The notes under the pieces were generated by a model. The model did no database searches and was not told the origin of the DNA. It worked only from the letters and a program-made list of their open reading frames with translations. From NCBI GenBank assembly GCA_001972305.1, contig BDDD01002882.1, positions 86,233-150,232 on the forward strand: DNA of 64,000 bases, given 5' to 3'. The position numbers and the translations under genes are program-made. The stretch comes from Cephalotus follicularis. Its lineage: Eukaryota > Streptophyta > Magnoliopsida > Oxalidales > Cephalotaceae. This document shows positions 1 to 64,000 of this stretch, piece after piece (positions within the stretch are counted from its first letter, which is position 1; every line of letters starts with the position of its first letter).

Positions 1-1265
1 TTTATGATACCAGGAGGAATCAGCTCACGAATCTTGATTCTAGGGGGAAGAATCCGACCCTTAAACCTTCACACAATCAATCTCACCCTCTCACAGTGTA
101 AGACATGCTACTGGTTATCAGAATACGGAACCAGAACACACATTCATGGATAAAACATGCAACCACAAGTGGGAAATACACCATCCACAGTAAACACTAC
201 TGTTCTACAAATACCCAGAAAAGGCGTCGATGTTTTACTCAAACATCGACGTCTGTCATATTCACACATGAAGGCATCGACGTCTTTATGCAGGCATCGA
301 CGTCTATTCAGCCCAGAATTTCATTTCCATGGTTTTGACACACCATGCCATTACCAATCCATCCTTTACACAAACCAGTTTGAATATTCATGTAAATTAC
401 ACATGCATGGTTACTCCGTACATCACAGCAGTCATCACAACAAATCCAGAGATTTCATTTCATCCATTAACATGCAATTCATCAATGGCATTTCATTATC
501 TTAAAACTCAAAATGCATGTATAAGATCATCACTTTCCCCTACCTCTGGTTTCAAGTTAGAAACCTTGTAAGTCCACCTCTTTGTGTTCCAAGGATTTCT
601 CATAGTAGCTCCAAAATTCGTCCCGAGTTGCAATCCCAGGAGCTCCAAGTCCCAAGCTCCAAGTGCTCAACAATGGTGGTATTCCTCTTTCTTTCTTCCT
701 CTGTTTTTCCTTTCAACTCTCAGGTGTCTTTCCTTTTCTTTCTCACAGTGTTTAGTTGAGAAGGAGGGGAAGGGAGAGGTGTTTTATGCTGGCAGGAATC
801 CTTTCCTTCTCTCTTGGTTCACATACATCCACACACACCCGTGCTCTCCTCTCTCCTTCCTATTTTGGCTCCTTTTCTTTCCATTTCTGCAGGTTTGCAG
901 ATAAAGATGGCACATCCTTTTGCATGCACCATGTCAAGGACACATTTTGGAGCATGTCTGGCAACACACAGGCATGATCATCACGTCACTTTGACCATGT
1001 CAATGTCTTTTTCTACATCAACGTGTATGTACATGCACTTACCTGTGCCTCAGTCCCATAGGCGTCGACGTCTTTTACAAAGGCGTCGACGTTTTTTCCC
1101 CAAACTGCGCCATTTTAGTTTAACATACACATTCCTTTCCCCAAAACAATATTTAGGGTTTGTAAAACATCATTGAAGTTGAAATCTCTGATATTTTCAT
1201 TAATTCAAACATAAGATTACATCTTAAAATGAAATATTACAATAACGAAAATCCCGGGCGTTACA
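1..1265 (-). repeat. LTR of family A, reverse, left end beyond window (A1)
   Basis: On the minus strand this begins at 1265 with TGTAACGCCCGG-like sequence, as do the forward family-A LTRs at 9545 and 48575, and it shares their next bases (a stretch about the decay of a TGATGTAATCTTAAA-like block). It carries the family-A short motif ATCGACGTC in a cluster near 226-305 and again near 1061-1095. It is clearly diverged from the other two copies. Its right neighbour shows neither a polypurine tract nor a primer site, so 1265 is more likely the outer edge of a solo or 5' LTR than an LTR/internal junction. Small open frames inside it are not convincing genes. Confidence 0.75.
226..305. repeat. ATCGACGTC short-motif cluster in LTR A1
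   Basis: Four close variants of the 9-10 base motif (A/G)CATCGACGTC or GGCGTCGATG occur in about 80 bases, spaced about 20-35 bases apart. A further pair lies at 1061-1095. The same motif forms clusters in the other family-A LTRs and in LTR fragment K. Confidence 0.7.
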
Positions 1266-1881
1266 CTTTTGTGCGTGGCACCTCTGCTGAGATGCCGGGG
1301 GAGGGATGTCTATGTTCATGGTTTGTCAAACCTTAGGTTGCCCTCGTAGCCTAGGTTAGTTGACCCTAGGCTGAGGTCTGGTGGCATCCTCGGGTGTTTG
1401 TCCCCGGGCATGCTCGCAGGTGTTAATAGAGAGCGAGGAGTTTTCCTTTGTTTTGCCCGTCCTCCCGACCTCGGACCAGCTCGTCCCATGAAGATGTTAT
1501 ATCAGGTGAGCCCTGGTGGATCCCTTGGGTACCTGGCTGGGGTGAGATTCCATATCCTTAGTGTACGTTGAGCATTTGGGGGACCTTGGCTAGTTGTCCT
1601 ATGCTTGGCATTTGTCCTCGGGCCCTTGTGTTAATCCCAGGCTTAGCTTATGTTAAACGTTGTCGTTTTCTTGTGCCCGGGCATATCCTTGTTTGTATGC
1701 CTTAGGTGCGTTCGGCCTGGGGAGCGTGGCTCTCCTCGGTAGTGTGTTTTAACGCCTGCCCTTGGCCTTAGTGTTAGTCTTTGTTTGTTGGAGTTTTGGT
1801 TAGGGATCCAGGTGGGGGATCCTTCCACCTGGCACGGCCGTCCTCGGGCGGGGGTGCTCTGGAACGGGGCGTGTCATATGT
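1266..1881 (+). repeat. GC-rich LTR-like fragment, unclassified (L)
   Basis: This stretch is richer in GC than its surroundings and ends with GGGGCGTGTCA directly before sequence that matches the LTR of element D (about 1882 onward matches about 9455 onward). The terminal bases resemble the 3' ends of the other LTRs here (GGGGTGTGACA), so I infer a truncated LTR of another family. No matching second copy, primer site or coding sequence is visible. Confidence 0.35.
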
Positions 1882-2218
1882 GGAGTACAATGCAGCGGAT
1901 ATAATACGTATTCTATGAGAGATGCAGTAAAAATAGTACAATACATTCAGTACATTCATTCATTCCATAAGAATCATTCCATAATTATTAACAATCTATA
2001 ACAATCAAAATAAATCCTTCCACGGCATTCCCCACTTAAGGAGGAGCGATAATGCACTCCAAACGTGGAAGGTAGAGAAGCCAGCAGGAATAAACACTAC
2101 AATTTAGGTAGATCAGCTCCTCAGGTTCTCGGCTTTAGGAAGAGCAATATACGCACTCTAGGAGTCATAGGCAGAGGAGAGGAACATAACATTCATTAGG
2201 CAGTAATAATCACTCAGT

Positions 2219-2400
2219 CAATGTGGCTCATCTAGGTCGGTGATCCATTGGCTCATCTTGGCTGGTGATCCATTGGGCTATCTCGGTGACCCACCTGGTT
2301 CAGCTCAATTTGATGACCCATTAGGTCATCTCCGAAATAGCCTTACTGCTCATGTCGGTTGGTGATACCCGAAGGTCTCATCTCAGTGGTGATCCAGTAC
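2219..2400. repeat. Short imperfect tandem repeats in LTR D
   Basis: Variants of 'CTCATCT..GTCGGTGATCCATT' recur about every 26-33 bases. The equivalent block in the 5' LTR is at about 12540-12725, so the array predates integration. Confidence 0.7.
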
Positions 2401-2587
2401 AGTACATTACATTTACTAACATTCACACTATATTAACATTTACGGGGAGGTCTGCCTTTTTTCTACGTTAGACTATGTTCACAAAGCACTACATTGTTAT
2501 ATTCTTACTGTTTACCTTTCATTCATTTTAACACCATCAGAACACATTACTAAGGCATGCCTAACACATGCACAAAATGCACCGTTT

Positions 2588-2618
2588 GAGTGTGTGTGTG
2601 TGTGTGTGTGTGTGTGTA
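2588..2618. repeat. (TG)n microsatellite
   Basis: An uninterrupted TG run of about 14 units lies in LTR D. The equivalent position in the 5' LTR (about 12910) is a short TATACATGTATATA tract instead, so the dinucleotide expansion is specific to this copy. Confidence 0.9.
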
Positions 2619-3790
2619 TTAACTCTTTCTTATTATGCTAGCCTACATGCATGCCCAGAACGCATGCATGTTTGGCGCTAAGGCCACCACCGCCATTGCA
2701 ACATGGCTTATAAAGTGCATGGGGGTGCAGGGTAGGTGAATGCTCGGCACCATGGCAGCTCAGCCGTATCACCACGGCACCTCGGGCGTGCACCTCGGCT
2801 GCCCTGGCGCATCACCACGGCACCTCTGGCGTTAGTACTGGTGCGTCCCCCGTAGATGTCCTCGGGCGTTAGCACTAGTGAAGGCACATGTAGAGGACAA
2901 TGGCATCCTCTACACTTGGGGTCCCCGGGCGTTGCAGTGGGGAAGATGCGTGGCAGGGGACAATGGCGTCCTCTGCACTTGTCCCCGAGCGATGGCACCT
3001 CGGCGTCTTCACGGTCGAAGCTCGGCGCCGCTGCATGTACATGACGCATGCATGGGACAATGGTCTCCTCAGTGCCTGGTCACCCCGGGCATGGCTCAAT
3101 GGCATTTTTGCACCACTGGAATTTTTGCACCACGGTACATGACCCTGGTGCGTTCCCGGCACCTCGGGCATGTCTCCTCGGCATGGCTCCTCGGCTCCAA
3201 GCATGCATGGTGGATATGGTGCGTCCTTGGCACAGGCAGGGTTGGCCCCATCAATTGGCATCCTCAGCATGCCTGGAGAAGGGGATTTTAGCACGCTACT
3301 GGCATGCTAGGATGCGTGCCTTGAAGCCCAAATGCGTGCCAACAGGGGACGATGCCTTGCATGCTCGGGCGCATAATAGACCGCTCTAATAACATGTATT
3401 TCCTTCATTTCACAGGGTATATGCATCCCAAGTACTCCGCATTCCAGGGACTAGGAAGATACTTTCTATCATTCATTCTAAATAACAGTAGCATAGCATA
3501 TAATTTAAAACTACAAGGAGTGCTGGTAGGAGATCCTACCTCAGATCCTCTGGAGTTAAAATGCTTTCCTTTGCTCTACACAATTTCTTCAATTGCTCCT
3601 TGTCTTACACTGGGCTCCTTTCTCCACTGGATCTTTCTCTTTCTCTCTGGATCGTCCTCTTCAAAGATGGGAATGAGAGAGATTTAATGGGAATGAGGTG
3701 GGAGAGACAAGAAGTTTCCAAATAGCAACCCCTCCTTTGTCTCTTTCTCTCCTTTTTCCAACAGCAACCATCCCTACCAACACAATTCCT

Positions 3791-3798
3791 CTTTTATA
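3791..3798 (-). promoter_or_regulatory. TATA box candidate of LTR D
   Basis: On the minus strand the sequence GCTATAAAAGAGGAA gives a canonical plant TATAAAAG, with an ATTGG (CCAAT complement) about 10 bases upstream. It sits about 360 bases inside the LTR start (4154), a sensible U3 position for the element D promoter. The matching part of the 5' LTR is lost beyond 28302, so the copy that should drive the element is missing. Confidence 0.5.
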
Positions 3799-4154
3799 GC
3801 TGCCAATAGAGTTTTCTAGACTTTTCTACACATTGTCACTGCCATTCTCACAGAATTTGGCTGAGGGAAATCGGAGAAGGGTCTGCCCAGCTCCCTCATT
3901 GTGGATTGCCAAGGACGGACCAATGCGCTTTCCTTTTCCTTCATTAATTCATTTGTAAATCAGGCCTTAAGCATTTTGAGCCCAAATTCCATTTCAATTT
4001 CAGTCCAATACCATAAAATTTCGTTCAAGGCCCAAAAGCCATTAATTCAATTCCAGTCCAATAATAACACATTTTTTTCCCGGAATATCATTCCTTGAAA
4101 TACCGGACATTTATACATACACTATTTTTATTTACAAAATTTTTGGGTATTACA

Positions 4155-4169
4155 ATCCTCCCCCCTTAA
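4155..4169 (-). other. Polypurine tract of element D
   Basis: The minus strand reads TTAAGGGGGGAGGAT directly against the LTR start TGTAATACCC. This is the standard plus-strand primer arrangement of LTR retrotransposons and fixes the 3' LTR boundary. Confidence 0.85.
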
Positions 4170-4194
4170 AAGAATATCGTCCCGAGATTCCGGG

Positions 4195-4423
4195 ATCAAA
4201 ACAAATGAGGATATGCTACCTTCATATCGTCTTCACGTTCCCATGTAGCTTCTTCCATTCCATGACATTGCCATAGTACCTTCACTAACGGGATACTTTT
4301 ACTCCTTAGCTGCTTAATTTGTTGGTCAAGGATGCAGACAGGAGTCTCAACATAGCACATGTTCGGTTCCAACTGTAAGATTTCCTAGTGTAGTACATGA
4401 GAAGGGTTGGGCTGGTATTTTCT
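4195..4423 (-). pseudogene. Chromodomain-like C-terminal tail of element D integrase, decayed
   Basis: Downstream of the integrase C-terminal stretch, minus-strand frames give pieces matching the end of chromovirus polyproteins, including VLWQCHGMEEATWE and a following acidic DDMK, close to the tail of element J (VLWRFHGAEEATWE). Several stops and at least one frame change interrupt it. In chromoviruses this tail tethers integrase to methylated histone H3; here it is not translatable as one piece. Confidence 0.6.
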
Positions 4424-5581
4424 TCACATTGAAACGTGGAAGACATCATGTACATTCGATAAAGCAGGAGGTAAGGCAAGTCGGTAGGCAGCTACGCCTA
4501 CCCTTTCAAGGAGTTCAAAGGGTCCAATAAAGAGGGGCAATAACTTCCCTTTCTTGTCGAACCTCATAATGCCTTTAAGAGGGGAAACTTTTAGAAAAAC
4601 ATGATCTCCCACTGCAAATTCCAGTTCTCTTCTGCGGCAATCCACAGAACTTTTCTATCTTCTTTGAGCCATTAACAGTCTTTCCATGATTACCTTAGCT
4701 TTTTCTATGGTTTCTTGCGCTAACTCTGGTCCCAGAAGACTTGCTTCTCCTACTTCGAACCAACAGATTGGGGTTCTACATTTTCATCCGTAAAGAGCTT
4801 CGAAAGGATCCATTCAAATACTGGCGTGGAAGCTGTTATTATATGAGAATTCCACTAACGGCAGATGTACATCCTAACTGCCACCCCAATCCAGCACGCA
4901 TGCTCTAAGCATGTCTTCCAAAGTTTGGATGATTCGCTCAGATTGCCCATCAGTCTGAGGGTGAAAATCGGCACTGAAGAAGGGTTGGGTACCAAGAGCT
5001 GCTTGCAGTCTCTTCCAGAACCGTGATGTAAAGCAAGGGTCTCAGTCAGAAACCACACTGACAGGTACACCGTGGAGTTTTACAATCTCAGCAATGTACA
5101 AGGTTGCCAACCGTTCGAGGGAATTGTTGGTATTGATCGCTAAAAAGTGAGCATATTTCAAAAAGTGATCAACAATCACCCATATAGCATCATTGTTGGT
5201 CCTCGTTCTTGGTAAACCAATCACAAAATCCATCGTGCTGTGTTCCCATTTCCATTGTGCTACAGGTAAAGGCTGGAGTGAACTTGCTAGCCTTTGATGT
5301 TCTGCTTTAATTTGCTGACATGTCAGACAGAATGCATCATACTCAGCAATCTCCCTTTTCATACCATTCCACCAAAAGCTGAGCTTCAAATCTCGATACA
5401 TCTTGGTACTTCCGGGATGCACCGAAAATCTGGAGCGGTGAGCTTGAGTCAATAGCTCATCTTTTAATTCCTTATCATCGGGAACACAAATTCTATCTCT
5501 ATATCTGATCAGTCCATCATTTTGCATTGAAAAGTCTGGCTTCAAGCCTCCTTGATCATTCATTGTAGCCTTAAGTAACAA
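4424..5581 (-). pseudogene. Integrase of element D, broken
   Basis: Integrase inserts the cDNA into chromatin. The first frame (5042-5581) holds the zinc-binding HHCC region ([16 protein letters not shown], then CLTCQ) and the first catalytic Asp (TMDFVIGL). A TGA at about 5039-5041 interrupts it at the second catalytic Asp region (VSD then stop, where an Arg codon CGA is expected: a C-to-T change at CpG). Sequence to 4855 keeps TDGQSE on the minus strand, in pieces. The 4424-4645 frame is the C-terminal domain with LEFAVGDHVFLKVSP, KGKLLPLFIGPFE and NVHDVFHVSM. At least three disruptions make it inactive. The IN relative at 62204-63415 is intact over the same region and was the guide for alignment. 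Confidence 0.85.
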
Positions 5582-5602
5582 TCCATCCGTACCTTGTACT
5601 TC

Positions 5603-6076
5603 TCAGATACTTTCAAACAGCATTGGACGTAGCTGTATATGAGAAATCATTAGGCATGCTAACTGGTGACTTAGCGCGTCTGCCAAAATGTTAGCTTTGC
5701 CTGGATGGTATTGAATTTCACAATTGTAGTCATTGAGTAACTCTATCCATCTTCTCTGTCTCATATTCAGGTATTTCTGTGAAAACAGGTACTTCAGGAT
5801 TTTGTGATCAGTATACACCTCAAACTTCGTTCCATAAAGATAATGCCTCCATTTTCTCAGAGCAAAAACTACTGCTGCTAGCTCCAGGTCGTGAGTCAGA
5901 TAATTTTCTTCATGGGGCTTCAATTTCCTTGAGGCGTATACGATCACCCTTCCATTCTGCATCAAGACACATCCCAAGCCACTGCCTGATGCATCACTGT
6001 ATACCACAAAACCTTCATTACCCTCTAGTAAGGCCAAGATTGGCGCAAAAGTCAAGCAATTTTTAAGCTCCTTCAA
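5603..6076 (-). pseudogene. RNase H domain of element D
   Basis: This 157-residue open stretch carries the RNase H landmarks of Ty3/gypsy: [15 protein letters not shown] (first Asp), [22 protein letters not shown] (Glu), [11 protein letters not shown] (second Asp) and [15 protein letters not shown] (final Asp). The domain degrades the RNA strand during reverse transcription. It is open but cut off from the RT frame by a stop at about 6088 and from integrase by another near 5600. It would only work as part of one polyprotein. Confidence 0.9.
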
Positions 6077-6088
6077 GCTTCGTTCACA

Positions 6089-7075
6089 CTAATCATTCCA
6101 TTCAAAATCTACATCCTTCTGCGTCAATCGGGTAAGAGGAGTAGCTATACGTGAGAATCCTTCAACAAAACGATGGTAGTATCCTGCCAAGCCTAAGAAA
6201 CTTTGGACCTCTGTCACATTCATTGGTCGTTTCCAGCCTTTAACCGCTTCAATTTTTGGAGGATCAACTTTTAAACCGGCATTGGATATGATATGACCAA
6301 GGAAAGCTACCTCTGACAACCAGAATTCATATTTGTTGAACTTGGCATATAACCGATGATCTCTGAGAGTCTGCAATGGCAAGTGCAGGTGTTCTTCATG
6401 TTCTTCCATTGTTTTAGAGTACACCAGGATATCTTCAATAAAGACTACGATAAAGCGATCAAGATATGGATTGAACACTCTATTCACGAAGCTCATAAAT
6501 GTAGCAGGGGCATTAGTCACCCCAAACGGCATAACCACAAATTCATAGTGTCCATACCATGATCTAAAAGCGGTTTTTGGGATATCTTCCTCTCTGACCT
6601 TGAGCTGATGATATCCGAATTTCAAATCCAGTTTAGAGAACACCGTCGATCCCTTGAGTTGATCAAACAACTCATCAATATGCGACAGCGGATATTTATT
6701 CTTGATAGTCACTTTATTTAGCTGTCGATAATCAATGCACATTCTCAGCGATTCATATCTCTTTTTAACAAATAAGACCGGTGCTCCTTATGGAGATACA
6801 CTCGGTCCGATGAAGCCTTTATCGAGTAAGTCCTGTAACTGTGTCTTCAATTCCTTCAATTCAGGGGGAGCCATTCGATAAGGAGCTCTTGATATAGGTG
6901 CTGTTCCAGGTAGCAGATCTATAGTGAATTCCACGTCTCTGTCGGGAGGTAAGGATGTTAACTCTTTCGGAAACACATCCAGGTATTCACACACTACCAG
7001 AACATCATTCAAGTTGGGCATCCATCGGTTATTGTCTACAATATGTGCCAGATAAGCATCACAACCTTGCTTCAA
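6089..7075 (-). pseudogene. Reverse transcriptase of element D, two pieces, catalytic FIED
   Basis: 7075-6788 is the RT N-terminal lead (DVFPKELTSLPPDRDVEF, PYRMAPPELKELKTQLQD) and ends at a stop where the conserved Trp of SVSPWG is expected. 6742-6089 is the palm: [44 protein letters not shown], then [24 protein letters not shown] and [11 protein letters not shown]. Family members have FIDD; here the first of the two adjacent catalytic aspartates is Glu (codon at 6434-6436). With the stop this points to a dead enzyme. The RT normally copies genomic RNA into cDNA inside the virus-like particle. Confidence 0.9.
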
Positions 7076-7084
7076 AGTCAGCCT

Positions 7085-7470
7085 GCATAGCAGAAATCAT
7101 TTGAATCAGCTGTCTTTCCAAGGTTCTAGTCAACTAAAAAGGAGATTGTTCTGGCACGTTGAAGGTTACAACCTTCCATTTACAGTCCACGTAAGTATCG
7201 TGTGCCGCTAACTAGTCCATTCCCAGTATTATATCAATTTCTCACATCGACAATACTATCAGATCTGCCAATAGAAGATGTCCATTGATACCAATAGCAC
7301 AAGACTTACACACCCATTCGGAGGTAACAGACTCTCCTACTGGTGTGCTAACTTCCATAACAAATGGTAAAGGCTTCGGTTCTACATTCAGTCATTGTAT
7401 AAAATGCAATGCAATATAAGAGTGAGATGAACCGGAGTCTATGAGAACCTGTGCTTCATAATGAAATAAG
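7085..7470 (-). pseudogene. Retropepsin-like protease region of element D, with stops
   Basis: Minus-strand frames give the aspartic protease core around VLIDSGSSHSYI (about 7440-7410) and the second conserved block IILGMD (about 7230). Stops occur at several places, including one just after the second block where a Trp is expected. It would cut the Gag-Pol polyprotein in an active element. No open frame covers it, so the call rests on motifs only. Confidence 0.65.
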
Positions 7471-7559
7471 TAAACGGTACCTCCAATAACTGAGGTAGAT
7501 CCTGCTGTAGTTTGCATATCCAAGGCGTACACTCAAACTTGTACGGTAGGTGTTGATCC

Positions 7560-8972
7560 CATCATTTGTTTCCCACGGTCTCCTCGTTCTGAGCTGGTGC
7601 TAGGACGACCCTGTCTTTGCTATCCAGTATTACGATTTGATTGGGAACCTCCCTATGAAAAAGCTGCATTTTGTCCTGACTGATTGCCATAACCATACCT
7701 TCCGCAGGGACATTTTGCAACCTTATGATCCGTAGCTCCGCATATCATAAAATTTCCAGCCTTCCACCAGCAATCATCGAAGGCATGGTTCGTACGCTGA
7801 AAATGTATACATGGGTCATAAGGACCCTAACTACTGGACTCGGCAAGTCTGGATTGACTTTTCTGTGGTGACAGTAAGCCTCGATCTCTTCATCGAGAGA
7901 CACGACCTCTCCTTCTTTGTTTTCTCCCGAATCTGGAAGAACCAGCTAGACTGCCAGCACTGCGTAAAGATCCACTCTGACCAGGGCTACTGTTGTACCT
8001 TGATCTTTGAGACTTATTACTGCCTCTAGAACTTCTACCAGATTCTCCACTTGGGGATACTGATCTTTTATCCCCCATCTGGATCCTCAATTTCTGTATC
8101 TCATTGGTCACAGCTTCAATGTCTCTGGCTCTGCTAGACACCTCAAGAAGAGATCTCAATTGGAGGGGTACCAACTGCTGTCTGATCTCAGGTTTGAGGC
8201 CAATAAGGAACTTCTTGGCCTTTCTGGTTTCAGTGTTGACCATATGGGGAGCTACTCTTGACAATTCCACAAATTTGGCCTCATACTAGCCCACTGTCAT
8301 ATCACCTTGAGCTAGGTTGAGAAATTTGGCTTCTCTCTTATCCACTTCTGCTTCGGGATAGTACTGTTCATTAAATTCCTCTTTGAACTTGTCCCACGAT
8401 TTGACTATCCCTGATCATTCCCATTAATCAGCAATCATTTTCCAGCAATGATCTGCTTCGCCCTGCAGCAATAATGTGGCGAAGAGTATTTTATGAGAAT
8501 CAGAACACTCCAATACTATGAAGATCTTTTCGATTTGCATTATCCATCTCTCAGCTGTAATAGCATCTGCATCTCTAGTGAACACTAGGGGATTAAATTT
8601 CAAGAATCTAACTAAAGGATCCTCTAGGCGTGAAGGTTGTTCAACTGATCTCCTTGCTACCATTGAACGCCTAAGGGGTCGTGTAGTCGGTGGTGGCTCA
8701 GGTGCTTCAGCCGCTCGCCTACCAGGTTTGGCAGCTGAGGTCTATTCTGATGTGGTCGTATGGCGCTGCATAAATTCGCTCATCTGGGCCATCATTGCCT
8801 GCATCCTTCTCATAAGACCCCTAGATTCCCGTCTATCTAGTTCTGCAATTTCTGCCTCTTGGGCTACATTCACTTCCTCTCCATCTCTACTTGCTCGAGT
8901 ACGTCTAGTTGACGGCTCGGCTCTTGCTCCTCGTACAGTTCTACTTCGACGACCGTCCATTTTCACTTCCAT
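7560..8972 (-). pseudogene. gag of element D, fragmented
   Basis: Three open pieces follow the order of a gypsy Gag. 8972-8742 is the N-terminal part starting MEVKMDGRRSRTVRG. 8663-8424 is the capsid start with ERWIMQIEKIFIVLECSD. 8270-7890 is the capsid end with FLIGLKPEIRQQL followed by a Ser/Arg-rich tail. A degenerate zinc knuckle (ICGATDHKVAKC, about 7750-7710) follows. Gag packages RNA and forms the particle. The pieces are separated by stops and a frame change, so it is not functional. The start at 8972 is the first Met in the open piece downstream of the primer site, about 100 bases from the LTR. Confidence 0.8.
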
Positions 8973-9070
8973 ATAATAATAAAGGGTTAATATCCACTTA
9001 TTTTATCCACATGCAATCAGCTTAATAAGCCAAGGACTCCTTACTGGTATACCCAGCGTAGGAGAACCAC

Positions 9071-9083
9071 GGCTCTGATACCA
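9071..9083 (-). other. Primer binding site of element D (tRNA-iMet type)
   Basis: The minus strand reads TGGTATCAGAGCC four bases inside the LTR end (LTR starts at 9088 on plus). This is the usual complement to the 3' end of plant initiator tRNA-Met, which primes minus-strand synthesis. Confidence 0.9.
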
Positions 9084-9087
9084 AGTC

Positions 9088-9544
9088 TGTAATGCCCCAA
9101 ACCCCAAGAGTCAACTCCCAAGGTTTGACGCGCTACCAACAATATCATTCAATAAATTGCGGATAAATTAAAAACATTTAATCAATATAATAATGCATGT
9201 AGGAATTCAATAACAATAACGTTCGTGGATAAAACCCAGTTTGTACAACATTATTTAATATAAAAGCTCTGCCACAAACCGGTAGGTCATAACACAACCA
9301 AACAGTAACACTTCTGGGTCGTCAAACCGCAACTAGAAGGAAGAGACTTACTCCTATTCAGTGTTCCGCTTGTTGCCAAGCTCCACCTGTACGTGACCCA
9401 TTATATTACAATGCATTGGGTTAGCAACCACTGGTTGTGTAGGGACCCCTACCCATGTATATGTGGAGTGCAATGCAGCAGATATAATATGTATGCTATG
9501 AGAGAAGCAGTAAAAACAGTATAATACATTTAGTACATTAAGTC
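9088..9544 (-). repeat. 5' LTR of element D, piece 1 of 3
   Basis: It begins TGTAATGCCCC next to the primer site and runs to the solo family-A LTR. Its last 90 bases match 1882-1965 of the 3' LTR, and the match resumes at 12283 on the other side of the insertion. Confidence 0.85.
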
Positions 9545-9715
9545 TGTAACGCCCGGTATTTTCCTGAATGTAATATTTCATTTATGATGTAATCTTAAAC
9601 TTGATTTTATGAGAATGTTGAGTTTTTGAACTCAAGAGATGCTTGCAAACCCTATTTATGTACTTGGGAATGGAATGAGTATGTTAAAGCTTAAAACGAC
9701 GTTGTTTTGGGATAA

Positions 9716-9875
9716 AGACATCGACGTCTTTGGAAAGACGTCGATGCCTTTGAGGATTGAAATACACGTGATTGCAAGGGTATGCACGTCAACAATGGTA
9801 GAAGGCATCGACACCTTCTTATCCAAAAGGAGAAAAGACATCGACGTCTAAGGAAAGACATCGACGCCTTTTTAA
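9716..9875. repeat. ATCGACGTC motif cluster 1 in LTR A2
   Basis: Variants such as ACATCGACGTCTTTGG and AAGACGTCGATGCCTTT alternate in both orientations (the core TCGACG is close to self-complementary). Five to six copies fall in 160 bases. Confidence 0.75.
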
Positions 9876-10204
9876 AGAACATCTGTCATGCTTTTTCGCT
9901 GGCAGAGTAACATGCAGTGGGGGATCTTGGGGGCTTTGCAGATGCCTCTACAAGTGCATTGTGACGTGTTGAGCATGTCGGTGAGTTGCCAGGAATGCCC
10001 AAAACCGACCTCTCACATGGCACATGCAAGGGATTTTCACCCTCACATGCTACCTGTATAAGAAAGAAAGAAGAAGACAAAAGAGAAAATGTAGAAATCT
10101 GGAAAGTGGGAGAGAACACGTGTGTGCATGTTAAATGGCAGAAGAAGGATGTTGGGGGGGAAGCCCTCTGCATAACAATAGCCCTCCTCACTTATCTCTC
10201 TCGT

Positions 10205-10212
10205 TTTATAAC
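10205..10212 (+). promoter_or_regulatory. TATA-like box of family-A LTR
   Basis: The string CTCTCGTTTTATAACACC is conserved at the same place in the solo LTR at 48575-51214 (TTTATAACAC at 49231-49240). Conservation across diverged copies and the position between U3-like and R-like parts suggest a promoter. The start site is not visible from sequence. Confidence 0.35.
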
Positions 10213-10626
10213 ACCAGAAGAAAGAGAGAAAACGTTTCCACCATTGTTGAGCAAGGAAGCTTGGAGCTTGCCCACCAACTGCTAGGACGAACCAGGGAGC
10301 TTCCAAGCCGTACCTGGGGACTCAAGTGACTTCGTGGGATACTAAAAGAGGTGGACTTTCGGCTTCTAACTTGAGGCCAGAGGTAGGGGAAAGCCATACT
10401 GTAAATTCGAGTTTGATATCTATGCATGGTTTATGATTTTGAATGTATAAAAATGCATGATTCTTGGAATGATATTGTTACTGGTTTGATGCCATGATAT
10501 GCTAGATATGTTTGGAGTATCTGCATGTTGGTTTCTTGCCATGAAAACCCGTTATTATGCATGATTATGGGTCATTGAGGCCACTGTTTGATGAGTCGTG
10601 AGGTAGAAGACGACTACTGTTTGAAA

Positions 10627-10950
10627 AGACATCGACGCCTTTAGTTGAACATCGACGTCTATTTAAGTTTTGCCTTGTTACTGATTGAAAGGGATCGACG
10701 TCTATGGAAAGACATCGACGCCCTAGGCTACTTACCTGGGTTTTGGATGTGAATGACATCGACGCCTAAGGTTCCTACCTTAACGCGTCGACGTCATCAA
10801 CAACACGCTGTCGTTTTAAGGTTCCAGACCTTGAGCGTCGACGCGTAAGATATGGACATCAACGCCTTCTGTTGAAAAACGCGCTGACACTGGGACTTGG
10901 ACATCGACGCCTGACGTGAAAGACATCGACGCCTTTGGGAAAGACGTCGA
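10627..10950. repeat. ATCGACGTC motif cluster 2 in LTR A2
   Basis: About ten to twelve variants (ACATCGACGCCT, GCGTCGACGTCA, GGATCGACGTCTATGG and others) lie in about 325 bases, spaced irregularly by 15-45 bases. The equivalent cluster in A4 is at 49658-49905 with fewer copies, so the copy number changes between family members. Confidence 0.75.
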
Positions 10951-12282
10951 CGTCTTTGTTACTGTTTGGGGGTTTCTTCATCTAATGATACGAAACGATC
11001 CCGATTCCTGTTAGGGTGCATTTGAGCATATGTATGCATTGCATATGCACTGTCTACTGCTTGATTGTGTACTGTTTGTGTATTGTTTATGATTTCTAAT
11101 GTGTTAATACCTTAGAAATGCATATATGAGCTCGGAATAAGATATTTTGAGTACGAAAATATGTATTGAATGAATAACGTATTTTCGACCGAATGGATAA
11201 ACAATTTACACTACTGAAACTGTTACTGATATTTTCTACTGAAAATACCTATATTCAAGTGTTGTCAATTTTGGAAACATTTTGGAAAACAACTGCCTGT
11301 TGTCGATCAAATCGATCATTACTGTTTACTGTACTGTTACTGTTTAAATTCACTGTTTGCTCTGTGAATTGCTTGTGATTGTGTTTGAGCTGCTAGTTGC
11401 ATGGCGGAGGTTGCCAGCGCCGACTAGTGGCAGGGTTGTACCTAGGGGCCAGGAGCATGGCTAGGTGACTCACTGTACTGTTGCCTCGCTCTGTTGCCCG
11501 AAGTGGGGACCGTAGTGAGAGTGTAGCGTGGGGCCAGGAGTTGACGGCGCTATATACTGTTGTTGTGGTCCTATGTGGACATCCTGACTGTTGTTGTGGT
11601 CCTATGCGGACATACTGTACTGTACTGTTTATTGGTCCTTTACGGACATTACTGCGATTGTTGATGTAGCCCTGGCCGGGTTACTACTGTACTGTTGCTG
11701 TATACATATATTTCTTATATATGTAAAACCGACATTTTACTGTACTGTTATACGTATATATATTTTCACATATGTACAAACTGGGTTTCTACTGTACTGC
11801 ATCATTTACGCATTCATATCATTGCATGCATTATGTTAATCCCGAATTACTGTTATGACTTAGCCGAGTGAGGACAAAGTCTAACCCCCCTACTTTACAG
11901 ATTGATGCAGTGGACATTTGGATCAGCATGGACGAAGATCAAGCTGTTATATTCTTGATCTTGTTATCTTCCTGTTTTGTTTAAACCTTTGTGGATTATG
12001 GTTTTGGGATGTACCATTGTTATGGTCCTGTTTCTGAGGGAATTTCATATTGTACTGTAACTCACGCTCCGTTTTATGGGCGATTAACCTTGATAACTTG
12101 TAATTGTGTAGCGTGCGGTATGGGACGCACGTTACGTGTTTACAGCTGATGAACTTGTTATGCTTCCGCAACTGACAGTTTGTTTAAAAGTTTTAAATTT
12201 TTATGGTTTTTGCATGAGCTGTATCTTATGTTAATTGCCTTTACCGCTTTAATATCGCGTTTTCTATAAACGGGGTGTGACA

Positions 12283-13565
12283 CATTCATTCCATAAGAAT
12301 CAGTCCACAATTATTAACAGTCTACAACAATCAAAATAAATCCTTCCACGGCATTCCCCACTTAGGGAGGAGCGATAACGCACTCCAGACGTGGAAGGTA
12401 GAGAAGCCAGGAGGAGTAAATATTACAATTTAGGCAAACCAGTTCCTCGGGTCCTCGGCTTTTGGAAGAGCAATATACGGGCTCTATGCGTCATAGGCAG
12501 AGGAGAGGAACATAACATTCATTAGGCAGTAATAATCATTCAGTTAGTGTGGCTCATCTCGGTCGGTGATCCATTGGCTCATCTTGGCCGGTGATCCATT
12601 GGGCTATCTCGGTGACCCACCTGGTTCAGCTCAATTCGGTGACCCATTTGGTCATCTAGGAAATAGCCTTACTGGCTCATCTCGGTTGGTGATCCCCGAA
12701 GGGCTCATCTCAGTGGTGATCCAGTACATTACATTTACTAACATTAACACTACATCAACATTTGCGGGGAGGTTTGCCTTTTTTCTATATTAGACTATGT
12801 TCACAAAGCACTACATTGTTATATTCCTACTGTTTACCTTTTATTCATTTTAACACCATCAGAACACATTACTAAGGCATGCCTGACAGATGCACAAAAC
12901 TCACCGTTCGAGTATACATGTATATATTAACTCATTCTTATTATGCTAGCCTACATGCATGCCCAGAACGCATGCATGTTTGGCGCTGAGGCCACCCCCG
13001 CCATTGCATATATAGTTGCATGCCCAGAACGCTTGGCAGTGCAGCTCAGCAGTATCACCACGGCACCTCGAGCGTGCACCTCAGCTCCCCTGGTGCATCA
13101 CCACGAGACCTCTGGCGTGCACATCGGCTCCCTTGGCGCATCACCATGGTACCTCTGGCGTTTGTGCTGGTGCATCCCCGCAGATGTCCTCAGGCATTAG
13201 CGCTGGTGAAGGCGCACGCAGAGGACAATGGCGTCCTCTGCACTTGTCCTCGAGCAATGGCACCTCGGCGTCTTCACGGTGGAAGCTCGACGCCGCTGCA
13301 TGCACAGGACGCTTGCGGGGGCCACGGTGTCCTCGGTGCCTGGTCACCCCGGGCATGGCTCAATGGCGTTTTGGCACCACTAGCATTTTGGCACCACGGT
13401 ACATGACCCTGGTGCGTTGCCAATACCTCGGGCATGTCTCCTCGGCATGGATCCACAGGCATGGCTCCTCGGCTCCAAGCATGCATGGTGGTTATGGTGC
13501 GTCCTTGGCACTGGCAGGGTTAGCCCCATCAATGTGTGTCCTCAGCATGCCTGGAGAAGGGGAGT
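12283..13565 (-). repeat. 5' LTR of element D, piece 2 of 3
   Basis: It aligns with about 1965-3290 of the 3' LTR, including the short tandem repeats (12540-12725) and the GC-rich section (12950-13562). A 243-codon plus-strand frame here is antisense to the LTR, is not kept open in the sister LTR and resembles nothing, so it is not called. The piece stops near CCTGGAGAAGGGGAG where insert X begins. Confidence 0.85.
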
Positions 13566-15485
13566 TTATTCTCTACTGGTGTGAGAACAAAACTGAGTTT
13601 ATGGCCATTTTAGGAGTTAGATACATAGACTGTTCAACTTTAATTTTCATTAAAGTGGCTCAAAACAATGAACATCTATTATCTAACACCATAAACAATC
13701 ATAAACAACCTAGGATCGCTAATCAACAGCCCAATCAAACAAAATAAACATACATAGAAGGATAGAGTTTATACCGAGCAACCAACTCCTTCCTTCAAGA
13801 ATCCATTCTGAAACTTCAAGCTTTCACTCAGGAATGAACAGCAGCGAAATAACGAACAAAACAAACTCCTATATGTCTAATCCTAATCTAGGATCAATAT
13901 AAGGGATGTAGTACTCAGTGTAAGCAGTACACCACCTATAGAATTCAAACTGTGGTGTTTACGATAATGGTATTTGCTTTCTCTCTTTTTCTCTTTTGTT
14001 CTCTAAGAACAAAGAAACCAGTGTTTACTCTCTCTCTCTTCACAAAACACGTTCCAGACAAAGAGCAAGACTCCTTACATAAACGTGTTCACATACCAGT
14101 GTCACTAGCACCTAGCAAAAACATCCAGGTTCAAGAATGACACACACCCCTTTACCAAAACGTTTTCTCTCTTCTCTATATGTTATCCAAGAATCCAAAG
14201 ATATGATCCACCAAATGTGGATCATCATCATGTCTACCAAATAATGAAAACATGTCAAAGGGATCTCATTCCTTCAATAGAGATCCTGTTTCCTTTCTTT
14301 CGCGCCATGATTCATGTGTTACCATATCCATTTGCATGACATATGGTTTTACCAAGTTGCAGTTGCTTGACATACGAAATGTCCAAGCATAGAAGAAGCG
14401 TTGTCTTCATTTCCTTTAAGAAAAAAACGTGTTATGTCAAATGCAGGTTGTCTAACAACCAAAAACACATTTCTCTTTATGCAACCAATGAGAAGAGAGA
14501 GCTTCGCATGTAGATGTTTATCCAGAGATATGATCCACCAAATGTGGATCATCATAAAGCCCAGTTATGAAAACGCGTTGTTGGGATTTCATTCCACAAA
14601 TGCAAATCCCTTTCCATTCTTGTCACCATGACAAAATGGATGTTTCCATTTTCTGGTCCCATATCCATTTCTAAAATGCAAGATATATGGCAAGCTTCTA
14701 TTTTTTGTTACTTAACAACTAATATGTTAATGCTCCAAGCATTCAGTATCAGCTAACACGTGTTAACGTCTTAATGCAGCGTGATTCCAAATCAGCTACC
14801 GAATGAGAAGAGAGAGATACGAGATAAGAGATTAAAATAATAATCTAATTATTATTTAATGCCAAAATCATATTAGTATATTACGTCAACTAATTAGTCA
14901 CGTAACATCAATAATATACCACAATATAACATGTGCCATCACACGTTATATAACTATACGATACATGTATCTGATACATATACTCTTGAGGCGGGACCCG
15001 AAAGTCCAGAAATAATCGATAACGATGGTGTGTTACTAAGACGCCTTACTCTTAAGTAAACTTACCATATATAGTCCTTGACTACTTTTAAGACCCTGAA
15101 CCTGTGACTATCACATTCCAGGTGTGTAAATTAATCCCTTGATTAATTTCCGCAATTAAGTCCGTTTCTGATACATCCGATACTTTATCCTAATGACAGT
15201 TATTGTGTACTATAATCCCTCGTCATACTTAGCTCTGATCACAGCCTAGGGTAAGGATACGTGTCAACTATAGATATGTCGGTATCTATAATCCGTATTT
15301 TACCATCATGACTATCGACAAGCCTTTTCGGAAACCCTAGGTTCCAGCTCGTCGTAACTTGGCTAGGTATTTCAAAGTCCACAATGAATACAGATACTAT
15401 AGAGCCAATCACCCTCACATCAGGTGTGACAATTCCTTGTTGCGCACTCACTTACATTCACAGAAATCCCGCAAGACCCAAAAGC
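13566..15485. repeat. Unclassified insert X, left part
   Basis: Together with 27230-27838 this forms about 2.5 kb lodged in the 5' LTR of D. It is moderately AT-rich, with no open frame that I can assign and no clear LTR pair. The right end read in reverse begins TGTTAGAGAGTGTGTGACCC, which could be an LTR head. The left junction does not end in CA, so this is unproven. About 20 bases of the D LTR are missing at the insertion point and no target duplication is visible. It might be a non-autonomous LTR element or a retrotransposon internal fragment. Confidence 0.4.
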
Positions 15486-17462
15486 TGTAACACCCCGTGT
15501 TATATTTTAAGAATGTATTTTATGATAGCATGCTTGGTATAATAATTAATATGTTACTTTGGTGATTTAATTAAGGCATGCATAAATTTATTTTGGTCTA
15601 TGTTAATTGGAGCCTATAATGTTTTAAGTTGATTATGGGATATATATATATATGATGGATTTAAGGCACAAATTTTATTTGTTTAAGTATGCCAAATTTT
15701 ATATGTTTATAAGGCCCAAAAATCTCTTGGATTTCATTTGAAAAAATTTGGCCCAACTTTTGAAGCCCTCCTCTTAACACTCCAGCCGAATTAGCAGTTT
15801 TTTTTGGCCCAAAAATGTTTCTTTTAAGCATGAAGTTCGGCCCAAATTTATCTCCCTTAAGCAGCCGATTTTTTTTACATGATTTTGGGCCAAAATGCCT
15901 ACATTTCTCTCCTAAACGCCGACAATTTCTCCATCTTTCTCCAACCTTCTACAAACTTCCCAAGCTTACAAATGAAGCTAAAGAAATCGGCCCTTCATTC
16001 TCCAAGCCACCAACGCCTTCTCCATTTCTTCAAGTAGCGCCGACCCAAGCGCTCCCCACTTCTCCAAGTCTCTAGAAAGTGCTCCAATCTTTAAGCTTAA
16101 AGGAACCTTAGAGTAGAAATTGACGGCATCTCTCCATTCCCTCACATGGACGACGTTTCTTCCACCATTGGAGCTCACTTTCTTAAGTTTTCTTCATGAA
16201 TCTCTCAAGGAAACAAGTTATAAGTGGTTCCTCATTCATCCTTGTAAGTTCTTTAGCATTTTTACATTATCCTTCTCTAAATTTTGGGTTTATTTTTGGA
16301 AGGGAGGAATTGATTTTAGACCTTAAGATAGGTTTAGATATTACCTGTAAAGTTTCGTGCCAAACAAATTTGGTTTGGACCAAAAAGTGCGAGGTTACGC
16401 TAAAATCGTTTTAAAACAGTGATTTTACAAAGGAGCTTATAGCTCTGTTTATCCGTTTGAATTTATTTTTGTGCAGTAGACTCCCAGATATGTTTAATTA
16501 CATTCCTGAATGTTTGGTGTCAACCGGATATGATTTTGGCTAAGAAGTCTCTTTTTTGCAGTTTTTACGGAAAAATAGTTCAAACCTTAGTTTTTCAAAG
16601 TAGCTTATAGCTCCGATCATCGGTTTGACTTTATTTTTTAGTGGTAGAATCTTAGGTAGGAATAAACACCTTTCCCAAAGTTTCGACTCCAATGAATCTT
16701 TAAAAATGGTAAAAAGGGTGTTAATTTTGTTTTTGCGGAAAGGTCATTTAACAATGACTTCACAAAGGAGACTAGAGCTTAGCTTGTCGGTTTCACTCGA
16801 TTTTTGAATGACAGACTACTAGGATCTTTTAATTAAGATCTGGAAAGTTTCACTTCGATACGATATGATTAATGCATAAAGTAGCTCATACGTGTATTCA
16901 TACATAGTTAAGGATTTGATCGATGATAATGGAGTTCCTAATCCATGACGTGGAATTAGATAGCCGAACTAGTTTTCAGCATCTGGTGAGACGCGGATCC
17001 TGTAGCTGATTCAGAGCATAGAGGGACTAGTATGCGGGGGTTATTAGCATTGATACAGTGAGTGGGACATTCCCTTCTTTTATTTTATTGTCTTTGAGAT
17101 TCTTGTATATCATATGTGCCCTTTTTGTGTTCATGATTTGTGATAGTTCGATCGGGATTTCAATCCCGCATGTCATTTTGTTGATTTTGTTCCATGATTG
17201 TGATATTGGACGAGCATGTGAGTGTTCTGGCTCTGGGTGACAATGTCACCTTCCCTTATGTTTGTCATTATGATATGTGATACTATGTTTTATATTCTGA
17301 TGCTGGTAACCTTATGATGTTGCTTACATGTACACCCATCGGAAAGGATGGGGTACGTGCCGCTTACATGTACACCCATCATGAGAGGTGGGGTACATGC
17401 CGCTTACACGCATGCCCTTGGTGATTGTGGGGTGCGTGTCACTTACCATAGGCACTCTGCAC
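15486..17462 (+). repeat. Solo LTR of family B, left part
   Basis: It starts TGTAACACCCCGTGTTATATTTT and continues at 26133 beyond nested element C, ending GGGACGAGTGTGACA at 27229. A perfect 5-base target duplication AAAGC lies at 15481-15485 and 27230-27234, proving a single LTR insertion later split by C. The last part (about 17320-17450) holds about three 40-base repeats built on GCTTACATGTACACCCATC. Its head matches the reverse LTR of element E; its tail matches the LTR of C. Confidence 0.9.
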
Positions 17463-20400
17463 TGTCACACCCGTCCCAACCGAGATAGATGTGACCATTA
17501 CGTGGCAAGCCTCCTTACGGAAACCTCCACGTGATATCTTAAACCTTATCAAAAAAACTTCTTACAAACATAAAAACAATCATAAAGTTAAACTTTCTCC
17601 AAAAACTTGAATTTTTTTTTTCTAACTCTTAAAATTTTACGAAAATCGGGCATGTAGTATCCGTTTATCGGACTATGCCCCCTGTAAAGAAAACACAATT
17701 TATAAAAAACACACTCCCGAAGGAGGAATCAACAGTTTAAAAGTGGGCTCAACCCTCAGCAAAACATAATTTAAAGCACTAAACACGCATGGTTGGGCTC
17801 CGCCCCAACCCCATTATCAAAGTATGAAAAGTAAATGTATAGGGCTCGGCCCTTTAAAAACAAAACCATAAAAGAATTTCACTTATATCAAAACATAAAT
17901 AAATACCGATGTAGTGATATTATGCATATGTTGAAAACTGGTAGCATGCCCTGCTCTCGTAGTCCATCCTCTGCTGAATCCGACTTAGCAACTCCTCGCC
18001 GTCATCTGAAATAGAAAACTGGGAGGGGGTTAGTCTAAATGAATAAGTGAGTTGGGACAAGTCATTCCCTGTACATCCATAAATGATCGGATGTGCTGAA
18101 AGAAATATATGCTGAAATCAAAAGTATAGAACACAAATATAAGAGAATCCATGAAAAGAACAAGGCCATCAACAATTCTTTATAATAGAAGCTAACACTC
18201 AATACTGGAATTGAAAATATAATAACTGTAACTGGACTATAAGTTCAGAGTAAACATCTGATGTATCACTGAAATAAAACAGTGTAACTAAGGCAATACA
18301 ATCTGAGTATAACAAGGTCACAATGATATCAGAGTAAGATGAAATATCATAGTCTCGAATAAAATAAGAAAAATAGGAAATGTGCCCATAAAGAAAATCA
18401 TAACGTCCGGAGATGCTTATACAACTATATATCCGTCAATTCCATATATCCGTCAATTCTCATCCGGCCATATCTAATGGCAAAACTGAATCTGGCTGCA
18501 GCAATAATAACAGGCCAATAGGCTACAGGATGTGTACATCATCCTTCATACACCGGTGCAGAGTGCCTATGGTAAGCGGCACGCACCCCACAACCACCAA
18601 GGGCATGCGTGTAAGCGACATGTACCCCACCTCTCATGATGGGTGTACATGTAAGCGGCACGTACCCTATCCTTTCCGATGGGTGTACATGTAAGCAACA
18701 TCATAAGGTTACCAGCATCAGAATATAAAACACAGTATCACATATCATAATGAAAAACATGAGGGAAGGTGACATTGTCACCCAGACCCAGAACACTCAC
18801 ATGCTCGTCCGATATCACAATCATGGAACAAAATCAACAAAATGACATGCGGGATTCAAATCCCGATCGAACTATCACAAATCATGAACACAAAAGGGCA
18901 CATATGATATACAAGAATCTCAAAGATAATAAAATAAAAGAAGGGAATGTCCCACTCACTGTAACAATGCCAATAACCCCCGCGAATTAGCCCCTCTATA
19001 CTCTGGATCGGCTACAGGATCTGCGTCTACAATGTCATTACATAATAGACTTAGAACTCATATGTTCACTGATTATAACATGAAATGCAAAGAAATGTCT
19101 TAAATGTCATAAACTTGTCGATTCGACCAATATTGCATAGAATTCATATTTTATGAGAAATACTAACTTATTCCTTTATATACACTAAAGTATTCAAATA
19201 GACTACAATCTACTCAATTAGAGTCACGATTACGAAATTTTGGCTTCAAATCCGTTTTTCCGCAAAATCCGCTAAAACCATAACACATTATCAAAAACAA
19301 GTCGTATCGAAGTGAAACTTTCTATATCATAATTGAAAGATCATAGTAGTCTGTGATTCAAAAATCAAGGAAAACCGACAAGTTGAGCTATAGTCTCCTT
19401 TGTAAAGTCGTTGCTAAACGTGTTTTCCGCAAAAGCAAAAGTTAATGCTCATTTATCATTTTTAAAGATAAAATGGAGTTGAAACTTTGGAAAAGGTGTT
19501 TATTCCTACCCAAGAGCCTACCACTGAAAAATGAAGTCAAACCGATAACCGGAGCTATGAGCTACTTTGAAAAACTAAGGTTTGAACTCTTTTTCCGTAA
19601 AAACTGCAAAAAATGAAACTTTTTGGCCAAAATCATATCCGTTTGACACCAAACTTTGAGGAATGTGTTTAAACATATCTAAGAGTCTTATGTTCAAAAA
19701 TCAATTCAAATGGATAAGCAGAGCTATATGCTCCTTTGTAAAATCACCATTTCAAAACGATTTTTACGTAACTTCGCACTTTTCGGTCCAAACCAAGTCT
19801 GTTTGGCACGAAACTTTACAGGTATCACTTAAACCTATCTTAAGGTCTACCATTAAAATGTTAAGTCAATCGGATGACTATAGGTTCAAAAAGTGACTAA
19901 AACACCATTTCCGCGACATAGCGACTAGAGATACCGATATCAACCATTTAAACACACTATCCCATCATTTAAATACTTTAAACAACACCATTCTTACATA
20001 TTCTCTTACCCACTTAACCTATACATTTACTTATCAACATTTTTATGTTGTCATTAAATCATTTATTCCAATGCCTCCTCCCACACTAACTATCCTTCAC
20101 CCATATTTATATGTATTTCACTTACTAATACCTTAATAACTTTAACATTATAACTAACACATTAATTCTCAATAAGCATATTCATACAAACCATTTTAGA
20201 TAATCCATATCAGTTCATATACCATTCAAAAATAAATTCAAAGCATTGTATAACTCTACCTCACAATGACGATTTAGCTTACAACAATGGAGATTTTGCT
20301 GTCAAAGTGACGAGCTGCCAATGCCTCAAGTCCCACTGCCGAGCTCTCTTCTTCTTCTTCACTGTCAAGCCGCATTTCCAGCTCTACCAAGCTCAACAAT

Positions 20401-21309
20401 GATTCCATTTGCGCCAACTCTCCTTCTCTGCACTACCGAACTCCCTGTCTCCACTTTACTGCCAATCGTCAACTGCCAGTTCCTCCAAGCTTCAATTGCG
20501 TCAAACCGAGCTCCCCCTATAACAACTTCGGCGCCAGAAATGGGTGTCCCCAAATGGAAGCTCTAAGATTCGGTATTCAAGGAGAAATAAAATGACAGAG
20601 AGAGGAGGGAAGAGAAATTACCGTCGTTGTAGCCGTGCTCGCCTTCTCTGCCACAACGCTCTCTCGTTCTCCCGCTCTCTCGCTGTCTTCTTCCATTCCA
20701 GGAGACGAACCCGTGAAATGAGAGTGTCGAACTCTCTCTCCCTTTCTCTTTTCTCTGTCGTCCAAAAGCGTGGGAAGCGGACATTGCGCCACTGACACGA
20801 AAACGGCTCCTCCTTGTGCCACCGAGATTCCACTATGCCAAACCTACTTGCCTGAGATTACTCAGCTTTCAAAACCCACCAATTCGCCTTCTCACTTGGC
20901 ACAAACACAGCGGGCGACAGTGGCGGCAGAGAAGAAGGAGAAGGAAGAGAAAAAAAAAATAAAGAGGGAGGAAAGGAAGGTACCTTGCAATGGAGATCGT
21001 CGTCCCTCTCTCTTCCCGGTCACCGGCGCTTCGCTCGACGTTGTCTTCTCAAGTGCGCCTCGCCCTCTCATTCTATGCCTCTCCTGTTTCATCAATGGCA
21101 CGGGCACGCCCGTGCCTTGTCCTTTTTATTTAATGTTTGAAGAGCCTGGCGTTTTCTAGAAAATGCCCGACACTTCACACTTCTTTATATATATATACAC
21201 TAATAATTAATAATAATAACTATAATAATAATAATAATGTACTCACCCCCTTTGCATGTCACACATATTTTGTACGCATCATTTCCAAAATGTGACACGG
21301 GGTGTCACA
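17463..21309 (-). repeat. 3' LTR of element C
   Basis: It ends, on plus, with ACGGGGTGTCACA next to the complement of a polypurine tract. It carries the 40-base tandem repeats (about 18560-18700), three GGGC-NGA-GCCC hairpin-type palindromes (about 17740-17860) and the CTAACCCCCTCCCAG module on the minus strand near 18020-18035. Open frames of 60-130 codons inside it lie on both strands, lack homology that I recognise and sit in low-complexity Ser/Arg-rich sequence; I do not call them genes. Confidence 0.9.
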
Positions 21310-21324
21310 ATCCCCCTCAAAATT
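21310..21324 (-). other. Polypurine tract of element C
   Basis: The minus strand reads AATTTTGAGGGGGAT immediately before the LTR start TGTGACACC, marking the plus-strand primer. Confidence 0.8.
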
Positions 21325-21539
21325 TACTCACACCATAGGGGAAGAAATCTAGGTACTTTCTACTCATCTTGCTCTTATCAATATTATCCTGGTATGAGTG
21401 TATCTAGTATTGTCAACCATTCAATCGTTAAGAGTAGCATGATAGCTTTTATCATAAGCAACTCAATCAACACTAGGCGAATATCCCATGCATAAGGCTG
21501 ACAGGTTCTCGTGCAATGTTCTGATCCCCCTAAAACAAT

Positions 21540-21700
21540 GGATAATCATCCGAAGATGAGCAAGAGACATAGAAAACTTCTTACTCAAAGCATTTGTAAC
21601 CATGTCTACATTGCCATAGGGTATTCGTTAGCGTAATCGTAGTCTTTAATCATTTCCACCCATCTCTGCTTGTGATTCAAATCCCTGATGTCTTCTAGGC
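21540..21700 (-). pseudogene. RNase H remnant in element C
   Basis: Minus-strand translation gives RWVEMIKDYDYANEYP and then, after a small frame break, NALSKKFSMSLAHLR. These match the last RNase H block of gypsy elements (QRRWVE...DYD...[16 protein letters not shown] in element A). It is about 50 codons and not functional. The rest of 21325-22300 shows no other recognisable domain. Confidence 0.6.
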
Positions 21701-22304
21701 GTAGCCCTTATAGGCTAAATCCTTCACTTGTACTCCACTAACATTTCTACCAAACGCTCAAACAGAAACGTACTATAATGATTGCTTAAACCTCTTCTAA
21801 CAATTCGTCACTATCAACGATTCGTCGCTGGGATGCTGTTCTAAAACGTACGCAAGAACTCTAAAAGAACTCTTCTAATACATTTATGGTGCTCTGTTCT
21901 GAACATCGTGCTCTAATAGCTCATAAAGTTGAGAATAGCTAGGTTATAGCTCGTTAGAACTCTGATTCAAATGCATTTATAATTAAAGAAATTGGAAAAG
22001 GTAGCGTCCTCGCGGTTAACTCTGCCATTTCCCAAAATGAAAATAACATCCTAGAATATCTCCAGTCTTAGAATCTCTGGCCTTACATCTTACTCTAGCT
22101 CTACATCAGTCGTCTATCAGGTAACCTTAAAAGATCTCACTATCTTTCTCCACAACGGGACCTATCTCCTTGACCACGAGGCATGCTACCGAACACATGA
22201 CTCTGATGCAATGCATGATATGCATGAGTTTAAAAATCATTTTCTCTTTTCTTAAAAATCTTGAAAACATTTCACTTTAAAGTTTAGAGAATCTAAAACC
22301 AAAA

Positions 22305-22316
22305 GCTCTGATACCA
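22305..22316 (-). other. Primer binding site of element C (tRNA-iMet type)
   Basis: The minus strand reads TGGTATCAGAGC three bases from the LTR end at 22320. Confidence 0.9.
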
Positions 22317-22319
22317 AAT

Positions 22320-25300
22320 TGTCACACCCGTCCCAACCGAGACAGATGTGACCATCACGTGGCAAGCCTCCTTACGGAAACCTCCACGTGATATCTTAAA
22401 CCTTATCAAAAAAACTTCTTACAAACATAAAAACAATCATAAAGTTAAACTTTCTCCAAAAACTTGAAAAAAAATTTCTAACTCTTAAAATTTTACGAAA
22501 ATCGGGCATGTAGTATCTGTTTATCGAACTATGCCCCCTGTAAAGAAAACACAATTTATAAAAAACACACTCCTGAAGGAGGAATCAACAGTTTAAAAGT
22601 GGGCCCAGTCCTCAGCAAAACACAATTTAAAGCACTAAACAAGCATGGTTGGGCTCCGCCCCAACCCCATTATTAAAGTATGAAAAGTAAATGTATAGGG
22701 CTCGGCCCTTTAAAAATAAAACCATAAAAGAATTTCACTTATATCAAAACATAAATAAATGTCGATGTAGTGATATTATGCATGTGTTGAAAACTGGTAG
22801 CATGCCCTGCTCTCGTGGTCCATCCTCTGCTGAATCTGACTTAGCAACTCCTCGCCCTCATCTGAAATAGAAAACTGGGAGGGGGTTAGTCTAAATGACT
22901 AAGTGAGTTGGGACAAGTCATTCTCTGTACATCCATAAATAATCGGATATGCTGAAAGAAATATATGCTGAAATCAAAAGTATAGAACACAAATATAATA
23001 GAATCCATGAAAAGAACAAGGCCATCAACAATTCTTTATAATAGAAGCTAACACTCAATACTGGAATTGAAAATATAATAACTGTAACTGGACTACAAGT
23101 TCAGAGTAAACATCTGATGTATCGCTGAAATAAAACAGTGTAACTAAGGACAATACAATCTGAGTATAACAAGGTCACAATGATATCAGAGTAAGATGAA
23201 ATATCATAGTCTCGAATAAAATCAGAAAAACAGGAAATGTGCCCATAAAGAAAATCATAACGTCCAGAGATGCTGATACAACTATATATCTGTCAATTCC
23301 ATATAACCGTCAATTCTCATCCGGCCATATCTAATGGCAAAACTGAATCTGGCTGCAACAATAATAACAGGCCAATAGGCTACAGGATGTGTACATCATC
23401 CTTCATACACTGGTGCAGAGTGCCTATGGTAAGCGGCACTCACCCCACAACCACCAAGGGCATGCGTGTAAGCGGCATGTACCCCACCTCTTATGATGGG
23501 TGTACATGTAAGCGGCACGTACCCCATCCTTTCCGATGGGTGTACATGTAAGCAACATCATAAGGTTACCAGCATCAGAATATAAAACACAGTATCACAT
23601 ATCATAATGAAAAACATAAGGGAAGGTGGCATTGTCACCCAGAGCCAGAACACTCACATGCTCGTCCGATATCACAATCATGGAACAAAATCAACAAAAT
23701 GACATGTGGGATTCAAATCTCGATCGAACTATCACAAATCATGAACACAAAAGGGCACATATGACATACAAGAATCTCAAAGACAATAAAATAAAAGAAG
23801 GGAATGTCCCACTCACTGTAACAATGCCAATAACCCCCGCGAATTAGCCCCTCTATACTCTGGATCGGCTACAGGATCTGCGTCTACAATGTCATTACAT
23901 AATAGACTTAGAACTCATATGTTGAATGATTATAACATGAAATGCAAAGAAATGTCTTAAATGTCATAAACTTGTCGATTCGACCAATATTGCATAGAAT
24001 TCATATTTTTATGCCAAAAACTAACTTATTCCTTTATATACACTAAAGTATTCAAATAGACTACAATCTACTCAATTAGAGTCACGATTACGAAATTTTG
24101 GCTTCAAATCTGTTTTTCCGCAAAATTCGTTAAAACCATAAAACATGATCAAAAACAAGTCGTATCGAAGTGAAACTTTCTATATCATAATTAAAAAATC
24201 ATAGTAGTCTTTCATTCAAAAATCAAGGAAAACCGACAAGTTGAGCTATAGTCTCCTTTGTAAAGTCGTTGCTAAACGTGTTTTCCGCAAAAGCAAAAAT
24301 TAATGCTCATTTACCATTTTTAAAGATAAAATGGAGTTGAAACTTTGTAAAAGGTATTTTTCCTACCCAAGAGCCTACCACTGAAAAATGAAGTCAAACC
24401 GATAACCGGAGCTATGAGTTACTTTGAAAAACTAAGGTTTGAACTCTTTTTCCGTAAAAACTGCAAAAAATGAGACTTTTTGGTCAAAATAATATCCGTT
24501 TGACATAAAACTTTCAGGAATGTGTTTAAAAAAAATATCTAAGAGTCTTTTGTTCAAAAATCAATTCAAACGGATAAGCAGAGTTATATGCTCCTTTGTA
24601 AAATCACCGTTTCAAAACGATTTTTACGTAACTTTGCACTTTTCGATCCAAACCAAGTCTGTTTGGCACGAAACTTTACAGGTATCACTTAAACCTATCT
24701 TAAGGTCTACCATTAAAATTTTAAGTCAATCGGATGACTATAGGTTCAAAAAGTGACGAAAACACCATTTCCGCGACATAGCGACTAGAGATACCGATAT
24801 CAACCATTTAAACACACTATCCCATCATTTAAATACTTTAAACAACACCATTCTTATATATTCTCTTACCCACTTAACCTATACATTTACTTATCAACAT
24901 TTTTATGTTGTCATTAAATTATTTATTCCAATGCCTCCTCCCACACTAACTATCCTTCACCCACATTTATATGTATTTCACTTACTAATACCTTAATAAC
25001 TTTAGCATTATAACTAACACATTAATTCTCAATAAGCATATTCATACAAACCATTTTAGATAATCCATATCAGTTCATATACCATTCAAAAAGAAATTCA
25101 AAGCATTGTATAACTCTACCTCACAATGACGATTTAGCTTACAACAATGGAGATTTTGCTGTCAAAGTGACGAACTGCCAATGCCTCAAGCCCCACTTCC
25201 GAGCTCTCTTCTTCTTCTTCACTGTCAAGCCACATTTCCAGCTCTACCAAGCTCAACAACGATTCCATTTGCTCCAACTCTTCTTCTCTGCACTACCGAA

Positions 25301-26132
25301 CTCCCTGTCTCCACTTTACTGTCAATCGTCAACTGTCAGTTCATCCAAGCTCTAATTGCGTCAAACCGAGCTCCCCCCTATAACAACTTCGGCGCCAGAA
25401 ATGGGTGTCCCCAAATGGAAGCTCTAAGCTTCGGTATTCAAGGGGAAATAAAATGACAGAGAGAGGAGGGAAGAGAAATTACCGTAGTTGTAGCCGTGCT
25501 CGCCTTCTCTGCCACAACGCTCTCTCGTTCTCCCGCTCTCTCGCTGTCTTCTTCCATTCCAGGAGACGAACCTGTGAAATGAGAGTGTCGAGCTCTCTCT
25601 CCCTTTCTCTTTTCTCTGTCGTCCAGAAGTGTGGGAAGCGGCCATTGCGCCACTGACACAACAACTGCTCCTCCTTGCGCCACCGAGATTCCACTGCGCC
25701 AAACCCACTTGCCTGAGATTACTCAGCTTTCAAAACCCACCAATTCGCCTTCTCACTTGGCGCAAAAACAGCGGGCGACAGTGGCAGAGAAGAAGGAGAA
25801 GGAAGAGAAAAAAAAATAAAGAGGGAGGAGAGGAAGGTACCTTGCAATGGAGATCGTCGTCCCTCTCTCTTCCCGGTCACCGGCGCTTCGCTCGACGTTG
25901 TCTTCTCCACTGCGCCTCGCCCTCTCATTCTATACCTCTCCTGTTTCATCAATGGCACGGGCGCTTAGCGCCCGTGCCTTGTCCTTTTTATTTAATGTTT
26001 GAAGTGCCTGGCATTTTCTAGAAAACGCCCGGCACTTCACTTTTTTTTTTATAATAATATAATAATACAGATAGTAAAATATGTTCACGTAATTTGCACA
26101 ACAATCACGTACAAGTGACACGGGGTGTCACA
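22320..26132 (-). repeat. 5' LTR of element C
   Basis: This is collinear with 17463-21309, with small indels and scattered substitutions, mostly transitions. The same tandem repeats (about 23418-23556) and hairpin triplet are present. Confidence 0.9.
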
Positions 26133-27229
26133 ACCGGTGTATGAAGGATGATGTACACATCCTGTAGCCTATTGGCCTGTTATTATTGCTGCAGCCAGAT
26201 TCAGTCTTGCCATTAGATATGGCCGGATGGGAATTGACGGATATGTGGAATTGACGGATATATAGTTGTATCAGCATCTCCGGATGTTATGATTTTCTTT
26301 ATGGGCACATTTCCTTTTTTTTTTCTGATTTTATTCGAAACTATGATATTTCATCTTACTCTGATATCATTGTGACCTTGTTATACTCAGATTGTATTGT
26401 CCTTAGTAACACTGTTTTATTTCAGCGATACATCAGATGTTTACTTTGAACTTATAGTCCAATTACAGTTATTGTATTTTCAATTCCAGTATTGAGTGTT
26501 AGCTTCTATTATAAAGAATTGTTGATGACCTTGTTCTTTTCATGGATTCTCTTATATTTGTGTTCTATACTTTTGATTTCAGCATATATTTCTTTCAGCA
26601 CATCCGATCATTCATGGATGTACAGAAAATGACTTATCCCAACTCACTTAGTCATTTAGACTAACCCCCTCTCAGTTTTCTATTTCAGATGACGACGAGG
26701 AGTTGCTAAGTCGGATTCAGTAGAGGATGGACCACGAGAGCAGGGCATGCTACCAGTTTTCAACACATGCATAATATCACTACATCGGCATTTATTTATG
26801 TTTTGATATAAGTGAAATTCTTTTATGGTTTTGTTTTTAAAGGGCCGAGCCCTATACATTTACTTTTCATACTTTGATAATGGGGTTGGGGCGGAGCCCA
26901 ACCATGCTTGTTTAGTGCTTTAAATTGTGTTTTGCTGAGGGCTGAGCCCACTTTTAAACTACTGATTCCTCCTTCGGGAGTGTGTTTTTATAAACCGTGT
27001 TTTCTTTACAGGGGGCATAGTCCGATGAACGGATACTACATGCCCGATTTTCGTAAAATTTTAAGAGTTAGAAATTTTTTTTCAAGTTTTTGGAGAAAGT
27101 TTAACTTTATGATTGTTTTTATGTTTTTAAGGAGTTTTTTTCATAAGGTTTAAGATGTCACGTGGAGGATTCTGTAAGGAGGCTTGCCACGTGATGGTCA
27201 CATCTGTCTCGGTTGGGACGAGTGTGACA
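26133..27229 (+). repeat. Solo LTR of family B, right part
   Basis: It continues the LTR interrupted at 17462: CACTCTGC before and CCGGTGTATGAAGG after are contiguous in uninterrupted copies (complement near 18550). It holds the CTAACCCCCTCTCAG...TTTCAG module (about 26660-26690) and three GGGC-NGA-GCCC palindromes at about 26842, 26888 and 26938. It ends at 27229, followed by the AAAGC duplication. Confidence 0.9.
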
Positions 27230-27234
27230 AAAGC

Positions 27235-27838
27235 TACCTATTTGCCAGCCCCGAGTCAGACAGTCTCTATGCAATGTACAGTAGCCGCTCAGGTCTAAGG
27301 ATCAGACAAGTCCATCAAGAACTTGCTAGACTCGTAGAGTCTATACATTACTGTCCCAGATGAGAATCTCCACTAACATGGGATATGTGAACATCCAAAT
27401 AGAATTCCCATGGTAGGTCAAGTTCAGTGTACATGCTCCCAGCACGCACCCCGTATTAAATTTAGGGTTCAACCTAAGTGGCAATGAGATACTCCACCCT
27501 CCCATTCGTGAGAGAAAGCACGATATGGCAAGTCTGTCCGGTTCACAAATGCCCAAAATAAGTGAACCTATGACTTGGAACAGTTTAGTCATAGGGAATA
27601 ACAAAGTCGCTCTCATAGCCCTTGGCTCGACAACCAACCCTTTGATGTGATAGGGCACCATATATGTAAGTAGTGACATGCTTCAATTATGTGATAAAAC
27701 ATATACGGCTATGCCATTATATAAATACAATTTGCACAATGTAACATGAATAGAACAATACTGTATATTCGAGCAGAGTATGAGTACATCTAGCCACCTA
27801 GTGGCTTGACGGGTCACACACTCTCTAACAATTGGCTC
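27235..27838. repeat. Unclassified insert X, right part
   Basis: This resumes the sequence cut by solo LTR B after the AAAGC duplication. Minus-strand frames of 81 and 112 codons exist but show no family signature. The end CTCTCTAACAATTGGCTC abuts element D LTR sequence that resumes at CGCTAGGATGCGTGCC. Confidence 0.4.
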
Positions 27839-28302
27839 GCTAGGATGCGTGCCTTGAAGCCCAAATGCGTGCCAACAGGGAACAATGCCTTGCGCGCTAG
27901 GGCGCGTAATAGACCACTCCAATAACATGTATTTCCTTCATTTTACAAGGTATATGCATCCTAAGTACTTCGGATTCCAGGGACTAGGAAATAATTTCTA
28001 TCATTCATTCTAAAATAACAGTAGTATAGCATATAATTTAAAACTACAAGGAGTGGTGGTAGGAGATCCTACCTCAGATCCTCTGGAGTTAAAATGCTTT
28101 CCTTTGCTCTGCACAATTTCTTCAATTGCTCCTTGTCTTACACTGGGCTCCTTTCTCCATTGGATCTTTCTCTTGCTCTCTGGATCGTCCTCTTCAAAGA
28201 TGGGATGAGAGAGATTTAATGGGAGTGAGGTGGGAGAGACAAGAAGTCTCCAGATAGCAACCCCTCCTTTTTCTCTTTCTCTCCTTTTTCCAACAGCAAC
28301 CA
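27839..28302 (-). repeat. 5' LTR of element D, piece 3 of 3, truncated
   Basis: It aligns with about 3307-3768 of the 3' LTR and ends abruptly at CAACAGCAACCA. The remaining 390 bases of the LTR, including the TATAAAAG box, are absent and viral-type sequence follows. Confidence 0.85.
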
Positions 28303-28503
28303 CTCCATCTAGTCTCTAAAACGTTTGGGTTTGGTTGAGTTCAATCTTTTATGCAGTTAGAGAATTAGGGTGGTAGGGCAGACGGAGTGTAAGTCCCAAT
28401 AGACCATCGAAACACTCTTACACTAGCTAGAGGGATCATTTACGTTAGACTTGGTGAGATAAAAACTTTAAGATCATTAATAATTAATAAACTGTGTAGG
28501 GTT
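28303..28503 (+). other. Probable leader or intergenic part of the endogenous pararetrovirus
   Basis: This stretch has no LTR match within the window. It has a possible hairpin (GTGTAAG near 28389 and CTTACAC near 28418) and becomes AT-rich toward the ATG at 28504. No tRNA-Met primer site is visible, so it is not shown to include the viral replication origin. Assignment to the virus is inference from position. Confidence 0.35.
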
Positions 28504-29218
28504 ATGTCTTCGCGTACCATTAGTGGTTCAGAAACTAGTAATAATTCAAATAGAGATAAAGAATTAGATGAAAGAATAAAACAATGGCAAAATTGGAAAC
28601 CTCCAAAAATTTCAAATAAAGAAATTTATAAATATAATCCATTTAACCCATTTCATTTCACAGAAAGAATTCAAACAATTGAACAAACTACAAAAATTAC
28701 TAAGGCTCAACAAAATATTCAATTATTAGATGAAAAAACCATTAAAGAATTAGCTAAAAACTTTAAATATATTCATTTCACTTTAGTTCAAGTAACAATT
28801 AAGCCATTAACAAGACAAGGATTAGACACTTCTATCTTGGCATGTCTCCGTGATGCCAGGCATTTAAATTTTGATGATTCCTTGATTGGAGCCATTGAAA
28901 CAAGTCTATGCAATGAACATGTCTATTTTGATGGGTATCCAAATTTAACCATTTTTTAATAGATAAAAATATTCTAGAAACATTAAAAATTAACATTAAG
29001 CTCCACAGTTACAATATGTTACCTGGATCAGAAATAATTGCTATAATTCATCATGTTTATTATAAAGCTACTAATTCGATTTGTCCCCAATCATTAGTAA
29101 ACTTAACAAAAGGAGAAACCACTATGATGAAATGTGTAACAAATGATTCAAACATTTTAATCCCTCAAAAAATTAAATGGAGTGATATTAATATTTCTGA
29201 GGATTGGTCCTTACAATC
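28504..29218 (+). pseudogene. Endogenous pararetrovirus movement protein, first part (frameshifted, then split by element E)
   Basis: The 151-codon frame 28504-28959 and its continuation in the next frame to 29218 resemble Caulimoviridae movement proteins of the 30K superfamily, which open plasmodesmata for cell-to-cell spread. Visible landmarks are LRDARHLNFDDSLIG, the hydrophobic VTIKPL strand, and, after a one-base shift in a T run at about 28951-28956, MLPGSEIIAIIHHVYYKAT. Codons are strongly AT-rich, unlike the transposons around it. Element E inserted at 29218, and the frame resumes at 55817 after one copy of the duplication. The family call rests on motif pattern and order; the genus is not assigned. 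Confidence 0.75.
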
Positions 29219-29509
29219 TGTTACACCCGATCCCGACAACAACCGATACCCTACCGAGAACGTGTATGACATTCCACATGACAACTTCCTTTTGGAAGTC
29301 ACCACATGGTTTTTATAAAACTCATTTTTAAACTTGAAAATCAAGAAGTTAAACGTTTCCAAAAACTTTGAAATTTTTTTCTAACTCTTAAATTTTTACG
29401 AAAATCAGGCATGTAGTATCCGTTTATCGGACGATGCTCCCTGTAAAGAAAACACAGTTTATAACCACACTCCCGAATGAGCAATCAGTTGATTTTAAAT
29501 GGGCTCAGC
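29219..29509 (-). repeat. 3' LTR of element E, piece 1
   Basis: It matches the complement of the LTR G tail (about 38965-39251). It is cut by element F, with a TCAGC duplication at 29505-29509 and 44724-44728, and continues at 44729. A viral frame appears to read through into it to about 29318, but residues after the junction are LTR-derived. Confidence 0.85.
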
Positions 29510-32004
29510 TGTAATACCCCGTTTATTTATGTGTATATTTTCGGATTTTAATTTGTTTTGTTATTATGTTGGTCTATTTTAAGCTTTTATTTGGACTTTT
29601 ATGTTTTGGGCTTTATAATACCAATTATGTTACCTTTTGGATAATTAATAAAATGTAATTGTAGATAAGCAATAATTTTTGTTTGGCATTTTAAATTGAT
29701 TAAAATTAGTTTTAAAATAAACAAGGTAAAAAGGCTTTTCTTAGGAAACAAATATTGTATGTATGGCAAAAGTGTTTTAAATTAGAAATAAAATAAATGT
29801 ATTATGGCAATATTAATTTTTTCCCCTTATTTCTTGTCTCCCTCTCCCTCTCTCGTACGTTTTGCTCCCTCTTCCCCACAAAACAGATTTCTTTCCTCAA
29901 TTCTCCCTATCAATCCTGAAATTTTGCTCATTTTTCCTTATCATAACAGATTTTGATTTCCTTTTTCCCCTAGCATGACCTAAATTGCCTTTTTTTAAGT
30001 GGTATATGTATACTATATCTCCTTGTTATGCCTCCACCATGTCATTGAGCTTGGTAGCCGAAATTGCATGAATTGAAATCTGTTTTGTGCTGCATTGCTT
30101 CATTGAATCAGGTTTGTTATCCTCCACTGTTATGGTTTAGCATCAAGTTTTGTTATCAAAGTCCATTGCATGTTGGTTGCTAGTATGTTTTGATTTCCTG
30201 CCATGTATGTTTTGTTACTGTTTATGAGATTGTTAGCGAGTCTTGAAGTGTCTAGTAATTTAGTAAACAGATTTTGAACCTAACAATGGGTAATTGACAG
30301 GAAATTGAACATATAAGCATCTATGCATGAAATTGAAATTTGTCTCTTTATAAAATATGAACATAGTTATCTTATTGGTTTGTGTCCTGGTGTTTTGTGA
30401 TGGCAGACTTAGAACACCAAATATGAACTGTCTAATCTGGTATAATAACCTGGTAACACTGCATGGATGGAATCGGATCATAGGACTAGAGGTTAGAATT
30501 TCATAAGTCTCTATTAAAAGTGTGATCACCAATGCATGATTTTGGATTCTGGGTGTTTAAATGCAAGTCTTAAGTCACATAAATTCTATGTAAGTGTTTA
30601 AGATCATCTAGTGTGGTAATATTGGAGTTTTGATAGAAAATTGGAATTAAAACTGCTGTTTTTGTTGTTCTGTCGCCCAGAAATGTCGACTGCCTTGTAA
30701 AACAGTCGACTGGTTGCCTTGCACAGTCGACTGGATTCAACCCAGTTTGAGTAGTCGGCTGCCTATGCAGTATAGTGGATATGTTTCGTAAATTAATTGG
30801 TTGTTGACATTTTATGAAATTAAATGTTCCTAACTATATTTTTAGGCTAAGATACGTTACGATATATTATGAAATGATCATCTCTTTACAGTGGAAAATA
30901 AATGAGTTGATATTATGTAATGATTTTTCTATGTCCAGAAAATGTTTAGAAAACGTCTTTACATTTTTAAATCGGTTTTAGAAATAAAACAATGTTTTTG
31001 AAATAAAGATATACACAGAGATATTTCCTACCTATGGAGGTACCATAGGCAAGTCGTGGGCCTGGCACGGGGACATGACACTACCGTAGCGGTGTGATTT
31101 GACTACGGCGTCACTCTATGTTTTGAATAAATCCCATGAGGTGGATTTATGGATCCGATATGTGTGATAGAGGCGTATGGGTATGCTCTAGTATCTGATA
31201 TGTTAAGCATATGGATTCTGGGGATTGATTGTGTAGTGTCGTACGCGTCTTTCCGTTTGGCATGTGGGCCTTGCAAACCCCTTGCAACTACGCATATGTG
31301 TATGCGCTTTGGAACTCTGAGATGAGATTTTGGAAATCGGATAAGTCTCTGTTTGTTTTTCGTTTTGAATATGTTTTGTGATTTTGAACTTGGTTTATGT
31401 CTTGGAATTGAATAACGCTTTAAAAATTAGGTACTCGTTTTAAATTGATTGTATGACTACTTACCTTCGTTTTCTTTTGAAAATAATGTTAATTTATTTA
31501 TGCATAAGGTATATGATATTTAAAGATTCAGGTATTTCCTATCTTTTAAATTATCGTTTTATGTTTTATGATTCTATATCCGTACTGAGGTTTGCTCAGC
31601 CGCGTTTTTGTTTCCATGCGGCAGGTATTCTGGGACAGCATCCGAGAAATGTGTGATGAGCGAGACCTCACCTATGATAAGGATCACTTAGGAAATGGAA
31701 CCATTTATACTTAGTTATTTTATGGTCATGTTAGGACCCCTTTTAAACAATGTTATGTCTTTCAGTCTATGACTTGGATTATATTTTAGTTTTTGGTTTA
31801 TGTTTAAGTTTTCATATTATGAATAAAGTATTAGACAATGTTTTAGATTTTGAATATTAAGTTTTAGATCATCACGTAATTTGAATAAAAGATGAGTTAA
31901 TAATCTGATAAAAAGGAATAAAATCGAGCCATGTTATAAGATAGGTTATGTTTAGTCTCGGATTAGGAACCGTAATGACTCCCGCCGTTCGGGGGGGTGT
32001 TACA
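29510..32004 (+). repeat. 5' LTR of element F (F1)
   Basis: It begins TGTAATACCCCG and ends GGGGGGGTGTTACA. Compared with F2 and F3 it lacks about 490 bases after the CAGTCGACTG cluster (between GCCTATGC near 30760 and TATGTTTCG near 30780). An A-rich and CT-rich U3 precedes the motif cluster. A 90-codon reverse frame is present in both F LTRs but has no recognised family. Confidence 0.9.
30683..30772. repeat. CAGTCGACTG motif cluster in LTR F1 (contracted)
   Basis: Four variants of the 10-base palindrome CAGTCGACTG remain. Copies in F2 (34653-34796, about 7) and F3 (53676-53884, about 10) are longer, and the deletion in F1 begins inside the cluster. Confidence 0.85.
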
Positions 32005-32008
32005 GAGA

Positions 32009-32020
32009 TGGTATCAAAGA
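32009..32020 (+). other. Primer binding site of element F
   Basis: TGGTATCAAAG lies five bases after the LTR end. It is the tRNA-iMet-type site with a G-to-A difference from TGGTATCAGAG. Confidence 0.75.
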
Positions 32021-32177
32021 ATAGGATTTTCTTTCCTTAGAAGACCTGTCTAGGTTTGACCTGTGAGATTGGGTAGACCTTAGGTTAGGATCTTTTGTTG
32101 TGATCTTTCTGACGTGTTTGTTGTTTCAACCGTGGTTTCTTTGTTGTTGTGTTATGTTTTGGATTTATGTTTCATAG

Positions 32178-33376
32178 ATGGTACGAGCAAGGAATACCCC
32201 ACAGGGAAACGAACCAACTGAGGCTCGTGAAGGAGTGCGAACTGAGCCTATGGTTGAAGAGTTAGTGCGACAGGTAGTTGCTCAAGAAATAGATCGACTG
32301 ATTCATGCTATGCAAAATCAAGGGCAAGGACGCCAGGAGCAAGTCGCGGCGGAAAATGCACCGGCCAATGTTCAGGTTGGTAGAGAAACTGGGAACCGGC
32401 CCGACACTCCTACATATGTTTGGCTTGAGCGGTTCCAAAAGCAGAGGCTGCAGTCATTTAGTTTGGCCCTCACACCTGTAGAGGCTGAACACTGGATTGC
32501 GCACATGGAGAAAATTTTCAATGTGTTAGGATGTGATGACGAACAAAAGGTAAGGTTGGCAGCTTATAAATTGGAAGGAGATGCTCAGAAATGGTAGCAA
32601 ACTTTGAAGTTAGCTAAGGGAGGAGACTACATTGATGCCCTAACCTGGTTTGAATTCTGTGAAGTTTTCTATCAGCAGTATTTCCCCACTGCTGACAAGG
32701 AAGCTTACGCAAGGGAGTTTGTTAACACTAGGCAAAAAGATAGTGAATCAGTCACCGAGTTTTTAGCCCGGTTCACTAGGTTAGCGGGTTTTGCTGGATC
32801 CGCGGCGGGGTCTGCATTGGAGCAAGCAGCGAAGTTGAAATTGAAATTGCAGTACCAGCTAAGGGGAAAACTGATAAACTCCAGGTTTGCTGACGTGGCT
32901 GAAGTAGCAAATGCTACGAAGAATATTGAATTATATAGGTTGGACTTTCAGGAAGCTCGACAAGAAAAGGAAAAGAAGCGGAATAGGAGTGATTTTCATG
33001 GGAAGAATTCTGAACAACAAGGTGAAGGCAAACAGTATAAAAAGGATCATAATCAGAATAAGGATGGGGGAAACCCCAATGTTCAGATTTCCTTGTGTGA
33101 TACGTGTGGGAAGCGACATCGATTGGGACATGTTACAAGGCCACTGGGGCATGTTTTGCTTGTGGACAAAAGGGTCATCTCTTTAAGGATTGCCCGAATC
33201 CTCGTATGAGAAATAAAGGAGGAAATGGCAATAATGTGGAGCAACGTAATGTGGGAGGTAGAGTCTTCGCCTTAACAACGCATCAGACTACGAACACACC
33301 AGGTTTTGTTTCGGTTTTGTTTTGTTTTGGTAACTATAAGAGGTTTGATTTGTTGATAAGTCAACTTATTATGTGA
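32178..33376 (+). pseudogene. gag of element F, one stop and one frameshift
   Basis: The frame starts MVRARNTPQGNEPTEAREG and has the retrotransposon Gag capsid region from about residue 80 (ERFQKQRLQSFSLALTP, EHWIAHMEKIFNVLGC, then FYQQYFPTADKEAYAREF and EFLARFTRLAGFA). TAG at 32595-32597 replaces the second of two Trp codons. The nucleocapsid part has two zinc knuckles (CDTCGKRH... and CFACGQKGHLFKDC), with a one-base shift between them at about 33115-33130. The protein ends soon after, with no protease motif. Gag would form particles and bind RNA; this copy cannot be translated whole. Confidence 0.9.
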
Positions 33377-33466
33377 TAACTGCGTTATTTTGTTATGCAT
33401 ATTGAGTTGTTCTTCTGTTATTGATTCGGATTGGTTTATGATAAGATTTCGGGACGAAATCTTTTT

Positions 33467-33479
33467 AAGGGGGGAAGGA
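33467..33479 (+). other. Polypurine tract of element F
   Basis: AAGGGGGGAAGGA abuts the LTR start TGTAATACCCCG at 33480. The preceding GGGACGAAATC is the typical end of gypsy internal regions. Confidence 0.9.
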
Positions 33480-35504
33480 TGTAATACCCCGTTTGTTTAT
33501 GTGTATATTTTCCGATTTTTAATTTGTTTTGTTATTATGTTGGTCTATTTTAAGATTTTATTTGGACTTTTATGTTTTGGGCTTTATAATACCAATTATG
33601 TTACCTTTTGGATAATTAATAAAATGTAATTGTAGATAAGCAATAATTGTTGTTTGGCATTTTAAATTGATTAAAATTAGTTTTAAAATAAACAAGGTAA
33701 AAAGGCTTTTATTAGGAAACAAATATTGTATGTATGGCAAAAGTGTTTTAAATTAGAAATAAAATAAATGTATTATGGCAATATTAATTTTTACCCCTTA
33801 TTTCTTGTCTCCCTCTCCCTCTCCCGTACGTTTTGCTCCCTCTCCCTCACAAAACAGATTTCTTTCCTCAATTTAACCTATCAATCCCGATATTTTGCTC
33901 CTTTTTCCTTATCATAACAGATTTTGATTTCCTTTTTGCCCTAGCATGACCTAAATTGCCTTTTTTTAAGTGGTATATGTATACTATATCTCCTTGTTAT
34001 GCCTCCACCATGTCATTGAGCATGGTAGCTGAAATTGCATGAATTGGAATCTGTTTTGTGCTGCATTGCTTCATTGAATCAGGTTTGTTATCCTCCACTG
34101 TTATGGTTTAGCATCTAGTTTTGTTATCAAACTCCATTGCATGTCGGTTGCTAGTATGTTTTGATTTCCTGCCATGTATGTTTTGTTACTGTTTATGAGA
34201 TTGTTAGCGAGTCCTGAAGTGTCTAGTAATGCTAGTAAACAGATTTTGAACCTAACAATGGGTAATTGACAGGAAATTGAACATATAAGCATCTATGCAT
34301 GAAATTGAAATTTGTCTCTTTATAAAATATGAACATAGTTATCCTATTGGTTTGTGTCCTGGTGTTTTGTGATGGCAGCCTTAGAACACCAAATATGAAC
34401 TGTCTAATCTGGTATAATAACCTGGTAACACTGCATGGATGGAATCGGATCATAGGACTAGAGGTTAGAATTTCATAAGTCTCTATTAAAAGTGTGATCA
34501 CCAATGGATGATTTTTGATTCTAGGTGTTTAAATGCAAGTCTTAAGTCACATAAATTCTATGTAAGTGTTTAAGATCATCTAGTGTGGTAATATCTGAGT
34601 TTTGACAGAAAATTGGAATTGAAACTGCTGTTTTTGCTGTTCTGTCGCCCAGAACAGTCGACTGCCTTGTAGAACAGTCGACCGGTTGCCTTGCACAGTC
34701 GACTGGATTCAACCCAGTTTGAGTAGTCGGCTGCCTATGCCATACAGTCGACTGCCACCCTTGAGTAGTCGACTGGATTTTGTTACAGTCGGCTGGAATT
34801 GTCCAGTAATTTTTCTGGTTTCAAGTTTTGTTATCCGTTTGGTTTTGTAATAATTTAGAGTATGTTTTAAACACTGTTAAATTACTGTATGATGTTTGAA
34901 AGTGATTTTGAACCCTTATATGAACGATATTGTATCTCTTAGATTTTTGTGCTACGAGGGACAATTAGAAATTGTTGATCAATTCGTAAAGTTATTTTTG
35001 TGATCGCATAAGGTACGGATATTTCGTTCCTTGACTCCCTCCTACTGTTTTTATAGTAAAAAGATAGTTTTACTTTATGGATAACATACAGATTCTATCG
35101 TTCTTCGGTTATCTGATTTTATTGAAACTGTCATGTTTTACTTTATAAATAATGTACGGATTCCTATCGTTCCTTGGCTATCTATCAAACTAAAATCACT
35201 TTTATTCTATGATCTCGTTTTATAGACTTGATTTTGTTTTATGATATGTTTCGTAAATTAATTGGTTGTTGACATTTTATGAAATTAAATGTTCCTAACT
35301 ATATTTTTAGGCTAAGATACGTTACGATATATTATGAAATGATCATCTCTTTACAGTGGAAAATAAATGAGTTGATATTATGTAATGATTTTGCTATGTC
35401 CAGAAAATGTTTAGAAAACGTCTTTACATTTTTAAATAGTTTTTAGAAATAAAACAATGTTTTTGAAATAAAGATATACACAGAGTATTTCCTACCTATG
35501 GAGG
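33480..35504 (+). repeat. 3' LTR of element F, left part (F2)
   Basis: It matches F1 and F3. It holds the CAGTCGACTG cluster at 34653-34796 and pairs of TACGGAT...CGTTCCTTG repeats (about 35010-35190). Solo LTR G interrupts it at 35504, with a GGAGG duplication (35500-35504). Confidence 0.9.
34653..34796. repeat. CAGTCGACTG motif cluster in LTR F2
   Basis: Seven variants (CAGTCGACTG, CAGTCGACCG, TAGTCGACTG, CAGTCGGCTG) are spaced about 14-30 bases apart. Confidence 0.85.
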
Positions 35505-38500
35505 TGTGACACCCCGTGTCACTTTTACGAAGTCGATATGCATGACGTGAGCATTATATTGTGACATGTTGTTATTTAAAAAAAAAAAAGAAAAAAAAAG
35601 AGGTCTGGCGCGTCTAGAAGGCGCTAGACGCGCCAGGCAAATAAAAGAAAAAAAGAGCACACTCGGGTGCATAGCGCCCGAGAATGAAGAAGGAAGAGAT
35701 GAGACAGAGAGAGGCGCATAGAGATCGGGGGAGAGACGACGGCGCAAGGCGCCGGACCGGGAGGAGCAGCGCGGGTCCTCACCATCGCCGGTAAGCTTTC
35801 CATCTCCCTCTTTTCTTCTTCTTTCCTTCTCTTCTCCCCATGCCCGATGGCCACTGTCGGTGCGCTTTGGCCCCTGCCACTGTCGTCCGCCACTTTTGGC
35901 GTCGCGGATGGGTACGGTCGTGGTCTAGAAGACAACCTCTTCCCATTTCGATGGCTGTTGCGGTGTGATTCGGCCGGAAAATGGCCTGATTTAGCGGTTG
36001 AGTCGACTGAGTTGAGCTGACTCGCTGCCGCCTATGGCGCCACGTTTGGCGCCGATTCCAGGCGAGTCTCGGCCACCAATGAGTAGACCGGAGCTTGTGG
36101 ATGCCAGGGGTGGTGAGACCGGAGCAATTGCGCCTCAGCCAGAGCTCGGGCGCGGCGGCATCCGCCGATTCTCGGCGAGTTGCGGGCGGGGACGCGTAGT
36201 ACAGGCCGCGCGGACACTTTTTTGTGAAGCGGCCTAAATTGTTTGACGACCGGCGAGTTGACTCAGTGAGTCAACTCACTGCCAGAAGTGGCTGCCCGTT
36301 TTCGGGCGAGCCGCCGTGAGTTTCGATCAATAATGTGAGCTGATCGGTTGTTTTAGGGGTTGTTTTGGGTGTCGTCGGAACTTTGGCAGGTTGACCGGAA
36401 ATTGGCCAAAGCTCCGATGACTCACAGTGTTAATTGCGTATATGTAGAAAGTAACAGATATGCATTGTTTATGCAGAGTGACGGATAATAGAGTTACGAA
36501 ACGATGACGAGAACCCGATAGCCGATTCAAAGCTTCGAGGGGTTAGTTCGTGGAAGTATCGGCTTTGATATTGTGAGTAGAACATCTCCTTCCTTTATCT
36601 TATTGATTTGAAATTCGTTGATGTTTAATATGTGCCTTTATTGTCTCTATTATGATTTGTTGATAGCCTATTTGTCGATTCTGAATTGTCGATATCCTAA
36701 GTTTGTTGATATCCTGTTTGTTGACTTTTATGGCTTGTGATATGTTGATTCCATAATTTCGCTTGGAATCCCTTGTTGATAGTTAGATTTGAATCGACTT
36801 CGGAATCGTTTACTTGAACCCTTTATCGGCATATTTCGATCGAATGTTCATAGTGGTATGACTTGTTGATAGTCGAATTGAAATCAATCCCTTGATCGTT
36901 TACTTTGAGCCCTCTGTTGGTATTCCGATTGAATGTTCATATTGTGGATAGACTGTTGGTGATTTCCATGACTTGTTGATAGCTTCTATTGTTTGGTTCG
37001 ATCATGTAACATGACTTGATATCTTTCGTTTATTCGTTATCCTTTTTTTGGGTATTCTCGATTGAAACCCTATGTTGATATGAGACATTTGTTAATTCAT
37101 TCGCCTTTACTTCCATATCCGCTTGGCTTCCGAGGATAGATATTTGCTTCCTTGTTATTTCCATGCTCATCCTATTTCTGTATTGTTATATTTGAGCTCC
37201 GTTGTTGATATCGTTGAGCTATTCATTATTTGAGAGTCATGTTGTTCATATGTGCCCGGTTTTCTTATGATTGGGATACTGGTTGGGATTTGTATCCCGG
37301 TTGTCTTCTGTTGTTATATTCATCACTGTGATATGATTCCGAGCGGTATATGCTTGATGTTCTGGGTGACTTGGTCACCTTCTCACAATTGTGATATCGT
37401 GTCTTGTTATATCGTGATACTATGTTATATTCTGATGCTGGGTACCGGCATTATGGTTCTACCAGTCCAAGGAGTGGTATATGTTCGACGCTCAACTCTA
37501 CTTAGCAGGCCCATTGGTCTATGATGGGGTGTTATGTGGAAACTGGCCCCGGGTTCCATACCTGGATCTACGGCATACTATTGTCTATGATGGTATGCCG
37601 AGTGTGAGTGCAGCAGAGCTGCTCCATTACCCTCCTATTGGACTGTGTTTGGTTATTGATATATATATATATTGCATGCGGTCCCTCGGATGAGGTTGAG
37701 TGTGCGTGCGGGTTTTTCGGACGATGGTTGGGTCCGTGCACTGATCATGCCGGCCCCTCGTTCGAGGCAGAGGTAGGCACTCTACACCGGTGTATGATGG
37801 ATGATGATCACATCCTGTAGCCTCACCTAGTATTATTGCTGCAGCGGTTATGATATGACGCCATGTGATTTGGCGGGGGTATGATATGACGCCATGTGAT
37901 TTGGCAGGGATATGAGACAGTGATATGATTGGTACCAGCATCCTCTTATATGTTTATGACTCTTTGGGCACATTACATTTTTGATATTGATACTGTCATT
38001 GAGTTATGATCATATCGTTAAGCTTTGATATCCAGATATTTGTTATTGTTGTGACCTTCATTTGTTTGATTATTGTTTTGAGTATGATATTTGTTCAGCG
38101 GACTTGTTGAGTCATTGGTTATTTTGCTGAAGTCTTGCTTTTGGGCTATTCATGAATGTTGATAACATCCGTGATTCTTGATATGTTTATGTACTCGGAT
38201 TTCATTGTACTTGGGGAGTCTTGAGCCTTGAATTTGTTCAACGGCACTTTCATCGTTGGCTTCCGAGTTTCATTTATAAAGTTTGTTACTGTCTATGTTC
38301 ATATTATGGAGACATTGTTGAGTATCGAGATTTTCTTCTCGGATTTCGTTTATACTTGCATATCTTGATTCCTTTTACATTTGTGATTCTCATTTACATC
38401 GCGGACTTCATTTATATTATGGATTTCGTTTACACATCGAGAACCTTGATAGCCCTTTTGTGGTCTCGATATCCCGTGTAGATTATGGTTTGTTATGGAT

Positions 38501-39251
38501 CTTGTTATCTTCGGTTGATTGTGACCATCCTTTTGGATCTTGATTTCTTTTATTCCCGTAGATTCACTTTTACACTACTTTGAGCTTATTTTATTTCGCC
38601 TTCTATTCAGTATATAGTTATGGGAGATGTATTTTGTTTCTACTCACTTAATCATTTGGACTAACCCCCTCTCTTTTCTTTCCCTTCCAGATAAAGGCAA
38701 GATGGTAAGTGATTTCTAGTTTGTTGCTGTTGATGATGGACCACGGAGGCAGAGCATGCTACCAGGATCTCAACACATGCACAGCATAACTACATTAGCA
38801 TTAAAATTCATGCATTTACTTATGTTTTCATATAAACGTTTTCTTTCATGGTTTTGCTTTTAAAAAGGGCCGAGCCTTATAGATTTACTTTTAATGCTTG
38901 TTGAAATGGTTGAGGCTGAGCCCAACCCATGTTTACTGCTTTAAAATGTGGTTTGCTGAGGGCTGAGCCCGATTATAAACTGTTGATTCCTCCTTCGGGA
39001 GTGAGATTATAAATTGTGTTTTTATTTACAGGGGGCATAGTCCTATAAACGAATACTACATGCCCGATTTTCGTAAAAATTTAAGAGTTAGAAAAATTTT
39101 CAAAGTTTTGGAAACGTTTAACTTTTTAATTTCCAAGTTTAAAGTGAGTTTTATATAAATCCATATGGTGACTTCCGAAAGGAAGTTGTCATGTGGGACG
39201 TCATATCCGTTCTCGGTAGGATATTGGTTATTGTAGGGAACGGGTGTGACA
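35505..39251 (+). mobile_element. Solo LTR G, 3.75 kb
   Basis: It begins TGTGACACCCCGTGTCAC and ends ACGGGTGTGACA, with the perfect target duplication GGAGG at 35500-35504 and 39252-39256. It contains a 33-base tandem duplication (ATGATATGACGCCATGTGAT, 37848-37914), the CTAACCCCCTCTC...CCAG module (about 38660-38690) and the hairpin string at about 38868-38975. Its head differs from B and E while its tail is shared with E. Open frames near 35500-36240 are low-complexity and GC-rich, and are not convincing. Confidence 0.9.
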
Positions 39252-39256
39252 GGAGG

Positions 39257-39836
39257 TACCATAGGCATGTCGTGGGCCTGGCACGGGGATATGACACTAC
39301 CGTAGCGGTGTGATTTGACTATGACGTCTCTCTATGTTTTGAATAAATCCCATGAGGTGAATTTATGGATCCGATATGTGTGATAGAGGCATATGGGTAT
39401 GCTCTAGTATCTGATATGTTAAGGATATGGATTCTGGGGATTGATTGTGTAGTGTCATACACGTCTTTCCGTTTGGCATGTGGGCCTTGCAAACCTCTTG
39501 CAACTACGCATATGTGTATGCGCTTTGGATCTCTGAGATGAGATTTTGGAAATCGGATAAGTCTCTGTTTGTTTTTCGTTTTGAATATGTTTTGTGATTT
39601 TGAACTTGGTTTATGTCTTGGAATTGAATAACGCTTTAAAAATTAGGTACTCGTTTTAAATTGATTTTATGACTACTTACCTTCGTTTTCTTTTGAAAAT
39701 AATGTTAATTTATTTATGCATAAGGTATATGATATTTAAAGATTCAGGTATTTCCTATCTTTTAAATTATCGTTTTATGTTTTATGATTCTATATCCGTA
39801 CTGAGGTTTGCTCAGCCGCGTTTTTGTTTCCATGCG
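39257..39836 (+). repeat. 3' LTR of element F, right part, truncated at 39836
   Basis: It resumes GTACCATAGGC after the GGAGG duplication and matches F1 to TTTGTTTCCATGCG. The expected continuation (GCAGGTATTCTGGG and about 390 more bases to the LTR end) is missing, and family-A LTR sequence follows directly. Confidence 0.9.
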
Positions 39837-41071
39837 TGTATGCATTGCATATGTACTGTTTACTGCCTGATTGTGTACTGTTTGTGTGTTGTCTGTGATT
39901 TCTAATGTGTTGATGCTTTAGAAATGCATAGATGAGCTTGGAATAAGATATTTTGAGTACGAAAATATGTATTGATCAAAAAGCGTATTTTCAACCAAAC
40001 CGGTAAATGATTTACCCTACTGAAACTGTTACTGATATTTTCTACCGAAATTACCTGATTTCAAATGTTGTCAAATTTGGAAACATTTTGGAAAATGACT
40101 GCCTGTTCTTGATCAAATCGATCATTACTGTTTACTGTACTGTTACTGTTTAACTTCACTATTTGCTCTGTGAATTGTTTGTGATTGTGTTTGAGCTGCT
40201 AGTTGCGTGGTGGAGGTTGCCAGCGATTACTAGTGGTAGGGTCGAACCTAGGGGCCAGGAGCGTGGCTAGGTGACTCACTGTACTGTTGCCTCGCTCGGT
40301 TGCCCGATGTGGGGACCGGAGTGGGAGTGTAGCATGGGGCCAGGAGTTGGCGGCGTTATATACTGTTGTTGTGGTCCTATGTGGACATACTTCCTGTTGT
40401 AGTCCTATGAGGACATACTGTACTGTACTATTTACTGGTCCTTTACGGACATTACTTTGATTGTTGACATAGCCCTGGCCGGGTTACTACTGCACTGATA
40501 CTGTACGCATATATTTCTTATATACGTAACACTGATATTTTACTGTACTGACATACGTATTTTCACATATGTATAAACTGGGTCTCCACTGCACTGCATC
40601 ATATATGCATTCATATCATGACATGCATTATGTTAATCCCGAATTACTGTTATGACTTGGCCGAGTGAGGACAAAGGCTAACCCCCTACTTTACAGATTG
40701 ATGCAGTGGACTTTTGGATCGGCTTGGACGAAGATCAAGTTGTTATATTTTGATCTTGTTATCTATCTGTTTTGTTAACCTTTGTGGTTCATGGTTTTGG
40801 ATACACCATTATGATGGTATTGTTTATGAAGGAATTTTGTTTGTACTGTAATTTTCACGCTCCGTTTTATGGGCGATTAACTCTTATGACCTGTTTTTGG
40901 GTAGCGTACGGTATGGGACGTACGTTACGTGTTTACAGCTTATGTTCTTTTATGCTTCCGCCACTGTTGTTCTTGGAAAAGTTTCAAATTTCACGATTTT
41001 GCATGAGCTGTATTTTATGTTAATTGCCTTTACCGCTTTAATATCGCGTTTTCTTTAAACGGGGTGTGACA
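39837..41071 (+). repeat. Truncated 5' LTR of element A3
   Basis: It matches 49980-51214 base for base in length, with about four substitutions that I can find (near 40814, 40936, 40984 and 40997), roughly 99.7% identity and no indel. The copy at 9545-12282 is much more diverged. The end ACGGGGTGTGACA marks the LTR/internal boundary. Confidence 0.9.
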
Positions 41072-41074
41072 GAG

Positions 41075-41086
41075 TGGTATCAGAGC
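41075..41086 (+). other. Primer binding site of element A3 (tRNA-iMet type)
   Basis: TGGTATCAGAGC lies three bases after the LTR end. Confidence 0.95.
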
Positions 41087-41179
41087 ATATTCCATATATG
41101 CTTAGCTAGGATACTTTCCTTGGCAATTAATGAATTGATTTCCTTAAGTTGTGACTGACCGTCAATCTTCTTATAGGAA

Positions 41180-43031
41180 ATGGACCGAAGAAGGACACGT
41201 GCTAGGGCTAGAGTCGTTGGAGCTAATGCCCCGGAAGAAGCTAATGTTCCGCAAGGGAGGAATATCCCCCAGGATGACAGAGATCTGATGGCTCGGATCG
41301 CAGACTATTTCCAGCAATAAATGGACTTTAACAGGGCTAATGCGGAGGAGATGCGCCAGTACCATGCGCAGGCCCGACCACAGCATAGAGCTCCCGACCA
41401 CTGCCCAGGAGGGGATGGTTTCGGGGGAGATATTGAGAAATTCATGAGGCTGAGTCCGCCCAGCTTCAAAGGAGAACTGAATGCTACTATTGCAGAGAGA
41501 TGGCTGCAGGACCTGGAGAATATCTTTCAGGTGATGAACTGTACTGATGATCAAAAGTTGAGGTTTGCTGTGTACCGCCTATGGGGTGAGGCCACTCATT
41601 GGTGGGAAGTGGTTAGAGCAAAGTGGGAATCACAAGGACTGGATAACACTTGGGGCCGATTCCAGGCAGAATTCCTGGAGACATATGTTACTGACATTGA
41701 GCATGAGCGACGAGAAACCGAGCTCTTAGAGTTGCGGCAAGGAGAGATGACTATTGCTGAATATCAGGCAAAGTTCATGGAGTTGGCCAGACATTCACCA
41801 TATCTGGTGGCTGATGAAGCAAAGAAGATACGGAGATTCTTGAGAGGATTACGACCGGATCTGCGATCGAGGATTAGAGCCATGGAGCTGAAGACTTATG
41901 TGGAAGTTGCTCAGAAGGCTAGACTGCTAGAAACGATATCTAGTGAGGACCGGGCTGAGAGAGCTCGCGTGAAGGAGAGTAAGCAAAGTCCTGTACAGTC
42001 CCGACCGGCATCGTCGAAGTGGCGGGATAGTAGTTCTCCGATGAAGTCTTCGAAAAGCAAGTTTCAGCAGACTGCTTCTCAGGGTACTCCCAGCCAGGGG
42101 AGTAATGCTAGATCTGGAGTATACTTTTACTGTGGTCGTGTCGGCCACCAACAGAAAGATTGCTGGAAGTACAATGGCTGGTGCTTGAGGTGCGGGGCAC
42201 CGGGTCATTCGGTGAAAGACTGTCCAAAGGGTTCTGCTACAGCGCCTACGGGGTCGGGGAGCAGCAGTGGTGCGGCTGCGGGACCTTTACAGAGGAGAGA
42301 TACCAGCAAGGGCATCGCAAAAGGTAGAATTTTTGTACTTGCTCAGACTGAGGTTCCAGAGTCAACTTCTGTTGTTGGAGGTACTCTGTATGTATATGGT
42401 TATTCTGCTAGAGTACTGATGGATTCAGGTGCATCACATTCATTTATATCTACACGTTTTGCATCTTGTTTAGATGTCACCCTTGACTGTTTGTCTTATA
42501 CCCTTGATGTGTGTACACCGACTGGAACTTCTATGTATACTGACTCGGTATATAGGAGTTGTGAGATGTCTATGGCAGACATTCTTTTATATGCAGACCT
42601 GATTGTACTGCCTATCCGTGACTTCGATGTGATATTGGGGATGGATTGGCTATCGGCACACCGTGCTCGTATGGACAGTTACCACAACACCGTGGATTTT
42701 TGTCTGCCCAACGGAATGACTTTCCAGTTCAAGGGAGACAAAGGGTTCTCAACACCGATCATATCTTATATCCGAGCATCGAGATACCTGGAGAAGGGAT
42801 GCGAGGGATATTTGGCTTATGTTATTGATCGAAGGAAGGAGAAAGGCTTGAGTTTGGAGGAAATTCCAGTTGTGTGCGAATTTCCGGATGTGTTTCCTGA
42901 TGACTTGGGATCCTTACCACCCAAGAGGAGTATGGAGTTTGTTATTGACCTTGTTCCGGGAACGGCTCCTATCTCTAAATCACCCTATCGGATGGCTCCG
43001 GCTGAGTTGCGAGAGCTGAAGCTGCAGTTAC
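41180..43031 (+). pseudogene. gag-protease-RT start of element A3
   Basis: The likely start is ATG 41180 (MDRRRTRARARVVG). A TAA at 41318-41320 interrupts the frame just before a second ATG at 41321, from which 570 codons stay open to the N at 43032. Counted from 41321: capsid region about 45-200 (ERWLQDLENIFQVMNC, EFLETYVTDIEHERRE, FLRGLRPDLRSRI); two zinc knuckles near 271-300, the first lacking its leading Cys (YFYCGRVGHQQKDC), the second complete (WCLRCGAPGHSVKDC); protease DSGASHSF with Asp 368, then VILGMDWLSAH; then DVFPDDLGSLPPKRSMEF leading into RT. Gag and protease could be made only from the downstream start. Confidence 0.9.
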
Positions 43032-43032
43032 N
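43032..43032. other. Ambiguous base N marking lost sequence in the RT gene
   Basis: On the left the frame reads to ELRELKLQL, and on the right it restarts at [10 protein letters not shown] in another phase. Relatives here have about 28 residues between these points (element D: QDLLDKGFIGPSVSP and on), so about 80-85 bases appear to be missing at the N. It is more likely an assembly or trimming gap than a real one-base ambiguity. Confidence 0.75.
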
Positions 43033-44723
43033 GGGTCGATGAGACTCTGTATTGATTACCGAATGTTGAACAAGGCAACTATCAAGAATAAATATCCTTT
43101 ACCCCACATTGATGATTTATTTGATCAGTTGCAAGGATCGAAGGTGTTTTCTAAGCTCGATTTGAGGACGGGGTACCACCAGTTGCGAGTAAATGAAGGG
43201 GACATTGAGAAAACTGCCTTCCAAACACGGTATGGTCACTACGAATTCTTAGTGATGCCTTTCGGTGTTACCAATGCACCGGCAGCTTTTATGTCATTAA
43301 TGAATGACGTATTCCGACCGTACCTAGACCAGTTCGTTGTGGTATTTATCGATGATATACTGGTATACTCGAAGAGTGAGGAGGAGCACACTTGGCATCT
43401 GAGGATGGTGTTGCAGATCCTCAGAGAACACCGATTGTAAGCCAAGTTCGGCAAATGTGAGTTCTGGATCGTCTATGTGATCTTTCTCGGTCACATAGTA
43501 TCTGGAGAAGGCTTGACGGTGGATCCGTCGAAGACTGAAGTAGTGAGAAATTGGCCGCAACCCAAGAATGTGACGGAGGTGCGCAGTTTCCTTGGTTTGG
43601 CGGGATATTACCGGAGGTTTATCCAGAATTTTTCGAGGATAGCCGAACCCTTGACCAGACTGACTCAGAAGAAGACACTTTTCGTCTGGGACGAAGACTG
43701 TGAGGCTAGTTTTCGTGAGCTGAAGGATCGGTTGGTTTCCGCTCCTATCTTGGCATTACCTGAGGGTAATGAAGGCTTTGCAGTATACAGTGACGCATCA
43801 GGTAAAGGCTTGGGCTGTGTATTGATGCAACGAGGCAGGGTGATTGCATATGCCTCGAGGAAGCTTAAACCATATGAAGAAAATTACCCGACCCATGACC
43901 TTGAGCTTGCGGCTATTATCTTCGCCCTTCAGAAGTGGAGACACTATCTTTATGGGGCACAGTTTGAGATCTTCACCGATCACAAAAGCTTGAGGTATCT
44001 GTTTTGTCAAGATACGCTGAACATGAGACAACAAAGATGGGTGGAATTCTTCAATGATTATGACTGCAATGTGCAATATCACCCGGGGAAAGCGAATGTG
44101 GTCGCTGATGCCTTGAGCCGCAAGGCTATGCTTGCTAGTACCATGGTATCCCAATGGAAGATGTTGGAAGACTTCCGAGAATGGTCTCTATTCAATCAGT
44201 CACCGGGGATCTTTCTAGCCGACATGCGGGTAGAACCAGTGTTACTGCATCGTGTCAAAGATGCAAAATCACATGATCCTGAATTGCAGAGGATTCGAGA
44301 GAATCTGGATTCAGAGTCTGATTTTAGAGTACATGAAGATGGTATTATGAGATATCGGGGACGCGTTTGTCTTCCGAACGAGCCTGGAGTGAAGGATCAG
44401 CTACTCCGCTGTGCTCATAAATCCATGTACAGCATTCATCCAGGTAGCACGAAAATGTATCAAGACATGAAGAAGTGTTACTGGTGACCCGGCATGAAGC
44501 GGGAGATAGCTGAGTATGTGGCAAAGTGCTACACCTGCCAAACAGTTAAGGCCGAACACCAGAGACCGGCAGGCTTGCTACAGCCTCTGCCAATTCCAGA
44601 GTGGAAGTGGGAACATGTTACGATGGATTTTGTTTCAGGATTTCCTCTGACTCGAAAACGTCATAATGCCGTGTGGGTTATCGTGGATAGACTCACCAAA
44701 TCAGCGCACTTTCTGCCGACACA
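43033..44723 (+). pseudogene. RT-RNase H-integrase of element A3, two nonsense codons, truncated
   Basis: One frame runs through the whole stretch with TAA at 43438-43440 (HRL then stop, where Tyr is expected) and TGA at 44485-44487 (KKCYW then stop, where Trp is expected). RT keeps [13 protein letters not shown] and the catalytic FIDDILVYS; the connection has [11 protein letters not shown]. RNase H keeps [35 protein letters not shown] and VVADALSRK. Integrase has the HHCC region ([21 protein letters not shown]) and the first Asp (TMDFVSGF). The second Asp and Glu are missing because the copy stops after SAHFLPTH. Confidence 0.9.
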
Positions 44724-44728
44724 TCAGC

Positions 44729-47700
44729 CCTCAGAAAACCACAATTAAAAACCATAACATGTATGGGTTGGGCTCAGCCTCAACCATATAATCAAAGGAG
44801 GAAAAGTAAATAGATAGGGCTCGGCCCTTTAAAAGCAAAACCATAAGAGAAAACATTTATATAAAGTAATGCATAATTAAAATGTTGATGTAGTGAAACT
44901 ATGCATGTGTTGAAACCCTGGTAGCATGCCATGCCCTCGTGGTCCATCCACTATTAGATCCGACTTAGCAACTGCTCACCATCATCTGAAATAGAAAACT
45001 GGGAGGGGTTTAGTCCAAATGACTAAGTGAGTGAGAACAAAACATTCCCTGTTGCATCCATCAAAAATTGGATGCGTTGAAGGAAATACGCCATGATTAA
45101 GAATATAAATACCCCGCTGGGTAGAGTCAGTGATTAAAGGAAATATAATACCATCATGAAACGCTTAAACTCAACAATGAAATAACATGAGAGCTTTGAA
45201 TAATTTAAATGCTCAAAGTAATACTCAACAAGTACAATAGAGTCACAATAAAATCAAAATATCTGAATATAAAGAAATCAAAGACATGATCATCAATCAT
45301 AAATATAGATATGTGCCCAAAATCATAAAAACTAGGAATGCTGGTATAACTAATATTATCATCATATCTCGTATCACTGTTGTAACTGCTCTGCTCTGCC
45401 ATATCTATCTCATATCATCATCACATCATCCTCCTCATATCTCATATCTCATATCATCATCATCATATCCTCCTCATGCACCGGTGCAATATCCCATGCC
45501 ACCACCATATCTCATGGCACTGCTATATCCCACGCCTCAACCCAGACACATAGACTATATATCCTTTCTGCCTCGTCCGAGGGGCCGACGTATCATCGAA
45601 CGGACCCTAACCCTCATTCGAGAATTCACGTGCACGTATCTCAACCTCATCTGAGGGGCCGGCATATCTCTGCACGGACCCTAGCCCTTGTCCGAGAAAC
45701 TGCATACCTCATATCTCGCACGAGGGGCCGTCATATCTCAATGCACGGACCCTGGCCCTCGCCGAGAAACTGCGTACCTCATATCTCGCACGAGGGGCTG
45801 GTGTATCTCAACGCACGGACCCTGGCCCTCACCGAGAAATTCACTGTAGTCATCATACCTCGCACGAGGGGTCGGCGTATCTCCGCACGGACCCTAGCCC
45901 TCGCCGAGAAGATAATCCATATCATCCTTGTCTTGCACGAGGGGTCGGCATATCAATTCACGGACCCTGGTCCTCGCCGAGAAATCTTGTGCAATCAGAT
46001 AACCAAACACGGTCTGACAGGTGAGTGATGGAGCAGCTCTGCTGCACTCACACTCAGCATACCATCATAGACAATAGTATGCCGCAGATCCAGGTATGGA
46101 ACCCGGGGGCAGATCCCCCATAACATCCCATCATAGACCAATGGGTATGCTAAGGAGAATTGAGCATCAAACATACACCTCACCTTGGACCGGTAGGTAT
46201 CATATGTCACAATTCATACAGTACCCAGCATCAGAATACAAAATACGAGATCAACGATACATAAAGAAAAACAGGAAGGTGACTTAGTCACCCAGAGTCT
46301 ATCATATAACAGTCAAATAACAAGCTCAATATAAAACATGTGGGATTCAAATCTTGACCAAATCATCAATAACAAACACATTGGCACATATCAATAAAAG
46401 ACTCAAGATAAGAGGAAGGGAATGTCTCACTCACAGATTTACGGAAGGTAACAACCGCTGATTAACTCCTCGATGGCTCCGAATCGAATACAGGATCCAC
46501 ATCTAGCATGCTATTACATAATAACCTTCATGAGCATACTTTACATGTTTATACAATGTAAAATGCACGTAATATACATATAAGCTATACAATAGCTATA
46601 ACTCCCCCATTTTAACCCTCACTAGTATCTTTACATCTTTATGAATCCCAAGGATTCACTATACACCAATCTCATATATTCTCTTAGTAATTTATAACTT
46701 ACTAGCACCATTAGAACTCATGTTCAATGATTATAACATGAAATGCAATAAAATGTCTTAAGTGCCATAAACTTATCGATTCGACCAATATTGCATATAA
46801 TCCGTATATTTATGTCAGAAACCAACTTATTCTTATATATACTCTAAAAGTATTCTAATAAGACTATAATCTACTCAATTAAAGTCACGGTTATGGAATA
46901 ATGGCTTCAAATCCGTTTCTCCACGAAATTCGCCAAAAGCATAAAACATTACAAAAAACAAGTCGTATAAAAGTGAAACTTTTCAGATCATAATTAAAAT
47001 ATCCCAGTAGTGTGTCATTCAAAAATCAAGGGAAACCGACAACCTGAGCTTTAATCTACTTTGTAAAGTCATTGCTAAACGAGTTTTCCGCAAAAACAAA
47101 AGTTAACACCCTTTCACCATTTTTTAAAGATCCAATGGAGTTGAATCTTCGGGAAATGTGTTTATTCCTACCCAAGAGTTTGCCACTGAAAAATAAAGTC
47201 AAACTGATGGCTGGAGTTATGAGCTACTTTGAAAAACTAAGGTTCGAATTATTTTTCCGTAAAAACTGCAAAAATGAGACTTTTTGGACAAAATTATATC
47301 CGTTTGACACCAAAACTTCAGGAATGTGTTTAAACATATCTAGAAGTCTATTGCTCAAAAATCAATTCAAACGGATAAGCAGAGCTATAAGCTCCTTTGT
47401 AAAACCACTGTTTCAAAACGATTTTAGCGTAACCTCGCACTTTTCAATCTAAACCAAATTTGTTTGGCCAACTTTACAGGTAATATCTAAACCTATCTTA
47501 AGGTCTACCATTAAAATTTCAAGTTAATCGGACCACTCTAGGTCAGAAAAGTGATTAAAACGTCGTTACGGCAACATGGCGGCTATACATGCCGATATCT
47601 ACCAATAACTCAGTTCCTTCTCTTATCAAGCTCCCATATTATTCTCATATAACACATAAACAACTTAATTCATCTCTCCAAAACTCCCATAATCTTCTAG

Positions 47701-48574
47701 TTACACTTTAAAATTCAATAGCCTTATAATACCATTTACATATACCTTCACTATAAATATATATATATATATCACCACTAATATCATCTAACGTCCTGTC
47801 CTTTATCCATTTCAATGAATCCACCTTTACTAATTATTTCTTAACATGATACTACTTACATATTCATCTTAAAACAACTTTTATTGAAATAAAGAAATAA
47901 TCAATTCTTTTTAACACTTGATCTTAGAAACCAAATTTCAAGTACAAGGAATAGTTAAATAAATTTCTATTTCTTGAATCTCTCACTATAGGTATATAAT
48001 TTCCAACCTACTAACAAGCCAAACCATCCTTAAATCCATAAAGAATATAAATTCCTCTCTACCAACTACAAACCAGAAATTTTTAAAGCATAAATTGATA
48101 ATCTCTGAATTTATATACTTTCACTTTCTTAACACATACTTACTAACATCCATTAATTCTCATTTTAAACCATAAGAATATCAATCAATTTTACTACCCC
48201 TACATGGAACCCTAAAATTCAAAGATTAGCAGTAGTAATCAATTCATGCATTTCTACGTACTGATACTTTGATTATCTTCACAATGAATTCATCAACCAT
48301 TTCTACTTCTATTATAACCATATCTATAATTCATTTAGAAATTAATTCCTTCATGCAATTCCTTAAACCAGAAAAGTTAAAGGAATGGAGATAGTGATGA
48401 ATGTTTATTAATATGCATCAATTCTAACACATTTACATCATAATTCCATAAAGAAAGTCAATTCCTCCCTACCAAAAAATAAACCCGAAATTTATAGAAT
48501 GATAATGTAAAAATGCTAAAGAACTTACAAGGATGAATGAGGAACCACTTATAACTTGTTTCCTTGAGAGATTC
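44729..48574 (-). repeat. 3' LTR of element E, piece 2
   Basis: It continues from 29509 (GGGCTCAGC then CCTCAG is contiguous in related LTRs). It carries the GGGC-NGA-GCCC palindromes (about 44770-44830), the CTAAACCCCTCCCAG module on minus (about 45000-45020), a long minisatellite (45571-45987) and about 900 bases (about 47583-48480) absent from solo LTR B. It is cut at 48574 by a solo family-A LTR. Confidence 0.85.
45571..45987. repeat. Minisatellite in LTR E, about 6 units of 65-75 bases
   Basis: Each unit has CACGAGGGGCCGGCGTATCT, then CACGGACCCT(A/G)GCCCTCGCC, then GAGAAA. LTR G has about one such unit near 37680-37770, so the array expanded in the E lineage. The tract gives an artefactual open frame at 45630-46028. 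Confidence 0.85.
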
Positions 48575-48745
48575 TGTAACGCCCGGTATTTTCCTGAATG
48601 TAATATTCCAATTTATGATGTAATCTTAAATTTGGAATAATAAGAATGTTGAGTTTTTGAAATCAAAGTATGCTTAAAACCCTATTTATGGTCTTGGAAA
48701 TGGGATGTGTATGTTAAAGTTGAAACGGCAACGTTCTGGGGAAAA

Positions 48746-48900
48746 GACATCGACGTCTTTTGGAAAGACGTCGACTCCTTTGGGAGCCAGGGCACACGTG
48801 ATTGAAAGGGACATCCACGTCGACTTTGGGAGAAAGCATCGACACCTTCTTACCCAACTGGAAAAGACATCAACGTCTAAGGGAAGACATCGACGCCTTT
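48746..48900. repeat. ATCGACGTC motif cluster 1 in LTR A4
   Basis: About six variants (ACATCGACGTCTTTTGG, AAGACGTCGACTCC, GCATCGACACC, ACATCGACGCCTTTG) lie in 155 bases, at the same place as in A2. Confidence 0.75.
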
Positions 48901-49657
48901 GTATGAATGGCCAGCACGTTCTTCGTCGGCAGAACAACATGCAAGGGGGATTTGTTTAGAGGCTTACCTAACGCCTTTTCTAGTGCATATTGACGTGTTG
49001 TGCATATGAGTGTGTTGCCAGGAGTGCTCTGAGCATGCTCCTCACATGGAACATGCAAAGATAACCACCCTCACATGCAACCTGCAAGAGAGAAGGTTAA
49101 AGAAAACAAAAAGAAATGCAGAAAAGAGGAAGGTGGGAGAGAATACGAATATGGCCACTAAATGCCAGGAGAAGAATGTCGGGAGGAAGCCTTCTACATA
49201 CAGATAACCCTCCCCACCTATCTCTCTCGTTTTATAACACCTGGAGAGAGAGAGACATTTGGACAGTGTGTATTCCTCCATTGTTGAGCTTGAAGCTTGG
49301 AGCTTGGACCTTGGGATCACTGGTGCGGCTACGGGACAGACCTAGAGGGGCTGCTGTGACCTGTTTGGATACTAAAAGAGGAGGACTTTCGGTTTCTAAC
49401 TTGAAGCCAGAGGTAGGGGAAAGCCATACTGTAAATTCGAGTTTAATATCCATGCATAGTTTATGATTTTGAGTGTGTAAAAATGTATGATTCTTGAATT
49501 GGTATTGTTACTGGATTGATGCCATGATATGCTAGATATGTTTGGAGTATTTGCATGTTGGTTTCTTACTGTGAAAACTCGTTATTACGCATGGTTATGG
49601 GATATTGAGGTCACTGGTTACTAAGTCGCGAGGTAGAAGATGACTACTGGTAGAAAG

Positions 49658-49905
49658 ACATCGACTCCTTTTAGAATAACATCGACGTCATTTAGGTTTT
49701 GCCTTATTACTGATTGAAAGGGATCGACGTCTATGGAAAGACATCGACTCCCTAGACTACCTACCTGGATTCTGACGAAAAAGACGTCGACGTGTGAGTA
49801 ATGAACATCGACGCCTTCTGTGGAAAAACACGACGATACTGGGGCTTGTACATTGATGCATGACATGAATGACATCGACGCCTTTGGGAAAGACGTCGAC
49901 GCCTT
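49658..49905. repeat. ATCGACGTC motif cluster 2 in LTR A4
   Basis: About eight to nine variants lie in about 250 bases. A2 has a longer version with extra copies. Confidence 0.75.
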
Positions 49906-51219
49906 TGTTACTGTTTGGAGTTATCTTCATCAAATGATATGGAATGATCCCAATCCCTATTTGGGTGCATTTGAGCATATGTATGCATTGCATATGTACT
50001 GTTTACTGCCTGATTGTGTACTGTTTGTGTGTTGTCTGTGATTTCTAATGTGTTGATGCTTTAGAAATGCATAGATGAGCTTGGAATAAGATATTTTGAG
50101 TACGAAAATATGTATTGATCAAAAAGCGTATTTTCAACCAAACCGGTAAATGATTTACCCTACTGAAACTGTTACTGATATTTTCTACCGAAATTACCTG
50201 ATTTCAAATGTTGTCAAATTTGGAAACATTTTGGAAAATGACTGCCTGTTCTTGATCAAATCGATCATTACTGTTTACTGTACTGTTACTGTTTAACTTC
50301 ACTATTTGCTCTGTGAATTGTTTGTGATTGTGTTTGAGCTGCTAGTTGCGTGGTGGAGGTTGCCAGCGATTACTAGTGGTAGGGTCGAACCTAGGGGCCA
50401 GGAGCGTGGCTAGGTGACTCACTGTACTGTTGCCTCGCTCGGTTGCCCGATGTGGGGACCGGAGTGGGAGTGTAGCATGGGGCCAGGAGTTGGCGGCGTT
50501 ATATACTGTTGTTGTGGTCCTATGTGGACATACTTCCTGTTGTAGTCCTATGAGGACATACTGTACTGTACTATTTACTGGTCCTTTACGGACATTACTT
50601 TGATTGTTGACATAGCCCTGGCCGGGTTACTACTGCACTGATACTGTACGCATATATTTCTTATATACGTAACACTGATATTTTACTGTACTGACATACG
50701 TATTTTCACATATGTATAAACTGGGTCTCCACTGCACTGCATCATATATGCATTCATATCATGACATGCATTATGTTAATCCCGAATTACTGTTATGACT
50801 TGGCCGAGTGAGGACAAAGGCTAACCCCCTACTTTACAGATTGATGCAGTGGACTTTTGGATCGGCTTGGACGAAGATCAAGTTGTTATATTTTGATCTT
50901 GTTATCTATCTGTTTTGTTAACCTTTGTGGTTCATGGTTTTGGATACACCATTATCATGGTATTGTTTATGAAGGAATTTTGTTTGTACTGTAATTTTCA
51001 CGCTCCGTTTTATGGGCGATTAACTCTTATGACCTGTTTTTGGGTAGCGTACGGTATGGGACGTACGTTACGTGTTGACAGCTTATGTTCTTTTATGCTT
51101 CCGCCACTGTTGTTCTTGGAAAAGTTTTAAATTTCACGGTTTTGCATGAGCTGTATTTTATGTTAATTGCCTTTACCGCTTTAATATCGCGTTTTCTTTA
51201 AACGGGGTGTGACAGATTC

Positions 51220-51754
51220 ATGAAGAAAACTGAACAAAGTGAGCTCCAATGGTGGAAGAAACGTCGGCCAGGTGAGGGAATGGAGGGATGCCGTCAATTT
51301 CTACTCTTAGGTTCCTTTAAGCTTGAAGATTGGAGCACTTCCTAGAGACTTGGAGAAGTGGGGAGAGCTTGGGCCGGTGCTACTTGAAGATATGGAGAAG
51401 GCGTCGGTGGCTTGGAGAATGAAGGGCCGATTTCTTTAGCTTCGTTTGTAAGCTTGGGAAGTTTGTAGAAGGTTGGGGAAAGATGGAGAAATTACCGGTG
51501 TTTAGGACAGAAATATAGGCATTTTGGCCCAAAATCATGTAAAAAAATCGACTGCTTAAGGGAGATAAATTTGGGCCGAACTTCATGCTTAAAAGAAACA
51601 TTTTTGGGCAAAAAAAATGCTAATTCGGCTAGAGTAATAAGAGGAGGGCTTGACAAGTTGGGCCAAATTTTTCAAATGAAATCCAAGAGATTTTTGGGCC
51701 TTATAAACATATAAAATTTGGCATACTTATACAAATAAAATTTGTGCCTTAACT

Positions 51755-51790
<36 letters not shown>

Positions 51791-51941
51791 ATAATCAACT
51801 TAAATCATTATAGGCTCTAATTAACATAGCTCAAAATAAATTTATGCATGCCTTAAATAAATCACCAAAGTCACATATTAATTATTATACCAAGCATGCT
51901 CTCATAAAATATATTCTTAAAATATAACACGGGGTGTTACA
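51220..51941 (-). repeat. 3' LTR of element E, piece 3 (LTR start on minus)
   Basis: It resumes after GATTC and ends, on plus, with ATAACACGGGGTGTTACA, followed by the complement of a polypurine tract (AAAAAGGGGGGATAC on minus). It is closely similar to the start of solo LTR B (15486 onward), with an expanded TA run at about 51762-51787. Confidence 0.9.
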
Positions 51942-52634
51942 GTATCCCCCCTTTTTAGAATTTTGTCCTCAAAATTCATATAACTAATTTGTCAAGAGAG
52001 CTAGATAGTGCCTCAACATCACATCTTCGTGCTCCCCGTCGTATTGACATTGATAAAACATCAAATACTCCATTTAATCTCCCAATTCGTTTCAATATTT
52101 AACCTTCCCAAAATACATATTCATACCCAAGGCTAAACATCAAGCAATCAACATTCATTCATGTAATCAACAATCCTTACTCTTAAACCATCCGATATCC
52201 ACACAATCCATTAATCGAACCTTATGCTCTATTTATACATGCCCTCTTGTCTTACACCACACATCGATAATCTTCGTATCTCATATATCAACCTTTAAAT
52301 TAAATTCATGAGTGAGCATAATAAACATTATAGTTTGTATCATCAAGTTTATATTCATTTCCTCCAAGAAGAATTTTAAGTCACCAAGAATTATCTCATG
52401 TATTCTCAGAGATTTTGCCACATGATTACCTCAAGATAAGATGCTGCTGAGAAAACAAATACTTTAGGCTCGGGTGGTTGGTAAAGATTTGGCAAGTCTC
52501 CCCAGGGAGAACTACTAGGTCTCAAAAATCCTTTCTCCAATAATTATTGTACATGCACCTTTAGTTCTGTCAACTCAACCAGTGCCATTCTGTAAGGTGT
52601 GAGAGATATAGGAACTATACTCGGAACCAACTCT
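51942..52634 (-). pseudogene. Internal remnant of element E with an RT lead fragment
   Basis: The polypurine tract lies at 51942-51956. 52442-52634 on minus translates to the RT lead: VPISLTPYRMALVELTELK and then LLEKGFLRPSSSPWGD, with a stop between. This shows a Ty3/gypsy origin. The stretch 51960-52440 is AT-rich with nothing recognised. At about 52635 the sequence jumps into the LTR start, so the rest of pol, gag, the primer site and most of the 5' LTR are deleted. Confidence 0.7.
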
Positions 52635-52695
52635 ATCTATATCCCATAATCAACTTAAAACATTATAGGCTCTAATTAACATAGCCCAAAATAAA
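52635..52695 (-). repeat. 5' LTR remnant of element E, part 1
   Basis: It matches 51785-51844 (CCCATAATCAACTTAAA...AAAATAAA) and continues at 55710 beyond the solo LTR F3. Confidence 0.85.
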
Positions 52696-55600
52696 TGTAA
52701 TACCCCGTTCGTTCGTGTGCTTATTTTCGGATTTTTATTTAATTTTATTCGTTTTACTATATTATGTTGGCCTATTTTTAAAATTTTATTTGGACCTTTA
52801 TGTTTTAGGCTTTATAATGCCAATTATGTTGCCTTTTGGATAATTAATAAAATGTAATTGTAGATAGGTAATAATTGTTGTGGGTATTTTAAAGTGATTA
52901 AAATTTGTTTTAATACAAACAAGGTAAAAAAGATTTTAAAAGGGAACAAATATTGTATTTTGGCAAAATAATTTTTATTTCCTATCTTCTTCCCTCTCTC
53001 TCCCGTTTTTCTTCCTTCTTCCTTCTTCCTCCCCCAAACTGATTTCTTTCCTTTTACCTCTCCCTCAATCCCGAAATTATGCCTTTTTTCCCTATTATAC
53101 CAGATTTGGATTCCTTTTCTACATTACCATGACCTAAATTGCCTTTCCCATATTGTATATATATGTCATTATGCATTGTTTGTGCCTCCATTGTGTATCT
53201 ATCTCCTGGTAGCCGAACCTGCAAGTTTAGAATCTGTTTTGTTCTCCTTTGATCATCATACCAGGTTTGTTCTTCTTCCGTTGTTATGGTTTAACATTTA
53301 GTTTTGTGTTAAGGTTATCAAAGTCTTTTGCATGTTGGTGGCTAGTGTATTTTGTTTTTAATCCCTGCCATATATGTTTTGCTAGTGTTTAAGAGATTGT
53401 GAGCAAGTCCTGAGGTATTTAGTAATGGTTATAAACAGATATTGAAACTAGAAATTGGTATATGAAAGAAATTGAGTAATAGTTATGCATGCTATGAATT
53501 AGAATTTTGCTTCTCTTTAAAGTAAGATCACCCTTGCATGATTTCTTGGCTTTAAATGCAACTAATAAGTCACATAAGTCCTATATAAGTGTTTAAGATC
53601 ATCTAAGTGTTGTAATATTGGAGTTTTGACGGAAAATTTTAATTGAACTGCTGTGTTTTGCTGTTCTGTCGAGCAGAACAGTCGACTGTCCATTTAAACA
53701 GTCGACTGTTAGACCTTGAGTAGTCGACTGCCATCCTTGAACAGTCGACTGGTTGCCTTGCACAGTCGAGTGGACCCTCTGTCATAGTCGACTGGATTCA
53801 ACCCAGTTTGAGTAGTCGACTGCCTATGCCATACAGTCGACTGCCACCCTTTACATAGTCGACTGGATTGTGTTACAGTCGGCTGGAATTGCCCAATAAT
53901 TTTTTTGGTTTCAAGTTTTGTAATCCGTTTGTCCGTCTAATGATTTGTAGTCTGTTTTAAACACTATTAAATTACTGTTTGATGTTTGGAAGTGATTTTT
54001 GAATCCCTATATGTATGATATTGCATCTCTTAGATTTTTGTGCTTCGAAGGACTTTTAAAATTGTTGATCAATTCTTCTATCTTTGTTGTGATCGCTTAA
54101 GGTACGGATCATTCTTTCTTTGGCGCTCCTATTGATTTTATTAGAGTAAAAATGTTAGTTTTACTATATGAATAACGTACGGATCTTCGTTCTTTGATAC
54201 ACTCTAGTGATTTTATAAAAATAAATCAGTTATATGTTTTTGTGAAAATGTACGGATTCTTCGTTCTTAGCTTATTCCTTCGGTTTTACTAAAATGAATG
54301 CAGATATGTTTTAGTACGGATGTTTCGTTCCTTGACACCCTCCTACTGTTTTTATAGTAAAAAGATAGTTTTACTTTATGGATAACGTACGGATTCTATC
54401 GTTCATTGGCTATCTGATTATCAAACTAAAATCAGTTTTATTCTATGATCTCGTTTTATAGACTTGATTATGTTTTATGATATGTTTCGTAAATTAATTG
54501 GTTGTTGACATTTTATGAAATTAAATGTTCCTAGCTATATTATTATGCTAAGACACGTTACGATATATTATGAAATGCTCATCTCTTTACAGTGGAAAAT
54601 AAATGAGTTGGTATTATGTAATGATTTTGCTATGTCCAGAAAATGTTTAGAAAACGTCTTTACATTTTTAAATCATTTTTAGAAATAAAACAATGTTTTT
54701 GAAATAAGGATATACACAGAGATATTTCCTACCTATGGAGGTACCATAGGCATGTCGTGGGCCTGGCACGGGGACATGACACTACCGTAGCGGTGTGATT
54801 TGACTACGACGTCTCTCTATGTTTTGAATAAATCCCATGAGGTGGATTTATGGATCCGATATGTGTGATAGAGGCGTATGAGTATACTCTAGTATATGAT
54901 ATGTTAAGGATATGGATTCTGGGGATTGATTGTGTAGTGCCGTACACGTCTTTCCGTTTGGCATGTGGGCCTTGCAAACCCCTTGCAACTACGCATATGT
55001 GTATGCGCTTTGAATCTCTGAAATGAGATTTTGGAAATCGGATAAGTCTCTGTTTGTTTTTCGTTTTGAATATGTTTTGTGATTTTGAACTTGGTTTATG
55101 TCTTGGAATTGAACAACGCTTTAAAAATTAGGTACTCGTTTAAAATTGATTGTATGACTACTTACCTTCGCTTTTGAAAATAATGTTAAATTATTTTATG
55201 CATAAGGTATATGTTATTTAAAGATTCAGGTATTTTCTATCTTTTAAATTATCGTTTTATGTTTTATGATTCTATATCCGTACTGAGGTTTGCTCAGCCG
55301 CGTTTTTGTTTCCATGCGGCAGGTATTCTGGGACAGCAACCGGGAAATGTGTGATGAGCGAGATGCCACCAATGATAAGGATCACTTAGGAGATGGAACC
55401 GTTTATGCTTAGTTATTTTTATGGTCATGTTAGGACCCCCTATTAGAACAATATTATGTCTTTCAGTTTATGACTTTGGATTATATTTCAGTTTTTTGTT
55501 TATGTTTAAGTTTTCATATTATGAATAAAGTTTTAGACAATGTTTTAGATTTTATGTATTAAGTTATAGACCATCACGCAATTCGAATAAAAGATGAATA

Positions 55601-55704
55601 AATAATCTGATAAAAAGGATAAAATCAAGTTATATCTCATGATATGTTATGTTTAGTTTTGGATTAGGAACCGTAACGACTCCCGCCGTTCAGGGGGTGT
55701 TACA
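52696..55704 (+). mobile_element. Solo LTR of family F (F3), 3.0 kb, target duplication ATAAA
   Basis: It begins TGTAATACCCCG and ends GGGGTGTTACA, flanked by ATAAA at 52691-52695 and 55705-55709. It is the full-length member of the family, with the longest CAGTCGACTG array (53676-53884) and several TACGGATC...CGTTC repeats at 54105-54410. No coding sequence. Confidence 0.95.
53676..53884. repeat. CAGTCGACTG motif array in LTR F3, about 10 copies
   Basis: Variants of the palindrome (CAGTCGACTG, TAGTCGACTG, CAGTCGAGTG, CAGTCGGCTG) occur about every 20 bases for 210 bases. The core is the perfect palindrome GTCGAC. Confidence 0.9.
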
Positions 55705-55709
55705 ATAAA

Positions 55710-55811
55710 TTTATGCATGTCTTAAATAAAATCACCAAAGTCACATATTAATTATTATACCAAGCATGCTCTCATAAAATATATTCTTAAAATATAACAC
55801 GAGCTGTTACA
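55710..55811 (-). repeat. 5' LTR remnant of element E, part 2 (outer end)
   Basis: It matches 51839-51941 and ends ATAACACGAGCTGTTACA. The adjoining CAGTC (55812-55816) pairs with CAATC at 29214-29218. Confidence 0.85.
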
Positions 55812-55892
55812 CAGTCCGATACTATTGATCATAATCAAGAAAATATTGAAAGCACTTCTTTACATTCAATCACTCAAAATGAAGAAGGATAA
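55812..55892 (+). pseudogene. Endogenous pararetrovirus movement protein, last part
   Basis: After one copy of the target duplication the same frame that is open up to 29218 continues here for about 25 codons and ends at TAA 55890-55892. The agreement of phase across a 26.6-kb insertion supports a single gene. The codon composition is again very rich in A and T. Confidence 0.65.
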
Positions 55893-56360
55893 ATAAAAAT
55901 TAGGTTTGATAAAACTGTGAAAACCCATTCAAACTTAGAAAATTTAAGAGAAAATGTTAATTACTTAAACATTTGTGACGAAAAATTAGATAAAAATTAC
56001 CAATTTCAGCCACATAGATCTTCTACTTCTAGTATTAGATCTGGACCATCAAACTATTTTGATACTAAAACTAAATTGTCAGAAATATCGAATCAGTCAA
56101 GTATTTTAAAAGTAATTTATACTCAAGAAAATCCACAAGCTAAAAATTCTCAAGAAAACACTCAAGAATTTAATGAACCTATTTCCCTCACATATTCTGA
56201 GATGAAACTTACTTCTCAGTTTATGATGATGAGAATTAATAAACTATTTGAATTCAATAAAGATTTAATAAGAGCAAATTTTCTTCAAGAAAAATATTTA
56301 CGAAAAAGATACAGATTCTTTAAAAAATATTCCAAAATTGAACAAAATGATATTATATGA
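55893..56360 (+). pseudogene. Pararetroviral open frame between movement and coat regions
   Basis: The frame is in phase with the movement-protein frame beyond its TAA and stays open to TGA 56358-56360. It has no ATG near its start, so it may be a continuation of one long protein after a nonsense change. It is Asn-, Lys- and Ser-rich, with a Leu/Phe/Lys-rich end (NKLFEFNKDLIRANFLQEKY) that may be helical. Its last bases overlap the next frame as ATGA, an overlap common between adjacent Caulimoviridae genes. I recognise no domain. Confidence 0.5.
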
Positions 56361-56764
56361 CTAAAATCAAGACTCATGTTATGTTTTTTTATTATTTAAA
56401 ATTTTATATTAACCAACAAAAAAATAAAAAATATTTTGAAGAAGAAAATAAAATATTAGAAAATAAAGAAGATAAAAATTTTGGAATTAAACGTTCCTTT
56501 GAAAAGCAATACAATGAAGAAAAAGAATTTAAAATTTTTATGAACCAAAAAACCACCACAACATGGTTAACTTCTGATAACAAAACAATTGAAGCAATTC
56601 ATCCACCATCTGAAAAAATTCAAATTAACATAAAAAATAATCAAATACAACCTGCACCTTACAAATTACAAATTAAAACAAATAATACTCAGATAACAAC
56701 AAATGAAACCAATATAATTATTGAACAAAATAATTATACAAACAAATATCTTGAAACATTATGA
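56357..56764 (+). pseudogene. N-terminal part of pararetroviral coat/polyprotein frame
   Basis: A 135-codon frame starts at the ATG that overlaps the previous stop and ends at TGA 56762-56764, where Trp is likely. It is Lys/Asn/Gln-rich, with an acidic-lysine stretch (KKYFEEENKILENKEDKN). Further stops follow to about 57000. It leads toward the coat-like region and is probably its N-terminus, but no domain is recognised. Confidence 0.5.
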
Positions 56765-57003
56765 TCACAATTATCTAGAATAGAAAATACCATTCCAAAG
56801 GTTAAACAAAACTATTCAAAAAATTAAACAAAAACTCAAAAAATTAAACCATTATTTACACCTTATAAAATTCCTTCCTCCCAAATAAAACAATTAACAA
56901 TAAATGACATTAATGAAAAATTCCTGATACACCAGATACACCAACAACAATAGTACCCACAACATATACTTCGCGTACTCCATACAAAGATAAAAATAAA
57001 ATA

Positions 57004-57945
57004 ATGAACGTTATTCAAGAAATTGAAACATTTTCAGACGATTCTGTCCAAGAAATTAATAACTGCTACAAAAATTGACCCATTAAAAATTGGGTCATTA
57101 ACTTCATACTATTACAGACCAATTAATCCAGATTTACAAATTGAAGAAAGGGAAAAATTTACTCGAGTTTCATATCAAAGAGGAACCATTTACGAATGGA
57201 ACATTGATGATATGAATGAGTATCATATTATTAACAAATTACAAGAAATGACTATGTAAGTAATGCTCATAAAATTAAAAACAATTCAGCTAAAGCTGTT
57301 GCAAATCTTTTAATTGCCGGATTTACTGGACAGTTAAAAGGATGGTGAGATAATGTTCTTACTACGCAACAACAAACAGAAATTTTAGAAACTATTCAAG
57401 TCAATGAGTTAAAAGAACCAATTTTTTATAGTAATAATGAAACTATTGAAGATGCAGTATCAATATTAATTTACAATATTGCCAAATATTTCATAGGAGA
57501 TCCTATTTATTTAAAGGATAGGACAGCCGATCAATTATCAAATTTAAGATGTGAAAAATTACAAGATTTTCGGTGGTACAAAGACACATTCATGACTAAA
57601 GTTTTAACTAGGGAAGATGCAAATCAATCCTATTGGAAAGAAAAATTCATAGCAGGATTACCAACATTATTTGCTGAAAAAATTAAAAATAAATATAGAG
57701 AAAAACATAAAGGTGTTGTACCTTATGAAACATTAACCTATGGAGATATTATAAGCACATTTAAGAAAACTAGATTAGAATTTTGTAATGACATCAAAAT
57801 GAGTAAAGAAATCAAAAGAGATTAAAAAACTTATAAAAAAGAATTAGGAGATTTTTGCACTCAATTTGGTTACGAACCATTTAAACCTCCACCTTCAAAA
57901 ACAAAAAAATTACAAAAACATAAAAGAGATAAGAAATACTATTAC
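57004..57945 (+). pseudogene. Endogenous pararetrovirus coat-protein region, broken and cut off
   Basis: This stretch resembles the Caulimoviridae capsid region, which packages DNA and shares ancestry with retroviral Gag. Landmarks are YQRGTIYEWNIDDMNEY, then LLIAGFTGQLKGW with a TGA where the next Trp is expected (about 57348), FRWYKDTFMTKV, FIAGLPTLFAEKIKNKYR and a basic end KKLQKHKRDKKYYYC that normally leads into a CCHC zinc finger. It has several stops and frame changes (near 57260, 57348 and 57823). A reverse family-F-like LTR begins exactly at the Cys codon, so the zinc finger and any protease-RT are not in this window. Confidence 0.75.
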
Positions 57946-59784
57946 TGTAACACCCCCGAATGGGTTGCGAGCGCTTACAGGTCATAATACAGAACTTATC
58001 AAAATATAAACTTAACTTTATTCAAAAGACATGGTGGTCTGAACAAAAAAAATCAGAATAACATAATCCAAATACGAAAACATAAGCTTCCAAAAAAAAC
58101 ATAGGTCCCAAATCAAAATATTGTTTTTCTAAAACAATGGTCCACACATGACCACAGATCATCTAGACTCAACAGGATCGAACATCTAACGATCCTCCAA
58201 CATAAGGTGACACATCTCATCACATATCCCCATGGTGTTCCTGATAACCTGCTGCATGGAAAACAAAAACTCGGCTGAGCAAACCTCAGTACAGATAAGG
58301 AATATAAAACATAAAACGGTAATTTTAACAAAATAGAAAAGTATCTGAAGTTTTAAATCAGAAATCTCACGTATGAAATAATTTAACATTATTTCATAAA
58401 GTAAGAAAGAATATCAAATAAACAATCGTATCAATTCAAAATAATTATCCGAGTTTCGAAACGTTACCTAAATTTCAAATCAATATCCGAATTTCAAAGC
58501 AATATCCAAGTTTCATAATCCAAATTCAAATCATCATAAATACCCGATTTAATAATTCCATAATAGAGATCCGATGTACATATACATGTGAATAAATGAA
58601 AGGGGTTTGCAACGCCCACATGCTCCGACGGAAGGACGTGTATGGCACTACAAAATCAATCCCCAAAATCCAAATCCGATAACAATTTCCTAGGGTCGAC
58701 CCAGACGCCTCTATCAAAAGGGGATCCAAATCCTATTCACGGGATATCATAAACATAGAGAGACGCCGTAGACTAATCACATTGCTACGGATATTGTCAT
58801 GTCCACGTGTCAAGCCTACGACATGCCTATGGTACCCCCATAGGTGGAAATATCTCTGTATGTCATTATTTCAAATATATAGTTTTATTCTAAAAACAAT
58901 TCATAACATAAACATTTTCCAAACATATCTAAAATCATTTTCATATCTGAATTATGGAATATCAGCATACTTTCTTAATTGAAAATCATACTTCATTAAT
59001 CCTATAATAATAAAATATACATTTTATTCATCAAACTAATTTAATATAATCAGTGGTATTCAACATAATAAAACTGAATTTATTTAATCAAACCGAAAGA
59101 GATATCCGAAAAATCCATACTAATACAAAATCAAATTCATTTCAATAAAAACCGAAGGAGATATCCAAGAACAAAGAATCCGTACTTTATTCATAAAGTA
59201 AAACTAACTTTTTCACTCTAATAAAATCAATAAGAGGGTATGAAGGAATGAAAAATCCGTACCTTATGCGATCTCCAAAATATACCTAAAGAGTTGATCA
59301 ATAAATCCCTAGACCGCTCCTCGGTTGTTATAATTATCTAGAAGAAATAAAATCGTTCGTATAAGGACTCGAAATTATTCGCATCACTAATTAGAAAATT
59401 AATGGTACATAAATCGGACCAATAACGCCCACTGTAGAACGGAACAAGATGGACATCAAATTAGAAAAGACGTCGGGCTAAAGACTTAGACGCATCAGAT
59501 CTCGATTTATTTAAGAAGGACGCGTCCCATTTTACTTATTCTTTTTCTTTATTAACCAAAAAAAAAAAAAATTTTAAGGAAAAGCTTTATTGGCCAAGAC
59601 AACACTGTTTTTACCAAAACTAAACAAAACCAAATTTTTGCCATCCTCTTTCTTGCGTAGCACATAGCACTCGTGCTCAGCATCATCATTTCGACGCCTA
59701 GGTTGTATCTTCCTCGCGCAACACTGAGATACAACCCACACACACACCGCACCCATTACACAGCACACACACACACACACACAT
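57946..59784 (-). repeat. Reverse LTR, diverged family F (F4)
   Basis: It starts on plus TGTAACACCCCCGAA, the complement of the family-F end. Complement matches to F3 include the GCTGAGCAAACCTCAGTAC block (about 58270), the CCTATGGTACC...CATAGGT block (about 58830) and the TACGGAT repeats (about 59190-59280). From about 59340 the match fades. The stretch to 59784 holds an A run (59560-59574), one GACGTCGGGC and one GACGCATC, and an AC dinucleotide tract (59764-59783). It interrupts the virus and is itself interrupted or truncated at 59785. Confidence 0.75.
59764..59783. repeat. (AC)n microsatellite
   Basis: An uninterrupted run of about ten AC units lies directly against the start of LTR fragment K. 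Confidence 0.9.
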
Positions 59785-60833
59785 TGTAACACCCCGCGCC
59801 CGCAGGGCAGACATGTGGCATTACTCTCAATCCAATAACAATACAATGGTCGGAACTAACAATATAAAAATGTGGAAAAACTTAAAAGTTTACAATACAT
59901 GTTGCGAAAGATACAATATCCATCAAAATAATACAATACAATACCAATCCTTTACAATATCAATCTTTTACAGTATACTTATCAATCCTTCAATACAACA
60001 TCTCAATACAATACATTTCAACCCTTTCACTACAATATCTCACAACCAGCTCTGCGATACCCAAGCAGTTGTGCGATCAAAAATAGTCTCCAGTCCTTCT
60101 GTCCACTGCTACCTGCTGCCCTACCTATGCCACACACAAAATGTACAACACAGCCCCACCCTGAAGGATGGGGTTAGCCACATTGGCTAAGCAGAAACCT
60201 CATGCAGCATGTATGCATGTACAATGTGCAATATCGGTGACAATCTATGCAATATCAATGAGCGGTGTACAATATTAGTGCATGACATGGTAAATGCATA
60301 TGTATCAGACTATCCGTATGACACTGGCCCATAACAAAGCATATGGATAGGATCTATAACAATCAATCATTGACAGACACTCAATGGTGGTGTATCAAAC
60401 ACCCAATCAAGCAATCATATCCTATAGAGCATGCGACCTCGAGTTAGTAAAATATCAATCAATAACAATGATCAATCCCACGGAAGGTAGTCCTTCAAAA
60501 AAAGGTGGGAGATCTATCTACTGTTCTCAGACTGATCAAGTCTGGAACTTGTAGATCTTCCAGCCTATGGCTGGGTCAATACAATATCAATGAGCTACAA
60601 CCATGGGGGAGCTACTATACTGTTAGGGAGCTACGACCCTCTGGGAGCATCAATCGTCAATCAATCGGTACCGCTCATCAGCGGGTCAATACAATGCGGT
60701 AAATGAAATGATTGATGAAATAGGTGGACAGAGTCAACAACCTAACATGCCGACACGAATCATAAGGTCGCTCTATAGGATCCATAAAATACAATCAATC
60801 ATGTCAGTACAATATCATTTCAATGTCAATAAG

Positions 60834-61045
60834 CAAAGTCAATAAGTGGTGGGGTCTAATGGAGAAATGGGAACGTGCGTCCATTTTACCGACTTAGACT
60901 CGCAGCAACACTTATGACTCAACCAAGCGATCACTGTATCAATACAACTTCGAAGCAAAGCCAATAAGTGGTGGTGTCTAATGGAGAAATGGGAACGTGC
61001 GTCCATAATACCGACTTAGACTCACAACAACACTCATCACGCAAC
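60834..61045. repeat. Tandem duplication, 122-base period
   Basis: CAATAAGTGGTGG(G/T)GTCTAA starts at 60840 and again at 60962. The following 80 or so bases (GAGAAATGGGAACGTGCGTC and onward) match with few differences. Confidence 0.9.
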
Positions 61046-61306
61046 AATCAATCAATCAGTAACCGCTAGGCGGTGACAATCGAATCGACGGAATAGGAAT
61101 GAACATCTATTTGGTCAATGAAAGTCACTGGGTCCTCACCTATGGCTCAAGCTGTCACTCTATCAATTTATCAATTCGATCTTTGAAAACCATTGAAAAT
61201 TGTGTTTTAAACACTTGAATACCTCAAGTGAGGTTCCGGTTAAGCGGCAATGTGAAAAGGGTTGAAAAACCAGCTTTAACAGTTAAAAACTCCACTCAGC
61301 CCGAAA

Positions 61307-61452
61307 GGCGTCGATGTCCTTGGCCAAAGACATCGATGCGTATCAGGGCATGCCTTTAAAAACGGTAGAAGGGCGTCGATGTCTTTGAAAGACATCAATG
61401 TCATTCTCAATTTGGCCGAAGACGTCGATGTCCTTGGACAAAGACGTCGATG
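61307..61452. repeat. GACGTCGATG motif cluster in LTR fragment K
   Basis: Seven or so variants (GGCGTCGATGTCC, ACATCGATGCG, GACATCAATGTC, GACGTCGATGCAT) lie in 145 bases, very like the clusters of family A although the K end sequence differs. Confidence 0.8.
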
Positions 61453-61467
61453 CATTTCAATAAAAAT

Positions 61468-62157
61468 GTCACACCCCGTTATTTCCATTCACGTATAATG
61501 GACAAGCATATGTGGTGATATCAGAAATAATCATAAATAATATTCCTGCACAATTCATAAATAAATTTGCGGAAGCATTCGATAAGCCGGAATATAACAT
61601 AAGCCGTACGCACGCATCCCATACTACGTGCGGGTAAAATCAACAATTATCCTTACATAAAGGAAATTACAATATAACGAGGTATGAACCGTTCAATTTC
61701 AATCACAGTACAACATCATTATTAAAATAACAACCTTACAACATCACTTTTCTCTCATTAATTAACAATTTGTAGGTTGTAGATCTGCAGAGAACATGCA
61801 AACATTCCCTTTTGCATGTTCTGGCAGATGGTGAGACACATGCGCCCATACCTACCTGTCATTCTTGTCTCTGCACATGCCAGGAGTCTGTCCTGGACAA
61901 ATCCAGTCGACTGGCTATGGTGGGCAGTCGACTGCATTCAACACGTAGCAAACAGTCGACTGTTGCCCTATGACAGTCGGTTGTTTGGGCTGGTTTAGGG
62001 TTTCCTAGTCTTTGATACTTCTCCAATTGTACATCCAATCATCCCAAGCAATTACCAATCATAGAAATCAATATAATTGGACAAATAACTAAATTAAAAG
62101 GTATATTTAATTTCAAAATTGGACCAATATACATTAATTGAAGTTGCGGTTATTACA
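61468..62157 (-). repeat. 3' LTR of element J, 690 bases
   Basis: On minus it starts TGTAATAACCGC and ends ACGGGGTGTGACA, an end close to that of family A; the 120 bases before it also resemble the family-A tail (CGTAGTATGGGATGCG region). It contains four CAGTCGACTG-type motifs (61903-61982), as family F does. Confidence 0.85.
61903..61982. repeat. CAGTCGACTG motif cluster in LTR J
   Basis: Four variants lie in 80 bases. The spacer CATTCAAC next to one copy resembles GGATTCAACC in family F, and the resemblance is on the plus strand although the LTR J reads on minus. Confidence 0.85.
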
Positions 62158-62175
62158 TTCCCCCCTCCTTAAAGA
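62158..62175 (-). other. Polypurine tract of element J
   Basis: The minus strand reads TTTAAGGAGGGGGGAA against the LTR start, preceded by the typical TTCGAGGACGAATTT end of gypsy internal regions. Confidence 0.9.
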
Positions 62176-62203
62176 AAATTCGTCCTCGAATTTAGCCCTT
62201 ACC

Positions 62204-63415
62204 TCACATTCCGAATAGGTGGGGAAAAGTTTCCTTCATTTCATCTTCACGCTCCCACGTAGCTTCCTCAGCCCCGTGGAAACGCCACAACACTTTGACC
62301 ACGGGGATGGTCTTGTTCCTCAAAACCTTTTCCATTCTATCCACAATCCTTGTCGGCCTTTCTTCATATGTCAATCTCGGGCTAATGAATCCAGGGTCGT
62401 AGCTCAAAATGTGAGATGGGTCGGGTACGTATTTCCGTAACATGGAAACATGAAATACGTTATGCACGTCCGACAAGCTAGGCGGTAGTGCAATCTGATA
62501 TGCTACCTCCCCCACTCTCTCCAGTATCTCGTAAGGTCCAATATACCTTGGAGCTAACTTCCCTTTAAGGCCAAAACGGTATATCCCTTTCGAAGGCGAG
62601 ATCTTTAAGAACACATGATCTCCCTTCTCAAATTCTAACTTTCTTCTCTTGCTGTCGGCGTAACTCTTCTGCCGACTCTGTGCTGCTAACAGTCTCTTCT
62701 TGATCATCTCTACTTTATCAGTGGTCTCTTGTACCAAGTCAGGTCCCAATACTTGTCTCTCACCTACTTTGTCCCAGCAAATAGGTGATCTGCATTTTCT
62801 CCCATACAAAACTTCATAGGGAGCCATCCCAATGCTGGTGTGAAAACTGTTGTTGTAGGAGAATTCAATCAATGCTAGATGATCCTCCCAACTCCCAGCA
62901 AAATCAATCATACAAGCCCGTAACATATCCTCCAGAGTCTGGATAGTACGCTCGGATTGTCCGTCAGTATGTGGGTGAAATGCATTGCTAAAGTTCAAGG
63001 TTGTTCCCATAGTTGCTTGGAACTTCTTCCAGAACCTTGAAGTGAATCTAGCATCACGGTCGCAGACAATACTGACCGGCACTCCATGTAATCTCACTAT
63101 CTCCCGGATATACAATCGAGCGAGCTTCTCGATAGAATATGTCATGTTCATCGGAAGAAAGTGTGCAGACTTAGTAAGTCTGTCCACAAAAACCCACACG
63201 GCTTCATGCTGATTCCGTGACCTCGATAAACCAGACACAAAGTCCATGGTCACGTGCTCCCATTTCCATTCAACCACTGGTAGCGATCGTAGCAGTCCCG
63301 CAGGTTTCTGATGTACAGCCTTCACTCTCTGACAGGTCAGACATCTTGCTACATATTCAGTAATTTCTCTCTTCATGCCGCTCCACCAGTAACTCTTCTT
63401 CAGGTCGTGCCACAT
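62204..63415 (-). CDS. Integrase with chromodomain-like tail, element J (open 403-codon stretch)
   Basis: This is the longest undamaged coding stretch here. It is part of a polyprotein, so its first Met is not a real start. Zinc-binding Cys pair CLTCQ near residue 25; catalytic triad Asp 58 (TMDFVSGL), Asp 119 (VCDRDARFTS) and Glu 155 (TDGQSERT), with the D-35-E spacing kept; C-terminal GDHVFLKISPSKGIYRF and YIGPYEILERV; NVFHVSMLRKYVPDPSHIL; then the tail VVKVLWRFHGAEEATWERED. The tail type is that of plant chromoviruses (Tekay/Del-like, inferred), which target heterochromatin. Upstream, the frame is lost by a one-base shift near 63520. Confidence 0.9.
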   Translation of the reverse strand: MWHDLKKSYWWSGMKREITEYVARCLTCQRVKAVHQKPAGLLRSLPVVEWKWEHVTMDFVSGLSRSRNQHEAVWVFVDRLTKSAHFLPMNMTYSIEKLARLYIREIVRLHGVPVSIVCDRDARFTSRFWKKFQATMGTTLNFSNAFHPHTDGQSERTIQTLEDMLRACMIDFAGSWEDHLALIEFSYNNSFHTSIGMAPYEVLYGRKCRSPICWDKVGERQVLGPDLVQETTDKVEMIKKRLLAAQSRQKSYADSKRRKLEFEKGDHVFLKISPSKGIYRFGLKGKLAPRYIGPYEILERVGEVAYQIALPPSLSDVHNVFHVSMLRKYVPDPSHILSYDPGFISPRLTYEERPTRIVDRMEKVLRNKTIPVVKVLWRFHGAEEATWEREDEMKETFPHLFGM

Positions 63416-63635
63416 CTTGGAACTCCCTGGGTGAACACTGTATCTCGATTTATGAGCTTGTTGCAGTAGCTCATTCTTGATGTTCTCATCATCCGAAACA
63501 CATATCCTCCCTCGGTAACCTCAAAATGCCATCAGTATGTACGGAGAACTCAGAATCAGCGTCAAGGTTCTCACGAATACTCCACAATTTAGCATCACTA
63601 TACTGAGCAGTTAGAATACGTTCGAGAAGTTCCAG
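63416..63635 (-). pseudogene. RNase H-integrase junction of element J, frameshifted
   Basis: The minus strand keeps the integrase lead (DENIKNELLQQAHKSRYSVH and GSSKMW, in frame with 62204-63415), but an extra base near GAGGTTACCGAGG (about 63520) puts the preceding stretch in another frame, and a stop lies near 63636. So this copy cannot make one polyprotein. Confidence 0.65.
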
Positions 63636-64000
63636 TTATGCTCTCATACTTGCCACAATCACTCCTCGGGAAACCATGAACGAATTCCAACTCTGAAATT
63701 CCTCCAATAGTTTCCACTGTGAAACCATTGCTCCAGCAATCATCGCCTTGCGACTCAGCGCGTCAGCCACTACATTCGCTTTTCCCGGGTGGTATTGAAT
63801 ATTACAGTTGTAGTCATTGAAGAATTCTACCCATCTCCGTTGTCTCATGTTGAGCTCCTTCTGGGAAAACAAATACTTTAAACTCTTGTGGTCAGTAAAG
63901 ATCTCAAACTGAGCACCATAGAGATAGTGCCTCCATTTCTGCAAAGCAAACACTATGGCTGCCAACTCAAGATCGTGTACGGGATAATTTTCCTCGTACG
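63636..64000 (-). pseudogene. RNase H of element J, partial at window edge
   Basis: The open stretch contains [16 protein letters not shown] (Glu region), [14 protein letters not shown] (Asp) and [16 protein letters not shown] (final Asp), then [12 protein letters not shown]. It continues past 64000, so its start is unknown. It is very close to the RNase H of element A3. Confidence 0.85.

What the first reader, a model, noticed from the sequence alone, without database searches (positions are those of the whole stretch)
28303..57945. Endogenous pararetrovirus split by a stack of retrotransposons
Seen: two AT-rich coding blocks (28504-29218 and 55812-57945), unlike the flanking transposons in composition, whose reading phase agrees across a 26.6-kb insertion bordered by CAATC/CAGTC. 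Family knowledge: landmarks of the 30K movement protein and of a Caulimoviridae capsid occur in the expected order. Inference: one viral integration, later hit by element E, then by at least four further insertions. A virus fossil with a datable stack of insertions gives a minimum age for the infection. The genus is not obvious to me.
Basis: partly seen in the sequence, partly recalled or inferred. Interest (0 to 1): 0.75.

Follow-up and report, generated by a model that had tools for sequence, protein, structure and literature searches.

The report
Virus fossil split by jumping genes
A broken copy of an ancient plant virus sits in this pitcher-plant genome, cut in two by a nest of jumping genes, and its sister copies suggest that the virus carried its genes on two separate DNA circles.

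Summary
The finding holds. Two AT-rich blocks (viral from at least 28353 to 29218, and 55812-57945) are one broken copy of the movement/coat part of a caulimovirid. In all 7 of 55 held sister stretches that contain both flanks, the flanks lie side by side and overlap by exactly 5 bp, the target-site duplication CAATC/CAGTC of a 26.6-kb nest of LTR elements. LTR divergence falls in nesting order. The host is Cephalotus follicularis, by matching contig lengths. The virus family is abundant: 570 first-look coat candidates, 150 scored, all matched.

The unexpected part lies in the sister copies. Behind coat and zinc finger comes an unknown ORF in 31 of 36 loci, protease/RT in 0 of 36. Protease-RT-RNase H sits on a second unit without the coat, seen on five contigs. 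Both units are followed by the same intergenic region (90.5% and 92.9% identical). I read this as an extinct two-component caulimovirid. Two-component florendoviruses are in print; here the coat unit lacks the protease and the 3' ORFs are unrelated. The genus could not be tested, and the RT-anchored genome search did not complete.

The parts
28353..28503 (+). tail of the viral intergenic region before the movement ORF (28303-28352 not shown to be viral)
   Evidence: blastn to L025 from 28353; intergenic-region match 28353-28470, 76.9%
28504..29218 (+). movement-protein (30K family) part of the viral ORF, frame change near 28954
   Evidence: PF01107 E 1.8e-12; 69 homologous proteins, all 69 named Cephalotus; frames
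29214..29218 (+). left target-site duplication CAATC of element E
   Evidence: 5-bp overlap in 7 of 7 sister stretches holding both flanks
29219..29509 (+). element E, start of its 5' LTR
   Evidence: TGTTACACC start at the duplication; 86% to 38962-39252, minus
29510..35504 (+). element F: LTR A 29510-32004, internal part with gag-like ORFs 32178-33206 (gag by eye, no profile run), LTR B from 33480
   Evidence: LTR A/B K2P 0.028 over 2113 sites; self-BLAST; ORFs
35505..39251 (-). element G inside LTR B of F, duplication GGAGG on both sides
39252..39836 (+). continuation of LTR B of F, cut off at 39836
   Evidence: 97.8% to 31036-31620
39837..51215 (+). young LTR element H (Gypsy-like by eye), LTRs 99.7% identical; left side truncated, no duplication found
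   Evidence: K2P 0.0032 over 1236 sites; long ORFs 41321-44484
51216..52695 (+). rest of E: 5' LTR end (to 51941), short internal remnant, start of the 3' LTR remnant
   Evidence: 51835-51941 is 96.3% to 55704-55811; 51779-51844 to 52634-52699, 93.9%
52696..55704 (+). solo LTR C inside the 3' LTR of E, duplication ATAAA on both sides
55705..55811 (+). end of the 3' LTR of E
55812..55816 (+). right target-site duplication CAGTC of E
55812..57348 (+). viral ORF continued: movement-coat linker, DUF7588 region, DUF7746; several stops and frame changes
   Evidence: PF24496 E 1e-4 (below cut-off), PF24925 E 3.1e-9; ORF list
57349..57822 (+). coat-protein domain, open over 158 codons
   Evidence: PF22909 E 6.5e-20; 69 homologous proteins, 45 of them Cephalotus
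57823..57945 (+). start of the stretch that leads to the zinc finger in sister copies; cut before the finger
   Evidence: 80% to L004 over residues 2-39
57946..59375 (-). next LTR-type element that cuts the virus on the right (TGTAACACCCCCG start), related to F LTRs; its far end not defined
   Evidence: 58216-58926 is 73% to 30942-31660, minus

Best explanation
The two blocks are one endogenous caulimovirid fragment, a piece of the movement-coat unit ('component B'), in Cephalotus follicularis. It entered the genome once and decayed. LTR element E then inserted into the movement-coat ORF and made a 5-bp duplication; F, G, C and H inserted into E, and another element cut the right side. Sister copies show the wider system. 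Component B (about 6.1 kb, added up from pieces) carries movement protein, coat, zinc finger and a separate ORF X. Component A (about 6.2 kb at C714) carries only the start of the movement ORF, then a DUF7588 region, protease, RT, RNase H and a different 3' ORF. Both are followed by the same intergenic region, and a tRNA-Met primer site lies in it. Most likely these were two circular DNAs of one virus: A supplied reverse transcription, B supplied coat and movement, and one promoter/primer region drove both. Shown: the fossil, the insertion with its duplication, the two unit types, the shared region. Inferred: separate circles, joint replication, and that the window copy belonged to a B unit.
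For: Profiles and homologs. Uninterrupted relatives: 22 of 69 block-1 protein matches and all 7 stretches (of 55) that hold both flanks, 5-bp overlap each. LTR divergence in nesting order: E 0.038, F 0.028, H 0.0032. Window copy end branch 0.066 against median 0.018 of 20 loci. ORF X directly behind coat-zinc finger in 18 of 19 loci and 15 of 20 (3 loci shared, so 31 of 36 distinct); protease there in 0 of 36. A units: L043+L048, L022+L026, L042, L029, L028/L036. Intergenic region behind ORF X against that behind the A 3' ORF: 90.5% over 931 bp and 92.9% over 832 bp. Primer site at 6 distinct places (7 rows). ORF X matches the part behind RT/RNase H pieces of a Mucuna protein, 30%, E 4e-16, so its place behind the coat is best read as loss of protease-RT-RNase H from B.
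Against: All A units were reached next to B loci, because the RT-anchored genome search did not complete (34 busy replies to the genome search). The counts start from coat hits, and 5 of the 36 loci are cut before either ORF could be seen. Movement starts of A against those of coat-proven copies are only 81.3-87.5% identical (window and C1256, four comparisons), mostly under the 87% used for florendoviruses, though the copies are decayed; against movement starts of unproven unit type they are 86.7-96.2%. The primer site was not seen behind the A 3' ORF: at C714 and C4404 the region there stops short of it or at it. At C714 and C4404 B and A lie head to tail in one stretch, which one 12-kb circle would also give. 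The A unit of C1310 (L042) carries a longer movement part, and that of C802 (L029) is divergent (48-65%), so A is not uniform; for the same reason the full movement part behind B at C7820 (L025) does not prove B-B tandems. Annotated Cephalotus proteins join coat to protease (P0153, P0155, P0162, P0208, P0222, P0240, P0246, P0249). The one checked in DNA, P0162 on C9338, is a spliced model over coat-zinc finger-ORF X; the rest were not checked.
Confidence: 0.72

Rival explanations
1. The virus was an ordinary one-circle caulimovirid; the coat units without protease-RT are defective deletion derivatives that spread with the help of complete virus, and the complete form is simply under-sampled here.
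For: Kalanchoe and Mucuna records hold coat-zinc finger-protease-RT in one annotated protein (P0251-P0253, P0215; not checked in DNA), so the one-circle order is probably ancestral. Some A copies share an RT deletion, so defective forms did multiply or were duplicated. Eight Cephalotus models join coat to protease. Movement starts of A and coat-proven B are only 81-88% identical.
Against: 0 of 36 coat loci have protease behind the zinc finger, 31 of 36 have ORF X. The only joined model checked in DNA is not contiguous.
Confidence: 0.2
2. One large circle of about 12.3 kb carried B and A in tandem with two intergenic regions.
For: B-IR-A in one orientation at C714 and C4404.
Against: At C7820 a full movement part, not the short A start, follows B (L025), although the longer-movement unit of C1310 could explain that. 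Of 13 of the 20 spread rows with an intergenic match behind ORF X, only 5 (4 contigs) reach A pieces within 7 kb. Caulimovirid genomes in print are 7.1-9.8 kb (PMC10377300 passage).
Confidence: 0.1
3. The blocks are host genes or Gag of LTR elements that resemble viral proteins.
For: The window is full of LTR elements.
Against: Movement-protein and caulimovirid coat profiles; shared order and tRNA-Met primer site in sister copies.
Confidence: 0.01

Closest known systems
Two-component florendoviruses of Vitis, Oryza and Sorghum (Geering et al. 2014, PMC4241990, passages read) and Beta (cited in the review PMC10377300, passages read)
   Same: Two unit types of 5.5-6.9 kb sharing the intergenic region at >90%; coat and RT on different units; compound insertions of both; high copy number
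   Different: There component B also keeps the protease and its C-terminal extension is homologous to ORF2 of A. Here no protease was found on B, and its ORF X has no similarity to the 3' ORF of A. Movement identity of A to coat-proven B is 81-88%, against >87% there. The genus of the Cephalotus virus is not established.
Aristotelia chilensis virus 1, placed in Petuvirus by its authors (PMC4411674; abstract and part 1 of the results read)
   Same: Endogenous caulimovirid in another plant of the order Oxalidales (order recalled)
Petunia vein clearing virus (Petuvirus)
   Same: Family Caulimoviridae; movement and coat in one polyprotein
   Different: One polyprotein also holds protease-RT-RNase H (passage of PMC4241990); in the Cephalotus coat unit the ORF stops after the zinc finger and ORF X follows

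Membership tests
Caulimoviridae (endogenous caulimovirid) | 30K movement-protein domain | tested here: met
   PF01107 E 1.8e-12
Caulimoviridae (endogenous caulimovirid) | caulimovirid coat domain with CCHC zinc finger | tested here: met
   PF22909 E 6.5e-20 in the window; zinc knuckle PF00098 in sister copy L004; the finger itself is cut off in the window
Caulimoviridae (endogenous caulimovirid) | retropepsin, RT and RNase H of caulimovirid type | tested here: inconclusive
   Not in the window. In sister loci: RVP E 1.8e-6, RVT_1 listed for P0189, RT-RNase H run in L043
Caulimoviridae (endogenous caulimovirid) | tRNA-Met primer-binding site in the intergenic region | tested here: met
   6 distinct sites in sister loci; that stretch is missing in the window copy
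Genus Petuvirus | one polyprotein movement-coat-protease-RT-RNase H | tested here: not met
   0 of 36 coat loci have protease behind the zinc finger, 31 of 36 have ORF X
Genus Petuvirus | RT groups with petuviruses | not testable with these tools
   no named virus sequence reached
Florendovirus (proposed genus) | RT groups with florendoviruses | not testable with these tools
   no named reference among the 120 listed of 143 hits
Florendovirus (proposed genus) | second ORF of 45-58 kDa specific to the genus | tested here: inconclusive
   ORF X exists, about 400 codons added up from pieces; no florendovirus ORF2 was available to compare
Two-component florendovirus layout | intergenic regions of A and B >90% identical | tested here: met
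   90.5% over 931 bp, 92.9% over 832 bp; the C802 pieces are shorter and mixed, 89% over 140 and 77% over 106
Two-component florendovirus layout | movement parts of A and B >87% identical | tested here: inconclusive
   A (C714, C4404) against coat-proven B (window, C1256): 81.3, 83.5, 84.5 and 87.5% over 139-152 bp; against units of unproven type (C7820, C7353) 86.7-96.2%
Two-component florendovirus layout | component B keeps protease and a C-terminal part homologous to ORF2 of A | tested here: not met
   no protease before the intergenic region; ORF X against the 3' ORF of A, best E 3.7

The most novel reading that the evidence does not exclude
An extinct or unseen caulimovirid that split structural and replication genes completely over two circles joined only by a common promoter/primer region, evolved independently of the known two-component florendoviruses, with defective RT units that still multiplied in trans; the window then dates one of its coat units by a nest of LTR elements.
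Probability: 0.33. Interest if true: 0.7.

Novelty: new variant of a known kind. Interest (0 to 1): 0.5.

Why it matters
In the papers seen here, a divided genome among retroelement viruses is claimed only for florendovirus fossils (PMC4241990 and PMC10377300, passages). A further case with a cleaner split would show that division of labour arose again in reverse-transcribing plant viruses, and the many copies in one genome make it testable by counting. The window adds a coat-unit fossil with a stack of dated insertions, a minimum age for the infection of Cephalotus. It also warns that annotated plant proteins joining coat to protease can be spliced models over broken viral DNA (one case checked).

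Tried and rejected
Host gene or LTR-element Gag: rejected by profiles and sister copies. Named relatives in a viral collection: IMG/VR gave none in four scans. Genus by RT: abandoned; the protein search listed 120 of 143 hits, none named as a virus. Protease/RT piece of the virus inside the window: none; the RT and RNase H queries hit only at 28-42% in places that I read as LTR-element pol. Continuing the contig to the right: it ends with the window. RT-anchored copy survey: not completed. PDB by sequence: one hit at E 0.64, ignored. The rates used for ages (7e-9 and 1.3e-8 per site and year) are recalled from other plants, not calibrated here. A first tree with non-homologous flank in some rows was replaced.

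Literature: 'Cephalotus follicularis' with 'Caulimoviridae' gave one paper, seen in the listing only, on orchid elements. A wider search held 229 papers, of which the 10 listed have no Cephalotus. A third gave 7 papers on Cephalotus with transposable elements, seen in the listing only. 'petuvirus' with 'bipartite genome' gave three papers, all on florendoviruses or reviews; one search listed 20 of 26. PMC open licences only; no supplements were looked at.
Full report
What was checked. Composition, ORFs and sequence confirm the blocks and the borders. Pfam finds the movement protein in block 1 (PF01107, E 1.8e-12) and DUF7588 (E 1e-4, below its curated cut-off), DUF7746 (3.1e-9) and the caulimovirid coat domain (PF22909, 6.5e-20) in block 2. 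Block 1 changes frame near 28954; block 2 holds several stops and frame changes; so the gene is broken. Viral similarity is shown from 28353.

Host. All 69 movement-protein hits and 45 of the 69 coat hits are Cephalotus follicularis; the other coat hits are Cornus, Camellia and unnamed records. The window is contig C2882 (86233-150232) of a 1.577-Gb assembly with 9,746 contigs. Contig lengths given with Cephalotus protein records equal contig lengths of this assembly (13,142; 206,291; 313,939; 459,662; 1,055,451), so it is that genome, and the identities of 72-94% among the better Cephalotus hits are between sister copies.

The insertion. In other copies the ORF is not interrupted. Of 136 held proteins 69 match block 1; 22 of these continue from window 29216 into 55812 with one residue matching both sides; P0135 does so one base off, P0054 and P0060 match both blocks elsewhere. 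In DNA, 7 of 55 held stretches contain both flanks (L006, L015, L017, L035, L042, L052, L054) and all 7 join them with exactly 5 bp of overlap; 2 hold only the left and 9 only the right flank. That is the target-site duplication, now CAATC/CAGTC. This shows the order of events better than reading phase.

The stack. E starts TGTTACACC at 29219 and ends TGTTACA at 55811; its LTR end recurs at 51941. Inside E lie F (LTRs A and B), G in LTR B (duplication GGAGG), a solo LTR C in the 3' LTR (duplication ATAAA), and H with a truncated left side and no duplication. Divergence: E 0.038 +- 0.015 on 163 sites (6 differences), F 0.028 +- 0.004 on 2,113 (its three parts range from 0.012 to 0.034), H 0.0032 on 1,236. 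With recalled rates of 1.3e-8 and 7e-9 this is about 1.5-2.7, 1.1-2.0 and 0.1-0.2 million years. The order fits the nesting, but E and F overlap in error. That the start piece 29219-29509 and the end pieces belong to one LTR is inferred from the ends and the duplication, since the LTR start of the other side is lost.

Age of the virus copy. In a tree of 20 coat loci (the best-scoring 20) the window copy has an end branch of 0.066 against a median of 0.018, and pairs with L003 at 100/100. Differences to L003 are spread over codon positions (15, 7, 17), while those to the other five loci compared cluster at third positions (for example 15, 9, 40). So much of the end branch looks like decay after integration; 0.066 would be about 5-9 million years at the recalled rates, an upper guess, with E as lower bound.

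Abundance. The coat query gave 570 first-look candidates; 150 were scored and all 150 matched, the window itself included, at 69-100% identity. The count is a lower bound.

What follows the coat in sister copies. In the 19 other best loci, 18 have pieces of ORF X directly behind coat-zinc finger; the exception is L017, which is rearranged; none has protease there (about 1 kb of DNA behind the zinc finger was held). In 20 loci taken down the 150-row list with 7 kb downstream, 15 have ORF X and none has protease before the intergenic region; L030, L040, L044, L045 and L047 lack ORF X. Three loci are shared between the sets, so the total is 31 of 36 distinct loci with ORF X and 0 of 36 with protease. 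The window copy was left out, as an insertion cuts it before the zinc finger. ORF X pieces have no Pfam match at E 1, apart from weak hits of its last piece under their cut-offs.

The second unit. Five contigs (C714, C4404, C1310, C802, C1409) show protease-RT behind an intergenic region. In four of them DUF7588 precedes the protease, and in none coat-zinc finger does; C1409 is rearranged with inversions, C802 is a divergent form (48-65%), and C1310 has a longer movement part. The best run is C714: B, intergenic region, movement start, DUF7588, protease, RT, RNase H (L043), then a 3' ORF and the intergenic region again (L048), 6,225 bp from one intergenic start to the next. B adds up to about 6,140 bp from pieces of different copies (window, L043). 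The intergenic region behind ORF X and that behind the A 3' ORF are 90.5% identical over 931 bp (C714) and 92.9% over 832 bp (C4404); the short C802 pieces give 89% and 77%. The tRNA-Met primer site lies in that region at 6 distinct places; behind the A 3' ORF it was not seen, as the region stops short of it at C714 and at it at C4404. Movement starts of A against coat-proven copies (window, C1256) are 81.3-87.5% identical in four comparisons, and against units of unproven type (C7820, C7353) 86.7-96.2%.

A test against this reading. Eight annotated Cephalotus proteins join coat to protease (P0153, P0155, P0162, P0208, P0222, P0240, P0246, P0249). For P0162 I fetched part of its contig: the DNA reads coat-zinc finger-ORF X, then a repeated piece coat end-zinc finger-ORF X, so the joined protein is a spliced model. 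The other seven were not checked in DNA. Kalanchoe and Mucuna records do have coat-zinc finger-protease-RT in one annotated protein (P0251-P0253, P0215), also unchecked in DNA; a Mucuna record has an ORF X relative behind protease-RT-RNase H pieces (P0241, 30%, E 4e-16). The one-circle order is therefore probably ancestral, and B arose by loss of protease-RT-RNase H between zinc finger and ORF X.

Comparison with print. Geering et al. 2014 (PMC4241990, passages) describe components A and B of florendoviruses with >90% intergenic and >87% movement identity, B with movement, coat and protease and an extension homologous to ORF2 of A. The review PMC10377300 (passages) adds Beta and states that multipartite genomes are otherwise not found in Ortervirales. 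The Cephalotus units meet the intergenic criterion, are mixed on the movement one, and differ in B's missing protease and in unrelated 3' ORFs. PMC13308828 (abstract, passages), PMC9794742 (word search), PMC10377300, PMC5766536 and PMC9719215 (passages) have no 'Cephalotus' in their main text.

Verdict. The fossil and its stack of insertions are real and of a known kind. The two-unit system behind it is likely (about 0.7), of a known kind in a new variant, and unproven until RT-anchored loci and an RT tree are seen.

Noticed in passing
window 27833-28302 and 3300-3770: A 470-bp stretch, 94% identical to another in the window, ends just before the left edge of the viral block; it may be an element that cut the virus on the left.
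   Followed up: no
window 39837-51215: A very young LTR element (LTRs 99.7%) whose left LTR is truncated against the interrupted F LTR, with no target duplication: a deletion or recombination joined them.
   Followed up: partly
window 29510-32004 and 52696-55704: LTRs A and C are only 73% identical in their first part but 94% in their last 1.2 kb, as if recombined from two subfamilies.
   Followed up: no
L022:3530-4228, L027 (same contig), protein P0139 (another contig): A-unit copies share a shortened RT core, so defective units multiplied or were duplicated.
   Followed up: partly
protein records P0153, P0155, P0162, P0208, P0222, P0240, P0246, P0249: Annotated Cephalotus proteins fuse coat to protease; P0162 is a spliced model over broken viral DNA (C9338), the others were not checked.
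   Followed up: partly
L026 about 3350 onward: The A copy at C4404 ends at the primer site and is followed by a TA run (seen in translation,-type listing), as reported for integration borders of caulimovirids (PMC10377300 passage).
   Followed up: no
window 45571-45985: Short tandem array with offsets of about 70-75 bp, 73-79% alike.
   Followed up: no
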